The position numbers and the translations under genes are program-made. Shown here piece by piece: positions 1 to 62,344 of a stretch of DNA of 62,344 nucleotides. The notes beneath the pieces were generated by a model. The model saw only the letters and a list, made by a program, of their open reading frames with translations. It was not told the DNA's origin and did not search any database. The DNA lies in contig JAUWTM010000007.1 of NCBI GenBank assembly GCA_030614715.1, positions 1-62,344 of the forward strand. Reading direction: 5' to 3'. Each line of letters begins with the position of its first letter. Position 1 is the stretch's first letter. Source of the DNA: Planctomycetota bacterium (GTDB lineage: Bacteria; JAJVIF01; JAPKYR01).

Positions 1-177
1 ATGGCAGACGTATGGCTTGGTTTCGATCCCAAGGAACTCAGGAGTTTCTTCCGCAGCGCCGGATTCGAGCAGATCAGGGTCGAGAAAGTAGCTGACGAAT
101 GCTCTACTGCAGATATGGGAGCGAGGAAGACCGCAAATGTGGGAATCCTTAACCTGACTGCTGTTCGGAAACAATAG
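1..177 (+). CDS. C-terminal end of a probable SAM-dependent methyltransferase (partial)
   Basis: An open frame runs from the first base to a TAG at 175-177 (58 codons). The window begins on an ATG, but the real start is probably upstream. The visible peptide has ADVWLGF, then an ELRSFFRSAGFEQIRVEKV stretch and a final beta-strand (VGILNLTAVRK). This order, in which a loop and helix lead into a last strand with the sense of 'acts on its own', is typical of the tail of class I methyltransferases, including ArsR-methyltransferase fusions. The identification is by pattern only. A methyltransferase two genes before adenosylhomocysteinase makes metabolic sense, because it would produce the S-adenosylhomocysteine that AhcY removes, but it is not evidence of shared transcription. 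Confidence 0.5.
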   Translation: MADVWLGFDPKELRSFFRSAGFEQIRVEKVADECSTADMGARKTANVGILNLTAVRKQ

Positions 178-264
178 CAATCTCCTTTCGTATCCGCCTG
201 TACTCGGAAATCGCACCGATTTTATAAATCGTGCTTTCAGATTGGTTTTGTTGGGAGGATATAC

Positions 265-1593
265 GTGGTTCCTAAAACCTGTTTGGTCGACACATGCTTT
301 CACCTCGAAGGCATTCCCAGAATAACACTCTATGGGGATACCCCATTACGCGATTATGATCTCGTAATTATCGACTGGCGGGACGCCTTCAAGGGCTGGC
401 TGACTCATGACGCAAAACTGAACAAGCCGGTGCTTCCCGCGATACGCACTAAGAAATACTGGGATATGATACGGTCGCGTAACGAGGATATCCGTATACT
501 GGCTGAGAGAGGCGCGTCAATCGTCTGCATAACTACGCCCGTCAAGGAGTACACTGACAGCAACAGGATAAAAATCTCCTCGCTGGACTGGCTGCCGAAG
601 CGTCTGTTCGATCCGGGACCGATAATTGAATCGTCTGGTTGTTCAATCAGCCTGGTCAAGGGAAATCCGGTCGATGAAGCGCTCAAAGGACTAATCTACG
701 ATTTCGACTGCAACGCAGTATTCGGCATGCAGACGGGATACCCGATCCTCATGACCACCAATGCAGGCGGTGCCGCAGGATTGATTGCCAGTATCGGTAA
801 CGGGCACATAATTTTCCTCCCCAAATTCAAGAACCAGATCGAGGACGTCCTACTTTCCTCGGTTAATACTCCAGAGGACATAAAATTCATAAATCGATTC
901 CTTGCGGCTGTCCTGAACTCGGTAGAAAAACTCCAGGGTGTGGGTATTGAAGATGTCACTGCACCTGACTGGATCGAGCAGATGGCCTTACCCGGTGAAT
1001 CGGAAACCCACAAGGCTATCAGGGAGAAGGAACAGGAAATCGATAAGATCAAGGACGAGATCCAGGTGCTCAGGGGACAACTCGGTCATAACAAGGCCTG
1101 GCGCAAGCTTCTTTACGACAAGGATGCAGGTCTCAGGGATATCGTCGGGAAAACACTCGAGACATTCGGTTTCAAAGCTGTTGCTTCAAGGTCCGCTGAT
1201 AACAGGGTTGATGGTTTCTTCCAGGCCCCTGAGGGATACCTTCTCGTTAACGTGGAGGGAACGGACAATACACCAATCGATAAAAAACCTCTTACCGACC
1301 TTTTCAAGCAGTCAGCCGAGGAGATCTCCGAGCGCGATGAGGAGATCTCTCCTGTGCTGATCGGTAACGCGTACCGTCTAAAGCATCCCAAAGATCGTGA
1401 GGATCAGTTCTCGAAGTCAGTTGAGAAAATAGCACGACTTCACAACCTTGGCCTGCTTACGTCGGCCGAGTTGTACAAAGCCGTCAATTACGCGCTCGGT
1501 AATCCGGGTGATGAAGAGTTTAAGGCACAGGTCCGCAAGGCCCTTATCGAGGGCCGTGGCAGGGAAATCAGGATTAATATCCCCGTACACTAG
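265..1593 (+). CDS. Hypothetical protein with coiled coil and degenerate restriction-endonuclease-like C-terminal domain
   Basis: 442 residues. The GTG start at 265 has a strong SD (GGGAGGA at 253-259, 5-nt spacing). I do not recognise the family. Residues 1-235 look like an alpha/beta domain: a strand DYDLVIIDW, later HIIFLP preceded by a glycine turn, as in flavodoxin or GATase-like folds. Residues about 245-280 are heptad-like and highly charged (coiled coil). From about 285 the order 'LLYDKDAGLRDIVGKTLETFGF', a D in RVDGF, then a strand LLVNVEGTD resembles the PD-(D/E)xK nuclease domain of proteins that normally read 'vEvKG' at this point. Here the usual E and K are N and E, so catalysis is doubtful. 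No partner genes are obvious; ahcY follows after 272 bases. Confidence 0.8.
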   Translation: MVPKTCLVDTCFHLEGIPRITLYGDTPLRDYDLVIIDWRDAFKGWLTHDAKLNKPVLPAIRTKKYWDMIRSRNEDIRILAERGASIVCITTPVKEYTDSNRIKISSLDWLPKRLFDPGPIIESSGCSISLVKGNPVDEALKGLIYDFDCNAVFGMQTGYPILMTTNAGGAAGLIASIGNGHIIFLPKFKNQIEDVLLSSVNTPEDIKFINRFLAAVLNSVEKLQGVGIEDVTAPDWIEQMALPGESETHKAIREKEQEIDKIKDEIQVLRGQLGHNKAWRKLLYDKDAGLRDIVGKTLETFGFKAVASRSADNRVDGFFQAPEGYLLVNVEGTDNTPIDKKPLTDLFKQSAEEISERDEEISPVLIGNAYRLKHPKDREDQFSKSVEKIARLHNLGLLTSAELYKAVNYALGNPGDEEFKAQVRKALIEGRGREIRINIPVH

Positions 1594-1613
1594 ACTTTAG
1601 ATGGATATTCATG

Positions 1614-1619
1614 TATAAT
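1614..1619 (+). promoter_or_regulatory. Probable -10 element for ahcY
   Basis: A perfect TATAAT lies just after the stop of the preceding gene. A convincing -35 is not visible 17 bases upstream. If used, transcription would start near 1626, leaving a 5' leader of about 240 bases before ahcY. Confidence 0.4.
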
Positions 1620-1621
1620 GC

Positions 1622-1865
1622 TGCAGTACACTTAATCAGGATTAAGTGATATTAGAGGGGATCACTCACGAAGCGGCGGAATTGACGGAATGCCGGGCCT
1701 GCAATTGATAATCGATACTGCCAGTGCGGAAGCGGGACCTTCCTTCTGGGAGTCATCAGGCTCCTACACCTAGCCTTTCAGTCACGGTTAATGTAGAATT
1801 CCACCCTGTTTTCGCCGAGATACAGATCGGCGTATGTTTTCATGTGATCGAGTTAGGAGAAACCA
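1622..1865 (+). promoter_or_regulatory. Long structured leader upstream of ahcY
   Basis: No gene is supported here. Visible hairpins are CACTTAAT/ATTAAGTG at 1629-1648 (8 bp, 4-nt loop), AGGCT/AGCCT at about 1758-1776, and CGCCGA/TCGGCG at about 1813-1832, just before the SD (TTAGGAGA, 1854-1861). I looked for the SAH riboswitch and the SAM-I core and did not recognise either. The length and structure suggest RNA-level control, but this is inference. Confidence 0.3.
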
Positions 1866-3119
1866 ATGCCAGATATAGCAAATCCGGAGTTAGCCGACCA
1901 GGGACTGAACAGGATCGAGTATGCGTGGACCGAGATGCCGGTTCTGAGAAGCATATACGATCGGTTTGAGAAGGAGAGACCACTTGAAGGACTGGTTCTT
2001 GCACCATGCCTGCACGTCACGACTGAAACGGCCAACCTGATGCGGACGCTAGAAGCCGGGGGGGCAAAGGTCCACCTTTGCGCATCGAATCCGCTTTCAA
2101 CCCAGGATGACACCGCTGCAGCGCTGGTTAAGCATTTCAATATAGACACGCACGCGATTCACGGTGCCGACCGTGACCTCTACTACAAGCATATTAATTC
2201 CTGTATCGATGCGGGTCCGCACATCACGATGGACGACGGCTGCGATCTCGTCACTACGTTGATCCAGGAGCGGACCGAGAAACTGTCGGGTGTCATTGGC
2301 GGTACCGAGGAGACGACCACCGGCGTGGTCCGCCTCCGTGCGATGGCTGAGGATGGAGTACTGCCTGTGCCTATCATCGCTGTCAACGATGCACTGACAA
2401 AGCACCTGTTCGATAATCGCTACGGTACCGGCCAGTCGACGTGCGACGGTATCATTCGCGCGACCAATGTGTTACTCGCTGGCAAGAAATTCGTAATCGC
2501 AGGCTACGGCTGGTGCGGACGAGGACTCGCAATGCGTGCAGTCGGCCAGGGAGCGCATGTCATTGTCACTGAGATCAACCCCGTGAAAGCTCTCCAGGCT
2601 GTCATGGACGGAATCACAGTGATGACAATGGAGGAAGCCGCACCAATCGGCGATATCTTCGTGACAGTGACTGGTAACATAAATGTTGTCCGTCGCGAGC
2701 ACATGGAGAAGATGCACGACGGTACGATTCTCGCGAACTCAGGGCACTTCGATTGCGAGCTCGAACTGACAGCGCTTGAGGACATGGCTGTCGAGAAGAA
2801 GCGGATCAGGAACAACCTCGACATGTACACGATGAAGGACGGCCGAAAACTGTTCCTTGCAGGCGAGGGACGTCTCGTCAACCTTGCTGCAGCTGAAGGA
2901 CATCCCGCCAGCGTCATGGACATGTCATTCGCGAACCAGGCTCTGTGCACCGAGTACCTGAAGAACAACTACAAGGAACTCGAAACGCAGGTTTATCCTG
3001 TCCCGGAGGATATCGATCACAAGGTTGCCGACTTGAAACTCGCCAGCATGGGCGTCCAGATCGACGAATTGACACAGCAGCAGATCAAATACCTGTCGAG
3101 CTGGCAGGAAGGTACCTGA
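1866..3119 (+). CDS. ahcY: Adenosylhomocysteinase (S-adenosyl-L-homocysteine hydrolase)
   Basis: 417 residues, normal for the shorter bacterial/archaeal form lacking the 40-residue insert of eukaryotic enzymes. It hydrolyses S-adenosylhomocysteine to adenosine and homocysteine in the cytosol, relieving product inhibition of methyltransferases. The substrate region has [14 protein letters not shown], the DDGCDL motif, and [13 protein letters not shown] with the conserved Glu and Thr residues. The NAD-binding Rossmann domain begins at [10 protein letters not shown] (about 215). The C-terminal part keeps NSGHFD and the AAAEGHP stretch. The ATG at 1866 has an SD (AGGAGAAACC) 7 bases upstream. The gene is monocistronic: a long leader precedes it and an intrinsic terminator follows at once. 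Confidence 0.97.
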
Positions 3120-3147
3120 TGCAACTTTAGAATTATTGCGAAACATC

Positions 3148-3178
3148 ACCCCCGGAGCAGTTCCGGGGGTTTTTATTT
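3148..3178 (+). terminator. Intrinsic terminator after ahcY
   Basis: Perfect 9-bp stem ACCCCCGGA/TCCGGGGGT (3148-3156 with 3162-3170), 5-base loop, followed by TTTTATTT. Confidence 0.9.
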
Positions 3179-3181
3179 GGT

Positions 3182-3210
3182 TTGACTTGAACGTTACTAT
3201 TTCATATCAT
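3182..3210 (+). promoter_or_regulatory. Sigma70-type promoter of lipoprotein A
   Basis: TTGACT at 3182-3187, 17-bp spacer, TATCAT at 3205-3210, predicting a start near 3217 and a 30-base leader. It sits immediately behind the ahcY terminator. Confidence 0.75.
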
Positions 3211-3247
3211 ATTATTCAATTCTCTGACGTTACTTCGGAGGTATTTA

Positions 3248-6200
3248 ATGGCCCATCCAGTTAAACTCGGTATCCTGACCGGTATCCTGATCCTGCTTTT
3301 TATCGGTTGTTCAGGACAGGAGAATCCTACGTCGCCTGTTTTAACCGGGAACGAACCATCTCCTGACCTGCAGGTTACCAGTCAGACGCAGGAGGAACCA
3401 GTTGATGCGAACCCGGGGCATTTCCTGTGGGCTTTCAGCGAGATCTACATCGATCCTGCAGAGATGGAATACGAAATAATCGTCTCACGGAGTACATCCA
3501 CTCACTGGAACATCCTGACATGGCTTGAGGACGGGCCATGCACCGACTGTTTCAGAATTGACAGCGTGACTCAATCAGGTAACAACACGCTCCTCATAGA
3601 TATCGAGGTCATGCACCCGTTCGACAACCCGAATCTCACCGGATTCGATGTCCGCGGGATCGCGATGTTTGCGGGCAGCAAAATCTTCACGAATTCCGGC
3701 CTGACAACCCCGGACCGTCTGCCTGGTGACGGAGAACTTGTCAATGCCGACGGTTACACGACTCTCTACAACTGGTCCACTGCAGGTTCAGGTCCGGGCG
3801 GCCTCCAGGGATACCAGTCAGGGAAATTCGAAGGTGCCAGCCCCCCGACAGCAACGCTCAACGGATATAAAATGTATTACTCAGACGACCCGCTGAACAC
3901 ACGTAACGCCTTCTACGCCGGGGAATCGAACATCGCGACATTCGAGATCGATATGCCCGACGGACCGTTCATTTTCGGTTACGCGGTCGATGCAAACTGG
4001 GCACAGCCGCTGGTAAAACCTGTCACCGATCCAATGTCGGACTTCCCGTCCTCTGCAAACTGTCCGGAGCCATGGAAAATTGAGGTATCCGAGGAACCCG
4101 ACGGCCTTGGACTCCATGACGAGGGCGGTATTACCTTACTCTGGCTTGATGTCTACGACTGGCAGGGGAAGGACAGCCACGAACTACCACTGATTGAGTG
4201 TGAGGAATTGTTTGATGGTGTCGGGATGTTCAGCTGGGCTGGAGACAATGCCGGCTACACAACATTTGCGAAGATCATACCGAATTTCAACCTGGCACCA
4301 ATCGGTGAGTACGAATGCCTTATCAGTGTCCGTGATACTGAAGCTGACTCAGCACCTGAATGGCTCGATTTGACCGCGTACCAGATCTTCACGCTCGAGG
4401 TCGTTGAATTTGTGGACGCGGAACCTGTTGCGATGGCGTCGGCAGATCCTACTACACAGAATATAGGCATGGATATCCATTTTACAGACGATGGTTCTTA
4501 CGATCCCGACGGCGGTACGATAATTTCACACGAATGGGACTGGGATAATGACGGCACCTTTGACGAGGGAGGAGACGATGTCACCCACTCATGGTCCGCC
4601 GAGGGGACCTATTACGTGCAGTACCGCGTAACAGACCAGGAAAGCTCGACCGACGTACTTGATGAACCGATTGAAATCAATATCGTATGGCAGGAGCTTG
4701 AGCCGATCGCTATAGCCTTCGCAGATCCGAATCCATTGGAAGTTTGTACAACGCTGACCTTGAACGGATCGGATTCATACGATCCGGATGGTGGCGTTAT
4801 CACGGATTGGCTGTGGGACATTGGTGCAGATGGATCAACCGATGGTTCAGGCCAGATCCTCGGGGTACCCATGGACGAGGTCGGTGAGATCCCGATCCAG
4901 CTCAGGGTAATTGACGACGAAGGGCAGGAAGACCTGCTCGATGATCCGATTATTGTCAGCGTTACTAACGTCCTGCCTACACCTGTCATCGACGTATTTC
5001 CAACCGAAATATATACTGACGAGCCGGTAAATTTCAGTGGTGGAGCCTCGATTGACAACGACTGTCTCGGTATGGAGATTGTCGACTGGGAATGGGACTG
5101 GGATAATGACGGCACTTACGATGAATCAGGCATGGAAACAACCCACCAGTGGGCGGTCGCTGGAACGTACTATATACAGTTAAGGGTCTGGGACGACGAG
5201 GGTGACTTCAAGGAACTCGACACACCGTACGAGCTTGAAGTGCTGGGACCGGTCTATCCAACTGCCGTTGCTGATTTCAATCCTGATCCTGATACAATTT
5301 GTGATCCCGTGAATTTCTACGACAACGGATCGACTGCTGGTGGTGCACCACCCCTGGACTATGCATGGTGGGACTGGAACAACGACGGGACCTGGGATGA
5401 TGGCGGTCCCTTCCCGAACGATACTTCGCATATATGGTACACACCCGGCACTTATTACGTGAATTACATGGTCAGAAACGATGCAGGTTTTACCGATGAA
5501 CTCGACGCACCGCTCGAAGTCGTGATCGAAAATGCGCTTCCGGTTGCAGTGGCTGAGGTAGACAGGACAATCACTGTTCCGTTGGACATTATTTCCTTCT
5601 ACGCATACGATTCATATGACGGTGACTGTGGTGGCGATTCGATTACACTCTACGAGTGGGATTTCGAAAATGACGGAACATACGACGACACGGATTCCTT
5701 CGTTCAACACGCATACGACACACACGGCACGTATGAGGTCCAGCTCAGAGTTACTGACAACGAGGGAGCTACAAGCACCCTGACAACACCAATCGAGATC
5801 GAGATTAACGACGGCTGGGTAAGAACATGGGGTGGTGTACAGAGTGAATCCGCAGAAGAACTCGCGTGTGATTACCTTGGGAACGTGTACGTGACTGGTA
5901 CATTCATGGACACGGTTGATTTCGATCCTACAGACGGTGTTGCGTCACGCACCTCCAATGGCACAATGGATATTTACCTCGTTAAATACAATAATTATGG
6001 TGAATTCCAGTGGGTTAAAACATGGGGAGGAACTGGTTACGACATCTCGACCGGCGTCGCGGCGTACGATCATTTCAACGTCTTTGTCTGCGGGTACTTT
6101 GAAGGCTCGGATGTCAATTTTGATCCCGACGGCACCGACCTGCATTCATCCAACGGAGATACCGATGCCTTCATCAGTAAGTTCGATGGAACGGGTGATT

Positions 6201-7186
6201 ACCAGTTCTGTGGAACCTGGGGCAGCACCGGTCTGGACGCTGCTCTTGGAATGGACCGTGACGACACACCTTACCTGTATGTAACCGGTGTCTTCTCGGG
6301 CACTGTCGACTTCAGCCCATGGACCGGAACTGCGAACCGGACTTCTGCCGGGCAATTTGACTGCTTCCTCAGCAAGCTGGGACCCAGCGGTACATTTTCG
6401 TGGGTCAATACCTGGGGTGGGTCTGATTATGACGGATGCACCGATGCCTCAGTTGCCAATGGACTGGTTTATGTGACCGGATATTTCAACGCCATCGCTG
6501 ATTTTAATCCCGGATCGATCGTTGAAAATCACACGTCGAGTGGTGGAACCGACATTTTCATCGGCAAGTACACCACCGGTGGTTCATATGGCTGGGCGTG
6601 GACTTTCGGTGGGGATGATGCCGATATGGGTAATGCAGTGTACGCGGAACGTAACAACAACGAATATATCTACGTCACCGGCACGTTCGAAGATACAGTC
6701 GACTTCAACCCATTCGCACCATTTGACAATCATGACTCTGAAGGTGAACGGGATGTATTCCTGTCGCGGTACAATGCCGAAGGGAACTACTACGGAACAC
6801 GCACGTGGGGCAGTACCGGGTCAGATTCAGGCAATTGCATATTCGGGGATGCTCTTGCCAATACAATATATGTACTCGGCAATTTCAGAATTGGCGCAGA
6901 TTTCGATCCGAATGCCGGATTCGAGTGGCGTAACTGCAATGGGGTAACCGATGCATTTCTTTCAGCATTTAACACCGGCTACAACCTGCAATGGGTAAGA
7001 ACGTGGGGTGGTGACCTCACTGACACAGCAGTTAGTGGCTCCGTCAACATCTGGGACCAGATTATGATCTCCGGCGCATTCGCTGATACCGTACAATTTG
7101 AGGGCTCTACGAGCTCGTCCGTGCGGGAATCGGAGGGCAGTGTAGATGCATACCTTGCCAGGTACTCCTCGAGCGGCACCTGGTAA
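3248..7186 (+). CDS. Lipoprotein A: GFDVRG-type N-module, five PKD domains, seven SBBP propeller repeats
   Basis: 1312 residues; SD GGAGG at 3237-3241. The signal peptide ends in LLFIGC (lipid-accepting Cys about 21), followed by the family's short proline linker (NPTSP). Residues about 50-385 are the shared N-module: HPFDNPNLTGFDVRGI, NADGYTTLYNW, ATLNGYKMYY, FGYAVDANW, ANCPEPWKIEV, VYDWQGK. Residues about 390-850 hold five PKD domains, each with a YDPDGG-type loop, a W(D/E)WDNDGT strand and a D(E)G ending; the fourth is the most divergent. Residues about 855-1312 hold seven SBBP-type repeats beginning WV(R/K)TWGG and containing VYVTGxF..TVDF.P, ending in the last repeat. Probably an outer-membrane or surface-displayed adhesion or carbohydrate-contacting protein; function unknown. 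Confidence 0.9.
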   Translation: MAHPVKLGILTGILILLFIGCSGQENPTSPVLTGNEPSPDLQVTSQTQEEPVDANPGHFLWAFSEIYIDPAEMEYEIIVSRSTSTHWNILTWLEDGPCTDCFRIDSVTQSGNNTLLIDIEVMHPFDNPNLTGFDVRGIAMFAGSKIFTNSGLTTPDRLPGDGELVNADGYTTLYNWSTAGSGPGGLQGYQSGKFEGASPPTATLNGYKMYYSDDPLNTRNAFYAGESNIATFEIDMPDGPFIFGYAVDANWAQPLVKPVTDPMSDFPSSANCPEPWKIEVSEEPDGLGLHDEGGITLLWLDVYDWQGKDSHELPLIECEELFDGVGMFSWAGDNAGYTTFAKIIPNFNLAPIGEYECLISVRDTEADSAPEWLDLTAYQIFTLEVVEFVDAEPVAMASADPTTQNIGMDIHFTDDGSYDPDGGTIISHEWDWDNDGTFDEGGDDVTHSWSAEGTYYVQYRVTDQESSTDVLDEPIEINIVWQELEPIAIAFADPNPLEVCTTLTLNGSDSYDPDGGVITDWLWDIGADGSTDGSGQILGVPMDEVGEIPIQLRVIDDEGQEDLLDDPIIVSVTNVLPTPVIDVFPTEIYTDEPVNFSGGASIDNDCLGMEIVDWEWDWDNDGTYDESGMETTHQWAVAGTYYIQLRVWDDEGDFKELDTPYELEVLGPVYPTAVADFNPDPDTICDPVNFYDNGSTAGGAPPLDYAWWDWNNDGTWDDGGPFPNDTSHIWYTPGTYYVNYMVRNDAGFTDELDAPLEVVIENALPVAVAEVDRTITVPLDIISFYAYDSYDGDCGGDSITLYEWDFENDGTYDDTDSFVQHAYDTHGTYEVQLRVTDNEGATSTLTTPIEIEINDGWVRTWGGVQSESAEELACDYLGNVYVTGTFMDTVDFDPTDGVASRTSNGTMDIYLVKYNNYGEFQWVKTWGGTGYDISTGVAAYDHFNVFVCGYFEGSDVNFDPDGTDLHSSNGDTDAFISKFDGTGDYQFCGTWGSTGLDAALGMDRDDTPYLYVTGVFSGTVDFSPWTGTANRTSAGQFDCFLSKLGPSGTFSWVNTWGGSDYDGCTDASVANGLVYVTGYFNAIADFNPGSIVENHTSSGGTDIFIGKYTTGGSYGWAWTFGGDDADMGNAVYAERNNNEYIYVTGTFEDTVDFNPFAPFDNHDSEGERDVFLSRYNAEGNYYGTRTWGSTGSDSGNCIFGDALANTIYVLGNFRIGADFDPNAGFEWRNCNGVTDAFLSAFNTGYNLQWVRTWGGDLTDTAVSGSVNIWDQIMISGAFADTVQFEGSTSSSVRESEGSVDAYLARYSSSGTW

Positions 7187-7239
7187 TTTATATCCACTGA
7201 GTTTTAGTAAAAATATATTTACATCTCATGATCGTCTAA

Positions 7240-7248
7240 TGGTACACT
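7240..7248 (+). promoter_or_regulatory. Extended -10 promoter for the membrane protein gene
   Basis: TGG plus TACACT (hexamer 7243-7248) matches an extended -10. A weak TTTACA lies 19 bases further upstream. The start would be near 7255, just ahead of the SD AGGAG (7266-7270). Confidence 0.4.
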
Positions 7249-7282
7249 CCCTCAATCCTGATTTAAGGAGTACTGAATTACC

Positions 7283-8242
7283 TTGCGTAACTGGCCACTT
7301 ATTCTCATCGTTGTGATTTCATTTGCGTCATTCGCCTACGGTATGGGCAAAATGGTCACCCCTGAGATGTACCGTGACATGTCCCCTCCCCAGCTCGGAT
7401 ACGTGTTCGTGCCGGACGACGACACATTCGTGGAGACAAACCATTACCTCGAAATCAGGTTTATACCGTTCGGACCGGAATATCCGGTTGCCGCGACTGC
7501 ATTTCTCAGCCATACGCTCTCCGGAGATGCAGAACCACTGGATCTCGAACCGGTTTTCTACGAAGGAGAACAAACCAATAAGTGGATCGCGATTCTCCCT
7601 CCCCTCGCTGACAAGGGTGATCGCTGGTTCTATTACTTAACCTTTGAAACCAGTGAAGGCAGGACCATCGAAATCCGCAAGGACATGAACTGGTTCGAGA
7701 AGCTTTTCACAGGATTCACGAAGGAAAAACAACTTTTCTGGACCACCTATGAGGGTAACGTAATCAGGGAGATACCGTCAGGTAAAGTACTGCTCGTGAC
7801 TCACATAGTTTTGACTATGGGCGCACTACTGCTCCTGTTCCATACGCTTTATTACGCATTTCAGCTGTTCGCGAAGCCAAACCGTTTCTATTTCCACAGG
7901 GCATATAAATCGGCATTCTGGGGAATCCTGTGCTTTTTAGTTGGCGCGATAATAATCGGCATCCCGATCACCGCTTATACGTTCGGCGTGGGATTCATGC
8001 CGTGGCCGACTCAGGGATTGACGTCGCTTGGCGATGTCACCGACACGAAAAGCTCGGCTATGATCGTCGCGTGGGCGATTCTTCTCCTGGCTAACTTCGG
8101 GGTGTACAAACGCGCGTTCCTGAAGAACGCTGAGCCGCGAAAATGGGTTCAGTTTGGCGTGTGGGTCATAATTGTATCATTGTTCACGGTGTTCATTTTC
8201 CTCATCCCGCACAGCCAGTTTATGCAGCAAAGCCAGATGTAA
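7283..8242 (+). CDS. Membrane protein with N-terminal extracytoplasmic domain and four TM segments
   Basis: 319 residues from a TTG start with SD AGGAG 12 bases upstream. The TTG start is preferred because it supplies a clean signal peptide (NWPLILIVVISFASFAYG); the next ATG would remove it. Residues about 22-160 form a soluble, probably periplasmic beta-rich domain with immunoglobulin-like character (phrases such as ETNHYLEIRF and DRWFYYLTFETSEG). Four hydrophobic segments follow, at about 168-192, 212-236, 254-272 and 288-310. No family is recognised. It precedes the PilB-like gene by 48 bases; a functional link to an envelope export or pilus-like machine is possible but unproven. Confidence 0.75.
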   Translation: MRNWPLILIVVISFASFAYGMGKMVTPEMYRDMSPPQLGYVFVPDDDTFVETNHYLEIRFIPFGPEYPVAATAFLSHTLSGDAEPLDLEPVFYEGEQTNKWIAILPPLADKGDRWFYYLTFETSEGRTIEIRKDMNWFEKLFTGFTKEKQLFWTTYEGNVIREIPSGKVLLVTHIVLTMGALLLLFHTLYYAFQLFAKPNRFYFHRAYKSAFWGILCFLVGAIIIGIPITAYTFGVGFMPWPTQGLTSLGDVTDTKSSAMIVAWAILLLANFGVYKRAFLKNAEPRKWVQFGVWVIIVSLFTVFIFLIPHSQFMQQSQM

Positions 8243-8293
8243 TAACGGTCTCGCTGTTTTCGCTATCCCGCATTTCGTGCGATACTATTAGTG

Positions 8294-9235
8294 ATGGGTT
8301 GGTCATCTGAATCAGACAGTTCGGAATTTTACGCGTTCGAGCCTGAACGATTTCTTATTCCCCCGATGGAGGGTTTCCTCAGGCGCATGTTCGGCGCACC
8401 CTGGGGACTGATTCTCGTCAGCGGTCCCGCCAATATCAACCTTGGCACAATTTTCTCGTTCCTCGCAAATTTCTCGCTTCAGCAGTCGTACTACAGCGAA
8501 ATCTCTACTGAGAGTAACGACTTCGAACAGCTCGAAAAGGAGAAAAGGAAACTTGTAACAATCGAGGAAGTAATTCATGAGGCTAAACAGGTTCTGCAGT
8601 CCTCGGATACTGAGGATGGTGCCGATGATCCGGAAGAACGTGAGTGGAGAAGCCACTTCAGACGTAACTCCGACATAATTTTCATAAAGCATCTATCCCC
8701 CGATGTCGTCAGCACCGCGGTTGAAAACGCCCTTACCGGAAACCTTGTCGCTGCAGGTATCAGGGCGGAGAGCAGCTTTACAGCTCTCAAGCACCTTCAG
8801 GAGCTGGTCCCAAGGGAACACCTGGTCGCAGCAAGCCTGATGGGAATAATCGCGCTCAACACAGTCAACAGGATCTGCCCTCACTGTAAGATCAGGATCG
8901 AGCACCAGCTTACCAATGACGACATGATCCTGTTCGGTCAAACTGAAAATGCCGTCCACAGTCACGCCGGGGCCGGATGCAAAGAATGCAACGGGACGGG
9001 ATACAAAGGACGAATTCTCATCCACGAGGGATTCGAAACCAGCTCCAAAATACGGACTAAAATCATGCAGTCATTGCCGCTGCGACAACTCCGAATTTTA
9101 GCCAAGCGCGAGGGCATGGAGACACTTCTCGATGCTGCATGGTCGCTTGTCAATGCCGGTGAGACAACCCTCGATGAAGTAACAAGGATCGCTGAAGCCA
9201 CTGATCCCGGTGGAAACGATCCGAAAACCCAGTAA
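8294..9235 (+). CDS. PilB/GspE-family protein lacking Walker A and Walker B: pseudo-ATPase
   Basis: About 313 residues. The C-terminal half follows secretion/type IV pilus assembly ATPases: LVAASLMGIIALNTVNRICPHCK, a second Cys pair in GCKECNGTGYKGR followed by ILIHEGF, then LRILAKREGMETLLDAAWSLVNAG and TTLDEV. The four zinc-site cysteines are intact (about 196, 199, 230, 233). The P-loop position reads SGPANINLGT instead of GPTGSGKTT, the Walker B/Glu box reads IIFIKHLSP instead of a GEIRD-type sequence, and the His-box STLHTN is gone. The N-terminal domains of PilB/GspE are also missing. Probably non-hydrolytic, with a structural or regulatory role. GTG 8291 and ATG 8294 are alternatives; a GATACT extended -10 (TGC before it, 8278-8286) would place the transcript start at the ATG, and no SD is visible. 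Confidence 0.8.
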   Translation: MGWSSESDSSEFYAFEPERFLIPPMEGFLRRMFGAPWGLILVSGPANINLGTIFSFLANFSLQQSYYSEISTESNDFEQLEKEKRKLVTIEEVIHEAKQVLQSSDTEDGADDPEEREWRSHFRRNSDIIFIKHLSPDVVSTAVENALTGNLVAAGIRAESSFTALKHLQELVPREHLVAASLMGIIALNTVNRICPHCKIRIEHQLTNDDMILFGQTENAVHSHAGAGCKECNGTGYKGRILIHEGFETSSKIRTKIMQSLPLRQLRILAKREGMETLLDAAWSLVNAGETTLDEVTRIAEATDPGGNDPKTQ

Positions 9236-9272
9236 AGCTGCCTGTAGAATCCCGTTATTAGTACTTATCTAG

Positions 9273-9278
9273 TATAAT
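9273..9278 (+). promoter_or_regulatory. Probable -10 element for the C39-like peptidase gene
   Basis: Perfect TATAAT 31 bases before the start codon. No good -35 is seen. The resulting leader of about 24 bases would contain the SD GGAGG (9300-9304). Confidence 0.4.
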
Positions 9279-9308
9279 TATTGTGAAGGCTCCCAATCTG
9301 GAGGTAGT

Positions 9309-10184
9309 ATGAGATCACGAGGTACAAAATCGCGGCATCTCATGACGTCTCCCCGCCGGGTAGTCCTGCTCATCGTCGCAATTGGCCTGTGGGCGATCGT
9401 CGCAGGGCTGATCCTCAACCATGAATACGCAATCACCCTGCTCCCCGGTAATCCACCAGCCAACGTACCGGACGGTGTTGTGTACCAGTCGAGAGATTAC
9501 TCGTGCGGTCCTGCCAGCCTCGCGACTATCTTCCGTCACTTCAACATCATAAAAAGCGAACGTGAATGGGCTGAACTGTCCGGTACGCTGATCTCGGTCG
9601 GAACAACGCTTCCAGGCCTTGTACGCGCCGGTGAGAGCATCGGGTTCGAACCAGTCGAGTTACATCCGACTTACGAACAGCTCGACCTCATCAACCACCC
9701 GGGGATAATCTTCCAGTCGCGCGAGTACCACCTTGTCACCTTCTGGGGGATGGATTCAGAGGGCAGGATGATTGTCAGGGATCCTGCACGTGGACGCCAG
9801 GTCTGGGGACCCGCTGAGTATGCGTACAACTCATCATATGAGCCCAGGATGCTTATTTACTATCCGGGTCGGGTTCCCCAATGCGATTCCGACAGCGTCC
9901 CGAGGGAAATTGGACGTACCCAGAACATGCTGAGGGTAACAGGGTTCTACAACGGGAACGTTACCGGTCGATGGAGTACGTCTCTTGAGAACTCGGTGGG
10001 GAATTTCCAGCGTGAAATGAACCTTGATGTCACAGGCACTCTCGATCCACCAACAAGCATATACCTGGAGGGCGCATGGCGCCTGGTGACGCAGGGTACC
10101 AACGAGCCGTTAATGGTCATGGACCGGACGACCGGGCAGTCCGATCGCACATTCCCGATCCTGTCACATCTTTCCCCGGATTGA
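9309..10184 (+). CDS. Membrane-anchored C39-like cysteine peptidase with peptidoglycan-binding domain
   Basis: 291 residues. An N-terminal signal anchor (about 16-38) is followed by a papain-like C39-type domain. The catalytic Cys is in YSCGPASL (about 67), the His in REYHLVTFWG (about 145) and the Asp in VRDPARGR. Residues about 205-255 resemble PG_binding_1: a helix beginning RTQNMLRVTGFYNGNVTGRW and ending NFQREMNLDVTGTLD. The combination matches the periplasmic half of GspA/ExeA, which opens the cell wall for type II secretion; here it lies beside a PilB/GspE-like protein. Predicted location is periplasm, cleaving a peptide or a leader sequence. A strong SD (GGAGG, 9300-9304) fixes the ATG. 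Confidence 0.8.
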   Translation: MRSRGTKSRHLMTSPRRVVLLIVAIGLWAIVAGLILNHEYAITLLPGNPPANVPDGVVYQSRDYSCGPASLATIFRHFNIIKSEREWAELSGTLISVGTTLPGLVRAGESIGFEPVELHPTYEQLDLINHPGIIFQSREYHLVTFWGMDSEGRMIVRDPARGRQVWGPAEYAYNSSYEPRMLIYYPGRVPQCDSDSVPREIGRTQNMLRVTGFYNGNVTGRWSTSLENSVGNFQREMNLDVTGTLDPPTSIYLEGAWRLVTQGTNEPLMVMDRTTGQSDRTFPILSHLSPD

Positions 10185-10236
10185 TCCGAAAATGCTGCGG
10201 CCAGCCTGATTATCGCGTCAACAGCGTAATTTGCGC

Positions 10237-10242
10237 TATAAT
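10237..10242 (+). promoter_or_regulatory. Perfect -10 hexamer immediately upstream of the glycosyltransferase
   Basis: TATAAT ends 9 bases before the GTG at 10252, so the mRNA would start at or next to the start codon (leaderless). A -35 is not convincing. Confidence 0.45.
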
Positions 10243-10251
10243 TCGTCGATC

Positions 10252-11031
10252 GTGACTGAAGACGTAATAAAACCCCTGGTATGTGTACCAACCTACAACG
10301 AGGCTGAAAACATCGAGAAGCTCATCGGCCGGATCATTGAGGAACTTCCGATCGCCGAGATCATGATCATCGATGACGGCTCCCCTGACGGTACCGGTGA
10401 CATTGTCAACAAACTAGCTGTAGACGAACCACGGATCCACTGCCTTCATCGTGCCGGGAAAATGGGACTTGGGACCGCCTACATCGCGGCGTTCAAATGG
10501 GCTCTAGAACGTAATTACACGCATTGCTTCGAGATGGATGCTGACTTCAGCCACGATCCAAAGGACCTTCCAAGATTACTGGAGGCCACGAAGGAATTCG
10601 ATATCGCGATCGGCTCACGGTTCTATGCTGGGAAGCTGTCGATCGTAAACTGGCCGTTATCGAGGCTGATACTGTCGATGGCGGCAAGTCTCTACGTACG
10701 GGTCATAATCGGCATTCCACTATGGGACTGCACGACCGGTTACAAGTGCTTCAGACGCAAGGTACTCGAGCATCTGCCTCTCCACAAAGTCAAAAGCGAG
10801 GGCTACTCATTCCAGATCGATCTCAACTTCCGCGCGACCCGTATGGGTTTCAAGGTCGGTGAGATCCCGATTATATTCGCCGACAGGGCCGAGGGCGGGA
10901 GCAAAATGTCGAAGAAGATCGTCTTCGAGGCGATATGGCGCGTCTGGCAGCTCAGACTGGCGGCCCTTGGTGAGGACCTCGGCTACTTCTTCCGCGGCAA
11001 ACGTCGCCCAATGCCGGGAAAAAGCAATTAA
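10252..11031 (+). CDS. Polyprenol-phosphate mannosyltransferase-like GT2 enzyme
   Basis: About 259 residues. Family 2 glycosyltransferase of the dolichol/polyprenol monophosphomannose synthase type: VCVPTYNEAENI at the N-terminus, DDGSPDGT nucleotide loop, the DxD-type metal site in EMDADFSHDP, IGSRFYAG, and CTTGYKCFRRKVLE, with a KIPI-like EIPIIFADRAEGGSKMS tail. It lacks the C-terminal TM domain, so it resembles the single-domain archaeal/bacterial form. It would load mannose (or glucose) onto a lipid carrier at the inner leaflet. An in-frame TTG at 10231 exists, but it lies over the -10 hexamer; GTG 10252 is preferred. Downstream bases 11032-11107 are AT-rich and carry no gene. Confidence 0.88.
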   Translation: MTEDVIKPLVCVPTYNEAENIEKLIGRIIEELPIAEIMIIDDGSPDGTGDIVNKLAVDEPRIHCLHRAGKMGLGTAYIAAFKWALERNYTHCFEMDADFSHDPKDLPRLLEATKEFDIAIGSRFYAGKLSIVNWPLSRLILSMAASLYVRVIIGIPLWDCTTGYKCFRRKVLEHLPLHKVKSEGYSFQIDLNFRATRMGFKVGEIPIIFADRAEGGSKMSKKIVFEAIWRVWQLRLAALGEDLGYFFRGKRRPMPGKSN

Positions 11032-11107
11032 TAGCACAAACTGTATTTTACGATATTTGCATCTTTTACATATTTTAAATTTTATGTGCTGGACAAGATA
11101 ATATAAC

Positions 11108-11136
11108 TTGACATTCTTCTGAATACTAAATATTAT
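11108..11136 (+). promoter_or_regulatory. Near-consensus sigma70 promoter of lipoprotein B
   Basis: TTGACA at 11108-11113, exactly 17 bp, TATTAT at 11131-11136; start predicted near 11143. The leader to the start codon is therefore about 250 bases. Confidence 0.8.
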
Positions 11137-11142
11137 GTTCGG

Positions 11143-11390
11143 CACTGTTACACTTAGTATTACGCGTTGTGTGATTGTAATTTCAGGAGTATAGGCGGGA
11201 TACGAGACCTTTCCCCGTTAACGTTCAGTCGAAAAAAGGATCGAAACACAGGGTGTCGTTCGATAAACCGACGCATTCTTAATGCTAAATGTGTTCTGGG
11301 TAAATACTCCTTAACGATGGAACCCCGGGCATCGTCCTGCAAGTGTCCCTCTACGAGTTCCAATCGGAGGAGAAGAATAGGAGACATGCT
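11143..11390 (+). promoter_or_regulatory. Long 5' leader of lipoprotein B, no gene seen
   Basis: About 250 bases between the predicted transcript start and the ATG. No riboswitch class is recognised. Short open frames exist but have no SD and no recognisable sequence. The last part holds the SD AGGAGA (11379-11384). Confidence 0.3.
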
Positions 11391-14300
11391 ATGAATCACC
11401 ACACAAGGATCGTAGTATTAGTTTTATTCGTCGTTTTGTTTATGACCCTATCGTGCTCGAAAGGTTCTGATCCGGTTACACCAGATGGTTCCGGACTTGA
11501 CCAGAACCAGTCAGAACTGACAGGAAATTTTACCGTCCAGTCACTTGAAGGCTCAAACCGTTATTTAGCTGGATATTTCAATGTAACTGTAGACACGGTT
11601 TCCGGGATCGCAGAAATAGTCCCGGATCGTAGCGTTATGATGCATTACAATGCTGTTTTTACGATGCATGAAATCGGTAGAGACGATTTCGTCGATATTT
11701 ATTATCCTGGAATGTATCATGGAGAACCAGCGGCGGAGGCGCACACAATCTCTTTCTCAATAAGTAATATATTTCCCGATAACTTCAATACGTATTTTGA
11801 TGTGCGTGGGATTGTCATGTTCGAGGGACATAAGTATTTTGAATCGCACAACCTGATGGCAGCTCTGGATCCTGAAACCGACAATATCGTTACAAACCCG
11901 GACGGATATACAACCCTGTACAATCCTTACACTGAGGGTAACGGTCCGGCCTATTGGCCGGGGGTATGGGGCTATCTGCCAATTTGGCCGGCAACTGAAG
12001 ATTATCCGAATGTAACGCTTTGTCCGTTCATCCGTTTTAAAACCGATGTCCACCCTTTGCCTGAATTCTCTCACATTGATAATTACCGTAATGCATTTTT
12101 CCCGGGTTGTACGGAATCCGAGGATTTTGAGATGCAAGTGCCGACAGATCCAGTTCTAAAATTCGGGTTTGCTGTAGATTGCTGCCGTGATTTATATCCC
12201 TATAGCGAGCCGGAAATGTTCGATGATCCTGTTGGGAATTACCTCGATCGGTTTCCCCCGGGGGCAAACTGCGAGGAGCCGTGGAAAATTGAAGTTTCTG
12301 ACACGTTTGAGACTGATAGAGCAGAGGTTACATTAACAATCGACGTCTATGATGATATAACAGATCCCGGCTTCAGCCAAAGTCATTTTCCACCGAAAAT
12401 TGAATGTCCGGAATTAATTCCCGGCATTGTACTCGGAGGAGAAGGTCATGCTGATGCTATTGAATTTAAATTTGATGACGGTGCTTTCTGCCGTTATGAG
12501 GTGAGATTTGTGCCAACCGTACAGTACTCAATTGACAAGTGGTATCCAGTATTGATCAGTGTTGAGGATGAAAAAAACGATGGGGAACCCTTACTTGACC
12601 TTACCGCTTACAAGACACACTACGTCCAGTTTCCGCGTGAGTTATTGTATTTTACAGTTGTCGATTGTGTAGATTCCGATTCCTATGATGATATTACAGC
12701 CAGTTTGCAGACCGCATGGGATTCCGGATATACAAAAGTTGTGTTATCCGATTATTTCTTCCACGATCCCGTTTATGTACAAGATCACAGTGATTTTATA
12801 GATGATTTCGTGGCAACAGCAAGTACTATCGGCATGCAGGTGATACCTTCGATCCAGGGTTGGGGATATAACACGAATAATGTCGAGGGTATTGGTCCCG
12901 TCGGCGGAAACCACGAGCAATGGTATATCAATGATAACGAAAACGAAGGGCAACCGGTCTGGGAATGTGAATTTTTAGTTGAAGAAACTGCACCCGGCTC
13001 TGATGTTCTGGTTATTAATCAAATTCCTGATAACCTGGTTGTTGCTAATCACGACTTGGATCCAGCCGTAGTTCCCATTGGGTGGACGATCTCCCCTGCT
13101 AATGTTCGACTAATTAATACTGACGGCCACGGGGATTCAGACTGTGTTGAATTTTACAATCCTGTTCCTGGTCCGGAAGATCAGTTTGTATCAGGTGCCC
13201 TTGAACAATCTGTGATGCTGGAACCAGCTAATTGGCAATGTTATGAGGTTTCAGTGTTTTATAAGACCTTAAATATCAGCCCAACCAGCAAAGGTACTAT
13301 TAGAATCACAGCCAAAGGCAACGTGGGTGGTGGCGATGATGTAATTCTAAATTACTGGGAACAGACATGTGCGCCAACCTTTGGTGAATGGGGACAGGAA
13401 CAAATAACATACTATTTTAACAGCCAGGATTTTGAACAGGTGTATCTTCGCTTTGATGTCACACTTAACAATTTCGAGTTACGACTGGATGACATTCACG
13501 TCGAAAATATCGGGCTCGCACAAATCATTAATCATGATTACGCCCCGGTATCCTTATATCGTGAAGTTCAACCTGGACTTCTGGATTATTTTGATTACTG
13601 GACAGAATACGTGATTGATTACGATACACAAACACTGGAAATTATTAATCCTTTCAGCTTCACGCTTGGTGAGACAATTAAAGCTGACTTTTTCCACAAG
13701 TTTTACGTAGATGGTCGTGGGTTTTTTCCACAGTCTGAAGCCAGGACTCATCTTCGCGTAATTGGAATAATGAATTATTTTGATGATCTTGATGATCTAT
13801 ACTCGAATATTCCTTCGATATTGCTAGGTTGCGATGAAATTAGAGGTGCCGGCTGGCGACTGATGGATTTCGATCACCTTACTAACATGGCAAGTCCACC
13901 ACCACCTGCCAACGAAACTATGAGTCGTTTAATCCGGCAGGCAGATGTGTGGGCTCATTTCATGCGGTGGGATACTACTCCCTGGAAGTTAATCCCCTGG
14001 AGTGACATGCTTGATCCGGTACAAAATGGCTCCACTGATCCTTATTACTTGTTCAATGGTTTAGGTGGCACAAGTTGCACAGGTTCATTGTTCAATGACG
14101 ATTGGATAATTGGTAACTGGAATCCAATGGTCTATGAACTTGATGGCACTGTTTACAATTTCCGGGGTCCATCAATGGCGCATTTCGATAGTTATTCCAA
14201 ACCCCAAATCTTATGCGGATATTACGGAAAGGATACTATCGATGGTGATTGGGATCCCCCGATTCCAGCAGGTGCTTATGAAATTGATCCTTACGAAAAA

Positions 14301-14453
14301 CGCATCGAAGAATGGCTGGATCAATCAGTACCATACGAATCTGTTTATGCTGTAATGTACTGTGTCTGGGATCCACCTAACCCCCCTTATGATCCCTATG
14401 AAGACCTGGATGAATATGCTCAGCGCGTCAGGTACTGGGAACTTTATAATTAG
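11391..14453 (+). CDS. Lipoprotein B: N-module plus TIM-barrel-like domain with an inserted beta-sandwich
   Basis: 1020 residues. The ATG at 11391 is chosen because of its SD (AGGAGA, 6-base spacing) and a clean signal peptide with lipid Cys at 22 (TLSC); an upstream in-frame start would add 16 non-signal residues. The N-module (to about 400) is recognisable but divergent: FDVRGIVMFEG, NPDGYTTLYNP, FGFAVDCC, ANCEEPWKIEV. From about 416 a probable (beta/alpha) barrel starts (LLYFTVVDCVD, then KVVLSDYFFHD, MQVIPSIQGWGY). It is interrupted at about 565-705 by a carbohydrate-binding-like sandwich and resumes with ILLGCDEIRGAGWR, where the D-E pair sits where GH20-like enzymes keep their acid pair. 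Glycosidase activity is a guess. Base composition is clearly AT-richer than neighbours (23/60 G+C at 13381-13440). Confidence 0.88.
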   Translation: MNHHTRIVVLVLFVVLFMTLSCSKGSDPVTPDGSGLDQNQSELTGNFTVQSLEGSNRYLAGYFNVTVDTVSGIAEIVPDRSVMMHYNAVFTMHEIGRDDFVDIYYPGMYHGEPAAEAHTISFSISNIFPDNFNTYFDVRGIVMFEGHKYFESHNLMAALDPETDNIVTNPDGYTTLYNPYTEGNGPAYWPGVWGYLPIWPATEDYPNVTLCPFIRFKTDVHPLPEFSHIDNYRNAFFPGCTESEDFEMQVPTDPVLKFGFAVDCCRDLYPYSEPEMFDDPVGNYLDRFPPGANCEEPWKIEVSDTFETDRAEVTLTIDVYDDITDPGFSQSHFPPKIECPELIPGIVLGGEGHADAIEFKFDDGAFCRYEVRFVPTVQYSIDKWYPVLISVEDEKNDGEPLLDLTAYKTHYVQFPRELLYFTVVDCVDSDSYDDITASLQTAWDSGYTKVVLSDYFFHDPVYVQDHSDFIDDFVATASTIGMQVIPSIQGWGYNTNNVEGIGPVGGNHEQWYINDNENEGQPVWECEFLVEETAPGSDVLVINQIPDNLVVANHDLDPAVVPIGWTISPANVRLINTDGHGDSDCVEFYNPVPGPEDQFVSGALEQSVMLEPANWQCYEVSVFYKTLNISPTSKGTIRITAKGNVGGGDDVILNYWEQTCAPTFGEWGQEQITYYFNSQDFEQVYLRFDVTLNNFELRLDDIHVENIGLAQIINHDYAPVSLYREVQPGLLDYFDYWTEYVIDYDTQTLEIINPFSFTLGETIKADFFHKFYVDGRGFFPQSEARTHLRVIGIMNYFDDLDDLYSNIPSILLGCDEIRGAGWRLMDFDHLTNMASPPPPANETMSRLIRQADVWAHFMRWDTTPWKLIPWSDMLDPVQNGSTDPYYLFNGLGGTSCTGSLFNDDWIIGNWNPMVYELDGTVYNFRGPSMAHFDSYSKPQILCGYYGKDTIDGDWDPPIPAGAYEIDPYEKRIEEWLDQSVPYESVYAVMYCVWDPPNPPYDPYEDLDEYAQRVRYWELYN

Positions 14454-14482
14454 TCGATAGTTAAATATCAATCCAATAAACC

Positions 14483-14512
14483 AAGGCAGGCTTCACAGCC
14501 TGCCTTTTTTGT
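14483..14512 (+). terminator. Intrinsic terminator after lipoprotein B
   Basis: Stem AAGGCAGGC/GCCTGCCTT (14483-14491 with 14498-14506), 6-base loop, T-run to 14510. It separates two convergent genes. Confidence 0.9.
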
Positions 14513-14534
14513 TTCCAATTTGATTGTATCGCTG

Positions 14535-15407
14535 CTAACCCAGATTCAGATTGATCCCCTTGCCCCCGCCGCTTCTCTCGAACGGCAGAAATGGTATGAG
14601 ACGTCCAGCGAGGCCCGGCATGGTCATGTGCTGCAGCCAGGCTTTACCGGGACCTGTCAGTCTCGCAAGGAAGATACCCTCGCCACCTGCGAGGATGTTC
14701 TTGAATCCCTTCTGGAGCTGGATGTCGTAAGTTACAGTCTCCTCGAAGCACGCTATGTGCCCGGTGTCGACAAGTAGCTGCTGGCCCGCCTTCAGGTCGC
14801 GCTCTGTCAGCTCACCGTCGATCTCGAGGAATACGAGTCCCGGACCCGTAAGCCTCTGGAGGATCAATCCCTCACCGCCGAAGAACGCAGCTCCCGCCCC
14901 GCGCCATTCGATCTTGAGATCCACGTCCTCCTGCCCGACAAGAAAGCTTCCCCTCTGGGCGATAATCGACTCCCCTGCCTTGAGGTTGAACGGCAACAGC
15001 TTCCCGGGGAAACTCGACGCAAATGAGACCGTCCCGGGTGCGTTCGCTGCCGTGAAGTAATTCAGGAAGATGCTCTCACCCTGGATCGCACGGACCGCTG
15101 CGCCGAGGATGTTGCCTAGTGCTCCCTTGCTCTCCTTGCCCTTCTGGATCGACGTTTCCATCTCGATGGAGCTGTCCATCCAGATCATCCCGCCTGTCTC
15201 TGAAAACACACGCTCTCCCTGCGGAAGATCGATCTCAACCGTCTGCAGTATCTGTCCCACGATCCGGTATTCAATCGGTGCGGGTGCTTTAGCGGCTGTT
15301 TTAGTCATGGCTGACTGTGAACCACCTGAATCGTCCATCGGTTGTCCGCAGTTGTCGCAGAACTTCGCCGCGTCGTCGACTTCAGTTCCGCATTTTGTAC
15401 AAAACAT
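14535..15407 (-). CDS. AIM24/TIGR00266-family protein with N-terminal zinc ribbon
   Basis: 290 residues. Residues 1-25 are a CxxC...CxxC zinc ribbon (FCTKCG, FCDNCG). A linker is followed by an AIM24-type beta-rich domain from about 48: SETGGMIWMDSSIEMET, NYFTAANAPGTVSFASSFPG, GSFLVGQEDVDLKI, FGGEGLILQRLTGPG, GGEGIFLARLTGPGKAWLQ. Proteins of this family are usually small and cytoplasmic or membrane-associated with unknown biochemical role. It is the downstream gene of a two-gene operon (40-base gap, SD GGAGG) with the TMEM43-like gene, whose C-terminus carries a matching zinc ribbon. Confidence 0.92.
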   Translation of the reverse strand: MFCTKCGTEVDDAAKFCDNCGQPMDDSGGSQSAMTKTAAKAPAPIEYRIVGQILQTVEIDLPQGERVFSETGGMIWMDSSIEMETSIQKGKESKGALGNILGAAVRAIQGESIFLNYFTAANAPGTVSFASSFPGKLLPFNLKAGESIIAQRGSFLVGQEDVDLKIEWRGAGAAFFGGEGLILQRLTGPGLVFLEIDGELTERDLKAGQQLLVDTGHIACFEETVTYDIQLQKGFKNILAGGEGIFLARLTGPGKAWLQHMTMPGLAGRLIPFLPFERSGGGKGINLNLG

Positions 15408-15447
15408 ATCTCTATGCCTCCATAGGTTTCAGTCTTTATCTAGTCGT

Positions 15448-16608
15448 TTATACCTGATCTTCGGTAATCATCGGCTCTCCGCACTTGGCGCAGAACTTGG
15501 CGTCGAGATCGTTGATTTCACCGCACTTCAGGCATTCAAGCATCTGGACCTCTTCACCCTCATCATCGGAGTCACCTTCTGCAGCCTGCTTCTTCTTCGC
15601 TGCCATAATCAGTGCGACCACGACAAGTATCATAACTATGATAATCGCCCACCAGTACTCAATGATGAATTTCAGGATCATAACCCAGATGATAGCCAGT
15701 ATCAGGCTTCCGATACCGATGCCGAACCTCAATCCCGGACCGATTAACGGCACGTATTTCAACAGGAACAGCAGCGGTCCGATGATCAGGTTGAACGATA
15801 TGAAGAACAACACGATCGCGAAGATCGTAAGCCCCATCCGTGCACCGGCTTCCTCACCCGCCATTGCGGATACTAGTTGCTCCGCGTTCTGGTCGGTGAT
15901 AATAAACGGGTCACCGCTGTCAATCTCATCATCGCTGAGGTTTCCGATGACCAGCAACCTGTCGATATTCTCGACCGGGAGGTACTCCACGCGCAGCCAT
16001 TCTTCACCTAACCGCTCCCTGCCCTTGTCCTCGCAAACCTCTATGTCCCGAAGCCTGCGTTCTGCGTTGCGCGTGCTGATCTCGATATTCCCGAGATGGA
16101 AGAAATCTCCAATCTCCTCCTCGGAATCGATCAACTCCCAGTCCTCGACCAGTACATCGTCCTCGATCTCGTACTCGACCTCCTGGCCGTTCTCGACCCG
16201 GGTTTCGGTGCGGGTACGGGTTTCCATGTGCTCCGTATATTCCTTGAGCTCCCAGCTGTACCAGAAGACTTCAATTTCACCTTCACTACCGCATTCAGGC
16301 TCGAAATCGAAGAAATCCAGGTCCCCGACATCGTCCTGAATCTTCACCAGTCCGCTCTGGCCTTCGGCATCCGCGGCAGTCAGGAGGGTTAATCCCTCAA
16401 TGTCCTTGCTGACCGCTTCTACTCCCTTGACAGAACACCATGCCGGCCAGAAGGCAAACATGAAAAGAATAATACCAACGAAAATTCCGCTGATAGAGTC
16501 CATACAACCCTGCTTTCCTTCTCGGAATCCCTTGGCGAGTGGATTTGCGCTGCCAAGGACTTTTCTACCCACCTGTCTGGAACTGACTATCCTACTGGTA
16601 GGATTCAT
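15448..16608 (-). CDS. TMEM43-like membrane protein with C-terminal zinc ribbon
   Basis: 386 residues; SD GGAGGAGG just before the ATG. A TM segment lies at about 40-62 (GIFVGIILFMFAFWPAW), then an extracytoplasmic acidic domain (about 65-245), then three hydrophobic segments at about 250-350 (FAIVLFFISFNLIIGPLLFLL; IGSLILAIIWVMILKF; AIIIVMILVVVALIM). The order follows the TMEM43 family (PF07787), which has one N-terminal and several C-terminal TM helices around a large loop. The last 30 residues form a zinc ribbon (CLKCG...FCAKCG). The gene is first in the operon with the AIM24-like gene. Function is unknown; a membrane-organising role is inferred from family biology. Confidence 0.85.
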   Translation of the reverse strand: MNPTSRIVSSRQVGRKVLGSANPLAKGFREGKQGCMDSISGIFVGIILFMFAFWPAWCSVKGVEAVSKDIEGLTLLTAADAEGQSGLVKIQDDVGDLDFFDFEPECGSEGEIEVFWYSWELKEYTEHMETRTRTETRVENGQEVEYEIEDDVLVEDWELIDSEEEIGDFFHLGNIEISTRNAERRLRDIEVCEDKGRERLGEEWLRVEYLPVENIDRLLVIGNLSDDEIDSGDPFIITDQNAEQLVSAMAGEEAGARMGLTIFAIVLFFISFNLIIGPLLFLLKYVPLIGPGLRFGIGIGSLILAIIWVMILKFIIEYWWAIIIVMILVVVALIMAAKKKQAAEGDSDDEGEEVQMLECLKCGEINDLDAKFCAKCGEPMITEDQV

Positions 16609-16782
16609 AAGTGCCTCCTCCCATCCCTGTTCCCCCGGTGGATGGGCAATCGTTCTTAATATTATCTAGTACGTCTTAAAAAAAAATAAGAATTGCATTT
16701 TGCATGTATTGCAATTCCTGCGAAATTGTAGCATTAGGGGAAAGTTATTAGTAACCCGTTGCAGGTAAAATTCACGAAAACG

Positions 16783-19700
16783 TCATTCGTAACCCATTAC
16801 GTAAATCTGATCGATGAGCCATCCTGAATGCTGTGTTCCAGCCGATCCCGTCGCTGCGGCAAACGCTATCCTGAACCCGTACGGATTACTGAACCATGAT
16901 GGATCAAGCTGGTGCAGTGAGAATCTCATGAAAGTACCATTGTCGTCATCGCTGAACGCAGCCATGCCGGCCATTTCGTGGTCGCTGATCAGTACGCAGT
17001 CGTACCCGTTGAAACCGGGTTCCAGCACGACCGGTTGTACGTTCCACTGGAAGTCATCCATGTACGTTTCACCGTCAAGGATGTGGATATTACCACCGTC
17101 CTGGCACAAGCTGATCTGTTCGTTCTCCTCGAACTCGTAAGAATGCTGGACTCCGACCTGCACACCGGAAAATCCGGGAGGGATGAAGATCGGTGGCGAG
17201 ATAAGAACACCATGACTGCTGGCGTCATATTCATAGTCCCCGCCTGTGAACGTCGGTCCCCTGCCGGGAAGCTCCGGATGCGTGTACCATCCGACATACC
17301 AGAACGAATTGCTGCCCTCCTCGAACCTGGCTTCCCAGTGCCGGTAATCGAAATCTGTCGAACCACCTTCCCACGTAGCGTTGAAAATCAGGCCGCCACC
17401 CACTACCCAGTCGCTTCTGACAGCGGATGGATGCCACGCATCCCGAATCTTGAACAGTACCGTGTACCGGTTGCTGTTCTCAAGGTAGCCGTACGCCTCG
17501 TCTATTATTTCCTGCACTTTGAAATTGATCGAGTCATTGCTGCAGTCCGGATAGTAACAGGATTCGACCCTGTTTCCGGGATAACTCAGATCCCATAAGT
17601 ACCACTGGTAGTAAACCGAATCGCCGTCAGGGTCATCAGCAGGTAGTGTCAGGACCATTTCCTTGTCGAAAGTGGGAGTCAGGTCGCTTCCGTCTATTTC
17701 CCCCACCACAGGCGGATCGTTTGGAGTGTCGTCGAGTATATAAACCTTCACATCGTCGATCAGCCAGCCCCGTAGCGGGTAGACAGGGTAATTTGACGTT
17801 GCAGCTGCAAAACCGATATTTATCCTGTTCCCGGCTTCTGCCGGATCAATTTCGAACACCGATGTAACAAGCTGTGAATTGGTGCCGGAAAAGATTTCCT
17901 GGTCCTCCATGATGTAACTGACGCTGGGATCTGTTACCAGGGACCAGTACGGTCGTCCGGCGATTGTATCAAGGGGTTCGGTGTTCCATTCCGGGTATAC
18001 AGGCCACGGACCCATCTTTACATTACCGCCGTGATAAGCATGCCAGTCATTATCGGTCTCAAGGTTGTAAACCTCACCAAAATCAAATGAATGCCTGACA
18101 ACCACCACCGCCTTGGTCATGATTTCAGGCAGATCGACAAACGGGCTTATCAGCATATGAGCCGAATTCCAGTCGCAGTCTGTATTCGGTGTTCCGAATT
18201 TACGACCCGTCCCCTCAAGCAGACTATCGGTGACAGCGCCAGTAGACCATTTGGACTCACCATCGTATCCTGCACCACTCATATAAAACCAATTCTTGTT
18301 ATCACCGGTCACGGTATCATTCAAATCGGCATGATAGATAAGCCCGTTCACCCAGACCGTGTACGGCTCAGCGTGGACGGGTGGATTGTGACCGTCGTCG
18401 ACCCGGCACTTAATCAACCATTCACCTTCCTGAATTCCCACCGGGTCGAAGATGACATCAACCGAGCCGTTACCGTCACCCTCTCCGAGATTCACTGTAA
18501 GAAGCCCGTCAGGATGTTCGATTTTCCACTCGTAAGTCACGGGTAAATCCGAATCCACCTCAACGCTGTATGTAACCTCATGTTTATTCCTTGGATATAA
18601 CGGACCCGCAATTCCGCTGGTGAATACAGGGGGATCGGGTTCCATTGCGGCTTCAAGTTCAATCTCATACTGGACCATTTCTGTTTCATTGTGAGTCAGG
18701 ACCCGAAGGTAATGCGTTCCCTCAGTACAAAGACCAACTGTGTTGATGCTTGCGGATCCTCCCAATGCAGTTTCCTCCGCAAGTTTAGTGTAGTTGTCAT
18801 CGTAAAGACTCAAATGTGTTTCTGCAGACCCGGTATGGAGAGTCGCCGTACCCTGCTCCCAGAAATCCGATCCGAAATCGAACCTGTAGTAATCCGCGTA
18901 ATCGACCAGGTCCCCACCTATACGACATAACGAGCTTTGCAGGCTGTAATTCCATACCATGGATTGTGCGTCATCGAAGAGATTATTTGCATCGGGCTCG
19001 CACACCTGCTCCGGAATGTACAGAATTATCTCCTGGTACGCGCTGATCGGCTCAGCGGGAGCCACGGGACAGAAGCTGTTGTAGTGAAGGTAGTCGAGTG
19101 AACCCACCCGAACCAGAACGAGGTGCTGCCCGGACGCAACCGGCACTGCATCACCTGTCAGATCGATGCTGTACGTGGCTTTGACGCCATCATCCGAGAC
19201 AAGATCCATCGTAAGACCGCCATCGAACAGTTCCGGTGCGTAAATCCTGACGGTACTTACCTCGTTCGCAATGTTCCCGAGAGATTTTCCCTGCCAGTCG
19301 TAGACCTCGGCTGAGATTTCCAGCTGCCCGCCGCCTGAACCTGCGTCTGGGTTGAAATAGAGCGTGTTCACTGTCGCTTCGACGTCAACTATGTATGCCT
19401 CCGACATATTTGCATCCATAGGGAAGTCGTCCGGTACCTCAAGGGGCGGCATGGGGTCGGGATAATCCCACGACACATCGACAGCGTAATTAAAAGCGGC
19501 TGGAGCACCCGGTTTCGTCGGCAGTTTTATAAGAAACCGGCGTGTGAGAGTCGATCCGGGGTACGTAATGCCCCTGCCGTAGTCATGATCGAGAGGTAGA
19601 ACTGTCATGTCTGAAACGGGCTGAAATTTATCGAGGTAATCGCAGAAGTATTTAAACGGGTTGACGGTAGCAGTTAACAGGTTAGAGTACGGCGATCCAA

Positions 19701-20265
19701 GTTCACCTGTGACAAATCCGAACAGGCCCGGATCGGTGAACTCGGTTGGATTCCACCATCTGGTGAAACCGTCGGGGTAAAGCAGACGCCACTCGTCCAC
19801 ATCGGCCAGCAGACTCGTACCGATCTCAAGGCTCCCCGGTGTGATCATTATGCCGCGTGCGTCGAAGCCGTATAAATACTGGCTGTCCGGGTACGGATGG
19901 CTGAATGAGAAATCCAGTGCATAGATTCCATGCGCAGGATCGCTCATCGGAAAGTCAAAGCTCACCGAAGCGGCATCGAGATTATTCAAATCCTCTACCA
20001 GGTTTACGTGAAACAATGCGGACCTGAGGGGAACCATGGTCACATCGAGTTCTTCAGTGTCAATCACAACCTCGTACAAACCCATTAATGTACGTCCGCC
20101 GTGCCCAGTCCCCTGTGCTGTTGCATTTGTTACATCTGGGATGGCCGACGGATCGGGACTGGTCGGAATTTCACCTCCCGAGCCTGAACATCCTGTTGTG
20201 GTTGTGCAGAAAATTACACAGACCAGCATACCGATTATGATCTTGCGGGTTTCTTGCGATAGCAT
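16783..20265 (-). CDS. Lipoprotein C: N-module, PPC-like domain, Ig-like domain and two sandwich modules
   Basis: 1160 residues. The ATG at 20265 has SD GGAGGTGG; an upstream in-frame start would add 18 residues and spoil the signal peptide. Lipid Cys is about 26 (TTTTGC), linker EIPTSPDP. N-module about 50-400: HPYPDSQYLYGFDARGIM, YPDGFTRWWNPTEF, ATVNPFKYF, FNYAVDVSW, VPDDFPMDAN, VYDWQGK. About 418-548 is a PPC-like beta domain (EPDANNLFDDA, YADYYRFDF, YLRVLTHN). About 550-640 is Ig-like (VTYEWKIEHPDG). Two related modules at about 645-855 and 930-1160 each contain H(S/Y)F/E-type strands, a GxVKM/GGNIHIL strand, 'TSVFEID'-like text and GWLIDDVKVY or GWLIDQIYVM, as in MAM or immune-inhibitor-A-type sandwiches. 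The host-like base composition is uniform. Confidence 0.9.
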   Translation of the reverse strand: MLSQETRKIIIGMLVCVIFCTTTTGCSGSGGEIPTSPDPSAIPDVTNATAQGTGHGGRTLMGLYEVVIDTEELDVTMVPLRSALFHVNLVEDLNNLDAASVSFDFPMSDPAHGIYALDFSFSHPYPDSQYLYGFDARGIMITPGSLEIGTSLLADVDEWRLLYPDGFTRWWNPTEFTDPGLFGFVTGELGSPYSNLLTATVNPFKYFCDYLDKFQPVSDMTVLPLDHDYGRGITYPGSTLTRRFLIKLPTKPGAPAAFNYAVDVSWDYPDPMPPLEVPDDFPMDANMSEAYIVDVEATVNTLYFNPDAGSGGGQLEISAEVYDWQGKSLGNIANEVSTVRIYAPELFDGGLTMDLVSDDGVKATYSIDLTGDAVPVASGQHLVLVRVGSLDYLHYNSFCPVAPAEPISAYQEIILYIPEQVCEPDANNLFDDAQSMVWNYSLQSSLCRIGGDLVDYADYYRFDFGSDFWEQGTATLHTGSAETHLSLYDDNYTKLAEETALGGSASINTVGLCTEGTHYLRVLTHNETEMVQYEIELEAAMEPDPPVFTSGIAGPLYPRNKHEVTYSVEVDSDLPVTYEWKIEHPDGLLTVNLGEGDGNGSVDVIFDPVGIQEGEWLIKCRVDDGHNPPVHAEPYTVWVNGLIYHADLNDTVTGDNKNWFYMSGAGYDGESKWSTGAVTDSLLEGTGRKFGTPNTDCDWNSAHMLISPFVDLPEIMTKAVVVVRHSFDFGEVYNLETDNDWHAYHGGNVKMGPWPVYPEWNTEPLDTIAGRPYWSLVTDPSVSYIMEDQEIFSGTNSQLVTSVFEIDPAEAGNRINIGFAAATSNYPVYPLRGWLIDDVKVYILDDTPNDPPVVGEIDGSDLTPTFDKEMVLTLPADDPDGDSVYYQWYLWDLSYPGNRVESCYYPDCSNDSINFKVQEIIDEAYGYLENSNRYTVLFKIRDAWHPSAVRSDWVVGGGLIFNATWEGGSTDFDYRHWEARFEEGSNSFWYVGWYTHPELPGRGPTFTGGDYEYDASSHGVLISPPIFIPPGFSGVQVGVQHSYEFEENEQISLCQDGGNIHILDGETYMDDFQWNVQPVVLEPGFNGYDCVLISDHEMAGMAAFSDDDNGTFMRFSLHQLDPSWFSNPYGFRIAFAAATGSAGTQHSGWLIDQIYVMGYE

Positions 20266-20335
20266 ACCGACCCACCTCCAACGGATGGTATAAAGCGGAA
20301 CAGCGAAGTACTTCACCAATGCCCTGGCAGACTTA

Positions 20336-20364
20336 ATTATAGCGCAATTGCTTGTTTATTTGAA
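20336..20364 (-). promoter_or_regulatory. Promoter of lipoprotein C
   Basis: On the minus strand, TTCAAA (20364-20359), 17-bp spacer, perfect TATAAT (20341-20336). Start predicted near 20329, leader about 64 bases. Confidence 0.6.
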
Positions 20365-20469
20365 ATGGGTGTTGCTCACGCTGATGTGAATATCGCTGGT
20401 TCTGAGCGGAAGCATCTCCACTGTCGGAGATTCCACCACCAAACTCAAAAAATTTGATGACTGTGCCTG

Positions 20470-20838
20470 TTACCCGAAACCATGCACGATGTACGACATC
20501 TGAACTGCCGCGACATGCAGCGCGAGGGTTCCCAGGATCATCGACACGGGAAACAACGCCATGTACTCCAGTTTCTGCCACGCGACCTGCAATATCCAGC
20601 CTATCATTGTTACGAGGAGAAGCAGAACGTGGTAGCCCATCAGAAGCAGTCTGAAATCCTCGAACGAGAACCAGATACCCTCGCGAGCCCTCGACATCGC
20701 CTCGAAGACGGTCCACCAGACCCATCCGGTTAACGCAAACAGGTCGATAATGATCAACCAGAAGAGGATACGGTACACCTTTGGCATCCTGATTTCCCCG
20801 CCTGTGAACTCATATGTATCGCCTGTCTGGGTTTTCAT
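20470..20838 (-). CDS. Small three-TM membrane protein
   Basis: 122 residues with hydrophobic segments at about 22-44 (VYRILFWLIIIDLFALTGWVWW), 64-88 (LLLMGYHVLLLLVTMIGWIL) and 94-113 (ALFPVSMILGTLALHVAA). No family is recognised. It starts 15 bases after the leuC stop and is probably co-transcribed with it. Its SD is weak, consistent with translational coupling. Nothing in the sequence links it to leucine synthesis. Confidence 0.7.
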   Translation of the reverse strand: MKTQTGDTYEFTGGEIRMPKVYRILFWLIIIDLFALTGWVWWTVFEAMSRAREGIWFSFEDFRLLLMGYHVLLLLVTMIGWILQVAWQKLEYMALFPVSMILGTLALHVAAVQMSYIVHGFG

Positions 20839-20853
20839 TGCCGGGTGGTTCTC

Positions 20854-22125
20854 TTACTTATCGGGAGCTGTTTCAGATGGATGCGTGATCCTGCCCATCA
20901 CCGCAGTTGCCGCGGCGACTTCAGGGCTGGCAATGTACACTTTGCTGTCCGGGTGTCCCATCCTGCCCTTGAAATTCCGGTTTGTTGTGCTCAGACACAC
21001 TTCGCCAGCAGCCAGAACTCCGCCGAAACCACCCAGGCATGGACCGCATCCCGGGGTTTGTACAGCGCCACCTGCGTCGAGTATACGGGTAAGGATTCCC
21101 TCTTCCAGTGCCTGACGGTAGGTTCCCTGCGTTGACGGAATCACGATCACACGCGTGGAGCGGTTAAATTTATTGTCTCCGAGCACGCTGATGAACCTGC
21201 GAAGGTCCTCGATATGACCGTTCGCACAGCTCCCCAGGAACACCTGATCGACCTGAACATCTGTCACTTCTTCTACCGGATGCACGTTGGACGGTTCATC
21301 GGGAATTGCGACCAGCGGTCCGAGACTGGAGATATCAATCTCGTCGATTTTCACATATTCTGCATCGGGATCAGCTGTCACAACTGTGCCCGACTCGCTG
21401 GTCCGTTCCGCAAGCCACTTTGTGGTTATCTCGTCCTGCTGAATTATTGATGTAGCCGCTCCGATTTCGGCTGTCATGTTGGCGATGGTGATCCTGTCGG
21501 ATATTGACAGATACTGAAAGGCGCTGCCTTCGAATTCCACCGCCTGATGCATGGCGCCTTCCTGACCGATCATGCCCAGCAGCTTGAGAATGATATCCTT
21601 CCCGCCAACGAACCTCTGTGGTCTTCCGTTAAGAATATATTTCCGACTCACGGGAACGGCCAGCCACAGTTCCCCGAGAGCCCACAATGCAGCGAGGTCA
21701 GTAGCCCCGACTCCGTAGCCAAGTGCCCCTACAGCTCCCATCGACGTGGTGTGGCTGTCAGCACCAGCTACGAGCATCCCGGGCAGGATCAACCCATTCT
21801 CAAGCATCAGAGAATGACAGATTCCACCCCGTCCGACCTCGTAATAATGAGTAATGCCGTTACCACGGGCAAACTCCCGCATCGATTTCGCAAGACCGGC
21901 TGACAGAACATCCTTCGCGGGCTGGAAATGGTCCTGGACGAACACAAGTTTGCCTGGATCGTGGATTTTCGACACGCCAATGTCTTTGAAGACCGATATC
22001 GCATGGGGCGCGGTGAGATCGTGACTCATTATCAGGTCGGGATGGCACCTGAGTATCTCTCCGGGAGTGGCGGATTCCACTCCGGCGTGCGAGGCGAGGA
22101 TTTTTTCAGCAATCGTGTGTCCCAT
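20854..22125 (-). CDS. leuC: 3-isopropylmalate dehydratase / homoaconitase large subunit
   Basis: 423 residues, the usual length for the short LeuC/HacA type. It isomerises 2-isopropylmalate (or homocitrate) by dehydration-hydration using a [4Fe-4S] cluster. Cluster cysteines are at about 300 (FLGSCANG), 360 and 363 (TPGCGPCLGG). The VAGADSHTTSMGAVGALGYGVGATD stretch and the EIGA segment are typical. The small subunit (leuD) is not in the window. LeuC and homoaconitase large subunits cannot be separated by eye, so a role in leucine, 2-oxobutyrate or aminoadipate metabolism is open. It lies downstream of a membrane protein gene (57-base gap) and upstream of a small membrane protein. Confidence 0.93.
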   Translation of the reverse strand: MGHTIAEKILASHAGVESATPGEILRCHPDLIMSHDLTAPHAISVFKDIGVSKIHDPGKLVFVQDHFQPAKDVLSAGLAKSMREFARGNGITHYYEVGRGGICHSLMLENGLILPGMLVAGADSHTTSMGAVGALGYGVGATDLAALWALGELWLAVPVSRKYILNGRPQRFVGGKDIILKLLGMIGQEGAMHQAVEFEGSAFQYLSISDRITIANMTAEIGAATSIIQQDEITTKWLAERTSESGTVVTADPDAEYVKIDEIDISSLGPLVAIPDEPSNVHPVEEVTDVQVDQVFLGSCANGHIEDLRRFISVLGDNKFNRSTRVIVIPSTQGTYRQALEEGILTRILDAGGAVQTPGCGPCLGGFGGVLAAGEVCLSTTNRNFKGRMGHPDSKVYIASPEVAAATAVMGRITHPSETAPDK

Positions 22126-22182
22126 GCTGTCTCTGGTGGGGGTACCTTACCTTAAACGGATACCGTACGGCAACTTGTGGCG

Positions 22183-23511
22183 TTACCATTCACAGCCGGC
22201 GAGGGATCTCGGCAGGTTGATGTAGATCGCGATGACGCACCATGCCCAGAACAGGAGGACGTCCTTTAACCTGCGCCTGTCAGGGGATCTCGAGGTCTCT
22301 GCACCAACGACCGCGATGCACGAGAGGGGAATTGTTAAGAACAGGTGATAGAAATCGTGTCCCGGGTTCCAGAAACTGAGAAAAACCAAGAGCGGGAAGA
22401 CCCAGAGCAGGCACAGGGACGACCACCATCGCTGGTAGGCTTCCATTTCCCGCATCAGGTAGATTCCTGTGAACCAGAATGCGGGAAGAATGATTGTCAG
22501 TGCTGTGAACCAGATTCCCCGCAGGAAAAGCTCCCTGGTTACATCGATCCCGAAGTAAAAGCCGATGAACGTGAGAAGATTATCGAGTATCCCCTGCCGT
22601 ATCGAATCGGTCCAGTACTCCGGCTGGTGAGCGAACAATGTCGCGTATTTTAACAGGCCCGGGATGTTGAACTCCCCGGTTGGACCAAGTGCGAACCATG
22701 CAATCAGGACATAAACAAGTACCGGTAAGCCAAGCGAAATCCCTCCAGCCAGCCAGAACCATCCCCACGAGAACTCAACCTTCAGTTTTCTCATGTTTCG
22801 GATGATGAAATAAACGCTGATCAGGATAAACGGAACGATTATGCTCACAAGCTGGTGGAACAGAATCGCGAGTGCTATCCAGAACGAGGCACGCAGGAGT
22901 ATTTTCGGATCACCTTTCTGAGCGAATCCCCATAATCCCCCACAGGCGATCATCATGAAGAAAATCGGTGTCGGGTACTGTGCTCCGTCGGTTGCATAGC
23001 GGAAAAACGTAACGCTCGAAGCAAGAAATATGCACCAGGGCAGGATAAATACGCTTCTCGGGACAATTCTGATCAGCAGGAAATACAGGAGCATGATCGT
23101 CCCGGCGCTTGCGACAGCGTTCCAGTACTGGAGGAATGTTATCGCGCCGAATACCGGAACGAACCAGGCAATTATCCTGTATAAAAAAGCGGTTACGGGA
23201 AGGTAAAGCAGGTGATGCGGGTGCCAGAGTACCCACCATCCGGCGTTTCGCTCACGTTCTCCAAGCTGCTCAAGCTCCTCGTCAGAGATGCGGCTGTGTC
23301 TTAATCCTTCAGGTGGATCACCCGTGACGGTTAGCATCGAGCCTTCGGCTGACGCGTATTCAGTCAGCCACCAGACCCAGCCTGAAACGTCGCCGTTCGA
23401 TTTATTAACATTGGGACAGAATGTAAAAACTGCGAGGCATACGAGTCCCAGAATCCATCCGATGAAGAATTCCCTGCTCAGTGGTGTGATATCTGATCCA
23501 GCAACCCCCAT
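22183..23511 (-). CDS. Polytopic membrane protein, possibly GT-C glycosyltransferase-like
   Basis: 442 residues with about ten hydrophobic segments. The first extracytoplasmic loop (about 40-95) is followed by WWVLWHPHHLLYLPVTAF. This placement of a polar/aromatic loop after TM1 and the 'HPHHLLYLP' text recall GT-C and PMT-like lipid-linked sugar transferases and related uncharacterised families. No DxD or DE pair is obvious in the first loop beyond SDEELEQLGERE. A late segment keeps FWNPGHDFYHLFLTIPL. The assignment is tentative; it could also be an unrelated transporter-like protein. A TATATA hexamer overlaps the start region, so the exact start is uncertain. Confidence 0.6.
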   Translation of the reverse strand: MGVAGSDITPLSREFFIGWILGLVCLAVFTFCPNVNKSNGDVSGWVWWLTEYASAEGSMLTVTGDPPEGLRHSRISDEELEQLGERERNAGWWVLWHPHHLLYLPVTAFLYRIIAWFVPVFGAITFLQYWNAVASAGTIMLLYFLLIRIVPRSVFILPWCIFLASSVTFFRYATDGAQYPTPIFFMMIACGGLWGFAQKGDPKILLRASFWIALAILFHQLVSIIVPFILISVYFIIRNMRKLKVEFSWGWFWLAGGISLGLPVLVYVLIAWFALGPTGEFNIPGLLKYATLFAHQPEYWTDSIRQGILDNLLTFIGFYFGIDVTRELFLRGIWFTALTIILPAFWFTGIYLMREMEAYQRWWSSLCLLWVFPLLVFLSFWNPGHDFYHLFLTIPLSCIAVVGAETSRSPDRRRLKDVLLFWAWCVIAIYINLPRSLAGCEW

Positions 23512-23660
23512 GTATATACTGAATCCTAACCCAGGACTGCCGCATGCGCAATACTGGAGTGCAATGGAAATTCTGAACTTTGACTGTCGGAAAGTATCAT
23601 AGACTGAGTCCGCTGTTAAGATTATGGATTCGGTATTACCGACTTTAATGCGCAGATGGG

Positions 23661-23689
23661 TTGCGACAGGTCGATGTTATCAATAGAAT
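23661..23689 (+). promoter_or_regulatory. Promoter of the pseudo-phosphodiesterase gene
   Basis: TTGCGA (23661-23666), 17-bp spacer, TAGAAT (23684-23689); start predicted near 23696, only about 9 bases before the ATG at 23705 and without an SD. Confidence 0.6.
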
Positions 23690-23704
23690 ACCGTTTCGGT
23701 CGAC

Positions 23705-25870
23705 ATGACAGTATTCAGCGATATCAGCAAAGTGAACCCGAACATCCTTCGTGGAAGCGATGGATGTCCTGTGCATCCAGGCCATGCCCAGTTCCATATC
23801 GTGCGCCTGCTTGTCGGCAGCCTTATCGGCGGATGGAGCATCATGCTCGGATTCATGCTGCTCGGATTCCTCGGGAATTTCGATTTTACTCATACCCTTG
23901 ACCAGGCCCTGAAATGGATCCTGATCGCTGGAAGCATCATCGGCATGGTCCTGGGAATCATCTTTTCTGTAATTGCAGCGCTTCTCGTTAATATCTCAGT
24001 ACGGTTGAAACGGTTAATACACCCACTCGCGCTGGTCAGATTCGGTTTCCACACGATAATCTTCTGGATGTTAATCGCTTTTATTCCATGGCCTTCGACA
24101 GGAATTGGATTCACGGTCGCACCGGTACTGGCATTAATCCTTGCATGGTTTGGCCTGACAAGTAATCCCCATGCTGAAATAATCCCTCACACGACACTGG
24201 GACGGATAATCGGGACATCCATCGGACCGTTTCTCATCATCGCCATTGCGTTAATGGTGTTGATCCCGATGCTCAACCGAGGCTACGGGCAACCGCACAC
24301 GCCCAGAATGATTCTTGTTGCAGTCGACGGGCTGGACGGGCCGCTTGGTTACCAGTATGTCAACAACGAAGGCTCCGAAAGGTACCCGAACCTGCTGGCA
24401 ATCGTGGAGCAGGGCGGTTACAGCTCGATTGGCGCCACTGAACCAATGATTCCGGAAAGGAACTGGGCCACATTAATGTCCGGTGTGGATGCGGACGTGC
24501 ATGGAATACTTGATGGCAACAGTACATCCGGCGATCTCAGCGCAATGACGATCTGGGAGATAATGAACCTGTACGATCACCGGATCGGGCTATTCCAGGC
24601 GTCACCTCCTCACGTCAGATACGATGAGGCGGCATTTGACATCGCTGCGCCGGGTACCGATGAAGCTAACTTCGATCCGCTCCCGATTGTCCTGAGCCAG
24701 CTGAGACTGACCGGACGGAATTCAGGCTTGCCCGGATTGTTTCGATCGGCGTACATGGCATGCCTTCTGGCACGTCACGGTGTAACGCTGGACACCTTCG
24801 GGGAGCTTGGAAAGCATTATGCATGGGAACTGATACTCGAACCATCGCCCAGGCTCATATACGCGCAACGTAAATTGCTCGAGTTTAAAATCGAAGCCGA
24901 CTGTGCCATCGCACTGATGCGTAGGAACCCGGTTGATGCAGCTATCCTGAGATTCAACTCGGTCGGACCTCTCTTCCGTCAATACTGGCGATATGAAAAG
25001 CCTAACGAATTCGGCCCTGCACCACCCGATGTCGATTCAGCGACCGCTGCAGGGCTCGGAACGATCCTGCCGGATGTTTACCTTGAGGTTGATAACTTCC
25101 TTGAAGACCTGAAACCGTATGTGAATTCCCAGACCGTGCTGGCAGTTGTTTCAAACTACGGTATCAGGTCGATGTCCGACCGTCGCAATAAAAATTACGA
25201 GATATCTGTAAGGCATTTATTGGCCGTTTCAGGCTTCGAAGCTCAGCTTGTAGGTGATGTCAGCGGAAACGGTATCTGCGTGCGTCCGGTTACAACGGAC
25301 GACGGGCAGTCGATCCTAAGTGAGTTTGAAACGACCCTGATCAACTCGACGTGGTCCGATCAACCACCTTCAGAGTCACAAGGTCTGACCACGCGGCCAC
25401 TTTTTACCGTGAACATGCTGGAAGATTGTCTCGAAGTCTCCCTTCAGACCAACGCAACAATCAATCCGGAATCCTATGTCACAATTGGCGAATGGGAAGG
25501 GCAGTTGTCGTCGTTTATCAGGCCGGGCGACCAGCCGTCGGGTGCGATTTCCGGAAACGCAATGTTCCTCATCAGGGGACAGGCGTTCAGGCAGCGCAGC
25601 AGCGCAGCAAACCCGGTACTTGCAGATATCACATCGACATTGCTTTACGCGCTCAACATCGAGATATCGGAGGAGCTGACCGGGAGAGTGCTGGATGAAA
25701 TAATCAGGCCTGATTGGTTGAACGATCATCCTGTTGTCTACGTGGATGAATATACAATCCCGGTAATCGAGGAACCGCCCCTGGAGATGGAGACATCCAT
25801 TGATCCGGGTGAGTCTGTGGAATTTTCAATAATTGAGACTGACATATTCGATGCCGGTGCGACAATTTAA
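23705..25870 (+). CDS. Membrane-anchored alkaline-phosphatase-superfamily (type I phosphodiesterase-like) protein, probably inactive
   Basis: 721 residues. About residues 30-200 contain five or six TM segments. The remaining 515 residues follow the type I phosphodiesterase/nucleotide pyrophosphatase fold: MILVAVDGLDG at the first strand, NLLAIVEQGGYSSIGATEP, RNWATLMSGVDADVHGI, and later TVLAVVSNYGIRSM. The usual metal-binding SDHG is SNYG. The usual 'giD.v.H.fWry' box reads FNSVGPLFRQYWRY, so its Asp and His are lost, and the nucleophile position before the W-T/A-T/L segment is Pro. Only the first Asp survives. I infer a non-catalytic, perhaps ligand-binding or scaffolding, envelope protein. 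It stands alone between a divergent membrane gene and convergent lipoprotein D. Confidence 0.82.
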   Translation: MTVFSDISKVNPNILRGSDGCPVHPGHAQFHIVRLLVGSLIGGWSIMLGFMLLGFLGNFDFTHTLDQALKWILIAGSIIGMVLGIIFSVIAALLVNISVRLKRLIHPLALVRFGFHTIIFWMLIAFIPWPSTGIGFTVAPVLALILAWFGLTSNPHAEIIPHTTLGRIIGTSIGPFLIIAIALMVLIPMLNRGYGQPHTPRMILVAVDGLDGPLGYQYVNNEGSERYPNLLAIVEQGGYSSIGATEPMIPERNWATLMSGVDADVHGILDGNSTSGDLSAMTIWEIMNLYDHRIGLFQASPPHVRYDEAAFDIAAPGTDEANFDPLPIVLSQLRLTGRNSGLPGLFRSAYMACLLARHGVTLDTFGELGKHYAWELILEPSPRLIYAQRKLLEFKIEADCAIALMRRNPVDAAILRFNSVGPLFRQYWRYEKPNEFGPAPPDVDSATAAGLGTILPDVYLEVDNFLEDLKPYVNSQTVLAVVSNYGIRSMSDRRNKNYEISVRHLLAVSGFEAQLVGDVSGNGICVRPVTTDDGQSILSEFETTLINSTWSDQPPSESQGLTTRPLFTVNMLEDCLEVSLQTNATINPESYVTIGEWEGQLSSFIRPGDQPSGAISGNAMFLIRGQAFRQRSSAANPVLADITSTLLYALNIEISEELTGRVLDEIIRPDWLNDHPVVYVDEYTIPVIEEPPLEMETSIDPGESVEFSIIETDIFDAGATI

Positions 25871-25881
25871 TCGATAAATAA

Positions 25882-25910
25882 AGGACGTCCATTCGAACGT
25901 CCTGATTTTT
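25882..25910 (+). terminator. Intrinsic terminator after the pseudo-phosphodiesterase gene
   Basis: Stem AGGACGT/ACGTCCT (25882-25888 with 25897-25903), then GATTTTT. It lies between convergent genes and may also serve the opposite strand weakly. Confidence 0.75.
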
Positions 25911-25929
25911 CCAGTTTTACATTTTCTGA

Positions 25930-28251
25930 CTATCCCAGCACAAGTCCGTAGACAGCGAAATATAACGGACCGCCAATCTCCATGCTGAACCACACGTGGA
26001 TCTCGTAGTTAATCGGATCAACGTCGATATTGGCCGGATAACCGGGAACACCGAGCAGTGCCGGCATCGGGTTACCGTGCTGATCGAAGGTTTCAACCGA
26101 CCATTCGGCGTTGCCCTCCTCAAGCACCACAAGCCAGTTATACGTGTAGTACCCGCCCTTGTTTGCTGGTAACAATGCTATATCCCGCGGAGTACCGTGG
26201 AACACGTCCAGGGTTGTCAGGTGCTGGTTCAGATCGCCTGAATCATCGGATGAAACCACGCTGAAACATTCAATCGCAGGTGGCGTAGTCTCCATGAACC
26301 AGCAGATCAGGTCTGTTGACCCGGTCACGCCCTGCGGATCGCTGTCAACTGCGAACCTCTCAAGGCAGGTGATATCTACGTAGCCGTTACCAACACCAGC
26401 CGGTACAACGGATGCAGACAGGTAAGTAATATCGTTTGAGAACGGGTTACCGGAGAAGCCATACTGGTATACACCAAGTATCACGGTGATTCCATCAGCA
26501 GGGATCGTGCCTTCAAGCGGATCATCAGCCTGGATCCAGTATATTTTGGCATCCTGAACGGTGCTGGACCAGTTAGCGCAGGCATCGATGAACCGGAAGT
26601 AACCTTTCGATGGATCAGGAATGCCAATCTGCATGGGTACTTGCCCGCTATTTGAATAGACCTCGTTGAAGAAAAATGCGTAATCGCGTTTCAGACCGCC
26701 AAGGAAGGTCGGTGACGGTGCTGCCGAGTAGGTGGATGATACGTATTGACCAAACTGGGAAACCTCGAACCGTCCGACGGTCTCCGGTGCCCCGTACAGG
26801 TCGATTGTTGAGTAGCCGAAGAATCCCGACATCGTGCTTACATGGCTGGCTTGAGCGTAATCCAGGTCGTACCTGAAGAGCTCGTAATCATTGTTGAAGA
26901 AATAGACACCCTGGTATGCTCCCGAGCCGACCACTGAAAAATCAGCTCCAACCGTGAACGGTGGGACACTGAGCAGTCCCGCGTTTTTCAGACTCCACTG
27001 CAGGGGGGGTACGTAGGATACGTTCGTTGTCTCGCGCTTAAATGCACTGACTTTTGAAGCTATGGGACCAAAGAACAACGAAAGGCCAGCCTGGGCGTAT
27101 GTCTCATTCGTTTCAACTGTGATCAGGTAATCCTTGTAGCCGTCCGATGTCAATGCATCCGGGATTATATCGACCTGGTACGTGGAATAGACCGGGTCGT
27201 TTGGACCGCCGCCGCTTCCGGGAACAACGGAAGCCGTAATTGGTGTTTCGATAATATCAGGGCTGTCGAATTTGACACTCTCGATTGCGTCAGGATGCCA
27301 TGTGTAGACATCTATCGACAGCCTCAGGATACCGCCGGTCCCGATACCTTCGAGCCACCAGAGTGTGTTTTCAACCACTTCAACCTCTATCGCGTAACCT
27401 TCAGGGGCATTTGCTGTAAGAGGAAAGTCATCGGGTACAACTGGATTCTGGGGATTTTGAGGCCCTTGCCAGCTGGCATCAACTGCGTACTGGAACTTAA
27501 GAAAATCGTCCGGATCATCCCCAAAGCTTATTTGATAGTGTCGGCGGTTGGTTGAACCGGCCTGGAAAACACCTCTACCGTCTGCAGGCACATCTATAAC
27601 ATCGGAGCTCAGACCAAGACCGTCAGCGAAATATTTATATCCGTTTACGGTCGCTGTGAAGTATCCCGCGCCGCCCTGGTTGCCAAACATACCGGGATGG
27701 AATCCAAATATTCCGGTGTTCGGAAACTCCTTGGGATTCCACCATCGAGTATGGCCATCAGCATTTATAAGATAGCCCTCGCCGGGTCCCGGGAATATCA
27801 GAGACTTATCGGTGAACGGGATATCAGATCCGGGAAGGAAAACAATACCGCGGACGTCGAATCCGGAGTACCGGTTCAGACCGGGGAATGGATGGGTAAG
27901 AATAACATCAACACCCACGTAATTACTCGGCACATCGATTATCAGCGTCCCCACGTCAAAAGTCAGGTCTGTCAATGCGGGAGGTTCAAGAAAATCAACG
28001 GCGTTCAGATGGAATGCAGCACCCCTGACGGGAACAACCTCAATATCACGGGTACTTTTCCTGATCGAAACATCCCATAAACCCCAGAGAATCCTGCCCG
28101 ACCCGCTGACGTCCGGTGCGGTCATCGAAGACAGATCCGAACCATTATTTTCAGGTGTCACAGGCTCGACTGAGCCACAGCCCGGTGATAAGCCAGCCAG
28201 TAGTAATATCGCGGCGGCACATACCACTGCCACGATGTTATGTCTAAGCAT
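25930..28251 (-). CDS. Lipoprotein D: N-module plus unassigned (propeller-like) C-terminal half
   Basis: 773 residues. The signal peptide ends at about Cys25 (GLSPGC), followed by the linker EPVTPENN. N-module about 50-400 is close to the family consensus: LWGLWDVSI, VVPVRGAAFHLN, HPFPGLNRYSGFDVRGIV, NADGHTRWWNPKEF, ATVNGYKYFADGL, FQAGSTNRRHYQ, FQYAVDASW, VPDDFPLTANAPE. The VYDWQG site is VYTWH. Residues about 410-773 have repeating 'VYFFNNDYELFRYDLD', 'STIDLYGAPETV' and 'GGYYTYNWLVVLEEGN' elements that suggest beta-propeller blades, but no named repeat is recognised. It is the shortest member of the family. A strong minus-strand promoter and an SD placed inside a hairpin precede it. Confidence 0.9.
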   Translation of the reverse strand: MLRHNIVAVVCAAAILLLAGLSPGCGSVEPVTPENNGSDLSSMTAPDVSGSGRILWGLWDVSIRKSTRDIEVVPVRGAAFHLNAVDFLEPPALTDLTFDVGTLIIDVPSNYVGVDVILTHPFPGLNRYSGFDVRGIVFLPGSDIPFTDKSLIFPGPGEGYLINADGHTRWWNPKEFPNTGIFGFHPGMFGNQGGAGYFTATVNGYKYFADGLGLSSDVIDVPADGRGVFQAGSTNRRHYQISFGDDPDDFLKFQYAVDASWQGPQNPQNPVVPDDFPLTANAPEGYAIEVEVVENTLWWLEGIGTGGILRLSIDVYTWHPDAIESVKFDSPDIIETPITASVVPGSGGGPNDPVYSTYQVDIIPDALTSDGYKDYLITVETNETYAQAGLSLFFGPIASKVSAFKRETTNVSYVPPLQWSLKNAGLLSVPPFTVGADFSVVGSGAYQGVYFFNNDYELFRYDLDYAQASHVSTMSGFFGYSTIDLYGAPETVGRFEVSQFGQYVSSTYSAAPSPTFLGGLKRDYAFFFNEVYSNSGQVPMQIGIPDPSKGYFRFIDACANWSSTVQDAKIYWIQADDPLEGTIPADGITVILGVYQYGFSGNPFSNDITYLSASVVPAGVGNGYVDITCLERFAVDSDPQGVTGSTDLICWFMETTPPAIECFSVVSSDDSGDLNQHLTTLDVFHGTPRDIALLPANKGGYYTYNWLVVLEEGNAEWSVETFDQHGNPMPALLGVPGYPANIDVDPINYEIHVWFSMEIGGPLYFAVYGLVLG

Positions 28252-28254
28252 AGT

Positions 28255-28269
28255 ACGGGAACCTCCCGT
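28255..28269 (-). promoter_or_regulatory. Hairpin that sequesters the SD of lipoprotein D
   Basis: On the minus strand ACGGGA-GGT-TCCCGT (28269-28255) forms a 6-bp stem with a 3-base loop. The SD GGGAGG is inside the left arm and loop, 4 bases from the hairpin end nearest the ATG. Confidence 0.45.
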
Positions 28270-28380
28270 GGATTTCGTACATCATCCCGCAGGCCTTGCA
28301 GTAAAACCTGCCTAATATATAGATGCAATCCAGACAGTCCTGCTTAAGGATACAGGAAACCCACCTTCCTGAATATATTC

Positions 28381-28409
28381 AATATACCCCGTGACTGGAG
28401 TACCGTCAA
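28381..28409 (-). promoter_or_regulatory. Near-consensus sigma70 promoter of lipoprotein D
   Basis: Minus strand TTGACG (28409-28404), 17-bp spacer, TATATT (28386-28381). Start predicted near 28374, leader about 123 bases. The leader also has CAGGAA/TTCCTG and GCAGG/CCTGC hairpins. Confidence 0.75.
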
Positions 28410-28822
28410 TAATTTTTGATTAAACTGTAACAGAAGCTATAGACCAAAAAGTATAATTTATCACGTAAAGCCCACAAATATTTGCCAGAAGTGGGAACCT
28501 CCAGAAGATCGATCGCTTGCCGGACGGTGTATAACTGTATTCATATGATTTTGTATTACTTGATAATTCGCATGGCAGTAGTAAATATGAAAGCTGAATT
28601 ATTAATAAATAATATGAGAAAATTATTATTAAATGCTATTAAGTATTGGGGCCTCAATCCCACTGTTAATGCCTTATATTTAACAACTCGCACCAGAGGA
28701 TGTTATCCCGGCAGATAAAAAGCCCTTGACGAGGAGCGTATGACATTGTAAATGAAAATTGACTTCTCGGATTGCGACTACATTCTTCTTCTCACAGAAG
28801 ATGTGGAAATGGGAGAGAAAAG
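28410..28822. other. AT-rich intergenic region, no supported gene
   Basis: A 78-codon open frame at 28482-28718 has no SD and an unconvincing sequence, so I do not call it. A TTGACG at 28725-28730 has no good -10. Nothing else is recognised. Confidence 0.3.
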
Positions 28823-29050
28823 ATGAGGGGCTTACTTCCTACCGCTTTAAGAAAAAAGGACGGTAAATCGTCCTCTAAAGACGGGAAAGACGAACCGGTG
28901 CAAGGGAAACCGCGGAAAGATGGACGCGGTTTTTTTGTTGGTTCGTCGAATACCGGATCACTAGACATCAGGCGCATCATTTGGACAGTACCACCCATCT
29001 ACCCGTTCGACCGTGACGATCCTGGAGATAACACAGGTTTTATCATGTAA
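28823..29050 (+). CDS. Possible small hypothetical protein
   Basis: 75 codons from an ATG at 28823 with an SD-like GGGAGAG (28811-28817, spacing 5). The product is basic and Gly/Lys/Asp-rich at its N-terminal half (LRKKDGKSSSKDGKDEP), then VGSSNTGSLDIRRIIWTVPPIYP, ending in GFIM. No homologue is recognised. It could be a real small protein or chance. It lies alone between lipoprotein D and the kinase gene. Confidence 0.35.
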   Translation: MRGLLPTALRKKDGKSSSKDGKDEPVQGKPRKDGRGFFVGSSNTGSLDIRRIIWTVPPIYPFDRDDPGDNTGFIM

Positions 29051-29297
29051 TTCCGCGTTTCACATTTCCAGATTTATCACAGCCCAATTTATTCAACCGC
29101 GTTCACCATTAATATTTCACGTATCAGGTCCCTGGGTTAATTCCTTCACTCGTATTCCAAATTTTAATCTTTAATCAGGCAGATAAAGGTCTATTGCATG
29201 ATTTACGGAAGTAAACCATGTATGTACATCTGGTTACTTAGGTAGATAAAAACAGATTGAGACGGAAACAAAAATACGAGGGATATATATATTGTAG

Positions 29298-32200
29298 ATG
29301 GCTGACGATCCACGGACATATCTTGGGGTGCGGCTCAAGGGCCGATACCTTATCGAGGACCACATTGGCAGTGGCCTGTCCGCGCATGCGTTCCGGGCAT
29401 ACGACACACTGCTGCAGGGTCGCGTGGTAGTCAAGATCATCAAGAGCGCAATTGCCGGCGTGGCTATCGATCTCGGTGAAAGCTGGAAGGAAGAAAGCCG
29501 GAAGGCCATGCAGGTCAGGGGACACCCTCACATCGCGAGCATCCTCGATCTGGGAGAGGAACAGCTCGAGTTGAGCGACGGTGAAGAAACGTTGCACTTC
29601 ATAGTCACCGAGTTCATCGAAGGAAAGACCCTCCGCGACCTTGCCGCTGACCGGGTGCCGCTGGATGCATCAGCCCTGCTGACAATCTGCCACCAGCTTC
29701 TAGGAACCCTTGATTTCCTGCAGGCTCGCAAGCTGTCGCACGACGATCTCCATGCAGGTAATATCATGGTCTCGCACCTTGGTGCGGATAAGCCGTTTAT
29801 CAAGGTGATCGATTTCGGAATGGCGTCGAACACCCTTATCCCGAAGAGCAGGGAGAAGGATATTCACTTTGCTCTTAACCAGCTCGATCATCTTTGCCAG
29901 AAGTCCCTTGCGATCGAAACCGAATCAACCACGAGATCGATCCTGGAAGGACTCGCCGCCCTGCTTAAAAAAGCACAGAATTTCATACCTACCGGACGAA
30001 TGCAGATAGCCGATGTGGTTGGGGATATTGAAATCCTGCTCCAGGAACTCAGTAAAAGCCCAGTCAGCGGGACGCGGGCTACGACTGCCAGCGATGGCCC
30101 GAGGCGGAGGATCGATATCATCCGTCGAACGCCGTTTATAGGTCGTGAATCTGAGATTGAGAGGCTTTACGGCATCACTACAGGTGCGTTTGTTTCCAAG
30201 CAGGGCGCAATGATGTTCATTTCCGGTGAAGCCGGTATAGGCAAGACCCGACTCGTCGATGAGATCCTCGGGCGTGTGGCCACCGAACGCAAGCGCCACC
30301 TCCTCCTGTACAACAGGTGCAACCAGGAACCCACCCTGCCATACACATCGTTATTCAAGGCGATCACTGATTTCCTCGATGACATACCGGGGCAGGATGA
30401 TGAGGAAAAATTGAAAGTTGTCCTCGGTTCAGAGCATACTCTTGCCAAACCGGTCGCGAATCTGATAAGTGAGTACAGGAACGAGGCCAGGGGTAAAACC
30501 GACAGGAACGCTGATGGATCTGCCTCAGCCAACACTGAGTACCTGATAACCGGATTCCTTACACAGACCGCTCTTAACACACCGATTGTACTTTTCCTCG
30601 ACGATCTGCACTGGGCGGATACAGCAACAATCGAGTTCCTTGAATTTCTCGCCCCCAGGATCAAGGAAGCACCGATAGTGGTCTTCGGTACTCACAGGCC
30701 TGAGGATCTGTCACCTGATCTGGCTGGAACACCGCATCCGCTGGCTGAGCTGCACATTGCGCTTGAGAACGAATCATCGTGCAGGTTCACGGAGATCACA
30801 GGCCTTGAGCGTGAGAATGTTGAAGAGATCCTTTCAAATATTTACAGGTTCGTGGTGCCAGCCGACTTCACAACGCTTTCCGATGCGGTCAGAAACATGG
30901 CGGGTGGTAATCCATTCTACCTGTTCGAGATTATCGGCCTGATGGAGGACGAGAACATTCTCGTCGAGCGCGGTGAAAATTCCTGGGTGCTCGAAAGCGA
31001 CCTGAACAGATTCCTGGTTCCCGACTCCATCAACGAACTGATCCATCGAAGGGTCGATAAACTGACCCTGAACGAGATCCTGTTCCTGAGGTCTGCGGCT
31101 CTGCAGGGCGACACTTTCGATCTCAATCTGCTGAAGCGGATGTACATTCCCCCCGAAGGGGATATTGATGAGATCCTCGGCAGCCTGCTCAGTAATCACG
31201 GGATCATCAAGCCCAGGACCGACAGCCAGTATGCCTTCTGCCATCACCAGATCAGGCGTGCCATTCTTCGCAATATCCCTCCGGATGACGTGGAACGCGG
31301 TCACGGTGATATCGCACGTCTGCTGCTTGATATATCGAGCGAGACGAAGGCTCCGATACCTCATCATCTTGTCGCTCATCACCTGATGAGATCGGGGGAA
31401 ACAAAATCAGCGACCCAGCACTTCCATGCAGCCGGCAAACGGGCTTTGAATGCCCTGCATTTTCACCTTGCGGTCGACCACCTCAGGCATGCGACAGATC
31501 TCCTCAGTACTGCGGACATGCACGACGACCTCGCCATTGATATCACACTCGACCTGCTTGAAGCGGTCAAACCCGTTGGGGACAGGAAACTCCACGAGGT
31601 CGCGATCCACCAGCTGCAGGCTATCGCCGGGCACAGCGAGAGAAAAGACCTTGAACTTCGGGCCCTCCTCGAGGAATGCATCTACCTGAGAATGCTGAGC
31701 GAGAACGAAAAGTCCCTGAAGGTTGCGAACAACCTGGTTGAACTGGCGAAGGATGCCGATAATGAGGCTATCGAGGCCGCAGCGCTCAAGGAAGCAGGAA
31801 CCACGAGCTACCTCATGGGTAACATGGAGGAAGCCGAGGAGCATTTCCACCAGGCTGCGGGCATTCTCGCAAGCACAGGCGACCGTGCACAGCTTGCACG
31901 TGTCTACAACAACCTCGGGCTGGTCTGCAGGAACACAATGCGCCAGGGCGAAATGATACGGTACTTCAACCGCGCACTCGAAATTTTCAGGGAAATAAAG
32001 GATAACATCGGACAGAGGTTCCCCCTTGGTAACCTTGGAATCGTCTATTTCGAGCGCGGCGAGTACGAACGAGCCATGGAGTGCTTCCTTGCACTGAAGG
32101 CGTCACTCGGTGGACAGGCTGACCTCATGATGGAGGCAAAGGTAGACTTCTCGATGGGTGAAATCTACCTTGAGGTAGGGCTTCTCGACTACGCCCGTGA

Positions 32201-32834
32201 GGCGTGCGAGCGAGCCCTGCAGACCTTCATGACTATCGGTAACAGGCAGGGTGAGAGCGAAGTACTCGGCACGCTTGGCGGAATTCACCTTGCGAAAGGG
32301 GACATCCAGATCGCCAGGGGATACTTCGAGCGATCGATCGAGGTCAAGAAGGCCATCGGGAACATGGTCGGCATGCTTCATTCTCAGATCACTCTCGCCC
32401 GGATCGCTAACATGGAAGGCCGTCATGAAGAGGCTATCAGGATATCCAAAGAGGTTCTGGAGAGCGCCAAGCAGAGAAATCTCAGGTCGATCGAACTTGA
32501 ATGCCTTACCGAGCTGATGTCGGCTAAAGCCCAGCTTGAGGACGCTGCATCGGCACTCAGCATTCTGACTACTGAAGAAAATCCTGAGAACCTGACCGCA
32601 GGTATCAATTCAGCACTGATTACCTTTGCATTCAAGGTCGGCGAACTCGCTTTCCAGGCCGGCGATGAGAGCAAGGCGCTCGATTACATCGGCCTTTCAG
32701 GAAAAATCGTCGAGGACATCCTCGAGAGCATCTCCGAGGCGGAGTGGCGTGAAGCCTACGAGCATAAACGCGAGCGAATCCTCGAAACCTACCGGCGTCT
32801 CAAGCCGGCAATCGCCCATTCGGATTTGGAATAG
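29298..32834 (+). CDS. Ser/Thr kinase-like / AAA-type ATPase / TPR multidomain regulator
   Basis: 1178 residues. Kinase-like domain 15-250: Gly loop IGSGLSAHAF, Lys46 (VVVKIIK), Glu in KEESRKA, HDDLHAGN at 148-154 (the usual HRD is HDD; the catalytic Asp150 is kept), DFG 172-174. The segment between DFG and the following conserved Asp188 is only about 14 residues, so the activation loop and APE motif are missing. A STAND/AAA-type ATPase follows: FIGRESEIERL, P-loop GEAGIGKT 310-317, Walker B VLFLDDLHWAD 431-441, helical middle region, then TPR-like helices from about 760 to 1150 (for example RVYNNLGLVCRN, LGNLGIVYFERGEYERAME, EVLGTLGGIHLAKGD). The layout resembles PknK and other kinase-coupled signal ATPases. 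Substrate unknown. No SD; a TATATA lies just upstream of the ATG. Confidence 0.88.
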   Translation: MADDPRTYLGVRLKGRYLIEDHIGSGLSAHAFRAYDTLLQGRVVVKIIKSAIAGVAIDLGESWKEESRKAMQVRGHPHIASILDLGEEQLELSDGEETLHFIVTEFIEGKTLRDLAADRVPLDASALLTICHQLLGTLDFLQARKLSHDDLHAGNIMVSHLGADKPFIKVIDFGMASNTLIPKSREKDIHFALNQLDHLCQKSLAIETESTTRSILEGLAALLKKAQNFIPTGRMQIADVVGDIEILLQELSKSPVSGTRATTASDGPRRRIDIIRRTPFIGRESEIERLYGITTGAFVSKQGAMMFISGEAGIGKTRLVDEILGRVATERKRHLLLYNRCNQEPTLPYTSLFKAITDFLDDIPGQDDEEKLKVVLGSEHTLAKPVANLISEYRNEARGKTDRNADGSASANTEYLITGFLTQTALNTPIVLFLDDLHWADTATIEFLEFLAPRIKEAPIVVFGTHRPEDLSPDLAGTPHPLAELHIALENESSCRFTEITGLERENVEEILSNIYRFVVPADFTTLSDAVRNMAGGNPFYLFEIIGLMEDENILVERGENSWVLESDLNRFLVPDSINELIHRRVDKLTLNEILFLRSAALQGDTFDLNLLKRMYIPPEGDIDEILGSLLSNHGIIKPRTDSQYAFCHHQIRRAILRNIPPDDVERGHGDIARLLLDISSETKAPIPHHLVAHHLMRSGETKSATQHFHAAGKRALNALHFHLAVDHLRHATDLLSTADMHDDLAIDITLDLLEAVKPVGDRKLHEVAIHQLQAIAGHSERKDLELRALLEECIYLRMLSENEKSLKVANNLVELAKDADNEAIEAAALKEAGTTSYLMGNMEEAEEHFHQAAGILASTGDRAQLARVYNNLGLVCRNTMRQGEMIRYFNRALEIFREIKDNIGQRFPLGNLGIVYFERGEYERAMECFLALKASLGGQADLMMEAKVDFSMGEIYLEVGLLDYAREACERALQTFMTIGNRQGESEVLGTLGGIHLAKGDIQIARGYFERSIEVKKAIGNMVGMLHSQITLARIANMEGRHEEAIRISKEVLESAKQRNLRSIELECLTELMSAKAQLEDAASALSILTTEENPENLTAGINSALITFAFKVGELAFQAGDESKALDYIGLSGKIVEDILESISEAEWREAYEHKRERILETYRRLKPAIAHSDLE

Positions 32835-32848
32835 GTTAATATTATCCT

Positions 32849-33448
32849 GTGAGCGACCTGACCGCGTCATCCCGGGATTTTAATTTCGCACCTGTTATCA
32901 ACGGGAGCAGGCTAATCCTCCGCACCTATGACGAACAAAGGGATCTCGCACCAATTTTCGAGATTCTTACCGACCCAGGGGTAACCGAACCGCTGGGTCT
33001 GACGTCCCCCGCGATTACAATTGAAAAACTGCGGCAATCAAAGCAGGAAAGAATTGACAGTAACTCCAGCTCCGATTGGACAGTGTTTCTGGTCGTCGAG
33101 GGAGCTGAAGAAATCATCGGTGAGATCGGTATCGCCTTCTGGGACGAGGAAAATCATGTTGTCGAGGTGTTCCTAGCAATCCATCCGGAATACTGGGGAC
33201 ACTCTTACGGTATTGAAGCCCTTTCCACACTGATGAGTTGGATCTTCAGCAGGTCAACACTGGCTGTAGTACGTGCCCAGATCCTTGAGAGGAACACCAG
33301 GTCGCTCAGGCTGGTATCAAAGCTGGGATTCAGGGAGTCCGGACGCAGGTTCGTTCATCCCGACCCCCTCAGCAACTTCGAAGGAGGGACGTCGTTGATG
33401 CTGGACTGCAGGGAGCATGAATTCAGGCGGTTTTCAATCCCTGATTAG
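32849..33448 (+). CDS. GNAT-family N-acetyltransferase (RimJ/RimL-like)
   Basis: 199 residues from GTG 32849, 14 bases after the kinase gene. The pattern is RimJ/L-like: SRLILRTYDEQRDLAPIFEI near the start, GEIGIAFWDEENHVVEVFLAIHPEYWGHSYGIEAL (acceptor and acetyl-CoA P-loop region, here HSYG in place of RGYG/Q.G.G), and ERNTRSLRLVSKLGFRESG at the end. It would acetylate an amine of a protein or small molecule. It is probably co-transcribed with the kinase, although a TAATAT hexamer (32837-32842) ends 7 bases before the GTG and could give a leaderless transcript; no SD is visible. Confidence 0.85.
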   Translation: MSDLTASSRDFNFAPVINGSRLILRTYDEQRDLAPIFEILTDPGVTEPLGLTSPAITIEKLRQSKQERIDSNSSSDWTVFLVVEGAEEIIGEIGIAFWDEENHVVEVFLAIHPEYWGHSYGIEALSTLMSWIFSRSTLAVVRAQILERNTRSLRLVSKLGFRESGRRFVHPDPLSNFEGGTSLMLDCREHEFRRFSIPD

Positions 33449-33456
33449 CATGAAGG

Positions 33457-33777
33457 CGCGACATCCCGTGGAGGGGCAACTACTGAGGGAGGAGCAACTA
33501 CTGGGGGGGGCGACATCCTGTCGGCCGGAGCGGAATCGTCCCGATTTCGCATTCCTAACAAAATCTCAAGGTAACCTTGTCATGGAATCGCGCACGGGAC
33601 GTACCCGATCCCGCGGACCGGAGGTCCCCGCTCCCAGTAAACATGACAACACACCCTATAAGGGCCAACAGCTCTCAAAGATGACTACTGGGAGGGGCGA
33701 CATCCTGTGGTGGGTGACTACTGGGGGGGGGTGACATCCTGTCAGCCGGAGCGGGATCGTCCCGATTTCGCATTCCT
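33457..33777. repeat. GC-rich modular intergenic repeat array
   Basis: 400 bases between the GNAT gene and lipoprotein E hold no gene. Two near-identical ~60-bp units lie at 33497-33556 and 33717-33777 (ACTACTG, a G-run, GACATCCTGTC, GCCGGAGCGG, ATCGTCCCGATTTCGCATT). Shorter versions lie at about 33457-33493 and 33681-33714. A different 53-bp unit (33586-33638) sits between them and recurs elsewhere. Confidence 0.8.
33586..33638 (+). repeat. Dispersed 53-bp GC-rich repeat, copy 1
   Basis: Begins AATCGCGCACGGGACGTACC and ends CGCTCCCAGT. It includes the small palindrome GGACC-GGA-GGTCC. By direct reading it is identical over 53 bases to 36812-36864, and related to the reverse complement of 44518-44571. 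Confidence 0.85.
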
Positions 33778-33798
33778 TTCTTCCTCTGAAATACATAG

Positions 33799-33804
33799 TA
33801 TAAT
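33799..33804 (+). promoter_or_regulatory. -10 element of lipoprotein E
   Basis: TATAAT 44 bases before the ATG and 22 bases after the repeat array. The -35 is weak. Confidence 0.4.
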
Positions 33805-33848
33805 TAGTATACCTTGATAATCTTCTGTTATTTTTCCGACCGCTGCCA

Positions 33849-36800
33849 ATGCTCAAAAATACATTAACATTCCTCTTTGTCCTTTTCCTCATCGGCTGTT
33901 CGCGAGGTGGGCATCCGCTTGAGCCTGCATTGACGCAGCCCATCGAGCCTGCTCTTAGCGGCCCAGGTGATGGATCAACAGCTCAGGATTCCAACTGGTT
34001 CCTTTTTGGAATGTACGAGATGGTCTTCGATGCGGAGACCGAATCGCTAACTATCAACCGGAATCGAAACCTTGAAAACTGGTACGACATTAAAAAACTC
34101 CTGTTCCCTCCCAAGTGCCCGGATTGCGTGGAATTAGAGATAGTCGAATGGGATCCTGTTGAACGGTACCTGGAAGTAGACTCAACGGTAAGAAATCCTA
34201 CTAACCTGACTGTATATCCTCCGCGGGTCGTTTTTCTGTTTCCATCGCTGGAATGGCAATTATGGTCACCGTATGGATTTGTCGATCAATTAGGGTATAC
34301 CGATCATTTTTATGACAGTGACGGACCTTTACGCGATCCATTCAAGCCATTGAGCTGGAATCCAGATAACCTGGACATCGATCCAGATGAATCCGTGGAG
34401 ACGACCTTCGGGTTTGTTTTCCCTGAGGGTATTACGTCGATACCACCAATTCCGTTTGCTGTCGAATGTCGATGGCCGAACGCTGTTTCGAACAATATCT
34501 TACCGAATTTTGAAAAGTTCATGACCGGTGGAGTGTTCGCTGGCGGAGGTGGTGAAATCACAGTATGGTTAAAATCAGGATTCTTACTTGACGATCCTCC
34601 GACTCCCCGTATCGACACGTCACAGCTGGGCGGAGGTTACAAGGATTTCGAGAAGCTGCCCGATGACTGGGGCGTACTCTGGGAAGGGAAGTTTACTAAC
34701 GTAAATGCACCTGCGGGGGATTACACGCTGTGGATTGAGGTTGGTGAATCCGGAACGCAGGATGTCGTATACCATCCGGTTCAGATCACCATCCCCGAGG
34801 AATCCCAGATCGTGGAGCCCTACCTGGAAACGTTCTACTCGACAAATCCCCAGGGAACAGTGTTCGATGATTTCCAGGCATGGGGTGATTATGCGTACAT
34901 AGACTTTGATGACGGGGTCAGGCCGGTCGATTTTTCAGATCCTTTGAATCCTGAGATGATGCCGACTCACTGGAGATTCATTTACGCCTTGACCAGTAAC
35001 TCGTACGTATATACAGGAGATGGAGTAGCCGTAGCCAAATTACCCAATTGGGATGCGCATTCGCTTGAGTTGCAGGTTTACGATATTGCCAGCGATCCAT
35101 ACCTCGATGCTGACCACCCGGCATCGAGAATTGAAAATGCCACCGGATGGCCTGATGGTTTTCAGCAAGGCACAAATGGCGCAATTGAAGGAGTTTACGG
35201 CACAGATGTCGTGATACCAGCTAAAAAGATAGACACGGGTGAAATGTGTGCCGCGATTGTTTCTATCGAGGATCCTTATAATCCCGTAGTGACAGATGTA
35301 ATAGGGCCGTTAGATGTACAATGGAGCATCACATTATCCGATAACCTGTTTGTTTGCGAACCACTTTATTCAGGCCAGACATACGTTTATACACGTGGTA
35401 TTCATTTTCCAGCTACACCTGAGCTGATAATTGATTTTCATACTACTGCCAGGTTGTTTGGTGACGATCTACTGTGGGTAACAGAATGGGATTCCGGAAT
35501 ACTAGCATGGCAACGTATAGCGCCGGGTGTTTGGGAGGAGCTTGGTTCGATAAGTGAATTCCAGGACGATCAGTATTACGCATGGTTTACTGGGCTACAG
35601 AAAGATAATAGCATTTATATGGCAACAATCGACAAAGACAATTATGAAGATGGCTGGGTGCAGGTTGATGTCCAGGATCCTTATAATCCTGAATTCATTA
35701 CCTATTACGACAGCGGTGTGTCAAATGATGAAGCGGGAATATATGGGGATTACTTAGTGCTGTGTGATGTTTATCAGGCAAATATTAAAGTGTACAATCT
35801 CAACGATCTCGTTAATCCAGTAAAAATTGTAGACTTCGACACGACCATCCACACAACCTCTGTCGACGTCCGTATGCCGATCTGTGTCCTGGCTCAACGT
35901 CATGCCGGGGTCAAGGTCCTGGACGTCACCAATCCCTCCAGACCGGAGAAACTCACACAGGTCGACATGGGCGGCACCGCATACGACATCATTATGACCG
36001 GGGACGGGTCACTCGCGTACGTCTCGTTGATCGATGTATACCCGGGCGATGAGGTCGGAATCAAATACATGGACCTGACTAATCCCCAGAATCCGACCTT
36101 GGGATCGCTCGTTCCATTTACAAGCCCGTACCAGATCGACATCTACGGGAACATATTGATCGCCGCGGGAGACGAGATCGGTTTCTGGGACATCACTGAT
36201 AAATACAATCCCTCTTGGCTCGGTCAGATCACACCGTCCGACGGCACCGATGGACCTGTCAGGGGAATGGACATTCAGGACGGCATCGTCTTCTACCAGA
36301 CCGAATCGAGGACCGGACGGTTTGACCTGTCGGGCGGCTATCCACCTGCTTCGCATGAATACAATAATTCCTACGGCAAACTGAACAGCGGATCGATAGA
36401 TCTGTCCGGCAATTACCTTGTCTTCGATACAGAGCTATGGGACGATACGGAGAGTACGTACGTGTACTCCGACGTCTTAAACTGGCCCGAGTTCAGCGAC
36501 AACGATCTGATCCTCGACTGGTCGACCACTCCGAACAACAGGAGCCTCATCCTCGGACAGGACCTTCTTACGGTTGCCCAGTACGGTCCGACGAACTGGC
36601 CTTCGACCTGGGGTTCTCTTCAGTACTGGGACCTGAACCTGCACATGGGAGAGGAACTTCCGGAACCCGACTGGCTGTTTTACTTCCCGCAGACATACCC
36701 GGTGGGCACTTTCCCGTCCGGACCAGAGGTAGTGGTTCGCGACGGGCGTCTCTGGCTCGCAGGCGGCGTCTACGACCTCATCGTCATCCGACTGTGGTGA
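33849..36800 (+). CDS. Lipoprotein E: divergent N-module and LVIVD-type propeller; mosaic composition
   Basis: 983 residues. Signal peptide with a canonical lipobox (FLIGC, Cys17) and linker HPLEPA. The N-terminal 310 residues keep only traces of the family module: LFGMYEMVFDAE, RYLEVDSTVRNPTN, a WSPYGF site and PFAVECRWP; the HPFPG..GFDVRG box is gone. From about 317 a series of LVIVD-like repeats follows, with phrases VRPVDFSDPLNPEMM, AIVSIEDPYNPVVTDVIG, VQVDVQDPYNPEFI, VKVLDVTNPSRPEKL, IKYMDLTNPQNPTLGSL and GFWDITDKYNPSWLG. This family is found in bacterial surface proteins and is predicted to form a beta-propeller. The first two thirds are AT-rich (24/60 G+C at 35641-35700) and the last third is GC-rich (34/60 at 36241-36300). 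No clear SD is seen. Confidence 0.88.
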   Translation: MLKNTLTFLFVLFLIGCSRGGHPLEPALTQPIEPALSGPGDGSTAQDSNWFLFGMYEMVFDAETESLTINRNRNLENWYDIKKLLFPPKCPDCVELEIVEWDPVERYLEVDSTVRNPTNLTVYPPRVVFLFPSLEWQLWSPYGFVDQLGYTDHFYDSDGPLRDPFKPLSWNPDNLDIDPDESVETTFGFVFPEGITSIPPIPFAVECRWPNAVSNNILPNFEKFMTGGVFAGGGGEITVWLKSGFLLDDPPTPRIDTSQLGGGYKDFEKLPDDWGVLWEGKFTNVNAPAGDYTLWIEVGESGTQDVVYHPVQITIPEESQIVEPYLETFYSTNPQGTVFDDFQAWGDYAYIDFDDGVRPVDFSDPLNPEMMPTHWRFIYALTSNSYVYTGDGVAVAKLPNWDAHSLELQVYDIASDPYLDADHPASRIENATGWPDGFQQGTNGAIEGVYGTDVVIPAKKIDTGEMCAAIVSIEDPYNPVVTDVIGPLDVQWSITLSDNLFVCEPLYSGQTYVYTRGIHFPATPELIIDFHTTARLFGDDLLWVTEWDSGILAWQRIAPGVWEELGSISEFQDDQYYAWFTGLQKDNSIYMATIDKDNYEDGWVQVDVQDPYNPEFITYYDSGVSNDEAGIYGDYLVLCDVYQANIKVYNLNDLVNPVKIVDFDTTIHTTSVDVRMPICVLAQRHAGVKVLDVTNPSRPEKLTQVDMGGTAYDIIMTGDGSLAYVSLIDVYPGDEVGIKYMDLTNPQNPTLGSLVPFTSPYQIDIYGNILIAAGDEIGFWDITDKYNPSWLGQITPSDGTDGPVRGMDIQDGIVFYQTESRTGRFDLSGGYPPASHEYNNSYGKLNSGSIDLSGNYLVFDTELWDDTESTYVYSDVLNWPEFSDNDLILDWSTTPNNRSLILGQDLLTVAQYGPTNWPSTWGSLQYWDLNLHMGEELPEPDWLFYFPQTYPVGTFPSGPEVVVRDGRLWLAGGVYDLIVIRLW

Positions 36801-36811
36801 GTAAAACCTGA

Positions 36812-36864
36812 AATCGCGCACGGGACGTACCCGATCCCGCGGACCGGAGGTCCCCGCTCCCAGT
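36812..36864 (+). repeat. Dispersed 53-bp GC-rich repeat, copy 2
   Basis: Starts 11 bases after the lipoprotein E stop codon and is identical to copy 1 over 53 bases. It is followed by shortened echoes (CCCCGCTGCCAGTCGGCATC) to about 36900. Confidence 0.85.
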
Positions 36865-36944
36865 CGACTTCCCCGCTGCCAGTCGGCATCCCCGGTCCAG
36901 AGGCGTAATTTCATTGAATAGTGATGACGTATGGCTAAATTGAA

Positions 36945-36970
36945 AAAGCCCCACTTATCGTGAGGCTTTG
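36945..36970 (-). terminator. Intrinsic terminator for lipoprotein F
   Basis: On the minus strand AAAGCCTCAC-GATAA-GTGGGGCTTT with one G-T pair, followed by TTCA, lies 29 bases beyond the stop codon. Confidence 0.7.
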
Positions 36971-36998
36971 AAATAGTTCTTATCCAACGAGCTAGTAA

Positions 36999-39900
36999 CT
37001 AGTCACCAAGCACCGTTAGCCTCGATTCACCGAAGATCTCAAACGTTGTGGTGTTGAAGTTGGACACCTCAGTTGTATTGAAAGTGTACAGCCTTGCTAC
37101 CTGTACGCCGTCGTCATCGGTCCATTTATAGAGCAGTGCCTGCATTGCCGGTTCACCCTGGATTTCAAGCTCCCAGTAGGTCCTGGTGTAGAGAGCCACG
37201 CCTGAAAGCGGGAATCCGGAGTAAGGAATATCGTACTCGCCTTCGCCGAGAGCGATTTCCGTGTAGTGCATGGTCATTATCGGATCAACTGTATCCGGGA
37301 AATAGTGCCAGAATTCCAGATCGAGTGACATATCCAGCGGGAACTGAACTTCGATCACTCCACCGGTGTCGGAGTCGAACTGGTACAGATCCGTATCGCC
37401 GGTGTAGAAGTTATCACCATAATAACCATAGAGGGAAAGTACTTCGCTCAGCATGTCTGCTTCCTCGACGAAGTAGAGGTTACCATCGTAGGGAGGTGAA
37501 TGGATCCCGTGCCTCATGACATAATCAGTTGAAGCGGGGAAGAACGCTGGTATGAATGGTGCAACCTCGGGATGAGTCGTGGTCAGCTGGTACATTGTAT
37601 CCGGGGTGTCAGGATAGGTAACTACCGTGAAGTCCCAGGGTCCATTGTAATTCAGGTAATTAATCGGGATACCTGCAGGTGACACGTGGTCACGCGAGAT
37701 GTAACTCCATTCGTTCATTGCCTTCCACCACTGGTCTTCCCAAAGCTCGATACTGATAGCGTCATAAACTGTGAATGAGAGGAGCTGATCGAGTGTGTCC
37801 TCGGCTCCGCCGTTATCGATGACCTTGAGATCGACCTCATGGTAACCCGGCGTGAAGTACTTGGCGGGATCTACATCAGTACCAAGGTCGTAGAAGTCAC
37901 CGAATACGCCGTCTGCGTCGAAGTCCCATAGCCAGTCGGTTATCCAGCCATCCGTGTCATAGCTGTTACTGCCTGTGAATGCGATGGGCAGGTCTGCGAA
38001 CAGGCTGGTACTGATTAACTCAGCAACCGCTACCGGTGGGATGTTGGGGATTGGGTCAACAGTTATGACAATCGGCTCACCGAGTGTATCCGTCGCTCCA
38101 TCATTGTCCGTAACCCTCACGTTGACAAAGTACACACCCGGTGAAGTCCAGGCGTATTGGGGCTGTTCGGGAGTTCCGAACGGATAGGGATCACCAAAGA
38201 TGCCATCATCGTTGAAGTCCCAGTCCCACGCCACGATCCAGCCGTCCGGATCAAACGAGGCGGTTGCGTCAAAGTAAACAATATCGAATACAAAAACAGT
38301 GTCGTCAATTGCATACGCATCAGCTACCGGTGGAATGTTCGGGATTGGCTCGACGTTTATGCAAAGCAGTTCATCGAGCGTGTCGAAGGCGCCATCCTCG
38401 TCCCAGACGCGGAGGTCCACGCAATACTCACCGGGTCCTACGTAGGTAATAACCGGCATCTCGTCCGTACCGCTGTCATATGAATCGCCAAAGCTGCCGT
38501 CTTCATCGAAGTCCCACTCGTACATTGTGATGTAGCCATCAGTGTCGTACGAAGAGGTCGCATCGAACTGGATCGGGTCACCCTCGTAAACAGTCAGGGG
38601 TGAGTACTCGGCGATCGCAACAGGAGGCACGTTAGGAAGTTCCTGTACGTCGATGACAAGGAGCTCGTCGAGTGTATCGGTCGCACCATCGTTATCTGTA
38701 ACCTGGAGGTTAACGAGATGGATACCCGGTGTCGCGAATGAGATCACCGGCATATCGTCGGTGCCTGAGTCATAAGCATCACCGAATGTACCGTCATTGT
38801 CGAAGTCCCACTCGTAGAGGTCGACGGTTCCGTCAGGATCGTATGACCCCGTTCCATCAAACCCTACCGGGTCTCCGACCCCGGGTGCATAATTATCAGC
38901 ACTCGCATCGGCTACCGGGGGTTCATTTTGGGTCTCGATCACATTGATCGGGATTTTTTCATCCAGTGTGTCAATGCCACCAAGGTTATCCGTGACACGA
39001 AGGTTCACGAATTGAACACCCGCTGTCGCGAACGCAATCTGTGGCATATCGTCTGTACCGGAATCATAGGGATCACCGAAAACGCCGTCGTTGTCGAAGT
39101 CCCATTCGTACAGATCGACAGTGCCGTCCGGATCGAATGAGGTTGTACCATCGAAGGTAACAGTCTCACCGACCAGGGGATTGTCGTTATCGACAGTCGC
39201 CTGAGCGACAGGTGGTTCATTGTCGGGATCGATAATGTCGATGACGATTTTCTCATCGAGCGTGTCGGTGGCAAGGTCGTTGTCTGTAACCCTGAGGTTA
39301 ACAAAATGCTCACCGGCGGTGGAGAATGCGAAATTCGGCATTTCATCCGTGCCGGAGCCATAAGCGTCACCAAATACGCCGTCATCATCGAAATCCCATT
39401 CCCAGAGGTCCACTGTGCCGTCAGGATCGTGTGAGTACGATCCGTTGAAGCCCACAGTTTCCCCAACCTCGGCTTCCGACTTATCCGCGGTAGCTATTGC
39501 AACCGGCGGGATCGCATCGACCTGCAGGTCGAGTTTATCATCGAGAGTGTCCAGAAGTCCGAAGTTATTGGTTACGCGAAGGTCGATTTCGAAGATGCCC
39601 GGTGTGTTGTACTGGACGACAGGCAGTATGTCCGTGCCATAATCGTACGCATCACCGTAGACACCGTCGCCATCGAAATCCCACTCGTAGGTTTCGATGA
39701 AACCTGCAAGACCGTTGTTGTCATGGGATGCAGTGGCGTCGAACTCGACAAGAGCGCCGATTTCGACCTGAGCGTCACTGATTGTCGCCAGCGCTTCAGG
39801 TGCCTGAAAGGGATTGTCCGAAATGTTCAGCGCATCCACCGGACCGTACCAGTAGTATGCCAGCGGTGCGGAACCGGAATACCCGGTCAGACCGTCCTGA

Positions 39901-41063
39901 TAGTCACCATTAGCACTCTCAAAGGTCAGCAAAATATTGTTCAGCGCTCCGGTCTGAAGCTTTTCACCGTCCAGGATGATCTCGTAGGACGCGAATGCCG
40001 CTCCGGCTGAACCGGGGTCGGTCATGGTACCGAATTCGAGTCCATCATAGAGTCCCGGTGCCTCGAACTTGAGCTCTGTGATCTGATCCGCGACATCGCC
40101 CGGATCAAGAGATCCCTGCCAGTCGTATAGCCTGACCTCAAGTTTGGCCTCTCCGCCCTGCTCCGATGTATTGAAATACAGGGAGTTCTGGGTGGGATTG
40201 ACCAGGGCCCAGTAAGGCTCTTCCTGGTTGGCATTAGAATCCCAGTCATCGGGCACATCGACTTCATCGCCCCAGGTGTAACCGGGGATAGGTGCCCATG
40301 AAGCGTCGATCGCATAGTTATACCGGAGGATCCAGTGATTGTCCTCGACCGGGAACCAGACATCGTAATGCCTTGAATGGGTTGCGTCGGTCGTGAAGAT
40401 TAACCTGTCGTCAATGTTGTAATCACCGACAGGCTCGACGTTACCCAGGTCGTCTGAGAATACTTTGTAACCGTTCAGGGTTGCATCGTAGTTCCCAATC
40501 GCATGGGGCTTCCCGAGATTTCCGTCGGTGTAACTGAACAGGTCGTTTCCGATGTTGAATTCGACTGGATTCCACCATCGACTCAAACCGTCAAGGTTGA
40601 TGATGTGTGGGTCCGTAAGATCAGCCATATTGATAGTGGGATCATCGAATCCACCTAGTGTTCCCGGACCAATCATAATTCCGTGAACGTCGAAACCAGC
40701 CAGGTTGGGACGTCCCGGAAATGGATGATACAGGAACACGTCCAGGCTGATTGTGTTGTTGGGCATGTCGATCGTAAATCCCTCGAATTGTACGAGAGAC
40801 GGAGAGTCGTTCATGTCACTCACAACGTTGAAATGCATTGCCGCGTCCCTTAACGGGACCGCCTCGAACGTCTCGTTCTGGAGGTCGATGACCCACTCGT
40901 AAAGCCCCCAAAGTGTCCTTCCACTTTGCAAATTCTGGGCCGTATTAGTAAGTACCGCACCTTGCGTTGGGTCTTCGATCTCATCCGGGATTACCGGACC
41001 CGAGTTCGAAGAACAGCCAGCCACGAGTACGAGAAGCAGCGTGATTAACAGCAGCCTTCTCAT
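36999..41063 (-). CDS. Lipoprotein F: N-module followed by seven PKD domains
   Basis: 1354 residues; SD GAAGGAG before the ATG; canonical lipobox LVAGC (Cys17) and linker GPVIPDE. N-module about 45-425: LWGLYEWVID, VPLRDAAMHFN, HPFPGRPNLAGFDVHGIM, NLDGLSRWWNPVEF, ATLNGYKVFSDDL, YNYAIDASW, VPDDWDSNAN, LYDWQG. Seven PKD domains fill about 430-1100, each with (Y/F)DPDG or DTDG, a WDFDNDGxFGD strand and VTDNDGATDTLDE near the end. Repeats three and four are nearly the same sequence. Each repeat carries an extra 'GDxYDSGTDxMP' loop that is not in the usual PKD domain. The final ~250 residues (NFNTTTFEIFGESRL at the end) are not recognised. Predicted surface stalk with a terminal domain. Confidence 0.9.
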   Translation of the reverse strand: MRRLLLITLLLVLVAGCSSNSGPVIPDEIEDPTQGAVLTNTAQNLQSGRTLWGLYEWVIDLQNETFEAVPLRDAAMHFNVVSDMNDSPSLVQFEGFTIDMPNNTISLDVFLYHPFPGRPNLAGFDVHGIMIGPGTLGGFDDPTINMADLTDPHIINLDGLSRWWNPVEFNIGNDLFSYTDGNLGKPHAIGNYDATLNGYKVFSDDLGNVEPVGDYNIDDRLIFTTDATHSRHYDVWFPVEDNHWILRYNYAIDASWAPIPGYTWGDEVDVPDDWDSNANQEEPYWALVNPTQNSLYFNTSEQGGEAKLEVRLYDWQGSLDPGDVADQITELKFEAPGLYDGLEFGTMTDPGSAGAAFASYEIILDGEKLQTGALNNILLTFESANGDYQDGLTGYSGSAPLAYYWYGPVDALNISDNPFQAPEALATISDAQVEIGALVEFDATASHDNNGLAGFIETYEWDFDGDGVYGDAYDYGTDILPVVQYNTPGIFEIDLRVTNNFGLLDTLDDKLDLQVDAIPPVAIATADKSEAEVGETVGFNGSYSHDPDGTVDLWEWDFDDDGVFGDAYGSGTDEMPNFAFSTAGEHFVNLRVTDNDLATDTLDEKIVIDIIDPDNEPPVAQATVDNDNPLVGETVTFDGTTSFDPDGTVDLYEWDFDNDGVFGDPYDSGTDDMPQIAFATAGVQFVNLRVTDNLGGIDTLDEKIPINVIETQNEPPVADASADNYAPGVGDPVGFDGTGSYDPDGTVDLYEWDFDNDGTFGDAYDSGTDDMPVISFATPGIHLVNLQVTDNDGATDTLDELLVIDVQELPNVPPVAIAEYSPLTVYEGDPIQFDATSSYDTDGYITMYEWDFDEDGSFGDSYDSGTDEMPVITYVGPGEYCVDLRVWDEDGAFDTLDELLCINVEPIPNIPPVADAYAIDDTVFVFDIVYFDATASFDPDGWIVAWDWDFNDDGIFGDPYPFGTPEQPQYAWTSPGVYFVNVRVTDNDGATDTLGEPIVITVDPIPNIPPVAVAELISTSLFADLPIAFTGSNSYDTDGWITDWLWDFDADGVFGDFYDLGTDVDPAKYFTPGYHEVDLKVIDNGGAEDTLDQLLSFTVYDAISIELWEDQWWKAMNEWSYISRDHVSPAGIPINYLNYNGPWDFTVVTYPDTPDTMYQLTTTHPEVAPFIPAFFPASTDYVMRHGIHSPPYDGNLYFVEEADMLSEVLSLYGYYGDNFYTGDTDLYQFDSDTGGVIEVQFPLDMSLDLEFWHYFPDTVDPIMTMHYTEIALGEGEYDIPYSGFPLSGVALYTRTYWELEIQGEPAMQALLYKWTDDDGVQVARLYTFNTTEVSNFNTTTFEIFGESRLTVLGD

Positions 41064-41415
41064 GGTAGCTTTCTCCTTCGTTAATTATTTTTTATTCCAA
41101 CCCGAAAACCGCATGCCCAGCAGCACGCTGGGTGTTCAGGTGTACCGCTCTGATTAAGATAAATCTTGACTCCTCAACTGCACGCATACTTAGCATGTAA
41201 TAATCGTCAATACAATTACCTCAACCCATTCTCACAGGACCACAACTATGTTAACCCATTAAAACTTATAGTAATTCTCAGAAACGTCCCTTGAGAAAAA
41301 TAACATAATGTAAGTAAAAAATCAAATTTATTCCGGCATCTTGCCTGATATATGCAAACGTCTACATATTATATTATCTAGCCGGTCCGCATGTGATGAA
41401 AGATTATAACATGCT
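41064..41415. other. AT-rich intergenic region upstream of lipoprotein F
   Basis: 352 bases without a gene. A minus-strand TTGACG with a poor -10 (TATGCG, 16-bp spacing) near 41190-41215 is the best promoter candidate for lipoprotein F, implying a leader of over 100 bases. Nothing else is recognised. Confidence 0.3.
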
Positions 41416-41817
41416 TTATTGCAACAGTAAAGCGTCAAGCTCGATTTCCACGTATGCCTCAGGTGGTACCAGTGCCGAGACCTCAACTATCGTTGTCGCT
41501 GGTCGAATATCACGAAAATATTCTGCATGGATTTTCCCCACGGCTTCCCAATCCTTTGCATCGGTCAGGTAGATCGTGGTACGGATAACATCCGATCGCT
41601 GTCCACCAAGTGCTTCCAGTGCGCTTATTATGGTTTCGAGCGACTTCCGGGCCTGTTCAGTAACACTTTCCGGGAACGTACCGTCCTCATTCACGCCCAC
41701 TGTCCCTGTCACGACGATCTGGTTACCTCGCCTGACCGCTCTTCGGTATCCAACTATGTCCTCCCAGACGGCACCAGATGATGCCACTGTACGTCCATCC
41801 ATCTCTGTAACCTTCAT
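41416..41817 (-). CDS. ridA: RidA-family enamine/imine deaminase
   Basis: 133 residues. The Rid (YjgF/YER057c/UK114) pattern is clear: VVTGTVGVNEDG, QARKSLETIISALEALGGQRSDVIRTTIYLTDAKDWEAV, YFRDIRPATTIVEVSALVPPEAYVEIELDA, including the conserved Arg of the RPATT segment and the Glu near the C-terminus. It hydrolyses reactive 2-aminoacrylate or related imines to ketoacids. It starts 8 bases after the QueG-like gene with its SD (GAGGTG) overlapping that stop region, so the two form an operon. The longer N-terminus resembles Rid subfamilies other than RidA itself, so the substrate is uncertain. Confidence 0.9.
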   Translation of the reverse strand: MKVTEMDGRTVASSGAVWEDIVGYRRAVRRGNQIVVTGTVGVNEDGTFPESVTEQARKSLETIISALEALGGQRSDVIRTTIYLTDAKDWEAVGKIHAEYFRDIRPATTIVEVSALVPPEAYVEIELDALLLQ

Positions 41818-41825
41818 AATTCACC

Positions 41826-42545
41826 TCAATCGGTTTTAATTTTTTTATTGTATCGTTTGATATATTTTTTCGTCCATGGACACGCTGCGATGCATAGTCC
41901 GCAGATGGTTGCATCGATGTTACGCGATCGGGATGTGCTTTTAGCCTCTTCATAGCACGCGAATGCGTCAAAGAACTCAGCGCGGTCCATTCCCGGCTTC
42001 CAGTCATGTCCCGATGCTGCTACGGCAGGGCAAATAACTACACATGCATCGCATTTTTCACATCGGGATTCGTCAATCGGAGTCCCAACCGGTAGTGGAG
42101 CGTCGGTTAGGACAGTATTCATCCGGATCGCAGACCCGTATTCTTCAGTGACAAGCAGTGCGCACTTACCAACCCATCCAAGGCCTGCCAGACGTGCTGT
42201 TGTTTTCTGCGGAAGCGGGGTTGCGAGCGTGTCCCTGTTAAGTTTCGACTGCGTCGATATCAAAGATACAGCACGATAACCGTGATTTTCCAGTATGGAC
42301 ACCCCCAGGGCTCCCAGGGTGTTCAGGAGTTCATTCAGACGGTTGTACTCAGCTTCGTACGCCTTCGTTGGCCCGTCGGAGATCTGCATGACTATCTCTG
42401 GCCTGAGCGCACATGCGATTGTGATACCAACTGGCAGATTCCGCCTGACGTCCGATGGTAATTCTCGAATGTCAGCGAACCCGACAAGCGACGCCCCTGC
42501 ATCGATCAGCGAATCTTTCAGAATTTTCTCCAGTTCTTCAACCAT
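41826..42545 (-). CDS. Epoxyqueuosine-reductase-like double [4Fe-4S] protein
   Basis: 239 residues. Two ferredoxin-type clusters can be assigned: C162, C165, C168, C172 (CEKCDACVVICP) and C197, C215, C218, C222 (FACYEEA, CGLCIAACPW). The segment before them (ARLAGLGWVGKCALLVTEEYGSAIRMNTVLTD) is the QueG-like core region. QueG is normally 310-380 residues with a cobalamin-binding DUF1730 domain and often a HEAT tail; this protein is shorter, so it is probably a relative of QueG (COG1600 type) rather than QueG. It is the first gene of an operon with ridA. Confidence 0.85.
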   Translation of the reverse strand: MVEELEKILKDSLIDAGASLVGFADIRELPSDVRRNLPVGITIACALRPEIVMQISDGPTKAYEAEYNRLNELLNTLGALGVSILENHGYRAVSLISTQSKLNRDTLATPLPQKTTARLAGLGWVGKCALLVTEEYGSAIRMNTVLTDAPLPVGTPIDESRCEKCDACVVICPAVAASGHDWKPGMDRAEFFDAFACYEEAKSTSRSRNIDATICGLCIAACPWTKKYIKRYNKKIKTD

Positions 42546-42595
42546 TAAGGGTCCCTGATAGCACGTCTGAGAGTAAACGGCAAGCCTGAATCCTG

Positions 42596-42604
42596 TGATA
42601 CACT
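42596..42604 (+). promoter_or_regulatory. Extended -10 giving a probably leaderless histidinol-phosphatase mRNA
   Basis: TGA plus TACACT (hexamer 42599-42604) ends 7 bases before the ATG at 42612. No SD is present. Confidence 0.5.
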
Positions 42605-42611
42605 AGCCCGC

Positions 42612-43451
42612 ATGCCATTTGTCTTTGACTGGGACGGTCATATTCACAGCGGTTTCTGCCCTCACGGCTCCGGGGAACCGACGCGTGCTTCCATAGATAG
42701 AGCCATCGAACTCGGCTTCCGTGGTGTAAGTATTATCGAGCATTACCCCCTTCCACCAGGATTCCCAGAACCACCGACATCACTTCCGGTAGGCCCCGGG
42801 ATAGCGATGGTCGACCCTTACCTCGAGGAAACCCTTGCGCTGCGCGACGAATACGCCGACAGGATCGAGGTCCGCGTCGGATTTGAATGGGATTACCTGC
42901 CCGGCTGGGAGGACTGGACCATCGAGCAGCTTGAGAGGACCGGACCACAGACCCAGGACGGGCTTCTGAGCGTACATTTTCTGAAGGAATCGATAATTGA
43001 CGAAACCGCGGAGATTTTTATCAGGTCATACATGCCGCTAGTCGACGGAATACTGGAAAAAGCATACCTGGACTACTACGAAACAGTCATGGCGTCGGTA
43101 AAGGCAGATCTCGGGCAGTACAAACCACAGCGTCTGAGCCATATAAACCTCATTCGACGGTCGCAGGTCGTTTTTCCGGCTCCCGGCGAGTTCAGGAATG
43201 AGATCATTGAAATTGTCCGGGAAGCAGCCTCGCGTAACATGCAGCTTGACCTGAACATGAGCGGACTCAGACGTCAGAACTGCAAGGAACCGTTCGTACC
43301 GGTCTGGTTAATCGAATTGATTGCGAGAAATGAGATTGAAATCGAATGTGTGTTTGGCAGCGACGCGCATAATGTATCGAATGTGGGTAACGGATTAAAA
43401 GAAGCGATAGAGATTGTAAACAGAGCATTACCTGCTTCGGAGTCAGCCTGA
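42612..43451 (+). CDS. hisJ: PHP-type histidinol-phosphatase
   Basis: 279 residues, typical for the family. It removes phosphate from L-histidinol phosphate in histidine synthesis. The PHP metal site is intact: DGHIHSGFCPHG, the IIEHYP His, GFEWDYL (Glu and Asp), SVHFL, the SHINL His, and GSDAHN. The gene is alone on the plus strand between minus-strand genes. Its last 9 bases overlap the 3' end of the convergent dus gene (43443-43451). Confidence 0.93.
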   Translation: MPFVFDWDGHIHSGFCPHGSGEPTRASIDRAIELGFRGVSIIEHYPLPPGFPEPPTSLPVGPGIAMVDPYLEETLALRDEYADRIEVRVGFEWDYLPGWEDWTIEQLERTGPQTQDGLLSVHFLKESIIDETAEIFIRSYMPLVDGILEKAYLDYYETVMASVKADLGQYKPQRLSHINLIRRSQVVFPAPGEFRNEIIEIVREAASRNMQLDLNMSGLRRQNCKEPFVPVWLIELIARNEIEIECVFGSDAHNVSNVGNGLKEAIEIVNRALPASESA

Positions 43452-44456
43452 AATTGCGGATGGCGGTCTTCCCTCACCGAATTCCCTGAGCATCCGCTCC
43501 ACCTCTTCAGAATCGTCGCATCGGACAATCATGTTTCTGAGAATCGACGCCTGCGCGAAACCCCTCAGGTACTTCGCCACGTGCTTCCTGAATTCCCAGA
43601 CCCCTTTCGGGGGAGGCCAGCCTTCGAGAATCAGCCGCTGATGTTCTAGCATAACGTCGACGATCTCGTCCCTTGTCCTCGATGGTCTTGAGGTCCCGTC
43701 TTCAAGGTATCGCCGGCAGTCTCCGATCATCCACGGGTCACCGAGAATTGCCCTTCCGACCATTACTCCCGCGCATCCGGTCTCATCGAACATTCGTTTA
43801 ACGTCAGAAGGCTCCGCAACGTCCCCGTTTCCAATAACCGGGATGGATAATTCATCGACCAGTCTCGCAATCCAATCCCAGTCGGCGGTCCCATCAAAAC
43901 CCTGACGCGCATAGCGTCCATGTAAGGTTACCCATGCGCAGCCGAGATCCTGTGCACGTCGACAAGCCTCGATCCCGGACTTATCATCCTTCAGGTGAAA
44001 GCCGATTCTCGTTTTCAGGCTGACTGGAATTGACACGGCATCCAGGATTGCCTTCAGATTTTCCTCCAGAAGATCCAGATCCTTCAGAAGGAGGCTTCCT
44101 CCCCCGCCCTTATGAACCTTCCGTACGCTGCACCCGCAGTTGAAATCGATCGATGCGGCACCCGCCCCTTCGAGGATGCCCGCGGCCTTTCTGCAGATTC
44201 GCGGATTGTTTCCGAAAATCTGGACGTGCCCTCCCTCCTCCAGAACCTGGCGTACGTATCCATCGCGGTTCGGTGATTTAGTTGATGCCACCGCATGCGT
44301 GGAGACGAACGGTATCCACATGTGACGGACGTTAAACTGTCGCAGGATTTTCCTGTACGGGGCATCGGTCCAACCCGCAAGAGGTGCAGCACAAACAGGC
44401 TTCTCACCCGGATCGAGAAGGCATTCAAGGAGATTATCTTCTTCTGGTATTGTCAT
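43443..44456 (-). CDS. dus: tRNA-dihydrouridine synthase
   Basis: 337 residues from ATG 44456. A longer frame to 44576 is possible, but its first 40 codons are translated repeat DNA, and a TATAAT (44475-44470) lies inside it. The FMN-dependent Dus pattern is present: CAAPLAGWTDAPYRKI, IDFNCGCSVRKVHKGGGGSLL (with the catalytic Cys), SLKTRIGF, WVTLHGRYARQGFDGTADW, VIGNGDV and AGVMVGRAILGDPW. It reduces uridine in tRNA. The start lies about 7 bases after the predicted transcript start, without an SD. The upstream gene is coaX, from which dus is separated by repeat DNA. Confidence 0.92.
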   Translation of the reverse strand: MTIPEEDNLLECLLDPGEKPVCAAPLAGWTDAPYRKILRQFNVRHMWIPFVSTHAVASTKSPNRDGYVRQVLEEGGHVQIFGNNPRICRKAAGILEGAGAASIDFNCGCSVRKVHKGGGGSLLLKDLDLLEENLKAILDAVSIPVSLKTRIGFHLKDDKSGIEACRRAQDLGCAWVTLHGRYARQGFDGTADWDWIARLVDELSIPVIGNGDVAEPSDVKRMFDETGCAGVMVGRAILGDPWMIGDCRRYLEDGTSRPSRTRDEIVDVMLEHQRLILEGWPPPKGVWEFRKHVAKYLRGFAQASILRNMIVRCDDSEEVERMLREFGEGRPPSAISG

Positions 44457-44469
44457 GCCCGGTGTCAAA

Positions 44470-44475
44470 ATTATA
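44470..44475 (-). promoter_or_regulatory. -10 element of dus
   Basis: Perfect TATAAT on the minus strand, 13 bases before the chosen ATG. Confidence 0.5.
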
Positions 44476-44490
44476 CTTACATGGTGCTGG

Positions 44491-44573
44491 AGTGGGGACC
44501 CCTGGGAGCGGGGACCTCTGGGAGCGGGGACCTCAGGTCCGCGGGAGCGGCGATGTCCCATCGGCGCATTCAC
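44491..44573 (-). repeat. Dispersed GC-rich repeat, diverged third copy
   Basis: On the minus strand it reads GCGCCGATGGGACATCG, then CCGCGGACCTGAGGTCCCCG and further CGCTCCCAG units. On the plus strand CTGGGAGCGGGGACCT occurs twice in tandem, with partial flanking units. It shares the CCCGCGGACC, AGGTCCCCGCTCCCAG vocabulary of the other two copies. Confidence 0.7.
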
Positions 44574-44579
44574 CAAACC

Positions 44580-45365
44580 CTACCGATCCTTATTCAGATT
44601 ATAGAGGAATTTTAAACCCTTGAGTGTGAGGTCGTGCTCAATATGCTGAATCACGTCTGTTGCGTCAGCTATCAGGTCCACCATCCCACCCGTACCGATA
44701 ACGGTTGCGTCTTCACCGAGTTCTGCCCGGAACCGCTTGACCATTCCTTCAACCACTGATGCGTAACCGTTTATCGCACCTGACTGAAGGCTTTCATCGG
44801 TTGCCTTGCCGATGGCATCCTTCGGTTTTCGGAACTCGATCATGCTCAGGAGAGCTGCTCCCGATGACAGGGCAGAGTAGGATGTATACAGACCCGGAAA
44901 GATCGCACCGCCGATATATTCCTTGTCACGCGATATGGCGCAGAATGTCAGTGCAGTACCGAAATCGATGATAATCAACGGTGCCGGATACAGGTTGATC
45001 CCGGCGACCGCGTTCACGATCCTGTCCGCTCCCACCTGACGTGGATCGTCGTACTTGACAGGCATCTCGGTACGTATTCCGGGTCCGACCACGAGGGGTT
45101 CGATATCAAAGTAAGTCTTTGCTACGATCCTGAACGTGCTGGTCAACGCAGGTACAACCGACGACAGAGCGAACGCCGTGATTTTATGGACAGCGTCCTC
45201 CGAATCGGTTTCGGTTCGGCGAATCAGGATGTTGTGAAGCAGAACTCCGTATTCGTCGGCGGTTTTACAGTGGTCGGTAGCGATCCGGGCCTTGCCCAGT
45301 ATGCGATCGCCATCGAAAACACCGCAAACGATGTTTGTGTTCCCTATATCGATTGCCAGCAACAT
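44580..45365 (-). CDS. coaX: Type III pantothenate kinase
   Basis: 261 residues. It phosphorylates pantothenate, the first committed step to CoA. CoaX motifs are present: AIDIGNTNIV at the N-terminus, PRQVGADRIVNA, IIDFGTALTF, and GGAIFPGLYTSYSALSSGAALL. It is the last clear gene of the minus-strand cofactor cluster, 15 bases after the coiled-coil gene, and acts on the product of the panB-panC-panD genes of the same cluster. Confidence 0.95.
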   Translation of the reverse strand: MLLAIDIGNTNIVCGVFDGDRILGKARIATDHCKTADEYGVLLHNILIRRTETDSEDAVHKITAFALSSVVPALTSTFRIVAKTYFDIEPLVVGPGIRTEMPVKYDDPRQVGADRIVNAVAGINLYPAPLIIIDFGTALTFCAISRDKEYIGGAIFPGLYTSYSALSSGAALLSMIEFRKPKDAIGKATDESLQSGAINGYASVVEGMVKRFRAELGEDATVIGTGGMVDLIADATDVIQHIEHDLTLKGLKFLYNLNKDR

Positions 45366-45380
45366 TTGTTTCAGCTGAAA

Positions 45381-45686
45381 TTAAAGCCCGGACTGGAAGC
45401 TCCTGTAGTAAGCACGTTCCTTCTCAAGTTCCTCGATAGTCGGCACCAGCTTCTCATACTCAGCTTTTAAGTCCGTGAGTTCCTTTTCCAGATCTGACAC
45501 TCGTACAGAAAAACATTCCTTGTTTTCCTCGCACTCTTTAAGCACTTCGATGCGGTATTCGAGAGACCGGATGTCCTTCTCGTAATACCTGCCACCAGTG
45601 ATCTCATCGATTTTATCAGTCAACTCATCGATGTAATTCTCAAGGAACTCAATGCGTTCCTGTCTATGTCTGATGTCTTCAGCCAC
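45381..45686 (-). CDS. Small coiled-coil protein
   Basis: 101 residues from a GTG start with SD AAAGGAAA. Nearly the whole chain is charged and heptad-like (ERIEFLENYIDELTDKIDEI; SDLEKELTDLKAEYEKLVPTIEELEKE), ending YYRSFQSGL. Two Cys lie mid-chain (ECEENKEC). No family is recognised. It is embedded between nadC (109-base gap) and coaX (15-base gap), so it is probably co-transcribed with the cofactor genes. Function unknown. Confidence 0.8.
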   Translation of the reverse strand: MAEDIRHRQERIEFLENYIDELTDKIDEITGGRYYEKDIRSLEYRIEVLKECEENKECFSVRVSDLEKELTDLKAEYEKLVPTIEELEKERAYYRSFQSGL

Positions 45687-45795
45687 GTTTGTTTCCTTTC
45701 AATAAATCGTCGCCCTCAGGATTATCTATCCACACAGCGATACCAGGGCTTAAGTATCTCCGATTTAATATCCTTTAAAGTCGGCTCATTTTATA

Positions 45796-46674
45796 TCAGG
45801 AATCCAGTGATTTGAATTCCAGCGACAAATCTGCGCTAGGAGCCGAATGAGTCATGAACCCGACCGAAATGACGTCAACACCGCTTTCAGCCCAGTCCCT
45901 TACGTTTTCAAGGGTGATTCCACCCGACGCTTCGACTATCACCTGGTCACCCACAAGTTGTACCGCTTCCCTGCCGTCGTCAGGGGTCATATTATCGAGC
46001 ATTACCACATCCGCACCGGCGCCAACGGCATTTTCCACCATGTCGATATCGTCAACCTCGACCTCGACCTTCGTCGTATGACCGTTTATCTGCCTGATTC
46101 TCTTAATTGCTTCCTCAAGGTTGCTGCCAACAAGAGCTACATGGTTGTCCTTCAGCATTACGCTTGCATCGAGTCCGGGACGGTGATTCGATCCGCCACC
46201 ACAACGTACAGCGTACTTCTCCAGCGACCTGAGTCCGGGTGTGGTTTTCCGCGTATCAACTATCTTTGCTTTCGTTCCGACAGTCAGTTTAACGAATTCC
46301 GAAGTTAATGATGCAATTCCCGACAGGTGGGTGAGGAGGTTGAGAGCTGTTCTTTCGGCACGCAGGAGACGTCGGGCATCGCCGGTAACGCTGATTAAGA
46401 TTTCACCAGTATTGTACTGTGTTCCGTCCGGTACAGCCTTTGTAATTACCAGCTCCGGATCAGATTTCTTCAGTATCCTGAGGAATCCACCGACTCCCGA
46501 TGCGACACCCTTCGATTTGGCCAGCACTTCAGCTGTAATCCTGACACCATCGAGTGGCAGCGGGTCTGACGTAACGTCTCCGCAGCCGATGTCCTGTTCG
46601 AGCCATCGTTCGATATCGCTGTCGATCGTCTCCCAGGGAAAATCCGGGATTATGGAGTCGTTATATTTTCCCAT
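45796..46674 (-). CDS. nadC: Nicotinate-nucleotide pyrophosphorylase (quinolinate phosphoribosyltransferase)
   Basis: 292 residues. It converts quinolinate and PRPP to nicotinate mononucleotide and CO2. The N-terminal DIGCGDVTSD, ERTALNLLTHLSGIA, VDTRKTTPGLRSLEKYAVRCGGGSNHR and VMLKDNHVA, and the C-terminal DVVMLDNMTPDD and EASGGITLENV are the family signature, including the Arg, Lys and His residues that bind the diphosphate. It begins 7 bases after nadX with the SD AGGATC in between, so the two are co-transcribed. Confidence 0.97.
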   Translation of the reverse strand: MGKYNDSIIPDFPWETIDSDIERWLEQDIGCGDVTSDPLPLDGVRITAEVLAKSKGVASGVGGFLRILKKSDPELVITKAVPDGTQYNTGEILISVTGDARRLLRAERTALNLLTHLSGIASLTSEFVKLTVGTKAKIVDTRKTTPGLRSLEKYAVRCGGGSNHRPGLDASVMLKDNHVALVGSNLEEAIKRIRQINGHTTKVEVEVDDIDMVENAVGAGADVVMLDNMTPDDGREAVQLVGDQVIVEASGGITLENVRDWAESGVDVISVGFMTHSAPSADLSLEFKSLDS

Positions 46675-46681
46675 TAGATCC

Positions 46682-47482
46682 TCATGTGCCGACTATGATC
46701 GATTTCGTCAGGCCGCGCACGGTAGCGAGAATCGAATACGCTGCGAGCCGGCTTGTTCTCGGATTCTCCTCGAATGGCACGTTTGAGACATCCATTATCA
46801 GTATTCCGTGACCGGATTCAACCCTGATCGAGTGCCTGTTACGGTCACTCGCGGGATCGGCCCATACTTCGACCATTGTTTTATCGAGGCCGACAGTTCC
46901 GTGTGCCAGTGCCGAAGCCACGTTTATGCTCCTGGGGAAAGCCCCGGCAGCTTCCCGGGCTGTCCCTGAAAATACGCACGCTGGTTCAGTTAATTCAAGC
47001 GTTTTGATTCCCTGGCCCTGTACATATTTCGCATCCGCAAGTGTTGCCGCAGGTTTCGACGTCTTCAGAACAACCTTTGTAATGCTTTCGGCCGGTATCG
47101 CTTTCAGAGCGTCAAGTCCCGCGATAGCACCGGACGGTAGAATCAGCCGTCCACCTGTCCTGTCGGCTATAACCCTGAACTGGTCGGTTTCTCCAAGCCC
47201 GCCGATACTCGCAATGATGGCCGTTTTTCCACGCTCAAGGACGAATTTCGCTACCTCGCCGGCTACTGACGCTGCTGCGGCTTCAATATAAACATCGGTA
47301 TCTTCAGGGAAGTCCTTCAATGGAACCAGGAGAGATTCGGGATAACCGTTTTCCACAAGCACCCTGACAGCAAGGTCGGAATCGATATCAGCAACAGCGA
47401 CAAGCGTGAACTGGGGTTCATTTTTTAGTTCCCTGATTAAAAAAGTGCCGATTGTACCCACGCCAACGATACCGATTTTCAT
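46682..47482 (-). CDS. nadX: L-aspartate dehydrogenase
   Basis: 266 residues. It oxidises L-aspartate to iminoaspartate with NAD(P), replacing aspartate oxidase (NadB) in NAD synthesis. IGIVGVGTIGTFL is the Rossmann loop; IASIGGLG, LPSGAIAGLDALKA and VASALAHGTVGLD (with the catalytic His) are diagnostic. Located between nadA (63-base gap) and nadC, matching the order seen in bacteria that use the oxygen-independent route. Confidence 0.95.
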   Translation of the reverse strand: MKIGIVGVGTIGTFLIRELKNEPQFTLVAVADIDSDLAVRVLVENGYPESLLVPLKDFPEDTDVYIEAAAASVAGEVAKFVLERGKTAIIASIGGLGETDQFRVIADRTGGRLILPSGAIAGLDALKAIPAESITKVVLKTSKPAATLADAKYVQGQGIKTLELTEPACVFSGTAREAAGAFPRSINVASALAHGTVGLDKTMVEVWADPASDRNRHSIRVESGHGILIMDVSNVPFEENPRTSRLAAYSILATVRGLTKSIIVGT

Positions 47483-47545
47483 ATGTTTTAGCCCTTAATA
47501 TTAAAATGACAGGTACTGTCACCTGTCACACTTAATGTCCATATC

Positions 47546-48445
47546 TCAGCCGACCAGCATGTGTTCGAGCGATCGGATGGCCTTCGATGCGATCTCCTCA
47601 GGAACGGTTACCTCGACAGTCTCTGTCTCTACCGCATGGAGGAGCTTCGCGATAGTAGTCTTTTTCATGTTTGGGCAGATGTTCAGTTCTGACGGCGAGT
47701 AGAATATCTTGTCCGGGGTCTCATTTCTCAGCCTGTGAAGCATACCCTGTTCGGTAGCGATAATGTATTCCCTTGCATCGTTCTCACTGCAGAACCTCAG
47801 CATGCCGGATGTGCCGGTAATGTGATCGGATAATTCCAGCACGCCCTGATTGCACTCGGGATGCGACACCACAAGAGCGTTCGGCCATTTCTCCCGTGCG
47901 AGGAGTATGTCCTCTTTTAAAATTCGACTGTGTGTTGGACAGAAACCCTCGTAGATATGTACTTTCATTCCTGTCTCATGCTCTATGTAACGTCCAAGAT
48001 GTTTATCCGGCAGGAATACTACTTCCGTGCCCTCAGGAAGGCTTTCGACAACCCTGACCGCGTTCGCACTGGTGATGCAGTAATCGACCTCCGCCTTGAC
48101 CTCGGCAGTGGTGTTGACGTACGCGATAAATACCGCCTTCGGGTGCTTCATTCTCAGTGAGCGAACAGTAGGTGCGTCGATCATTTTCGCCATCGGGCAG
48201 ATTGCCGAATATTCGGGCATTATGACCTTCCTCGATGGTGCCAGGATCTTGGCTGTTTCGGCCATGAATCGAACACCGCAGCACACGATCAGTTCTGCGT
48301 CCACCCTTGCAGCAATCCTCGCAAGCTCGAGGGAGTCGCCCACGTAATCAGCGACGTCCTGAATCTCAGGTAACTGGTAATTATGCGCGAGTATCACACC
48401 ATTCTTCTCGCGCTTGTTTTCCTGTATTCTCTGCTGGACTGTCAT
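47546..48445 (-). CDS. nadA: Quinolinate synthase
   Basis: 299 residues from ATG 48445; an in-frame TTG nine bases upstream is less likely because the SD (AAAGGA) fits the ATG. It condenses iminoaspartate with dihydroxyacetone phosphate using a [4Fe-4S] cluster. The three cluster cysteines are in EYSAICPMAK, VSHPECNQGV and LNICPNMKK. AHNYQLPEIQDVADYVGDS, VYCITSANA-type text and FLPDKHLGRYI are family motifs. It follows panD after 80 bases. Confidence 0.96.
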   Translation of the reverse strand: MTVQQRIQENKREKNGVILAHNYQLPEIQDVADYVGDSLELARIAARVDAELIVCCGVRFMAETAKILAPSRKVIMPEYSAICPMAKMIDAPTVRSLRMKHPKAVFIAYVNTTAEVKAEVDYCITSANAVRVVESLPEGTEVVFLPDKHLGRYIEHETGMKVHIYEGFCPTHSRILKEDILLAREKWPNALVVSHPECNQGVLELSDHITGTSGMLRFCSENDAREYIIATEQGMLHRLRNETPDKIFYSPSELNICPNMKKTTIAKLLHAVETETVEVTVPEEIASKAIRSLEHMLVG

Positions 48446-48525
48446 ATTTATCAATCCTTTCAGACGTCCAAATGATCCCCCATTTTCACCCGGAACTTAA
48501 ACCGGGCATGATTATCACATCCGGC

Positions 48526-48927
48526 CTACAGAGCCCCCAGGGACTCCAGAGAAGTCTCGGGTACCAGGATGTCATCCTCGATAACAGCTTCGATCTCGTT
48601 ACCGTCACCCATGATCACTGTTTTAGGCTGCGCGAACCTGCCCTCAGGTACGTACTGGTACGCCATGATGAGGCATATGTCGCCGGGCTTCGCGAGATGT
48701 GCGCAGCCGCCGTTCATTCCGATGGTTTTCGATCCGGGAGGTGCTTCGATAGCGTAGCTCTCGAATCTTGCGCCATTTTCGATATTCACGATCTGGATTT
48801 TTTCGTACGGCAGAATTCCAGCCGCGTCCATGAGTTCCCTGTCGATCGACACGGAGCCCACGTAGTCCAGGTCGGCACGGGTAACGGTGCATCGATGTAA
48901 TTTTCCCATTAAGAATTGTCTAAACAT
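48526..48927 (-). CDS. panD: Aspartate 1-decarboxylase proenzyme
   Basis: 133 residues from ATG 48927 with SD AAGGA. This start places the self-cleavage pair at Gly24-Ser25 (DYVGSVSID), the canonical numbering of the pyruvoyl enzyme. HRCTVTRADL and the IDRELMDAAGILPYEKIQIVN segment, INGGCAHL-type text (GMNGGCAHLAKPGD) and IIMAYQY-like LIMAYQYV are standard. It makes beta-alanine for pantothenate. Its start overlaps the panC stop by 8 bases, implying translational coupling. Confidence 0.95.
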   Translation of the reverse strand: MFRQFLMGKLHRCTVTRADLDYVGSVSIDRELMDAAGILPYEKIQIVNIENGARFESYAIEAPPGSKTIGMNGGCAHLAKPGDICLIMAYQYVPEGRFAQPKTVIMGDGNEIEAVIEDDILVPETSLESLGAL

Positions 48928-49813
48928 CTTTTCTTTCCTTATCGGGTGATAAAACTGTATTGTCAATCAACCTTGTTTTTCCAATGGTAACTGCAAGCGC
49001 AACGACCGCGGGATTCTCGATTGTCTCGATTTCCGAAAGATCCTCAGCGTCGCGGCATTCAATGTAGTCAATCTCAGCACTCTCAACCTGTTTGATGGAA
49101 TCCCGGACCATTTCCCCTATCACCTTGGGATCCCGGATACCGTTCTCAAACGCCTGTTCGGCTATGTCGAGTCCTTTTCTCAGGCAGAGCGCATCCACAC
49201 GCGCTTTGTCTGTCAGATACTTGTTCCTCGAACTCATCGCGAGGCCGTCAGGTTCGCGTACGATAGGACATCCCACGATTTCCAGCAGGAAATCGAGGTC
49301 GCGAACCATCCGCCTGAGAACAAGTAACTGCTGGTAGTCCTTCATCCCGAAATACGCACGGTCGGGAAGGCATGCGTTGAAGAGTTTCGAGACCACTGTT
49401 GTAACACCGCGAAAATGAAACGGTCGGCTTTCTCCGCAGAGTCCCGTGCTGATATTCACTTCGACTACATGCACGCTGCTGTTTTCAGGATACATAACCT
49501 CAACGGCCGGACAGTAAGCGGATGTCGCACCGGCGGCTACAGCAAGTTTCAGATCACTGGCTTCATCGCGTGGGTATTTCCCAAGGTCTTCGTCTGGTCC
49601 GAACTGGGTGGGATTAACGAATATTGTGACTATCGTTTCGTCGCAACCTGCGGCACTCGCACGTATCAGCGACAGGTGACCGTCATGGAGCGCACCCATG
49701 GTTGGAACGCAACCGATGGTCTTACCCTCCCGACGTCGATCACGCGACCACGCCTGCATCTCGGATGGAGTGCGGAACACTGTGATCGGGATATTTTTCG
49801 CTGCTACGGTCAA
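48920..49813 (-). CDS. panC: Pantothenate synthetase
   Basis: 297 residues from a TTG start with SD GAGAGG. It joins pantoate and beta-alanine with ATP. VPTMGALHDGHLSLI carries the HIGH-type motif; FVNPTQFGPDEDLGKYPR, FGMKDYQQLLVLRRMVRDL and LAMSSRNKYL (KMSKS-type) are all present. Starts 11 bases after panB. Confidence 0.97.
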   Translation of the reverse strand: MTVAAKNIPITVFRTPSEMQAWSRDRRREGKTIGCVPTMGALHDGHLSLIRASAAGCDETIVTIFVNPTQFGPDEDLGKYPRDEASDLKLAVAAGATSAYCPAVEVMYPENSSVHVVEVNISTGLCGESRPFHFRGVTTVVSKLFNACLPDRAYFGMKDYQQLLVLRRMVRDLDFLLEIVGCPIVREPDGLAMSSRNKYLTDKARVDALCLRKGLDIAEQAFENGIRDPKVIGEMVRDSIKQVESAEIDYIECRDAEDLSEIETIENPAVVALAVTIGKTRLIDNTVLSPDKERKDV

Positions 49814-49824
49814 GTTACGTCCTC

Positions 49825-50697
49825 TCAGTTCAGATTTTCACTTCCGGCCTTGTCCACACCTTCAGCCAGCTTCCGGTAAACCTCATCATCGAGTGAGAAC
49901 GACTCGTCCATCGATGGATACTCACCTTTATGGACGTCCTCGATGTAGTTCTTCGTCGCTTCGATAATCGTATCGCCCAGATGCGCGTAGTTCCTTACGA
50001 ATCTCGGCTGGTATCCCGGTATCAGGTCCATTACGTCATGGAAAACCAGGATCTGACCGTCCACGTCGGGTCCTGCACCGATACCAATTGTCGGGATTGA
50101 GATTTCATGTGTGATCATCCCGGCTACTTCAGTCGGGACACATTCCAGGACCAGTGAAAAAGCACCTGTTTCCTCAACACGTTTAGCCTCGGCAAGCAGC
50201 TCTTCCGCAGCCTTCTGACGCCTCGCCTGGATCCTGAATCCGCCGATAGCATTTATTGACTGCGGCAGGAGACCCAGATGAGCCATCACGGGTACGCCGG
50301 AGTTTACCAGGCGCTCCATGAGTCCCAGCAGACGTCCGCCACCCTCGAACTTGACGGCTTCGCACCGTCCCTCTTTCACAAGACGGATTGCATTGTCCAT
50401 GGCCTTCTCTTCGTTGCTCTGGAAACTCCCGAACGGCATATCACCGACAAGAAATGTCCGTGTTAACCCGCGCGACACCATTCGTGAGTGGTAGATTACG
50501 TCTTCCAATGTGACTGGTAGAGTGTTCTCGTGGCCCTGCACGACCATCCCGAGTGAATCGCCGACCAGGATGCCGTCGATTCCTGCCCGGTCAAGAAGAA
50601 CTGCCGTGGGGTAGTCGTAAGCTGTCAGCCAGACTGACTTCTCACCACGTTTCTTCTTTGCCCTGAGCGTTTTTACCGTTACTTTTTTCTCAGTCAT
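49825..50697 (-). CDS. panB: Ketopantoate hydroxymethyltransferase
   Basis: 290 residues; strong SD AAGGAGG. It adds a hydroxymethyl group from methylene-THF to 2-oxoisovalerate. LTAYDYPTAVLLDRAGIDGILVGDSLG, VSRGLTRTFLVGDMPFGSFQ, AVKFEGG, MAHLGLLPQSINAIGGFRIQ, LVLECVP and GIGAGPDVDGQILVFHD are typical, with the metal-binding Asp and Glu residues. It is the first gene of the minus-strand cofactor operon, behind its own promoter and a leader terminator-like hairpin. Confidence 0.97.
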   Translation of the reverse strand: MTEKKVTVKTLRAKKKRGEKSVWLTAYDYPTAVLLDRAGIDGILVGDSLGMVVQGHENTLPVTLEDVIYHSRMVSRGLTRTFLVGDMPFGSFQSNEEKAMDNAIRLVKEGRCEAVKFEGGGRLLGLMERLVNSGVPVMAHLGLLPQSINAIGGFRIQARRQKAAEELLAEAKRVEETGAFSLVLECVPTEVAGMITHEISIPTIGIGAGPDVDGQILVFHDVMDLIPGYQPRFVRNYAHLGDTIIEATKNYIEDVHKGEYPSMDESFSLDDEVYRKLAEGVDKAGSENLN

Positions 50698-50763
50698 CCT
50701 ATCCTCCTTACAGGTAGAATGGATGCCCCCTCAGATCGACTCCCACTAAGAATCCAGGCATTC

Positions 50764-50785
50764 AAAAAGCCCGTGCGATCCGGGC
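50764..50785 (-). terminator. Terminator-like hairpin within the panB leader
   Basis: On the minus strand GCCCG-GATCGCA-CGGGC followed by TTTTT (50785 to 50764). It lies 67 bases before panB and about 73 bases after the predicted transcript start, so it may be an attenuator rather than an end of a gene. Confidence 0.6.
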
Positions 50786-50864
50786 GAAGTAACAGGCTGG
50801 ATATCTCCAGTTCCGTATTATTTCTCCGTCTCGGTCGCAATGGATCCAAGCGGTCGTCCGCATG

Positions 50865-50893
50865 AATGTAACACAAACTTAACGATCCCGCAA
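50865..50893 (-). promoter_or_regulatory. Promoter of the pan/nad operon
   Basis: Minus strand TTGCGG (50893-50888), 17-bp spacer ending in TGT, TACATT (50870-50865): an extended -10 promoter. Start predicted near 50858. Confidence 0.6.
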
Positions 50894-51054
50894 GGAGATT
50901 CCGGCCAGGATGCAAATTTGTGAAAAAATGCGCAATCGGCTCGCCATGCGGATTACGTCCAGTATTTGTGTCACCACACTCTGTGACGCGGTTCCACACG
51001 ACTTTGTTGCGTGATATACGGTTTATCGGTGCAAATAAATACATGTTGAATCCA
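50894..51054. other. Divergent intergenic region between panB and the lysine operon
   Basis: Part of a 429-base gap. It lies between the two divergent promoters. A long minus-strand open frame across it has no SD and no family sequence and is not called. Nothing else is recognised. Confidence 0.3.
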
Positions 51055-51083
51055 TTGCCCCTTGACATCCGCTCTGTTACAAT
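51055..51083 (+). promoter_or_regulatory. Promoter of the lysine-degradation operon
   Basis: TTGCCC (51055-51060), 17-bp spacer ending in TGT, TACAAT (51078-51083): extended -10 type, start near 51090. Confidence 0.55.
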
Positions 51084-51126
51084 TCCAAACTCTTGACGGG
51101 GAATCAACCGTAAGGTCTGGACTATT

Positions 51127-52440
51127 ATGGCTAACCGTATCGGAATACGAAGAGAAGACAAGAACGCCTGGGAGCGTCGCGTACCACTGTCGCCCACTGA
51201 CATCGGTGCCCTGAACCGCACCGACGGGATCGAATTTTCCCTGCAGCCGATGCCCAACCGGGCATTTTCGGACGCAGAGTACATGGCAGTCGGTGCGACA
51301 ATCGATGAGAACCTGACAGGCTGCGACGTGATACTCGCCATCAAGGAGATGCCGCTGGATTTCTTCCGGAAGAAACTCACATACGTGTTCTTCTCGCATG
51401 TAATAAAGGGTCAGGATTACAACATGCCGATGCTCCAGCGCATTATGGACCTTGGCTGTAATTTAATCGATTACGAAAAAATTACCGATGACAAGAATTT
51501 CCGGTTGGTATTTTTCGGAAGCGAAGCAGGCCAGGCTGGAATGATTGACACTTTATGGCTCCTTGGACGCAGGCTCACTGCCCTTGGGATCAGTAATCCT
51601 TTCATTGGTGTACGTCAGGCGATCGATTATAGGACCCTCACAGCCGCTGAATCGGCAATCGAGACAGTCGGGCAGGATATCAACGCAAACGGCGTGCCGG
51701 ATGAAATACACCCGGTTATATTTGGTTTCGCTGGCTATGGAAACGTCTCAAAGGGCGCACAGGGAATACTGCATAACCTTCCCGTTATCGAAATAAGCCC
51801 GGAAGAGCTTCTGAATCCTCCGGATGGATTGCTGGACTCGAAAAAACACGTCTACCAGGTGGTCTTCAAGGAAGAGCACATGGTCGATCCAAAGGATCCC
51901 GAAAACCAGTTTGTACTTCAGGACTATTACGATCATCCCGAGAAGTACAACGGGGTCTTTGCGAAATTCATCCCGCACCTGACGGTCCTGATGAACTGCA
52001 TTTACTGGTCGGAAGACTATCCCCGTCTGTTTACGAAGGAACATGCAAAGGAACTTTATTCCGGCGGACAGCCTAAGCTGGTAGCCATTGGCGATATTTC
52101 AATCGATGTGGAGGGTGCTGTAGAGGTCTCACTGAAAGCGACTGACTCCGGCAATCCTGTCTATGTCTATGATGTCGATTCAGGAAACGCTGTGGACGGT
52201 GTTGAGGGAAATGGTCCGGCAATACTGGCTGTCGACAACCTACCGTGCGAACTTCCGAGGGAAGCAAGCTCGCGCTTCTCAGGCACTCTGAAACCTTTCA
52301 TCCCAGACCTGGCGAATGCTGATTTCAGCCAGGACCTCGATAGCATCGATCTACGCCCGTCTCTGAAACGGGCGGTAATCGTACACAAGGGCAAACTCAC
52401 ACCGGACTTCGAGTACATAACGGAGTTCCTTGGAGAATAA
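51127..52440 (+). CDS. Lysine-ketoglutarate reductase (saccharopine-forming), AASS N-terminal-type
   Basis: 437 residues. It matches the N-terminal half of the animal/plant bifunctional AASS protein: GIRREDKNAWERRVPLSP at the start, YVFFSHVIKGQDYNMPML, NLIDYEKITDD, LVFFGSEAGQAGMIDTLWLLGRRL, FGFAGYGNVSKGAQGIL (Rossmann loop) and LTVLMNCIYWSEDYPRL. It would reduce the imine of lysine and 2-oxoglutarate to saccharopine with NADPH. The saccharopine dehydrogenase half is a separate gene 29 bases downstream. The bacterial-type lysine dehydrogenase is a poorer match. Confidence 0.88.
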   Translation: MANRIGIRREDKNAWERRVPLSPTDIGALNRTDGIEFSLQPMPNRAFSDAEYMAVGATIDENLTGCDVILAIKEMPLDFFRKKLTYVFFSHVIKGQDYNMPMLQRIMDLGCNLIDYEKITDDKNFRLVFFGSEAGQAGMIDTLWLLGRRLTALGISNPFIGVRQAIDYRTLTAAESAIETVGQDINANGVPDEIHPVIFGFAGYGNVSKGAQGILHNLPVIEISPEELLNPPDGLLDSKKHVYQVVFKEEHMVDPKDPENQFVLQDYYDHPEKYNGVFAKFIPHLTVLMNCIYWSEDYPRLFTKEHAKELYSGGQPKLVAIGDISIDVEGAVEVSLKATDSGNPVYVYDVDSGNAVDGVEGNGPAILAVDNLPCELPREASSRFSGTLKPFIPDLANADFSQDLDSIDLRPSLKRAVIVHKGKLTPDFEYITEFLGE

Positions 52441-52469
52441 AACTGAATTCAGCTATCAGGAGAATTTAA

Positions 52470-53816
52470 ATGAACCCTAACGGTGACACAAAGCGTATTT
52501 TACTTCTTGGCGCGGGACTGGTTACACGTCCGCTGGTCAACTACCTTCTGGACATTCCCGATTTCTCGCTGACAATCGCCACTCGTACAGCCAGCAAGGC
52601 ACATGCGCTGCTGGGAAGCCACTCTAGAGGCCTGGCGGAGCAATTCGACATCGAGAAGACTCCCGAAGCTCTCGAGATGCTGGTAAAGGAACATGATCTC
52701 GTGATCAGCCTCCTTCCAGCTCAGCATCATCCTGCAGTGGCCGAGGCTGCAATCAAGCACGGCAGGCAGATGGTTACTACGAGCTACGTCAGCCCGAAAA
52801 TGCAGGAACTGAACGGTCCCGCGAAGGACGCTGGAATTCTGGTCCTTAACGAGATAGGTCTGGACCCCGGTATCGACCACATGTCTGCGATGAAGGTCAT
52901 CCACGATGTGAAAAACGCCGGTGGAAAGGTGGTCAGCTTCCGGTCTTACTGCGGTGGACTTCCTGCACCTGGGGCGAACACAAATCCGTGGGGATACAAG
53001 TTCTCCTGGAGCCCGAGAGGGGTTATTCTCGCTGCACGTAACGCTGCAAAATATATCGAGGACGGAAAAATCGTGGAGATTGCAGGCGTAGACCTGTTCG
53101 ATCACTACCACATGGTCAAACTACAGGAGTTGGATGACCCGTTCGAGGCCTACGCCAATCGTGACAGCGTCCCGTACAAGGAAATCTACGGTTTAACCGA
53201 CGCCCAGACGATGTACAGGGGTACATTCCGCAATGTCGGGCACTGCGTCACGTGGAAGAAACTGGCAGACTTCGGTTACTTCGACCTTGAGGTTATTGAA
53301 GGCCTGGAAGGCATGACTTATCGCGATTTCACGGCGAAGCTGGCCGGAGTTCCGAACGATGAGAACCTCGAACAGGCTGTAACGGACAAGATGAACCTCC
53401 CCGATGATCCACCGGTGCTCGAAAAGTGGAAATGGGCGGGATTATTCGACGAAACTCCGCTTCCTGCCTCCGAATGCAGTCCGGTGGACGTAATTGTCCC
53501 TGCATTCCTTGAGAGGATGGAGTACGAGCCGGGTGAACGCGACATGGTCGCTCTTCATCATGAATTTATCGCGGAGTATCCCGACAGGAAGGAGAAGATC
53601 ACGTCGACATTGGTCGATTTCGGCATCCCGAACGGTGACTCATCGATGGCACGAACGGTCGGGCTGCCCGCTGCGGTTGCTGTCAGGATGGTGCTTCACG
53701 GCGAGATCGACATGACCGGCGTGCATATTCCCGTGATCCCTGAGATCTACGAACCGGTCCTTGCTGAGCTTGAGAACATGAATATCAAGTTCACCGAGAG
53801 AACGTTTCCGATCTGA
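52470..53816 (+). CDS. Saccharopine dehydrogenase (glutamate-forming), AASS C-terminal-type
   Basis: 448 residues, equal to the second half of AASS or to fungal Lys9. SD AGGAG. It begins with a Rossmann loop (ILLLGAGLVTRPLVNYL). HDLVISLLPAQHHPAVAEAAI, VTTSYVSPKM, LNEIGLDPGIDHMSAMKVI, SFRSYCGGLPAPGANTNPWGYKFSWSPRGVI and YRGTFRNVGHCVTWKKL are hallmarks. It oxidises saccharopine to aminoadipate semialdehyde and glutamate. Middle gene of a three-gene operon. Confidence 0.92.
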   Translation: MNPNGDTKRILLLGAGLVTRPLVNYLLDIPDFSLTIATRTASKAHALLGSHSRGLAEQFDIEKTPEALEMLVKEHDLVISLLPAQHHPAVAEAAIKHGRQMVTTSYVSPKMQELNGPAKDAGILVLNEIGLDPGIDHMSAMKVIHDVKNAGGKVVSFRSYCGGLPAPGANTNPWGYKFSWSPRGVILAARNAAKYIEDGKIVEIAGVDLFDHYHMVKLQELDDPFEAYANRDSVPYKEIYGLTDAQTMYRGTFRNVGHCVTWKKLADFGYFDLEVIEGLEGMTYRDFTAKLAGVPNDENLEQAVTDKMNLPDDPPVLEKWKWAGLFDETPLPASECSPVDVIVPAFLERMEYEPGERDMVALHHEFIAEYPDRKEKITSTLVDFGIPNGDSSMARTVGLPAAVAVRMVLHGEIDMTGVHIPVIPEIYEPVLAELENMNIKFTERTFPI

Positions 53817-53844
53817 CGACCCGACATAATACAGAGGGAACACA

Positions 53845-54321
53845 ATGCCTAACGAAGGTCGCAAACCAAAGCACATTCTACTGATACACGGTCCGATGTT
53901 CTGCAAACTCGGTGAACGTGAATGTGCGATCTACGGAACCGACACACTCGAGGAACTGGAAGGCTGGATCATCACGAGGGCACAGAAGCATCACGTGGAG
54001 ATCAACACGTTCCAGTCGGAATCCGAGGGTGACATCATCAGGTTCATGCTCGATCATTGTGAGGAAGCCGACGGAGTAATCATCAATCCCGGCGCATACG
54101 CGCATTACTCGTACGCGATAATGGAAGCGATCAGGTTCATGCCCTGCCCTGTTGTCGAGGTCCACCTGACCAACATTTTCGAGCGCGAGGAATTCAGAAA
54201 GAACTGCGTCACCGCGATGGCCTGCGACGGCATGGTGACCGGCCTCGGAAAGCATGGATACATAAGCGCGTTGGGGTATCTGCTGGAATTGAATCTCAAA
54301 GATGAAGTGGACGCAGATTGA
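53845..54321 (+). CDS. AroQ-like (type II dehydroquinase fold) protein in the lysine operon
   Basis: 158 residues, 28 bases after the saccharopine dehydrogenase gene (SD AGAGGGA). Type II 3-dehydroquinate dehydratase pattern: CAIYGTDTLEEL (Tyr kept), FQSESEGDIIRFM, VIINPGAYAHYSYAI, VVEVHLTNIFEREEFRKN and GLGKHGYISALGYLL. The flexible-loop Arg (GERE), Asn of NPGAY, both His and both terminal Arg residues are present, but the conserved N of the first loop (INGPN) reads IHGPM. It may be a normal dehydroquinase or a relative with a changed substrate; the operon suggests a link to lysine or to an aminoadipate-derived compound, which is inference. Confidence 0.85.
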   Translation: MPNEGRKPKHILLIHGPMFCKLGERECAIYGTDTLEELEGWIITRAQKHHVEINTFQSESEGDIIRFMLDHCEEADGVIINPGAYAHYSYAIMEAIRFMPCPVVEVHLTNIFEREEFRKNCVTAMACDGMVTGLGKHGYISALGYLLELNLKDEVDAD

Positions 54322-54376
54322 TAGCTGTATCTGCTCCGTCAGCTATCGACGTTGGTTACCAACAAAAAAACTTACC

Positions 54377-54507
54377 AATGTCGTCCTCAAGCACACCAGA
54401 ATGTCCACTTTCCCTTTGTATAACTGGTGCATGAGGACGTTTCACGATATGGACACTCTCCCATAGAACACGCCAACCACTAATGTCGTTCACAAGCACA
54501 CGACATT
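54377..54507. repeat. Imperfect direct and inverted repeats in the lysine operon/lipoprotein G gap
   Basis: Two 20-base copies, AATGTCG(T/T)(C/T)CTCAAGC-type, occur at 54377-54396 and 54482-54501 (about 18/20 the same). A long inverted repeat pairs CGTCCTCA and CACCAG (54382-54399) with CTGGTG and TGAGGACG (54424-54439). The second copy is also flanked by AATGTCG/CGACATT. No terminator with a T-run is evident. Confidence 0.6.
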
Positions 54508-54528
54508 GGGAGTTTGTTAGCCTGAATC

Positions 54529-57294
54529 CTATGGCACGTGGTACACGTACAGGTTATAACCACCTGCGGTGATCATGTATTCATCGACAAACGCCGGTCC
54601 GGCACGAAAATAATTCAGATCCCCTGTGCCGATCGTGTGGACCGTGTTTCCGTTGGTTATGTCTATGAAATAGATGATGCCCGTATATCGTTCGATCTGG
54701 ACCACAAGACCATTTGGATAACTGGGTGTTGTTATTACGCCCGTGGTTGAGTCGAAGTAGCCCGTGAACGAGGACTGCCACTTAAGGTTGGCGCTCGATC
54801 CGTTATCGGTGATTGCATACACCCTGCTGCCGCTGTAGACGGTCCCAAGGAACAGATCGCTTCCGTACCTGGAGCATCCACCGGCTGTGAAGCTGCCCGG
54901 ATAGTTAAAGCTCCAGATCAGGTCTCCCTCGAGATAACCGTCATGATCGGCAATTGCCACACAGTCGAGATAACCAGTATAGTTAGCAATGTATGCCCTT
55001 GTTTCGCTCAGGCAGGGAGTGACCCAGAGAACGTTGCTGCCTGACAGGTTCGCTGTCCATTCAAGAACACCGGTAGAGATATTCACACAGTCGAGATAAG
55101 GACCGCATATTACATAGGCCTTCCCGTTGGCTGCAGCAATGCCTGCTTCGCCACCTGCACTCACTGGAACTTCGTAATCGAGGGTTCCGGTTACAACATC
55201 CACGATATGAAGTGTCGCCTGGTTCTGGCACTTCGCGAGCACCTTTCCGTTGTAAATTGTCATCTGGGTGCCGATGTACATACCGTCAACGGGTGAGGTG
55301 TCATCGTACGTCCATAATGGAGGTGGGTTGGTCCCCGATGAGTTGGCATCGAAGCAATAGATCGCGTCTGTCGCAGCCACGATGTACTCATCTGTGCCAT
55401 CTTTGTAATATCCCAGGCACGCGTTGATTCGAGGTGATGAAACGGAGTAATTCACCCTCCCATTCCAGATGGGCGCTCCGGTCAGCAGGTTGTTACAGTA
55501 AATTCTCGCGGAATATGCGCCATCGTAATAATTCGTGTAGCTCATGTGGAAAATTTTATCACCGGCTACGATCGGCGTGATGTTTTTAAATCTCTGTGGA
55601 GTGGATGCAGCATACATCAGCTGCCAGTCTGTTGGATCAGGGCTGCTTGCTGTCGGGTTATAGCCGAAGTGGGACGGGTTGTACATGTGATTCTCCCACC
55701 AGTACGGCCATGTCTGCTCAAGGACTTCGAAACCGTCGGCAAGTTCATCGAACAGTCCGCCGGGGTTGGTCACCCGCACGTTATAGACACCAATCTCTGC
55801 TCCAGCACCACCGTCGAGATCGAGATCGCACGTTATTGTCGTTCCACCTGTCACGACTTCATTGTCAGCCTCGATCATGACGCCGGGTGCATCGTTCTTG
55901 ATCAGCGTAACCTCTGCGCCATTGATGAAATTCAGTCCTGTTACCTCGACATCTGTAATGGACTCGTCGAGATAACCCTCGACCGGATCGATTGAGAGTA
56001 CTGTCGGCGGGGTGTCGGAGCCTACAGCCACTGTAGTTGAGAAATACGCTGCCAGCGCACCCTGGGGGAATGCAAATCCGGGGAATCCTGGATCGTAACT
56101 TGACGGATCAATGTTTTCTACAACTATCATTACCGGGAAGGTCCCGGCATGATCAGGTGTACAGGCGGGAACCTCGAGGAGATACGTGGCACTGATTGCA
56201 TCCTCACCGATTAACGCGCCTGCGAGTGCTGTTGAATCAAACGTGGCGAGTCCGCCAACGGGGAGCAGGTTGTCGGGAGTTTCAAGGTGGATCGCGTTGA
56301 TCTCGGCTGCTACACCACTCGGGCTGACCGCCCCCTGGTGGTCGAATACCCGGACCTGCAGGCCCAGTGTTCCCCCGTTTGTCGTCCCATCGACAAAAAA
56401 CAGATCCGACATGTCAGCCGCGGAGAGCACGTACGCTTCCTGGCAGTTTGCCACGAGCGGAAAGTCGTCCGGGACCTCGGGAGGTTCATTTTCAGGCATC
56501 TCCCAGCTGGCTACCACCGCGTACTGGAATTCGTACGCAGGGATTCCGCCCGGTGTCGGGAACTGTATCTCGTATGTCCTGCGGTTTGTATTTCCAGCCG
56601 AGAAGAGCCCCCTCGGATTTGGGCATCCCGGGTCGGCGAAGAACGCGACTTCGTCCTCATCACTCGCGAGGATGTCGCAGTAGTACTTGTATCCGTTCAA
56701 TGTCGCCGACCAGTTGTATGTCGGCATCCCGAGTGAACCCATCGTAAATCCCAGGATCGTCTCGACCGTAGCAAATTCGGTCGGATTGAACCATCGAGTA
56801 TGGCCGTCAGGATTTATCACGTGGAGATCTTCCGGACCGGCATAAAGTATTTCGCTGTCGGCCAGTCCGCCGATCGATCCGTTGCCTATGCAGGTTCCAC
56901 GAACGTCGAATCCGGTGTATACAGTGAGTCCCGGGAACGGGTGAGTGAAGATCACATCGACCTTGACATACCCGGTCTCCCATTCGGTCTCGGAACTGAT
57001 ATCAATTCCCATCAGGTGGTGAGTGGCAATGGGCGGCTGGAGAAATTGAGTCACATTGGCAGTGAACTCCAGTCCGCGAACAGGTACGATTTCTGCTGTA
57101 CCGGTGTTTGGGTCCAGTGAGACGTCCCAAATTCCCCACAGATGTGTATTGCCTGGTGCAGATGAGGTTTGCACGCGGTCGGAAAGATCAGGATCGGGAG
57201 ACGTCGGGTTTACACCTCCCGAACATCCTAAAATAAACACCAGAACAGCTAACAGAGTGATAAGACCCGGTGGGGAGGAGGTTTTACTGGCCAT
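54529..57294 (-). CDS. Lipoprotein G: N-module, TIG domain, PQQ-like propeller
   Basis: 921 residues from ATG 57294 (SD AAGGAG); an upstream in-frame start would add 20 residues before the signal peptide. Lipobox VFILGC, Cys24, linker GVNPTSPDPD. N-module about 45-400: LWGIWDVSLD, VPVRGLEF, HPFPGLTVYTGFDVRGT, NPDGHTRWFNPTEF, ATLNGYKYYCDIL, FSAGNTNRRTYEIQFP, FQYAVVASW, VPDDFPLVANCQE. Residues about 428-525 are an IPT/TIG domain (PTVLSIDPVEGYLDESITDV, VRVTNPGGLFDEL). Residues about 545-921 have PQQ/WD-like blades: VYCFDAN-type 'AIYCFDANSSGTNPPPLWTY', 'GKVLAKCQNQATLHIVDVVTGTL', 'YLDCVNISTGVLEWTANL', 'RVYAITDNGSSANLKWQ'. A Trp in the 'LW/EW' position recurs in each blade. Confidence 0.9.
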   Translation of the reverse strand: MASKTSSPPGLITLLAVLVFILGCSGGVNPTSPDPDLSDRVQTSSAPGNTHLWGIWDVSLDPNTGTAEIVPVRGLEFTANVTQFLQPPIATHHLMGIDISSETEWETGYVKVDVIFTHPFPGLTVYTGFDVRGTCIGNGSIGGLADSEILYAGPEDLHVINPDGHTRWFNPTEFATVETILGFTMGSLGMPTYNWSATLNGYKYYCDILASDEDEVAFFADPGCPNPRGLFSAGNTNRRTYEIQFPTPGGIPAYEFQYAVVASWEMPENEPPEVPDDFPLVANCQEAYVLSAADMSDLFFVDGTTNGGTLGLQVRVFDHQGAVSPSGVAAEINAIHLETPDNLLPVGGLATFDSTALAGALIGEDAISATYLLEVPACTPDHAGTFPVMIVVENIDPSSYDPGFPGFAFPQGALAAYFSTTVAVGSDTPPTVLSIDPVEGYLDESITDVEVTGLNFINGAEVTLIKNDAPGVMIEADNEVVTGGTTITCDLDLDGGAGAEIGVYNVRVTNPGGLFDELADGFEVLEQTWPYWWENHMYNPSHFGYNPTASSPDPTDWQLMYAASTPQRFKNITPIVAGDKIFHMSYTNYYDGAYSARIYCNNLLTGAPIWNGRVNYSVSSPRINACLGYYKDGTDEYIVAATDAIYCFDANSSGTNPPPLWTYDDTSPVDGMYIGTQMTIYNGKVLAKCQNQATLHIVDVVTGTLDYEVPVSAGGEAGIAAANGKAYVICGPYLDCVNISTGVLEWTANLSGSNVLWVTPCLSETRAYIANYTGYLDCVAIADHDGYLEGDLIWSFNYPGSFTAGGCSRYGSDLFLGTVYSGSRVYAITDNGSSANLKWQSSFTGYFDSTTGVITTPSYPNGLVVQIERYTGIIYFIDITNGNTVHTIGTGDLNYFRAGPAFVDEYMITAGGYNLYVYHVP

Positions 57295-57434
57295 CGCAAT
57301 CTCCTTATTTATAAATAAAACTGGCGAGCAGCAATAAGCACATGACCAAATCACATTAAATCAGACGCATGAAACCACCGACATTTAACATAGCCCGTGT
57401 AGAAGTACCCATTCATAATAGGATATAAAATCGA

Positions 57435-57474
57435 AGAAAACAAGAAAGCGGCGCAGGAAGTCACTTACGCCGCC
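57435..57474 (-). terminator. Probable intrinsic terminator of the STAS gene
   Basis: Minus strand GCGGCG (57473-57468), 14-base loop region, CGCCGC (57453-57448), then TTTCTTGTTTTC. It lies 43 bases past the stop. Confidence 0.55.
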
Positions 57475-57516
57475 GGGAGAGTTCATGCTTTGTATATCAG
57501 TACGGAATTTGTTCGC

Positions 57517-57861
57517 TTAAACAGGGTCTGCGAGCAGCCATTCCAGTTTCGTGATCCTGAAAATTCTCGCTACCGTGGGCGATAGACCTGACACCCGCAT
57601 GTCGATTCCCTGCCTGACCAGGTCATTGTTCCATTCTATGAGGCTGTGGAGACCTGACACGTTGAGGTACTTGCATGCGCTCATGTCGAGGACGATCTTC
57701 CTGCTTGCGACCCGTTTGATTTTCTGGGACATCCAGTTGAATGCACTTGCTGTCGCATGTGTACATTCCTCGTGTTCCCATTTAATCCGGGTCCTCGAGA
57801 TGCGAACCGTCTGACCGTCCGATGTCCCCGGACGGGAATATTTCATCGACGTCTGTCCCAT
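57517..57861 (-). CDS. STAS-domain (anti-anti-sigma-like) protein
   Basis: 114 residues, about the size of a SpoIIAA/RsbV protein. The C-terminal 75 residues fit a STAS fold: KIVLDMSACKYLNVSGLHSLIEWNNDLVRQGIDMRVSGLSPTVARIFRIT. Ser69 (NVSG) lies where SpoIIAA is phosphorylated, but the usual D-S pair (DSSG) is N-V-S. A regulatory partner switch (anti-sigma kinase) is not in the window. The first ~30 residues (MGQTSMKYSRPGTSDGQT) are probably flexible. M1 and M6 are both possible starts. Confidence 0.8.
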   Translation of the reverse strand: MGQTSMKYSRPGTSDGQTVRISRTRIKWEHEECTHATASAFNWMSQKIKRVASRKIVLDMSACKYLNVSGLHSLIEWNNDLVRQGIDMRVSGLSPTVARIFRITKLEWLLADPV

Positions 57862-58008
57862 GCTGTAGATATCGGCGAATTCAAGAGAAACTTTAGATAT
57901 GGATATATTTACTTACTTTAATACTGATTAAGTCAACCCTGATGAAATGGGCGTTCCAGAGCATTTTTTCGCTTTTGACAAGCTTAGAATGCCTGGAACT
58001 TCGGCGTC

Positions 58009-58037
58009 TTGCATGTGATTGGTGGACGTGGTAGATT
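58009..58037 (+). promoter_or_regulatory. Promoter of tRNA-Met
   Basis: TTGCAT (58009-58014), 17-bp spacer, TAGATT (58032-58037). Start predicted near 58044, 20 bases before the mature 5' end. Confidence 0.6.
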
Positions 58038-58063
58038 TATTAGTCAGCTCTGAGCGGACACAT

Positions 58064-58141
58064 GGCGGTGTAGCTCAGGTGGTTTAGAGCATGCGGCTCA
58101 TACCCGCAGTGTCACTGGTTCAAGTCCAGTCACCGCCACCA
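58064..58141 (+). tRNA. tRNA-Met (anticodon CAT, elongator-type or Ile-lysidine type)
   Basis: Cloverleaf by eye: acceptor GGCGGTG (58064-58070) with CACCGCC (58131-58137), D arm TAGCTCAGGTGGTTTAGAGC-type, anticodon stem TGCGG/CCGCA with loop CTCATAC (anticodon CAT), T arm CTGG-TTCAAGT-CCAG, discriminator A, and CCA encoded (58139-58141). G1-C72 pairing and no GGG/CCC anticodon stem argue against initiator tRNA. A CAT anticodon could also be tRNA-Ile2. Confidence 0.95.
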
Positions 58142-58152
58142 GTTTGAAATCA

Positions 58153-58178
58153 AACCCCCGAGAGATCGGGGGTTATTT
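58153..58178 (+). terminator. Intrinsic terminator after tRNA-Met
   Basis: Stem AACCCCCGA/TCGGGGGTT (58153-58161 with 58166-58174), GAGA loop, then ATTTAT. It faces convergent lipoprotein H and could work in both directions. Confidence 0.8.
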
Positions 58179-58193
58179 ATATGGGAAATCGGT

Positions 58194-61100
58194 TCAGTAC
58201 AGATCCCAGATTCTTATACCCCTGTCATATACAGTTTCGTAGTAGTAACCATCATGGGCTATATTCCCAGTGATGGTAGTTGCGTTAGAAGTATCGTACA
58301 ACTGGCCCGTCACGACCGGATCGTCCGGAGGCCAGACCCTTACTGCGCTTGGGACTTCCGCAACCGGGAATGGCTGCAGGTATGCAAACTGGTTATCAAC
58401 AGTCACGAATTGGCCATTAGGGCCGGCGGGATCAGTTTCAGACGCATGAAATACCGGAGCCAGCGGATTGGAAATATCAGCTATCTCGAGCGACCCGGAA
58501 GTAGAGATGTAAAGGTAATCACCATCGACCTCGATGTCTCGCGCTACTCCCAGCGCTGTGTAGGTTGTCTGGTAAACCGGTGACAGTGGATCGGCAAGCG
58601 AGAATACAAGAATGCTGCCGTCCATAAGAAGAGCGTACATCGCACCGTCTTTGAAATTAAACTCAAGGATATAATCGGCCACCGACATGAAACCTGAGGC
58701 TGTGATAGACGGCCAGCCACTCAGATTCCACATAGTCATCTCCTTGAAGCTTTGGGCTCCGACGTACAGAACACTTTCAGTCATGCCTACACAGCCGATG
58801 AAGTCAGCGGTGTAAACAGCATTAACCTCAGACAGGTTTTCCGGATCACTGCAATCAATCCCTACGACATATCCATCAGAGCACCCGATGATCAATTTGT
58901 CCCCTTCGACATCTAAATAGTACGATATGCGATTGAGTTTAAGCTCATCCGCCAAATATGCGTTGGCAGGATCGCTAATGTCCACACTTTTAACTGCATT
59001 ATATCCCAAGTGTGATTCAATTTCGTAGATATATTCACCCTCGATCCTAAAGTTTCTGGGTGCTACAATACCGATAATGTCAGGGCCACCTGAAATTGAA
59101 CCGGGTTCATAGATTATGCTTAGTTGCAGACCTCCCGGACCAATTGCGTGATATAAATAATCACCACTCGATTCAAAACTATAAGTGATAGGTGTGTTGA
59201 TCGTCACGTCATCCACCGGTCCTGGATTATCCGGATCGGAAACGTCAATATCTGACAGCACATTATTAACGTAATATGCTACATATGCATAATCGTCCTG
59301 AACCTCTACAAATCCCTGATCCCATGGTAATGACACAGAACCCCTGGGAGTTATCCCTCCGGCTGTCATTTGAATGATCTCCAGACTATAGGACGCACCA
59401 TCACTGATGTGAAAATACACCAGGTCATCCACAACCTCGAAGTCATTAAACCAGGAGGCTGCTCCCCAGTACCAGATACTTGTAGGTCCGACGTTGTGAA
59501 TGTCGGTAACGTTACAATGTGGCAGCGTATTCTGGTTTACATTAAACAACAGCCATCGTGTTGGATCTGACTCCACTGTCGCTATTTTCATATCCGTTGG
59601 AACACCGATATTGATTGACCCCATTAAAAATGTAGACTGGAAAGTCAATTCTGACGGTAGATTATCAAAGCTGAAGATATCGACATTGGTATTGACCGAA
59701 TCGAAAGTTGCCACGTACAGGTAATCCTCATCAACTGTCATCGTCCATACCGCGTCCGTCATATTGAGTTCAACTGGCAGTATAATCGGGTTTTCAGGAT
59801 CAGATACATCGACTACATGTATCAGATATTCTGGGACTGTAGTAGCATCATGAATAAACAAATAGGGATACGCCAACACCGGTCTGAGGTCACAATCCAC
59901 AGGTATCCAGCTTTTAAATTCAACGGTCCAATTATCAACGTAATCGTAGATCCACAAGTTGTTTCTATCCAGGGCGTAGAGGTAAGTCCCGTAAGTACAA
60001 AGAAATAGTGGATGATAGAAAAGGTCATCCGGAGTGACATCGACAGCATCTGACGGTGTTACGTCCTCGATTAAATTCACAGGCTCGAGCATGTACAGGA
60101 ATGCGGTATCCAGTGACTGCGTCTGTACAACCACGTAATAATCGCTCGGCATTATTCCCATGCCATCCATATCAAGCGTGGCAACACCCCCAACCACCTG
60201 TTCTTCAGTTATCATGGTCTCGGACGAATCGTATAGCTGGATCTTGGACGGCTCAACGTCGCAGTAAAGCACCAGGTCACCGGTCACCTGCGACCCATAC
60301 GGAATTTCCAGTTTGAAGTAATCCTTGTAGTCCGTCGGTCCGCAAAGCTGGTCGATGGTCGGTTCTTCGAAATCCATTAATATGGACTCGTTGAAATCGT
60401 TATTCGCATCGGCTGTGCAGCTGGGATCGGTCACATCGACGATGAGCGTCTGCCACGCTGCTACATCGCCGGATGGCGCGGGTTTACCCAGACCCTGATT
60501 ATATTGCAGGCCGCCTTCCGAGGTTACCTTCACGGCAACGAGAGCTTCACCGGCCTCTGCGGGTGAGGCAAGACCGAACAGGCTGGCTGTGTACCTGGCT
60601 TTGTCCCACGATTCATTCAGGAAGACGCCATCTACCCCACCCGACATCAGGTCTGGTGAGTACACCCTGACACCACCGATCTCAGCCTGGTAATTTCCGG
60701 CAGCCTGACCCTGCCAGTCGTGTACGTTGACCTGCAGCTTCAGCATTCCGCCACCGACACCGGATTCACTGTCGAAATAGAGCGAATTGCCGACCTGCTG
60801 AGCTACCACGCGGTACGCCTCAGGCTGGTTTGCGTTCATCGGGAAATCATCGGGAACTTCCGACGGCGGATTAGGTGTTGGAATATTCCACGATGCATCA
60901 ATTGCATAACCATAGGTCACCTGCGGACCCGGAGCCATCGGGAACCGGATCTCATACCGCCTGGTGTTGCTCGATCCCGCTCTGAAAACCGCCCTGCCCT
61001 CATCTGAATCCAGAGGCTCACTGACAACCCATGCGAGAGAGTCCCACGCGCTCAATTTATCGGCGAAAAGCTTGTACGGGTTGACTGTCGCGGTCAACTG

Positions 61101-61658
61101 GCCGCCTGTCGCATTCGCGAGAATGCCCTGCGTGTAACCGAACATGCCCGGTGACGTAAACTCCGACGGATTCCACCACCTTGTATATCCGTCAGCGTTT
61201 TCAAGTTGCGTTTCATCCACATCGGCGAAGTACAGGGAGCCTACACCAAGCGATCCGGGGGTCATCAGGATTCCCTTCACATCGAATCCCGACAACTGGG
61301 GCTTTGTGCCGAAGGGATGAGTGAGCGTAACGTCGAATACGAACAGTCCGTTCGGCGGATCATGTTCTGACGGCACCCCGACTGCGCTCACACCCATCGT
61401 GGTATTTAAAATGCCTGTAACGTTCAAATGCAGTTGATTCGATCTCAACGGAATGACATCGATGGTCTGCGAGCCTTTGTCGATCTGGAACTGGTACCAG
61501 CCCAGGCACATGTGACTCTGTGCCTGTTGCTGTCCTGAATCGAATGTGAACAGCGAATCAGATTCATTGTCGGGAATTGTCGGGTTCGACTGACAACTCG
61601 CTATTGCCAGGATTAGTAGTAATAATGCGGGATACAAAATGGGTAGTCTGCCGCTCAT
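58194..61658 (-). CDS. Lipoprotein H: N-module, PPC-like domain, LVIVD-type propeller
   Basis: 1154 residues; SD AAGGTG; lipobox LAIASC (Cys22), linker NPTIPDNE. N-module about 50-400: LGWYQFQIDKG, VIPLRSNQLHLN, HPFGTKPQLSGFDVKGIL, NADGYTRWWNPSEF, ATVNPYKLFADKL, FRAGSSNTRRYEIRFP, YGYAIDASW, VPDDFPMNANQPE, VHDWQGQ. About 411-526 is PPC-like (TADANNDFNES, YKDYFKLEIPYG, YYVVVQTQS). About 530-1154 is a long run of LVIVD-like blades: HVVDVSDPENPIILP, NVLSDIDVSDPDNPG, AVKSVDISDPANAYLA, VGIDCSDPENLSEV, LVFSLADPLSPVYQ, LEIADISNPLAPVF. The C-terminal DNA is AT-richer than the N-terminal DNA (24/60 G+C at 59821-59880, 31/60 at 60721-60780). Confidence 0.9.
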   Translation of the reverse strand: MSGRLPILYPALLLLILAIASCQSNPTIPDNESDSLFTFDSGQQQAQSHMCLGWYQFQIDKGSQTIDVIPLRSNQLHLNVTGILNTTMGVSAVGVPSEHDPPNGLFVFDVTLTHPFGTKPQLSGFDVKGILMTPGSLGVGSLYFADVDETQLENADGYTRWWNPSEFTSPGMFGYTQGILANATGGQLTATVNPYKLFADKLSAWDSLAWVVSEPLDSDEGRAVFRAGSSNTRRYEIRFPMAPGPQVTYGYAIDASWNIPTPNPPSEVPDDFPMNANQPEAYRVVAQQVGNSLYFDSESGVGGGMLKLQVNVHDWQGQAAGNYQAEIGGVRVYSPDLMSGGVDGVFLNESWDKARYTASLFGLASPAEAGEALVAVKVTSEGGLQYNQGLGKPAPSGDVAAWQTLIVDVTDPSCTADANNDFNESILMDFEEPTIDQLCGPTDYKDYFKLEIPYGSQVTGDLVLYCDVEPSKIQLYDSSETMITEEQVVGGVATLDMDGMGIMPSDYYVVVQTQSLDTAFLYMLEPVNLIEDVTPSDAVDVTPDDLFYHPLFLCTYGTYLYALDRNNLWIYDYVDNWTVEFKSWIPVDCDLRPVLAYPYLFIHDATTVPEYLIHVVDVSDPENPIILPVELNMTDAVWTMTVDEDYLYVATFDSVNTNVDIFSFDNLPSELTFQSTFLMGSINIGVPTDMKIATVESDPTRWLLFNVNQNTLPHCNVTDIHNVGPTSIWYWGAASWFNDFEVVDDLVYFHISDGASYSLEIIQMTAGGITPRGSVSLPWDQGFVEVQDDYAYVAYYVNNVLSDIDVSDPDNPGPVDDVTINTPITYSFESSGDYLYHAIGPGGLQLSIIYEPGSISGGPDIIGIVAPRNFRIEGEYIYEIESHLGYNAVKSVDISDPANAYLADELKLNRISYYLDVEGDKLIIGCSDGYVVGIDCSDPENLSEVNAVYTADFIGCVGMTESVLYVGAQSFKEMTMWNLSGWPSITASGFMSVADYILEFNFKDGAMYALLMDGSILVFSLADPLSPVYQTTYTALGVARDIEVDGDYLYISTSGSLEIADISNPLAPVFHASETDPAGPNGQFVTVDNQFAYLQPFPVAEVPSAVRVWPPDDPVVTGQLYDTSNATTITGNIAHDGYYYETVYDRGIRIWDLY

Positions 61659-61687
61659 GTCGCACCTTACCTCATGTGTTGAATTAA

Positions 61688-61696
61688 ATTATATCA
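61688..61696 (-). promoter_or_regulatory. Extended -10 promoter of lipoprotein H
   Basis: Minus strand TGA plus TATAAT (hexamer 61693-61688), start near 61681, 23-base leader. Confidence 0.6.
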
Positions 61697-61736
61697 GAAT
61701 TGGGAATTAAAAATTAAATCCCGGAGGGCTGATGCG

Positions 61737-62344
61737 ATGAAACAAGTTGACTTCTCAGGGATTTACCAATATTTTTATCGCATTATGATTCGATATCCGG
61801 GTTCATTCCCAGTAATCACCGGGATTATCACAGCCTTCTTCTTACTCGCTGCACCTGCCCAGGCAGAAGGGATGATCACATGGGGGGTTAACGGCGGTGG
61901 AGCTCCCATGATGCTCAGCTTCGGGACGAAGGGGATCGCGTTTATCGTGATCTGGGCCGCGGAAGCAATTGTATTCTGGAAAATTCTAAATATTTCATGG
62001 GGACGGGCTTTCTTCGGTTCATTCCTCCTCAACGCGTTCTCGGGAATCTGTGGAATCTTCCTGTCGCTGGGCGCATACGCTGTTCCTGGCTGGACGTGGG
62101 CCATCCTGGGCGTGTTCATATTTCTTACGTACAGGATATTCTGGCGTCAGGACAGCATCCCGAAGTACTTCGGTGCAATCCTGATCGTAACCATAGGAAT
62201 CGGTTCATGGGTTGCATTCATGGTCGCGAAGGTGGTCCAGCCGCTTCATCCTGTTTTCGTATTCCCTATGATGGTCCTGCCCTTACTTGCAGGTTACGGA
62301 ATCACTGTGGGTCTTGAAGCCCTTTTATCAACAAAGGTGCTGGG
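61737..62344 (+). CDS. Polytopic membrane protein (partial, runs off the window)
   Basis: 202 codons seen, no stop. The ATG at 61737 has SD GGAGG (61723-61727); an ATG five bases earlier reads only two codons. A first segment about 22-44 resembles a cleavable or anchor signal ending AAPAQA; four or five further hydrophobic segments follow (GIAFIVIWAAEAIVFWKI, LLNAFSGICGIFLSLGAYA, WAILGVFIFLTYRIF, YFGAILIVTIGIGSWVAFMV, PMMVLPLLAGYGITVGLEAL). No family is recognised. It is divergent from lipoprotein H. Confidence 0.7.
   Translation, partial: MKQVDFSGIYQYFYRIMIRYPGSFPVITGIITAFFLLAAPAQAEGMITWGVNGGGAPMMLSFGTKGIAFIVIWAAEAIVFWKILNISWGRAFFGSFLLNAFSGICGIFLSLGAYAVPGWTWAILGVFIFLTYRIFWRQDSIPKYFGAILIVTIGIGSWVAFMVAKVVQPLHPVFVFPMMVLPLLAGYGITVGLEALLSTKVL

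Follow-up and report, generated by a model that had tools for sequence, protein, structure and literature searches.

The window, by which we mean the whole stretch of 62,344 nucleotides from a Planctomycetota bacterium that was analysed, encodes eight members of a very large family of lipoproteins. Our analysis supports a constant lipoprotein module that lies outside named families and is followed by differing C-terminal parts, hereafter called tips. What is new is the module, on a very large scale; the theme of a constant stalk carrying a variable tip is known. We hypothesize, at about even chances, that the window holds eight of a lineage-specific set of lipoproteins in which a common stalk is joined by recombination to varied, outward-facing tips that hold particles, polymers or neighbours.

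All eight open reading frames (ORFs; Table 1) are open and start with ATG. Three lie on the forward strand and five on the reverse strand, and their lengths total 26,055 of the 62,344 bases (41.8%), in agreement with the use of both strands and the share of approximately 42% given by an earlier reading of the letters alone (the sequence-only reading). Behind a lipoprotein signal, seven of the proteins share the N-terminal module (N-module) which that reading had proposed; it spans approximately 350-400 residues and was recovered both by pairwise phmmer and by a profile. With the first 430 residues as input, 15 of the 21 possible pairings match by phmmer (E 9e-20 to 1e-98), with p3, p4, p6, p7 and p8 forming a closer subset; p2 pairs with p1 alone and was recruited via the profile, and the p1-p7 pair is missed. 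Chance is excluded as the source of the shared module. Several of the motifs that had been listed for all seven (WWNP, RRYEI) are absent from p1 and p2.

Table 1. Family lipoproteins encoded in the window; all positions are those of the window.
Member	ORF	Strand	N-module	Tip and remarks
p1 lipoprotein	3248..7186	+	3248-4387	PKD + SBBP-type propeller (SBBP under cut-off)
p2 lipoprotein	11391..14453	+	11391-12617	no named family
p3 lipoprotein	16783..20265	-	19027-20262	no named family
p4 lipoprotein	25930..28251	-	27037-28248	no named family
p5 lipoprotein	33849..36800	+	shortened, ~33867-34244; weak piece 34677-34760	LVIVD-like, under cut-off
p6 lipoprotein	36999..41063	-	39858-41057	seven PKD stretches
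p7 lipoprotein	54529..57294	-	56044-57294	PQQ-like propeller, under cut-off
p8 lipoprotein	58194..61658	-	60447-61658	LVIVD propeller; best match of the family profile

The eighth protein, p5, is divergent, as had been described. It gives no pairwise match and is found by the seven-sequence profile at E 7e-9 (positions 12-119), and by a deeper profile built without it at E 2.4e-17 (positions 2-127), which also picks up weak pieces close to the module end. Signal, tether and the first ~125 module positions, i.e. mainly the first third, are retained, and relatives often show similarly partial module matches. No ninth member was found in the window by the seven-sequence profile among ORFs of at least 60 codons. 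The tips proposed from sequence alone hold up in part: the PKD assignments (p1 and p6) and the LVIVD assignment of p8 are above Pfam cut-offs, those of p7 (PQQ-like), p5 (LVIVD) and p1 (SBBP-type) are matches under cut-off, and PPC, MAM, TIG, the p2 barrel and the features assigned to p3 and p4, including a propeller, are not shown by Pfam or NCBIfam. The tip of p4 is 57% identical to its counterpart in a related genome (G001).

The N-modules of the eight window proteins have no Pfam or NCBIfam match. Across the 116 modules of a larger alignment (A4; the profile A2 comprises the seven window modules), no Pfam family occurs in more than one member and the best E value is 0.0019, and a profile search of the PDB gave no significant match to the N-module (best E 0.55). 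The claim of an undescribed module thus stands against Pfam, NCBIfam (for the window proteins) and the PDB, none of which supplied a named domain. In addition, a literature text search, with most subscription journals outside its coverage, returned no account of such a family, and viral contigs scanned with one full-length family protein contained no relative.

We carried out the search across genomes that the sequence-only reading had suggested, using a deep profile on 386 genomes with up to five candidates scored per genome. The family is present in 5 of 5 genomes searched from the phylum, and among the 381 others a single genome gives a borderline match (E 3.5e-4 over 78 positions). A scan of named contigs returned 32 loci, 31 of them in Planctomycetota bacterium CSMAG_1386 (G002), from a series of metagenome-assembled genomes that we take to be of cold-seep origin, or in LacPavin_0920_SED3 (G001). 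The remaining locus lies on a Wildermuthbacteria (CPR) contig and encodes a truncated module, detected at E 5.8e-41 by a profile built without that contig. By eye, an Ig-like stretch and a propeller come after this module, and clpB adjoins the gene, which has an internal run of N; the locus may reflect either transfer or a chimeric scaffold.

The number of members far exceeds that in the window. The A2 profile yielded 356 first-look candidates in the window's own genome (G000; 4.29 Mb in 254 contigs, 87% complete), and 150 of the 150 scored match, the weakest at E 1.4e-70, so that at least 150 matches are present. A systematic sample of the same genome (first 20 kb of every 13th contig; two samples, 40 stretches, 506,485 bases) contains 30 family ORFs including edge fragments, which cover 69,177 bases or 13.7% (20 ORFs in 282,014 bases and 10 in 224,471); extrapolation from this sample gives ~190-300 family genes. 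The "eight-member family" of the sequence-only reading is therefore too low by over an order of magnitude, and judging from these matches the window's bacterium probably carries a few hundred family lipoproteins. For a relative of the same class whose genome is in 4 contigs and 99% complete (G003), the deeper profile found 133 places at E 1e-5 or better among 150 scored of 196 candidates; merging split places by eye leaves at least about 126 genes at the scored places. A sample of 400,000 bases from G003 contains 16 family ORFs (10.2% of bases). Such sample counts may be low, since the local profile, run in default mode, missed both genes of a pair described below (L186). Among 150 scored candidates each, A2 matches 137 in G001, 118 in G002 and 113 in G004, and 37 of 109 in G003. 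Family genes often stand in tandem arrays.

We considered whether a family of this size could be produced by metagenome assembly or binning. The 254 contigs and incomplete state of the window's genome leave some room for this, and the near-identical blocks reported below for G003 depend on the assembly of that genome. However, the family occurs in five genomes, including the one in 4 contigs, the listed members are almost all open frames (one stop in a few), and contamination is listed at 0.6-4%; an artefact has, in our estimate, almost no chance of being the explanation. Collapsed repeats at contig ends were also considered and rejected: 9 of 71 ends fall in family ORFs, which is about the 13.7% expected, and end overlaps are few.

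A Cys follows a hydrophobic stretch in 8 of 8 window proteins, and 102 of the 123 complete distinct family proteins carry a simple lipobox pattern. The tether that comes next is short, S/G-rich and often contains the pattern P..P, which lies within 16 residues of the Cys in 79 of the 102 lipobox-positive proteins. When the window and the systematic sample are taken together, 27 of the 39 family ORFs satisfy a stricter lipobox pattern, and P..P occurs in 24 of these 27 versus 11 of 36 other predicted lipoproteins (Fisher p 3.2e-6, family members not being independent of each other). The pattern also occurs in a multihaem-cytochrome lipoprotein and in two subtilase lipoproteins, one of the latter with an LVIVD match. 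Omp85 (PF01103) is above cut-off in both of two genomes, making an outer membrane likely; LptD (PF04453) was found in 0 of 2 genomes by a search that is insensitive (its control was positive in 2 of 14), and Omp85 was used instead for this reason.

The lipobox, Omp85 and the P..P tether common to the cytochrome and subtilases suggest, indirectly, that the family consists of lipoproteins of the outer membrane, probably at the cell surface. Alternatively, they might be periplasm-facing or inner-membrane lipoproteins, for example scaffolds or quality-control factors (BamB-like propellers), in which case they would form no display set. This is compatible with the matches of some propeller tips to BamB/PQQ models and with the lipobox, which suits either membrane face; also, surface-export machinery was not identified. 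It is nevertheless quite unlikely in our view: the number and variety of tips and the PKD arrays would, from general knowledge, be unusual for periplasmic service proteins, and the tether is one that the cytochrome and subtilase lipoproteins have as well.

Tips are diverse, with 48 clusters among 112 proteins of one taxonomic family. Pfam searches of 83 tips from the window's genome matched 37 families, of which 25 are listed; LVIVD (17 tips), PKD_4 (12), SBBP (8), and PQQ_2, ACSF4 and Beta_propel (6 each) lead, making LVIVD, PKD, SBBP and PQQ-like matches the commonest. The listed families comprise propellers, PKD, Ig-like folds, one redoxin and others. Many tips thus match the LVIVD, SBBP and PQQ propeller families and the PKD families of Pfam, whereas it is the N-module, absent from those families, that defines the present one. 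When 1069 non-family ORFs were searched with tips, 46 matched, many of the 40 listed being cut by locus edges; single internal candidates for orphan tips occur (e.g. L051:12634-14358). Rhs-like arrays of orphan tips were looked for among the listed tip-matching ORFs and none was recognised.

A constant N-terminal part followed by a changing C-terminal part is also the layout of Rhs genes, which have a conserved N-terminal part, evolutionarily decoupled C-terminal tips and tip replacement (PMC2935791; for polymorphic toxins, PMC3482391). Such a layout would equally be expected if the family served competition in the manner of polymorphic toxins, with a constant delivery module and exchangeable toxin tips. 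That role appears highly improbable, as no toxin domain was recognised among the 25 of 37 tip families listed. Decoupling of the constant part from the tip, as in Rhs, is seen in two gene pairs of G003 and is partial elsewhere. Unlike Rhs, the family has tips that are often propellers or PKD domains, an N-terminal part with a lipoprotein signal, no recognised arrays of dissociated tips and a copy number in the hundreds. Because neither a toxin tip nor an orphan-tip array was recognised, we do not class the family with Rhs.

Module and tip divergence were compared in 186 complete proteins (family set at E 1e-3, filters off), a set that may include a few false members such as the subtilase-like ORF L071:81-3737. 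Within genomes, 191 pairs have modules at least 50% identical; their tips show less than 25% full-length identity in 92 pairs, and a tip match at E 1e-5 or better is present in 169 and absent at that level in 22. One pair shows the opposite combination, with tips at least 45% but modules below 38% identical. Among 48 adjacent same-strand pairs, unselected for similarity, module identity exceeds tip identity in 47 (medians 50 vs 11%). Across genomes, the module is likewise better kept than the tip: this holds for 19 of 23 reciprocal best pairs when they are picked by module (medians 50 and 16%) and for 18 of 24 when they are picked by tip (medians 47 and 33%). Between genomes too, then, tips diverge more than modules, which points to either replacement or faster evolution of the tip. 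Four cross-genome pairs, namely those chosen among 27 for a well-kept tip, retain module and tip equally (68/70, 53/56, 53/57 and 52/60% identity). On a FastTree phylogeny of 112 modules, the 19 shared tip clusters, which comprise 83 proteins, require 27 tip changes versus a minimum of 18; with tree error allowed for, this is consistent with tips that are mostly inherited together with the module, with some replacement.

Much of this could also be expected of an ordinary large paralogous family, in which the members are old tandem duplicates, tips evolve faster than the N-module and there is little or no exchange. Co-inheritance of most tips on the tree, the excess of module over tip identity in cross-genome best pairs, the still detectable relationship of tips in most similar-module pairs and the graded nature of the module/tip difference all agree with it. 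Against it stand a few cross-genome pairs that hold module and tip equally, and the synonymous differences between neighbouring genes. Of the 48 unselected adjacent pairs, 30 were usable: the module has the smaller synonymous divergence in 18 of them and the larger in the other 12 (Wilcoxon p 0.028). Most pairs are near saturation; in 8 of the 8 with module pS below 0.6 before rounding (0.01 to 0.59), the module is the less diverged part. These data modestly support copying of the module among neighbours. An earlier form of the test (module lower in 18 of 21 pairs, higher in 2, tied in 1) was discarded and replaced by the unselected pairs because its pairs had been pre-selected for modules at least 65% identical, and selecting similar modules favours low module divergence.

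Direct evidence for exchange comes from near-identical DNA in G003. Two genes at locus L186 (C1:1,016,325-1,020,038 and 1,022,273-1,025,896), with a short family gene between them, have 2,280 bp in common at 99.9%, and their open frames are identical over 738 codons. Identity begins 55 nt ahead of the open frame; past the shared block, the tips are 24% identical (E 3e-11) with no DNA match. At L188, the block common to two adjacent genes measures 1,516 bp, with 98.5% identity; it starts shortly before the likely start codon and extends slightly beyond the module, after which the genes, of 1,215 and 1,017 codons, differ (local tip match E 8e-15). The shared blocks stop sharply both upstream and at the end of a domain. 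Since the module DNA is 98.5-99.9% identical in pairs whose tips have no long DNA match, a higher speed of tip evolution alone is insufficient, and we consider a purely paralogous origin with little exchange somewhat unlikely. A near-identical module with a different tip at the DNA level was found in these two pairs, both in G003; the term "interchangeable" used by the sequence-only reading is accordingly backed by DNA in two G003 gene pairs, but more weakly in the window's own genome.

Under the stalk-and-tip hypothesis stated at the outset, duplicated genes would remain in arrays and the module would be copied between neighbouring paralogs by recombination inside it, for which ordinary homologous recombination in the conserved module would be enough. 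Where such an event has its border right behind the module, or behind the domain that comes next, a common stalk would become joined to another tip. The Cys would anchor each lipoprotein, most likely to the outer membrane, with tether and stalk holding out the tip, so that one cell could gain a large set of outward-facing heads on a common anchor; these heads may be used to hold particles, polymers or neighbours. We infer how general the exchange is and its direction, as well as surface exposure, ligand binding and benefit. A bolder version, which we regard as rather doubtful, holds that the phylum spends a tenth or more of its genome on this repertoire: recombination would keep the lipid-anchored stalk uniform, tips would be swapped at the domain border, each cell line would own a renewable library of binding heads, and P..P would be a new surface-export signal used by cytochromes and proteases as well.

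PE/PPE proteins occupy roughly a tenth of the coding capacity of mycobacteria. The present family resembles them in layout and scale (for PE/PPE proteins see PMC4758615): a constant N-terminal module confined to one lineage is joined to C-terminal parts that vary, and the whole takes up a large share of the genome. It differs in its module, in consisting of lipoproteins and in its Omp85-bearing host. Surface lipoproteins of Bacteroidetes with an export signal (PMC5080379) likewise occur in many copies per genome and have a short conserved tether after the Cys, but the tether here is S/G followed by P..P, and the module lies outside named families. With a single module in roughly 130-300 proteins, and 10-14% of the bases sampled, the family would rank among the larger bacterial surface-protein expansions. 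Module, tether and tips together offer a defined handle on how such uncultured bacteria assemble and diversify their surface, and possibly a case of constant-stalk, changing-tip evolution beyond toxins and pathogens.

Some further observations concern the near-identical genes and their surroundings. A search of G003 for the L186 block (40 of 145 candidates scored) found the two copies at ~100% and, beyond them, no long stretch above 74%; some short pieces, few in number, are more alike. Behind one L186 gene, where ORFs of at least 200 codons were listed, a gap of ~400 nt could hold a small gene, potentially one for immunity. At L185, a whole gene is duplicated with an identical protein, and all 21 differences fall within the block's first 85 bp. 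Lastly, the pattern is milder on contig C133 of the window's own genome, where three neighbouring family genes have modules that are 84-88% and tips that are 58-71% identical.

Outside the phylum, the profile built from the family N-modules gave a borderline match (E 3.5e-4) in a genome of another phylum (G298, contig C119, 4248-4517), covering approximately the first 80 module positions. A truncated copy lies on a contig titled Candidatus Wildermuthbacteria, of the CPR (locus L096; MHUC01000007.1, from base 15), where a shortened module is followed by an Ig-like stretch and a propeller tip. This gene adjoins clpB and is interrupted by a run of Ns; either it was transferred into a CPR bacterium or the scaffold is chimeric.

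The superfamily around the module may be larger than the family detected by the profile. In a lipoprotein with PrcB_C repeats (locus L143, 1203-5195), the N-terminal ~250 residues resemble the module distantly by eye, under the detection limit of the profile.

Family genes also flank the gene of a multihaem cytochrome lipoprotein (L061:2497-6738), whose tether, serine/glycine followed by P..P, is as in the family. At L058:2641-13466, one query matches three large ORFs in a row, and the two covered by the domain scan are subtilases with LVIVD matches toward the end.

One family gene occurs twice, with identical protein (L185:4381-7285 and 9661-12565), in a four-contig genome; a gene judged transporter-like by eye separates the copies. 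In the L187:10875-14042 region, a tip-like ORF of 584 codons lies close to a module-matching ORF of 512 codons, representing either a gene split in two or a module next to a separate tip. A few members contain an in-frame stop (G001, contig C53, 8754-9815, and several places in G004) and are possibly decayed copies.

Among other genes of the window, the nadC-to-nadA row encodes aspartate-derived NAD synthesis.

Other genes of the window
Feature	Position	Remark
Ser/Thr kinase fused to a part resembling TOMM kinase/cyclase fusion proteins	29298-32834	match under cut-off
nadC, aspartate dehydrogenase-like gene and nadA, consecutive	45796-48454
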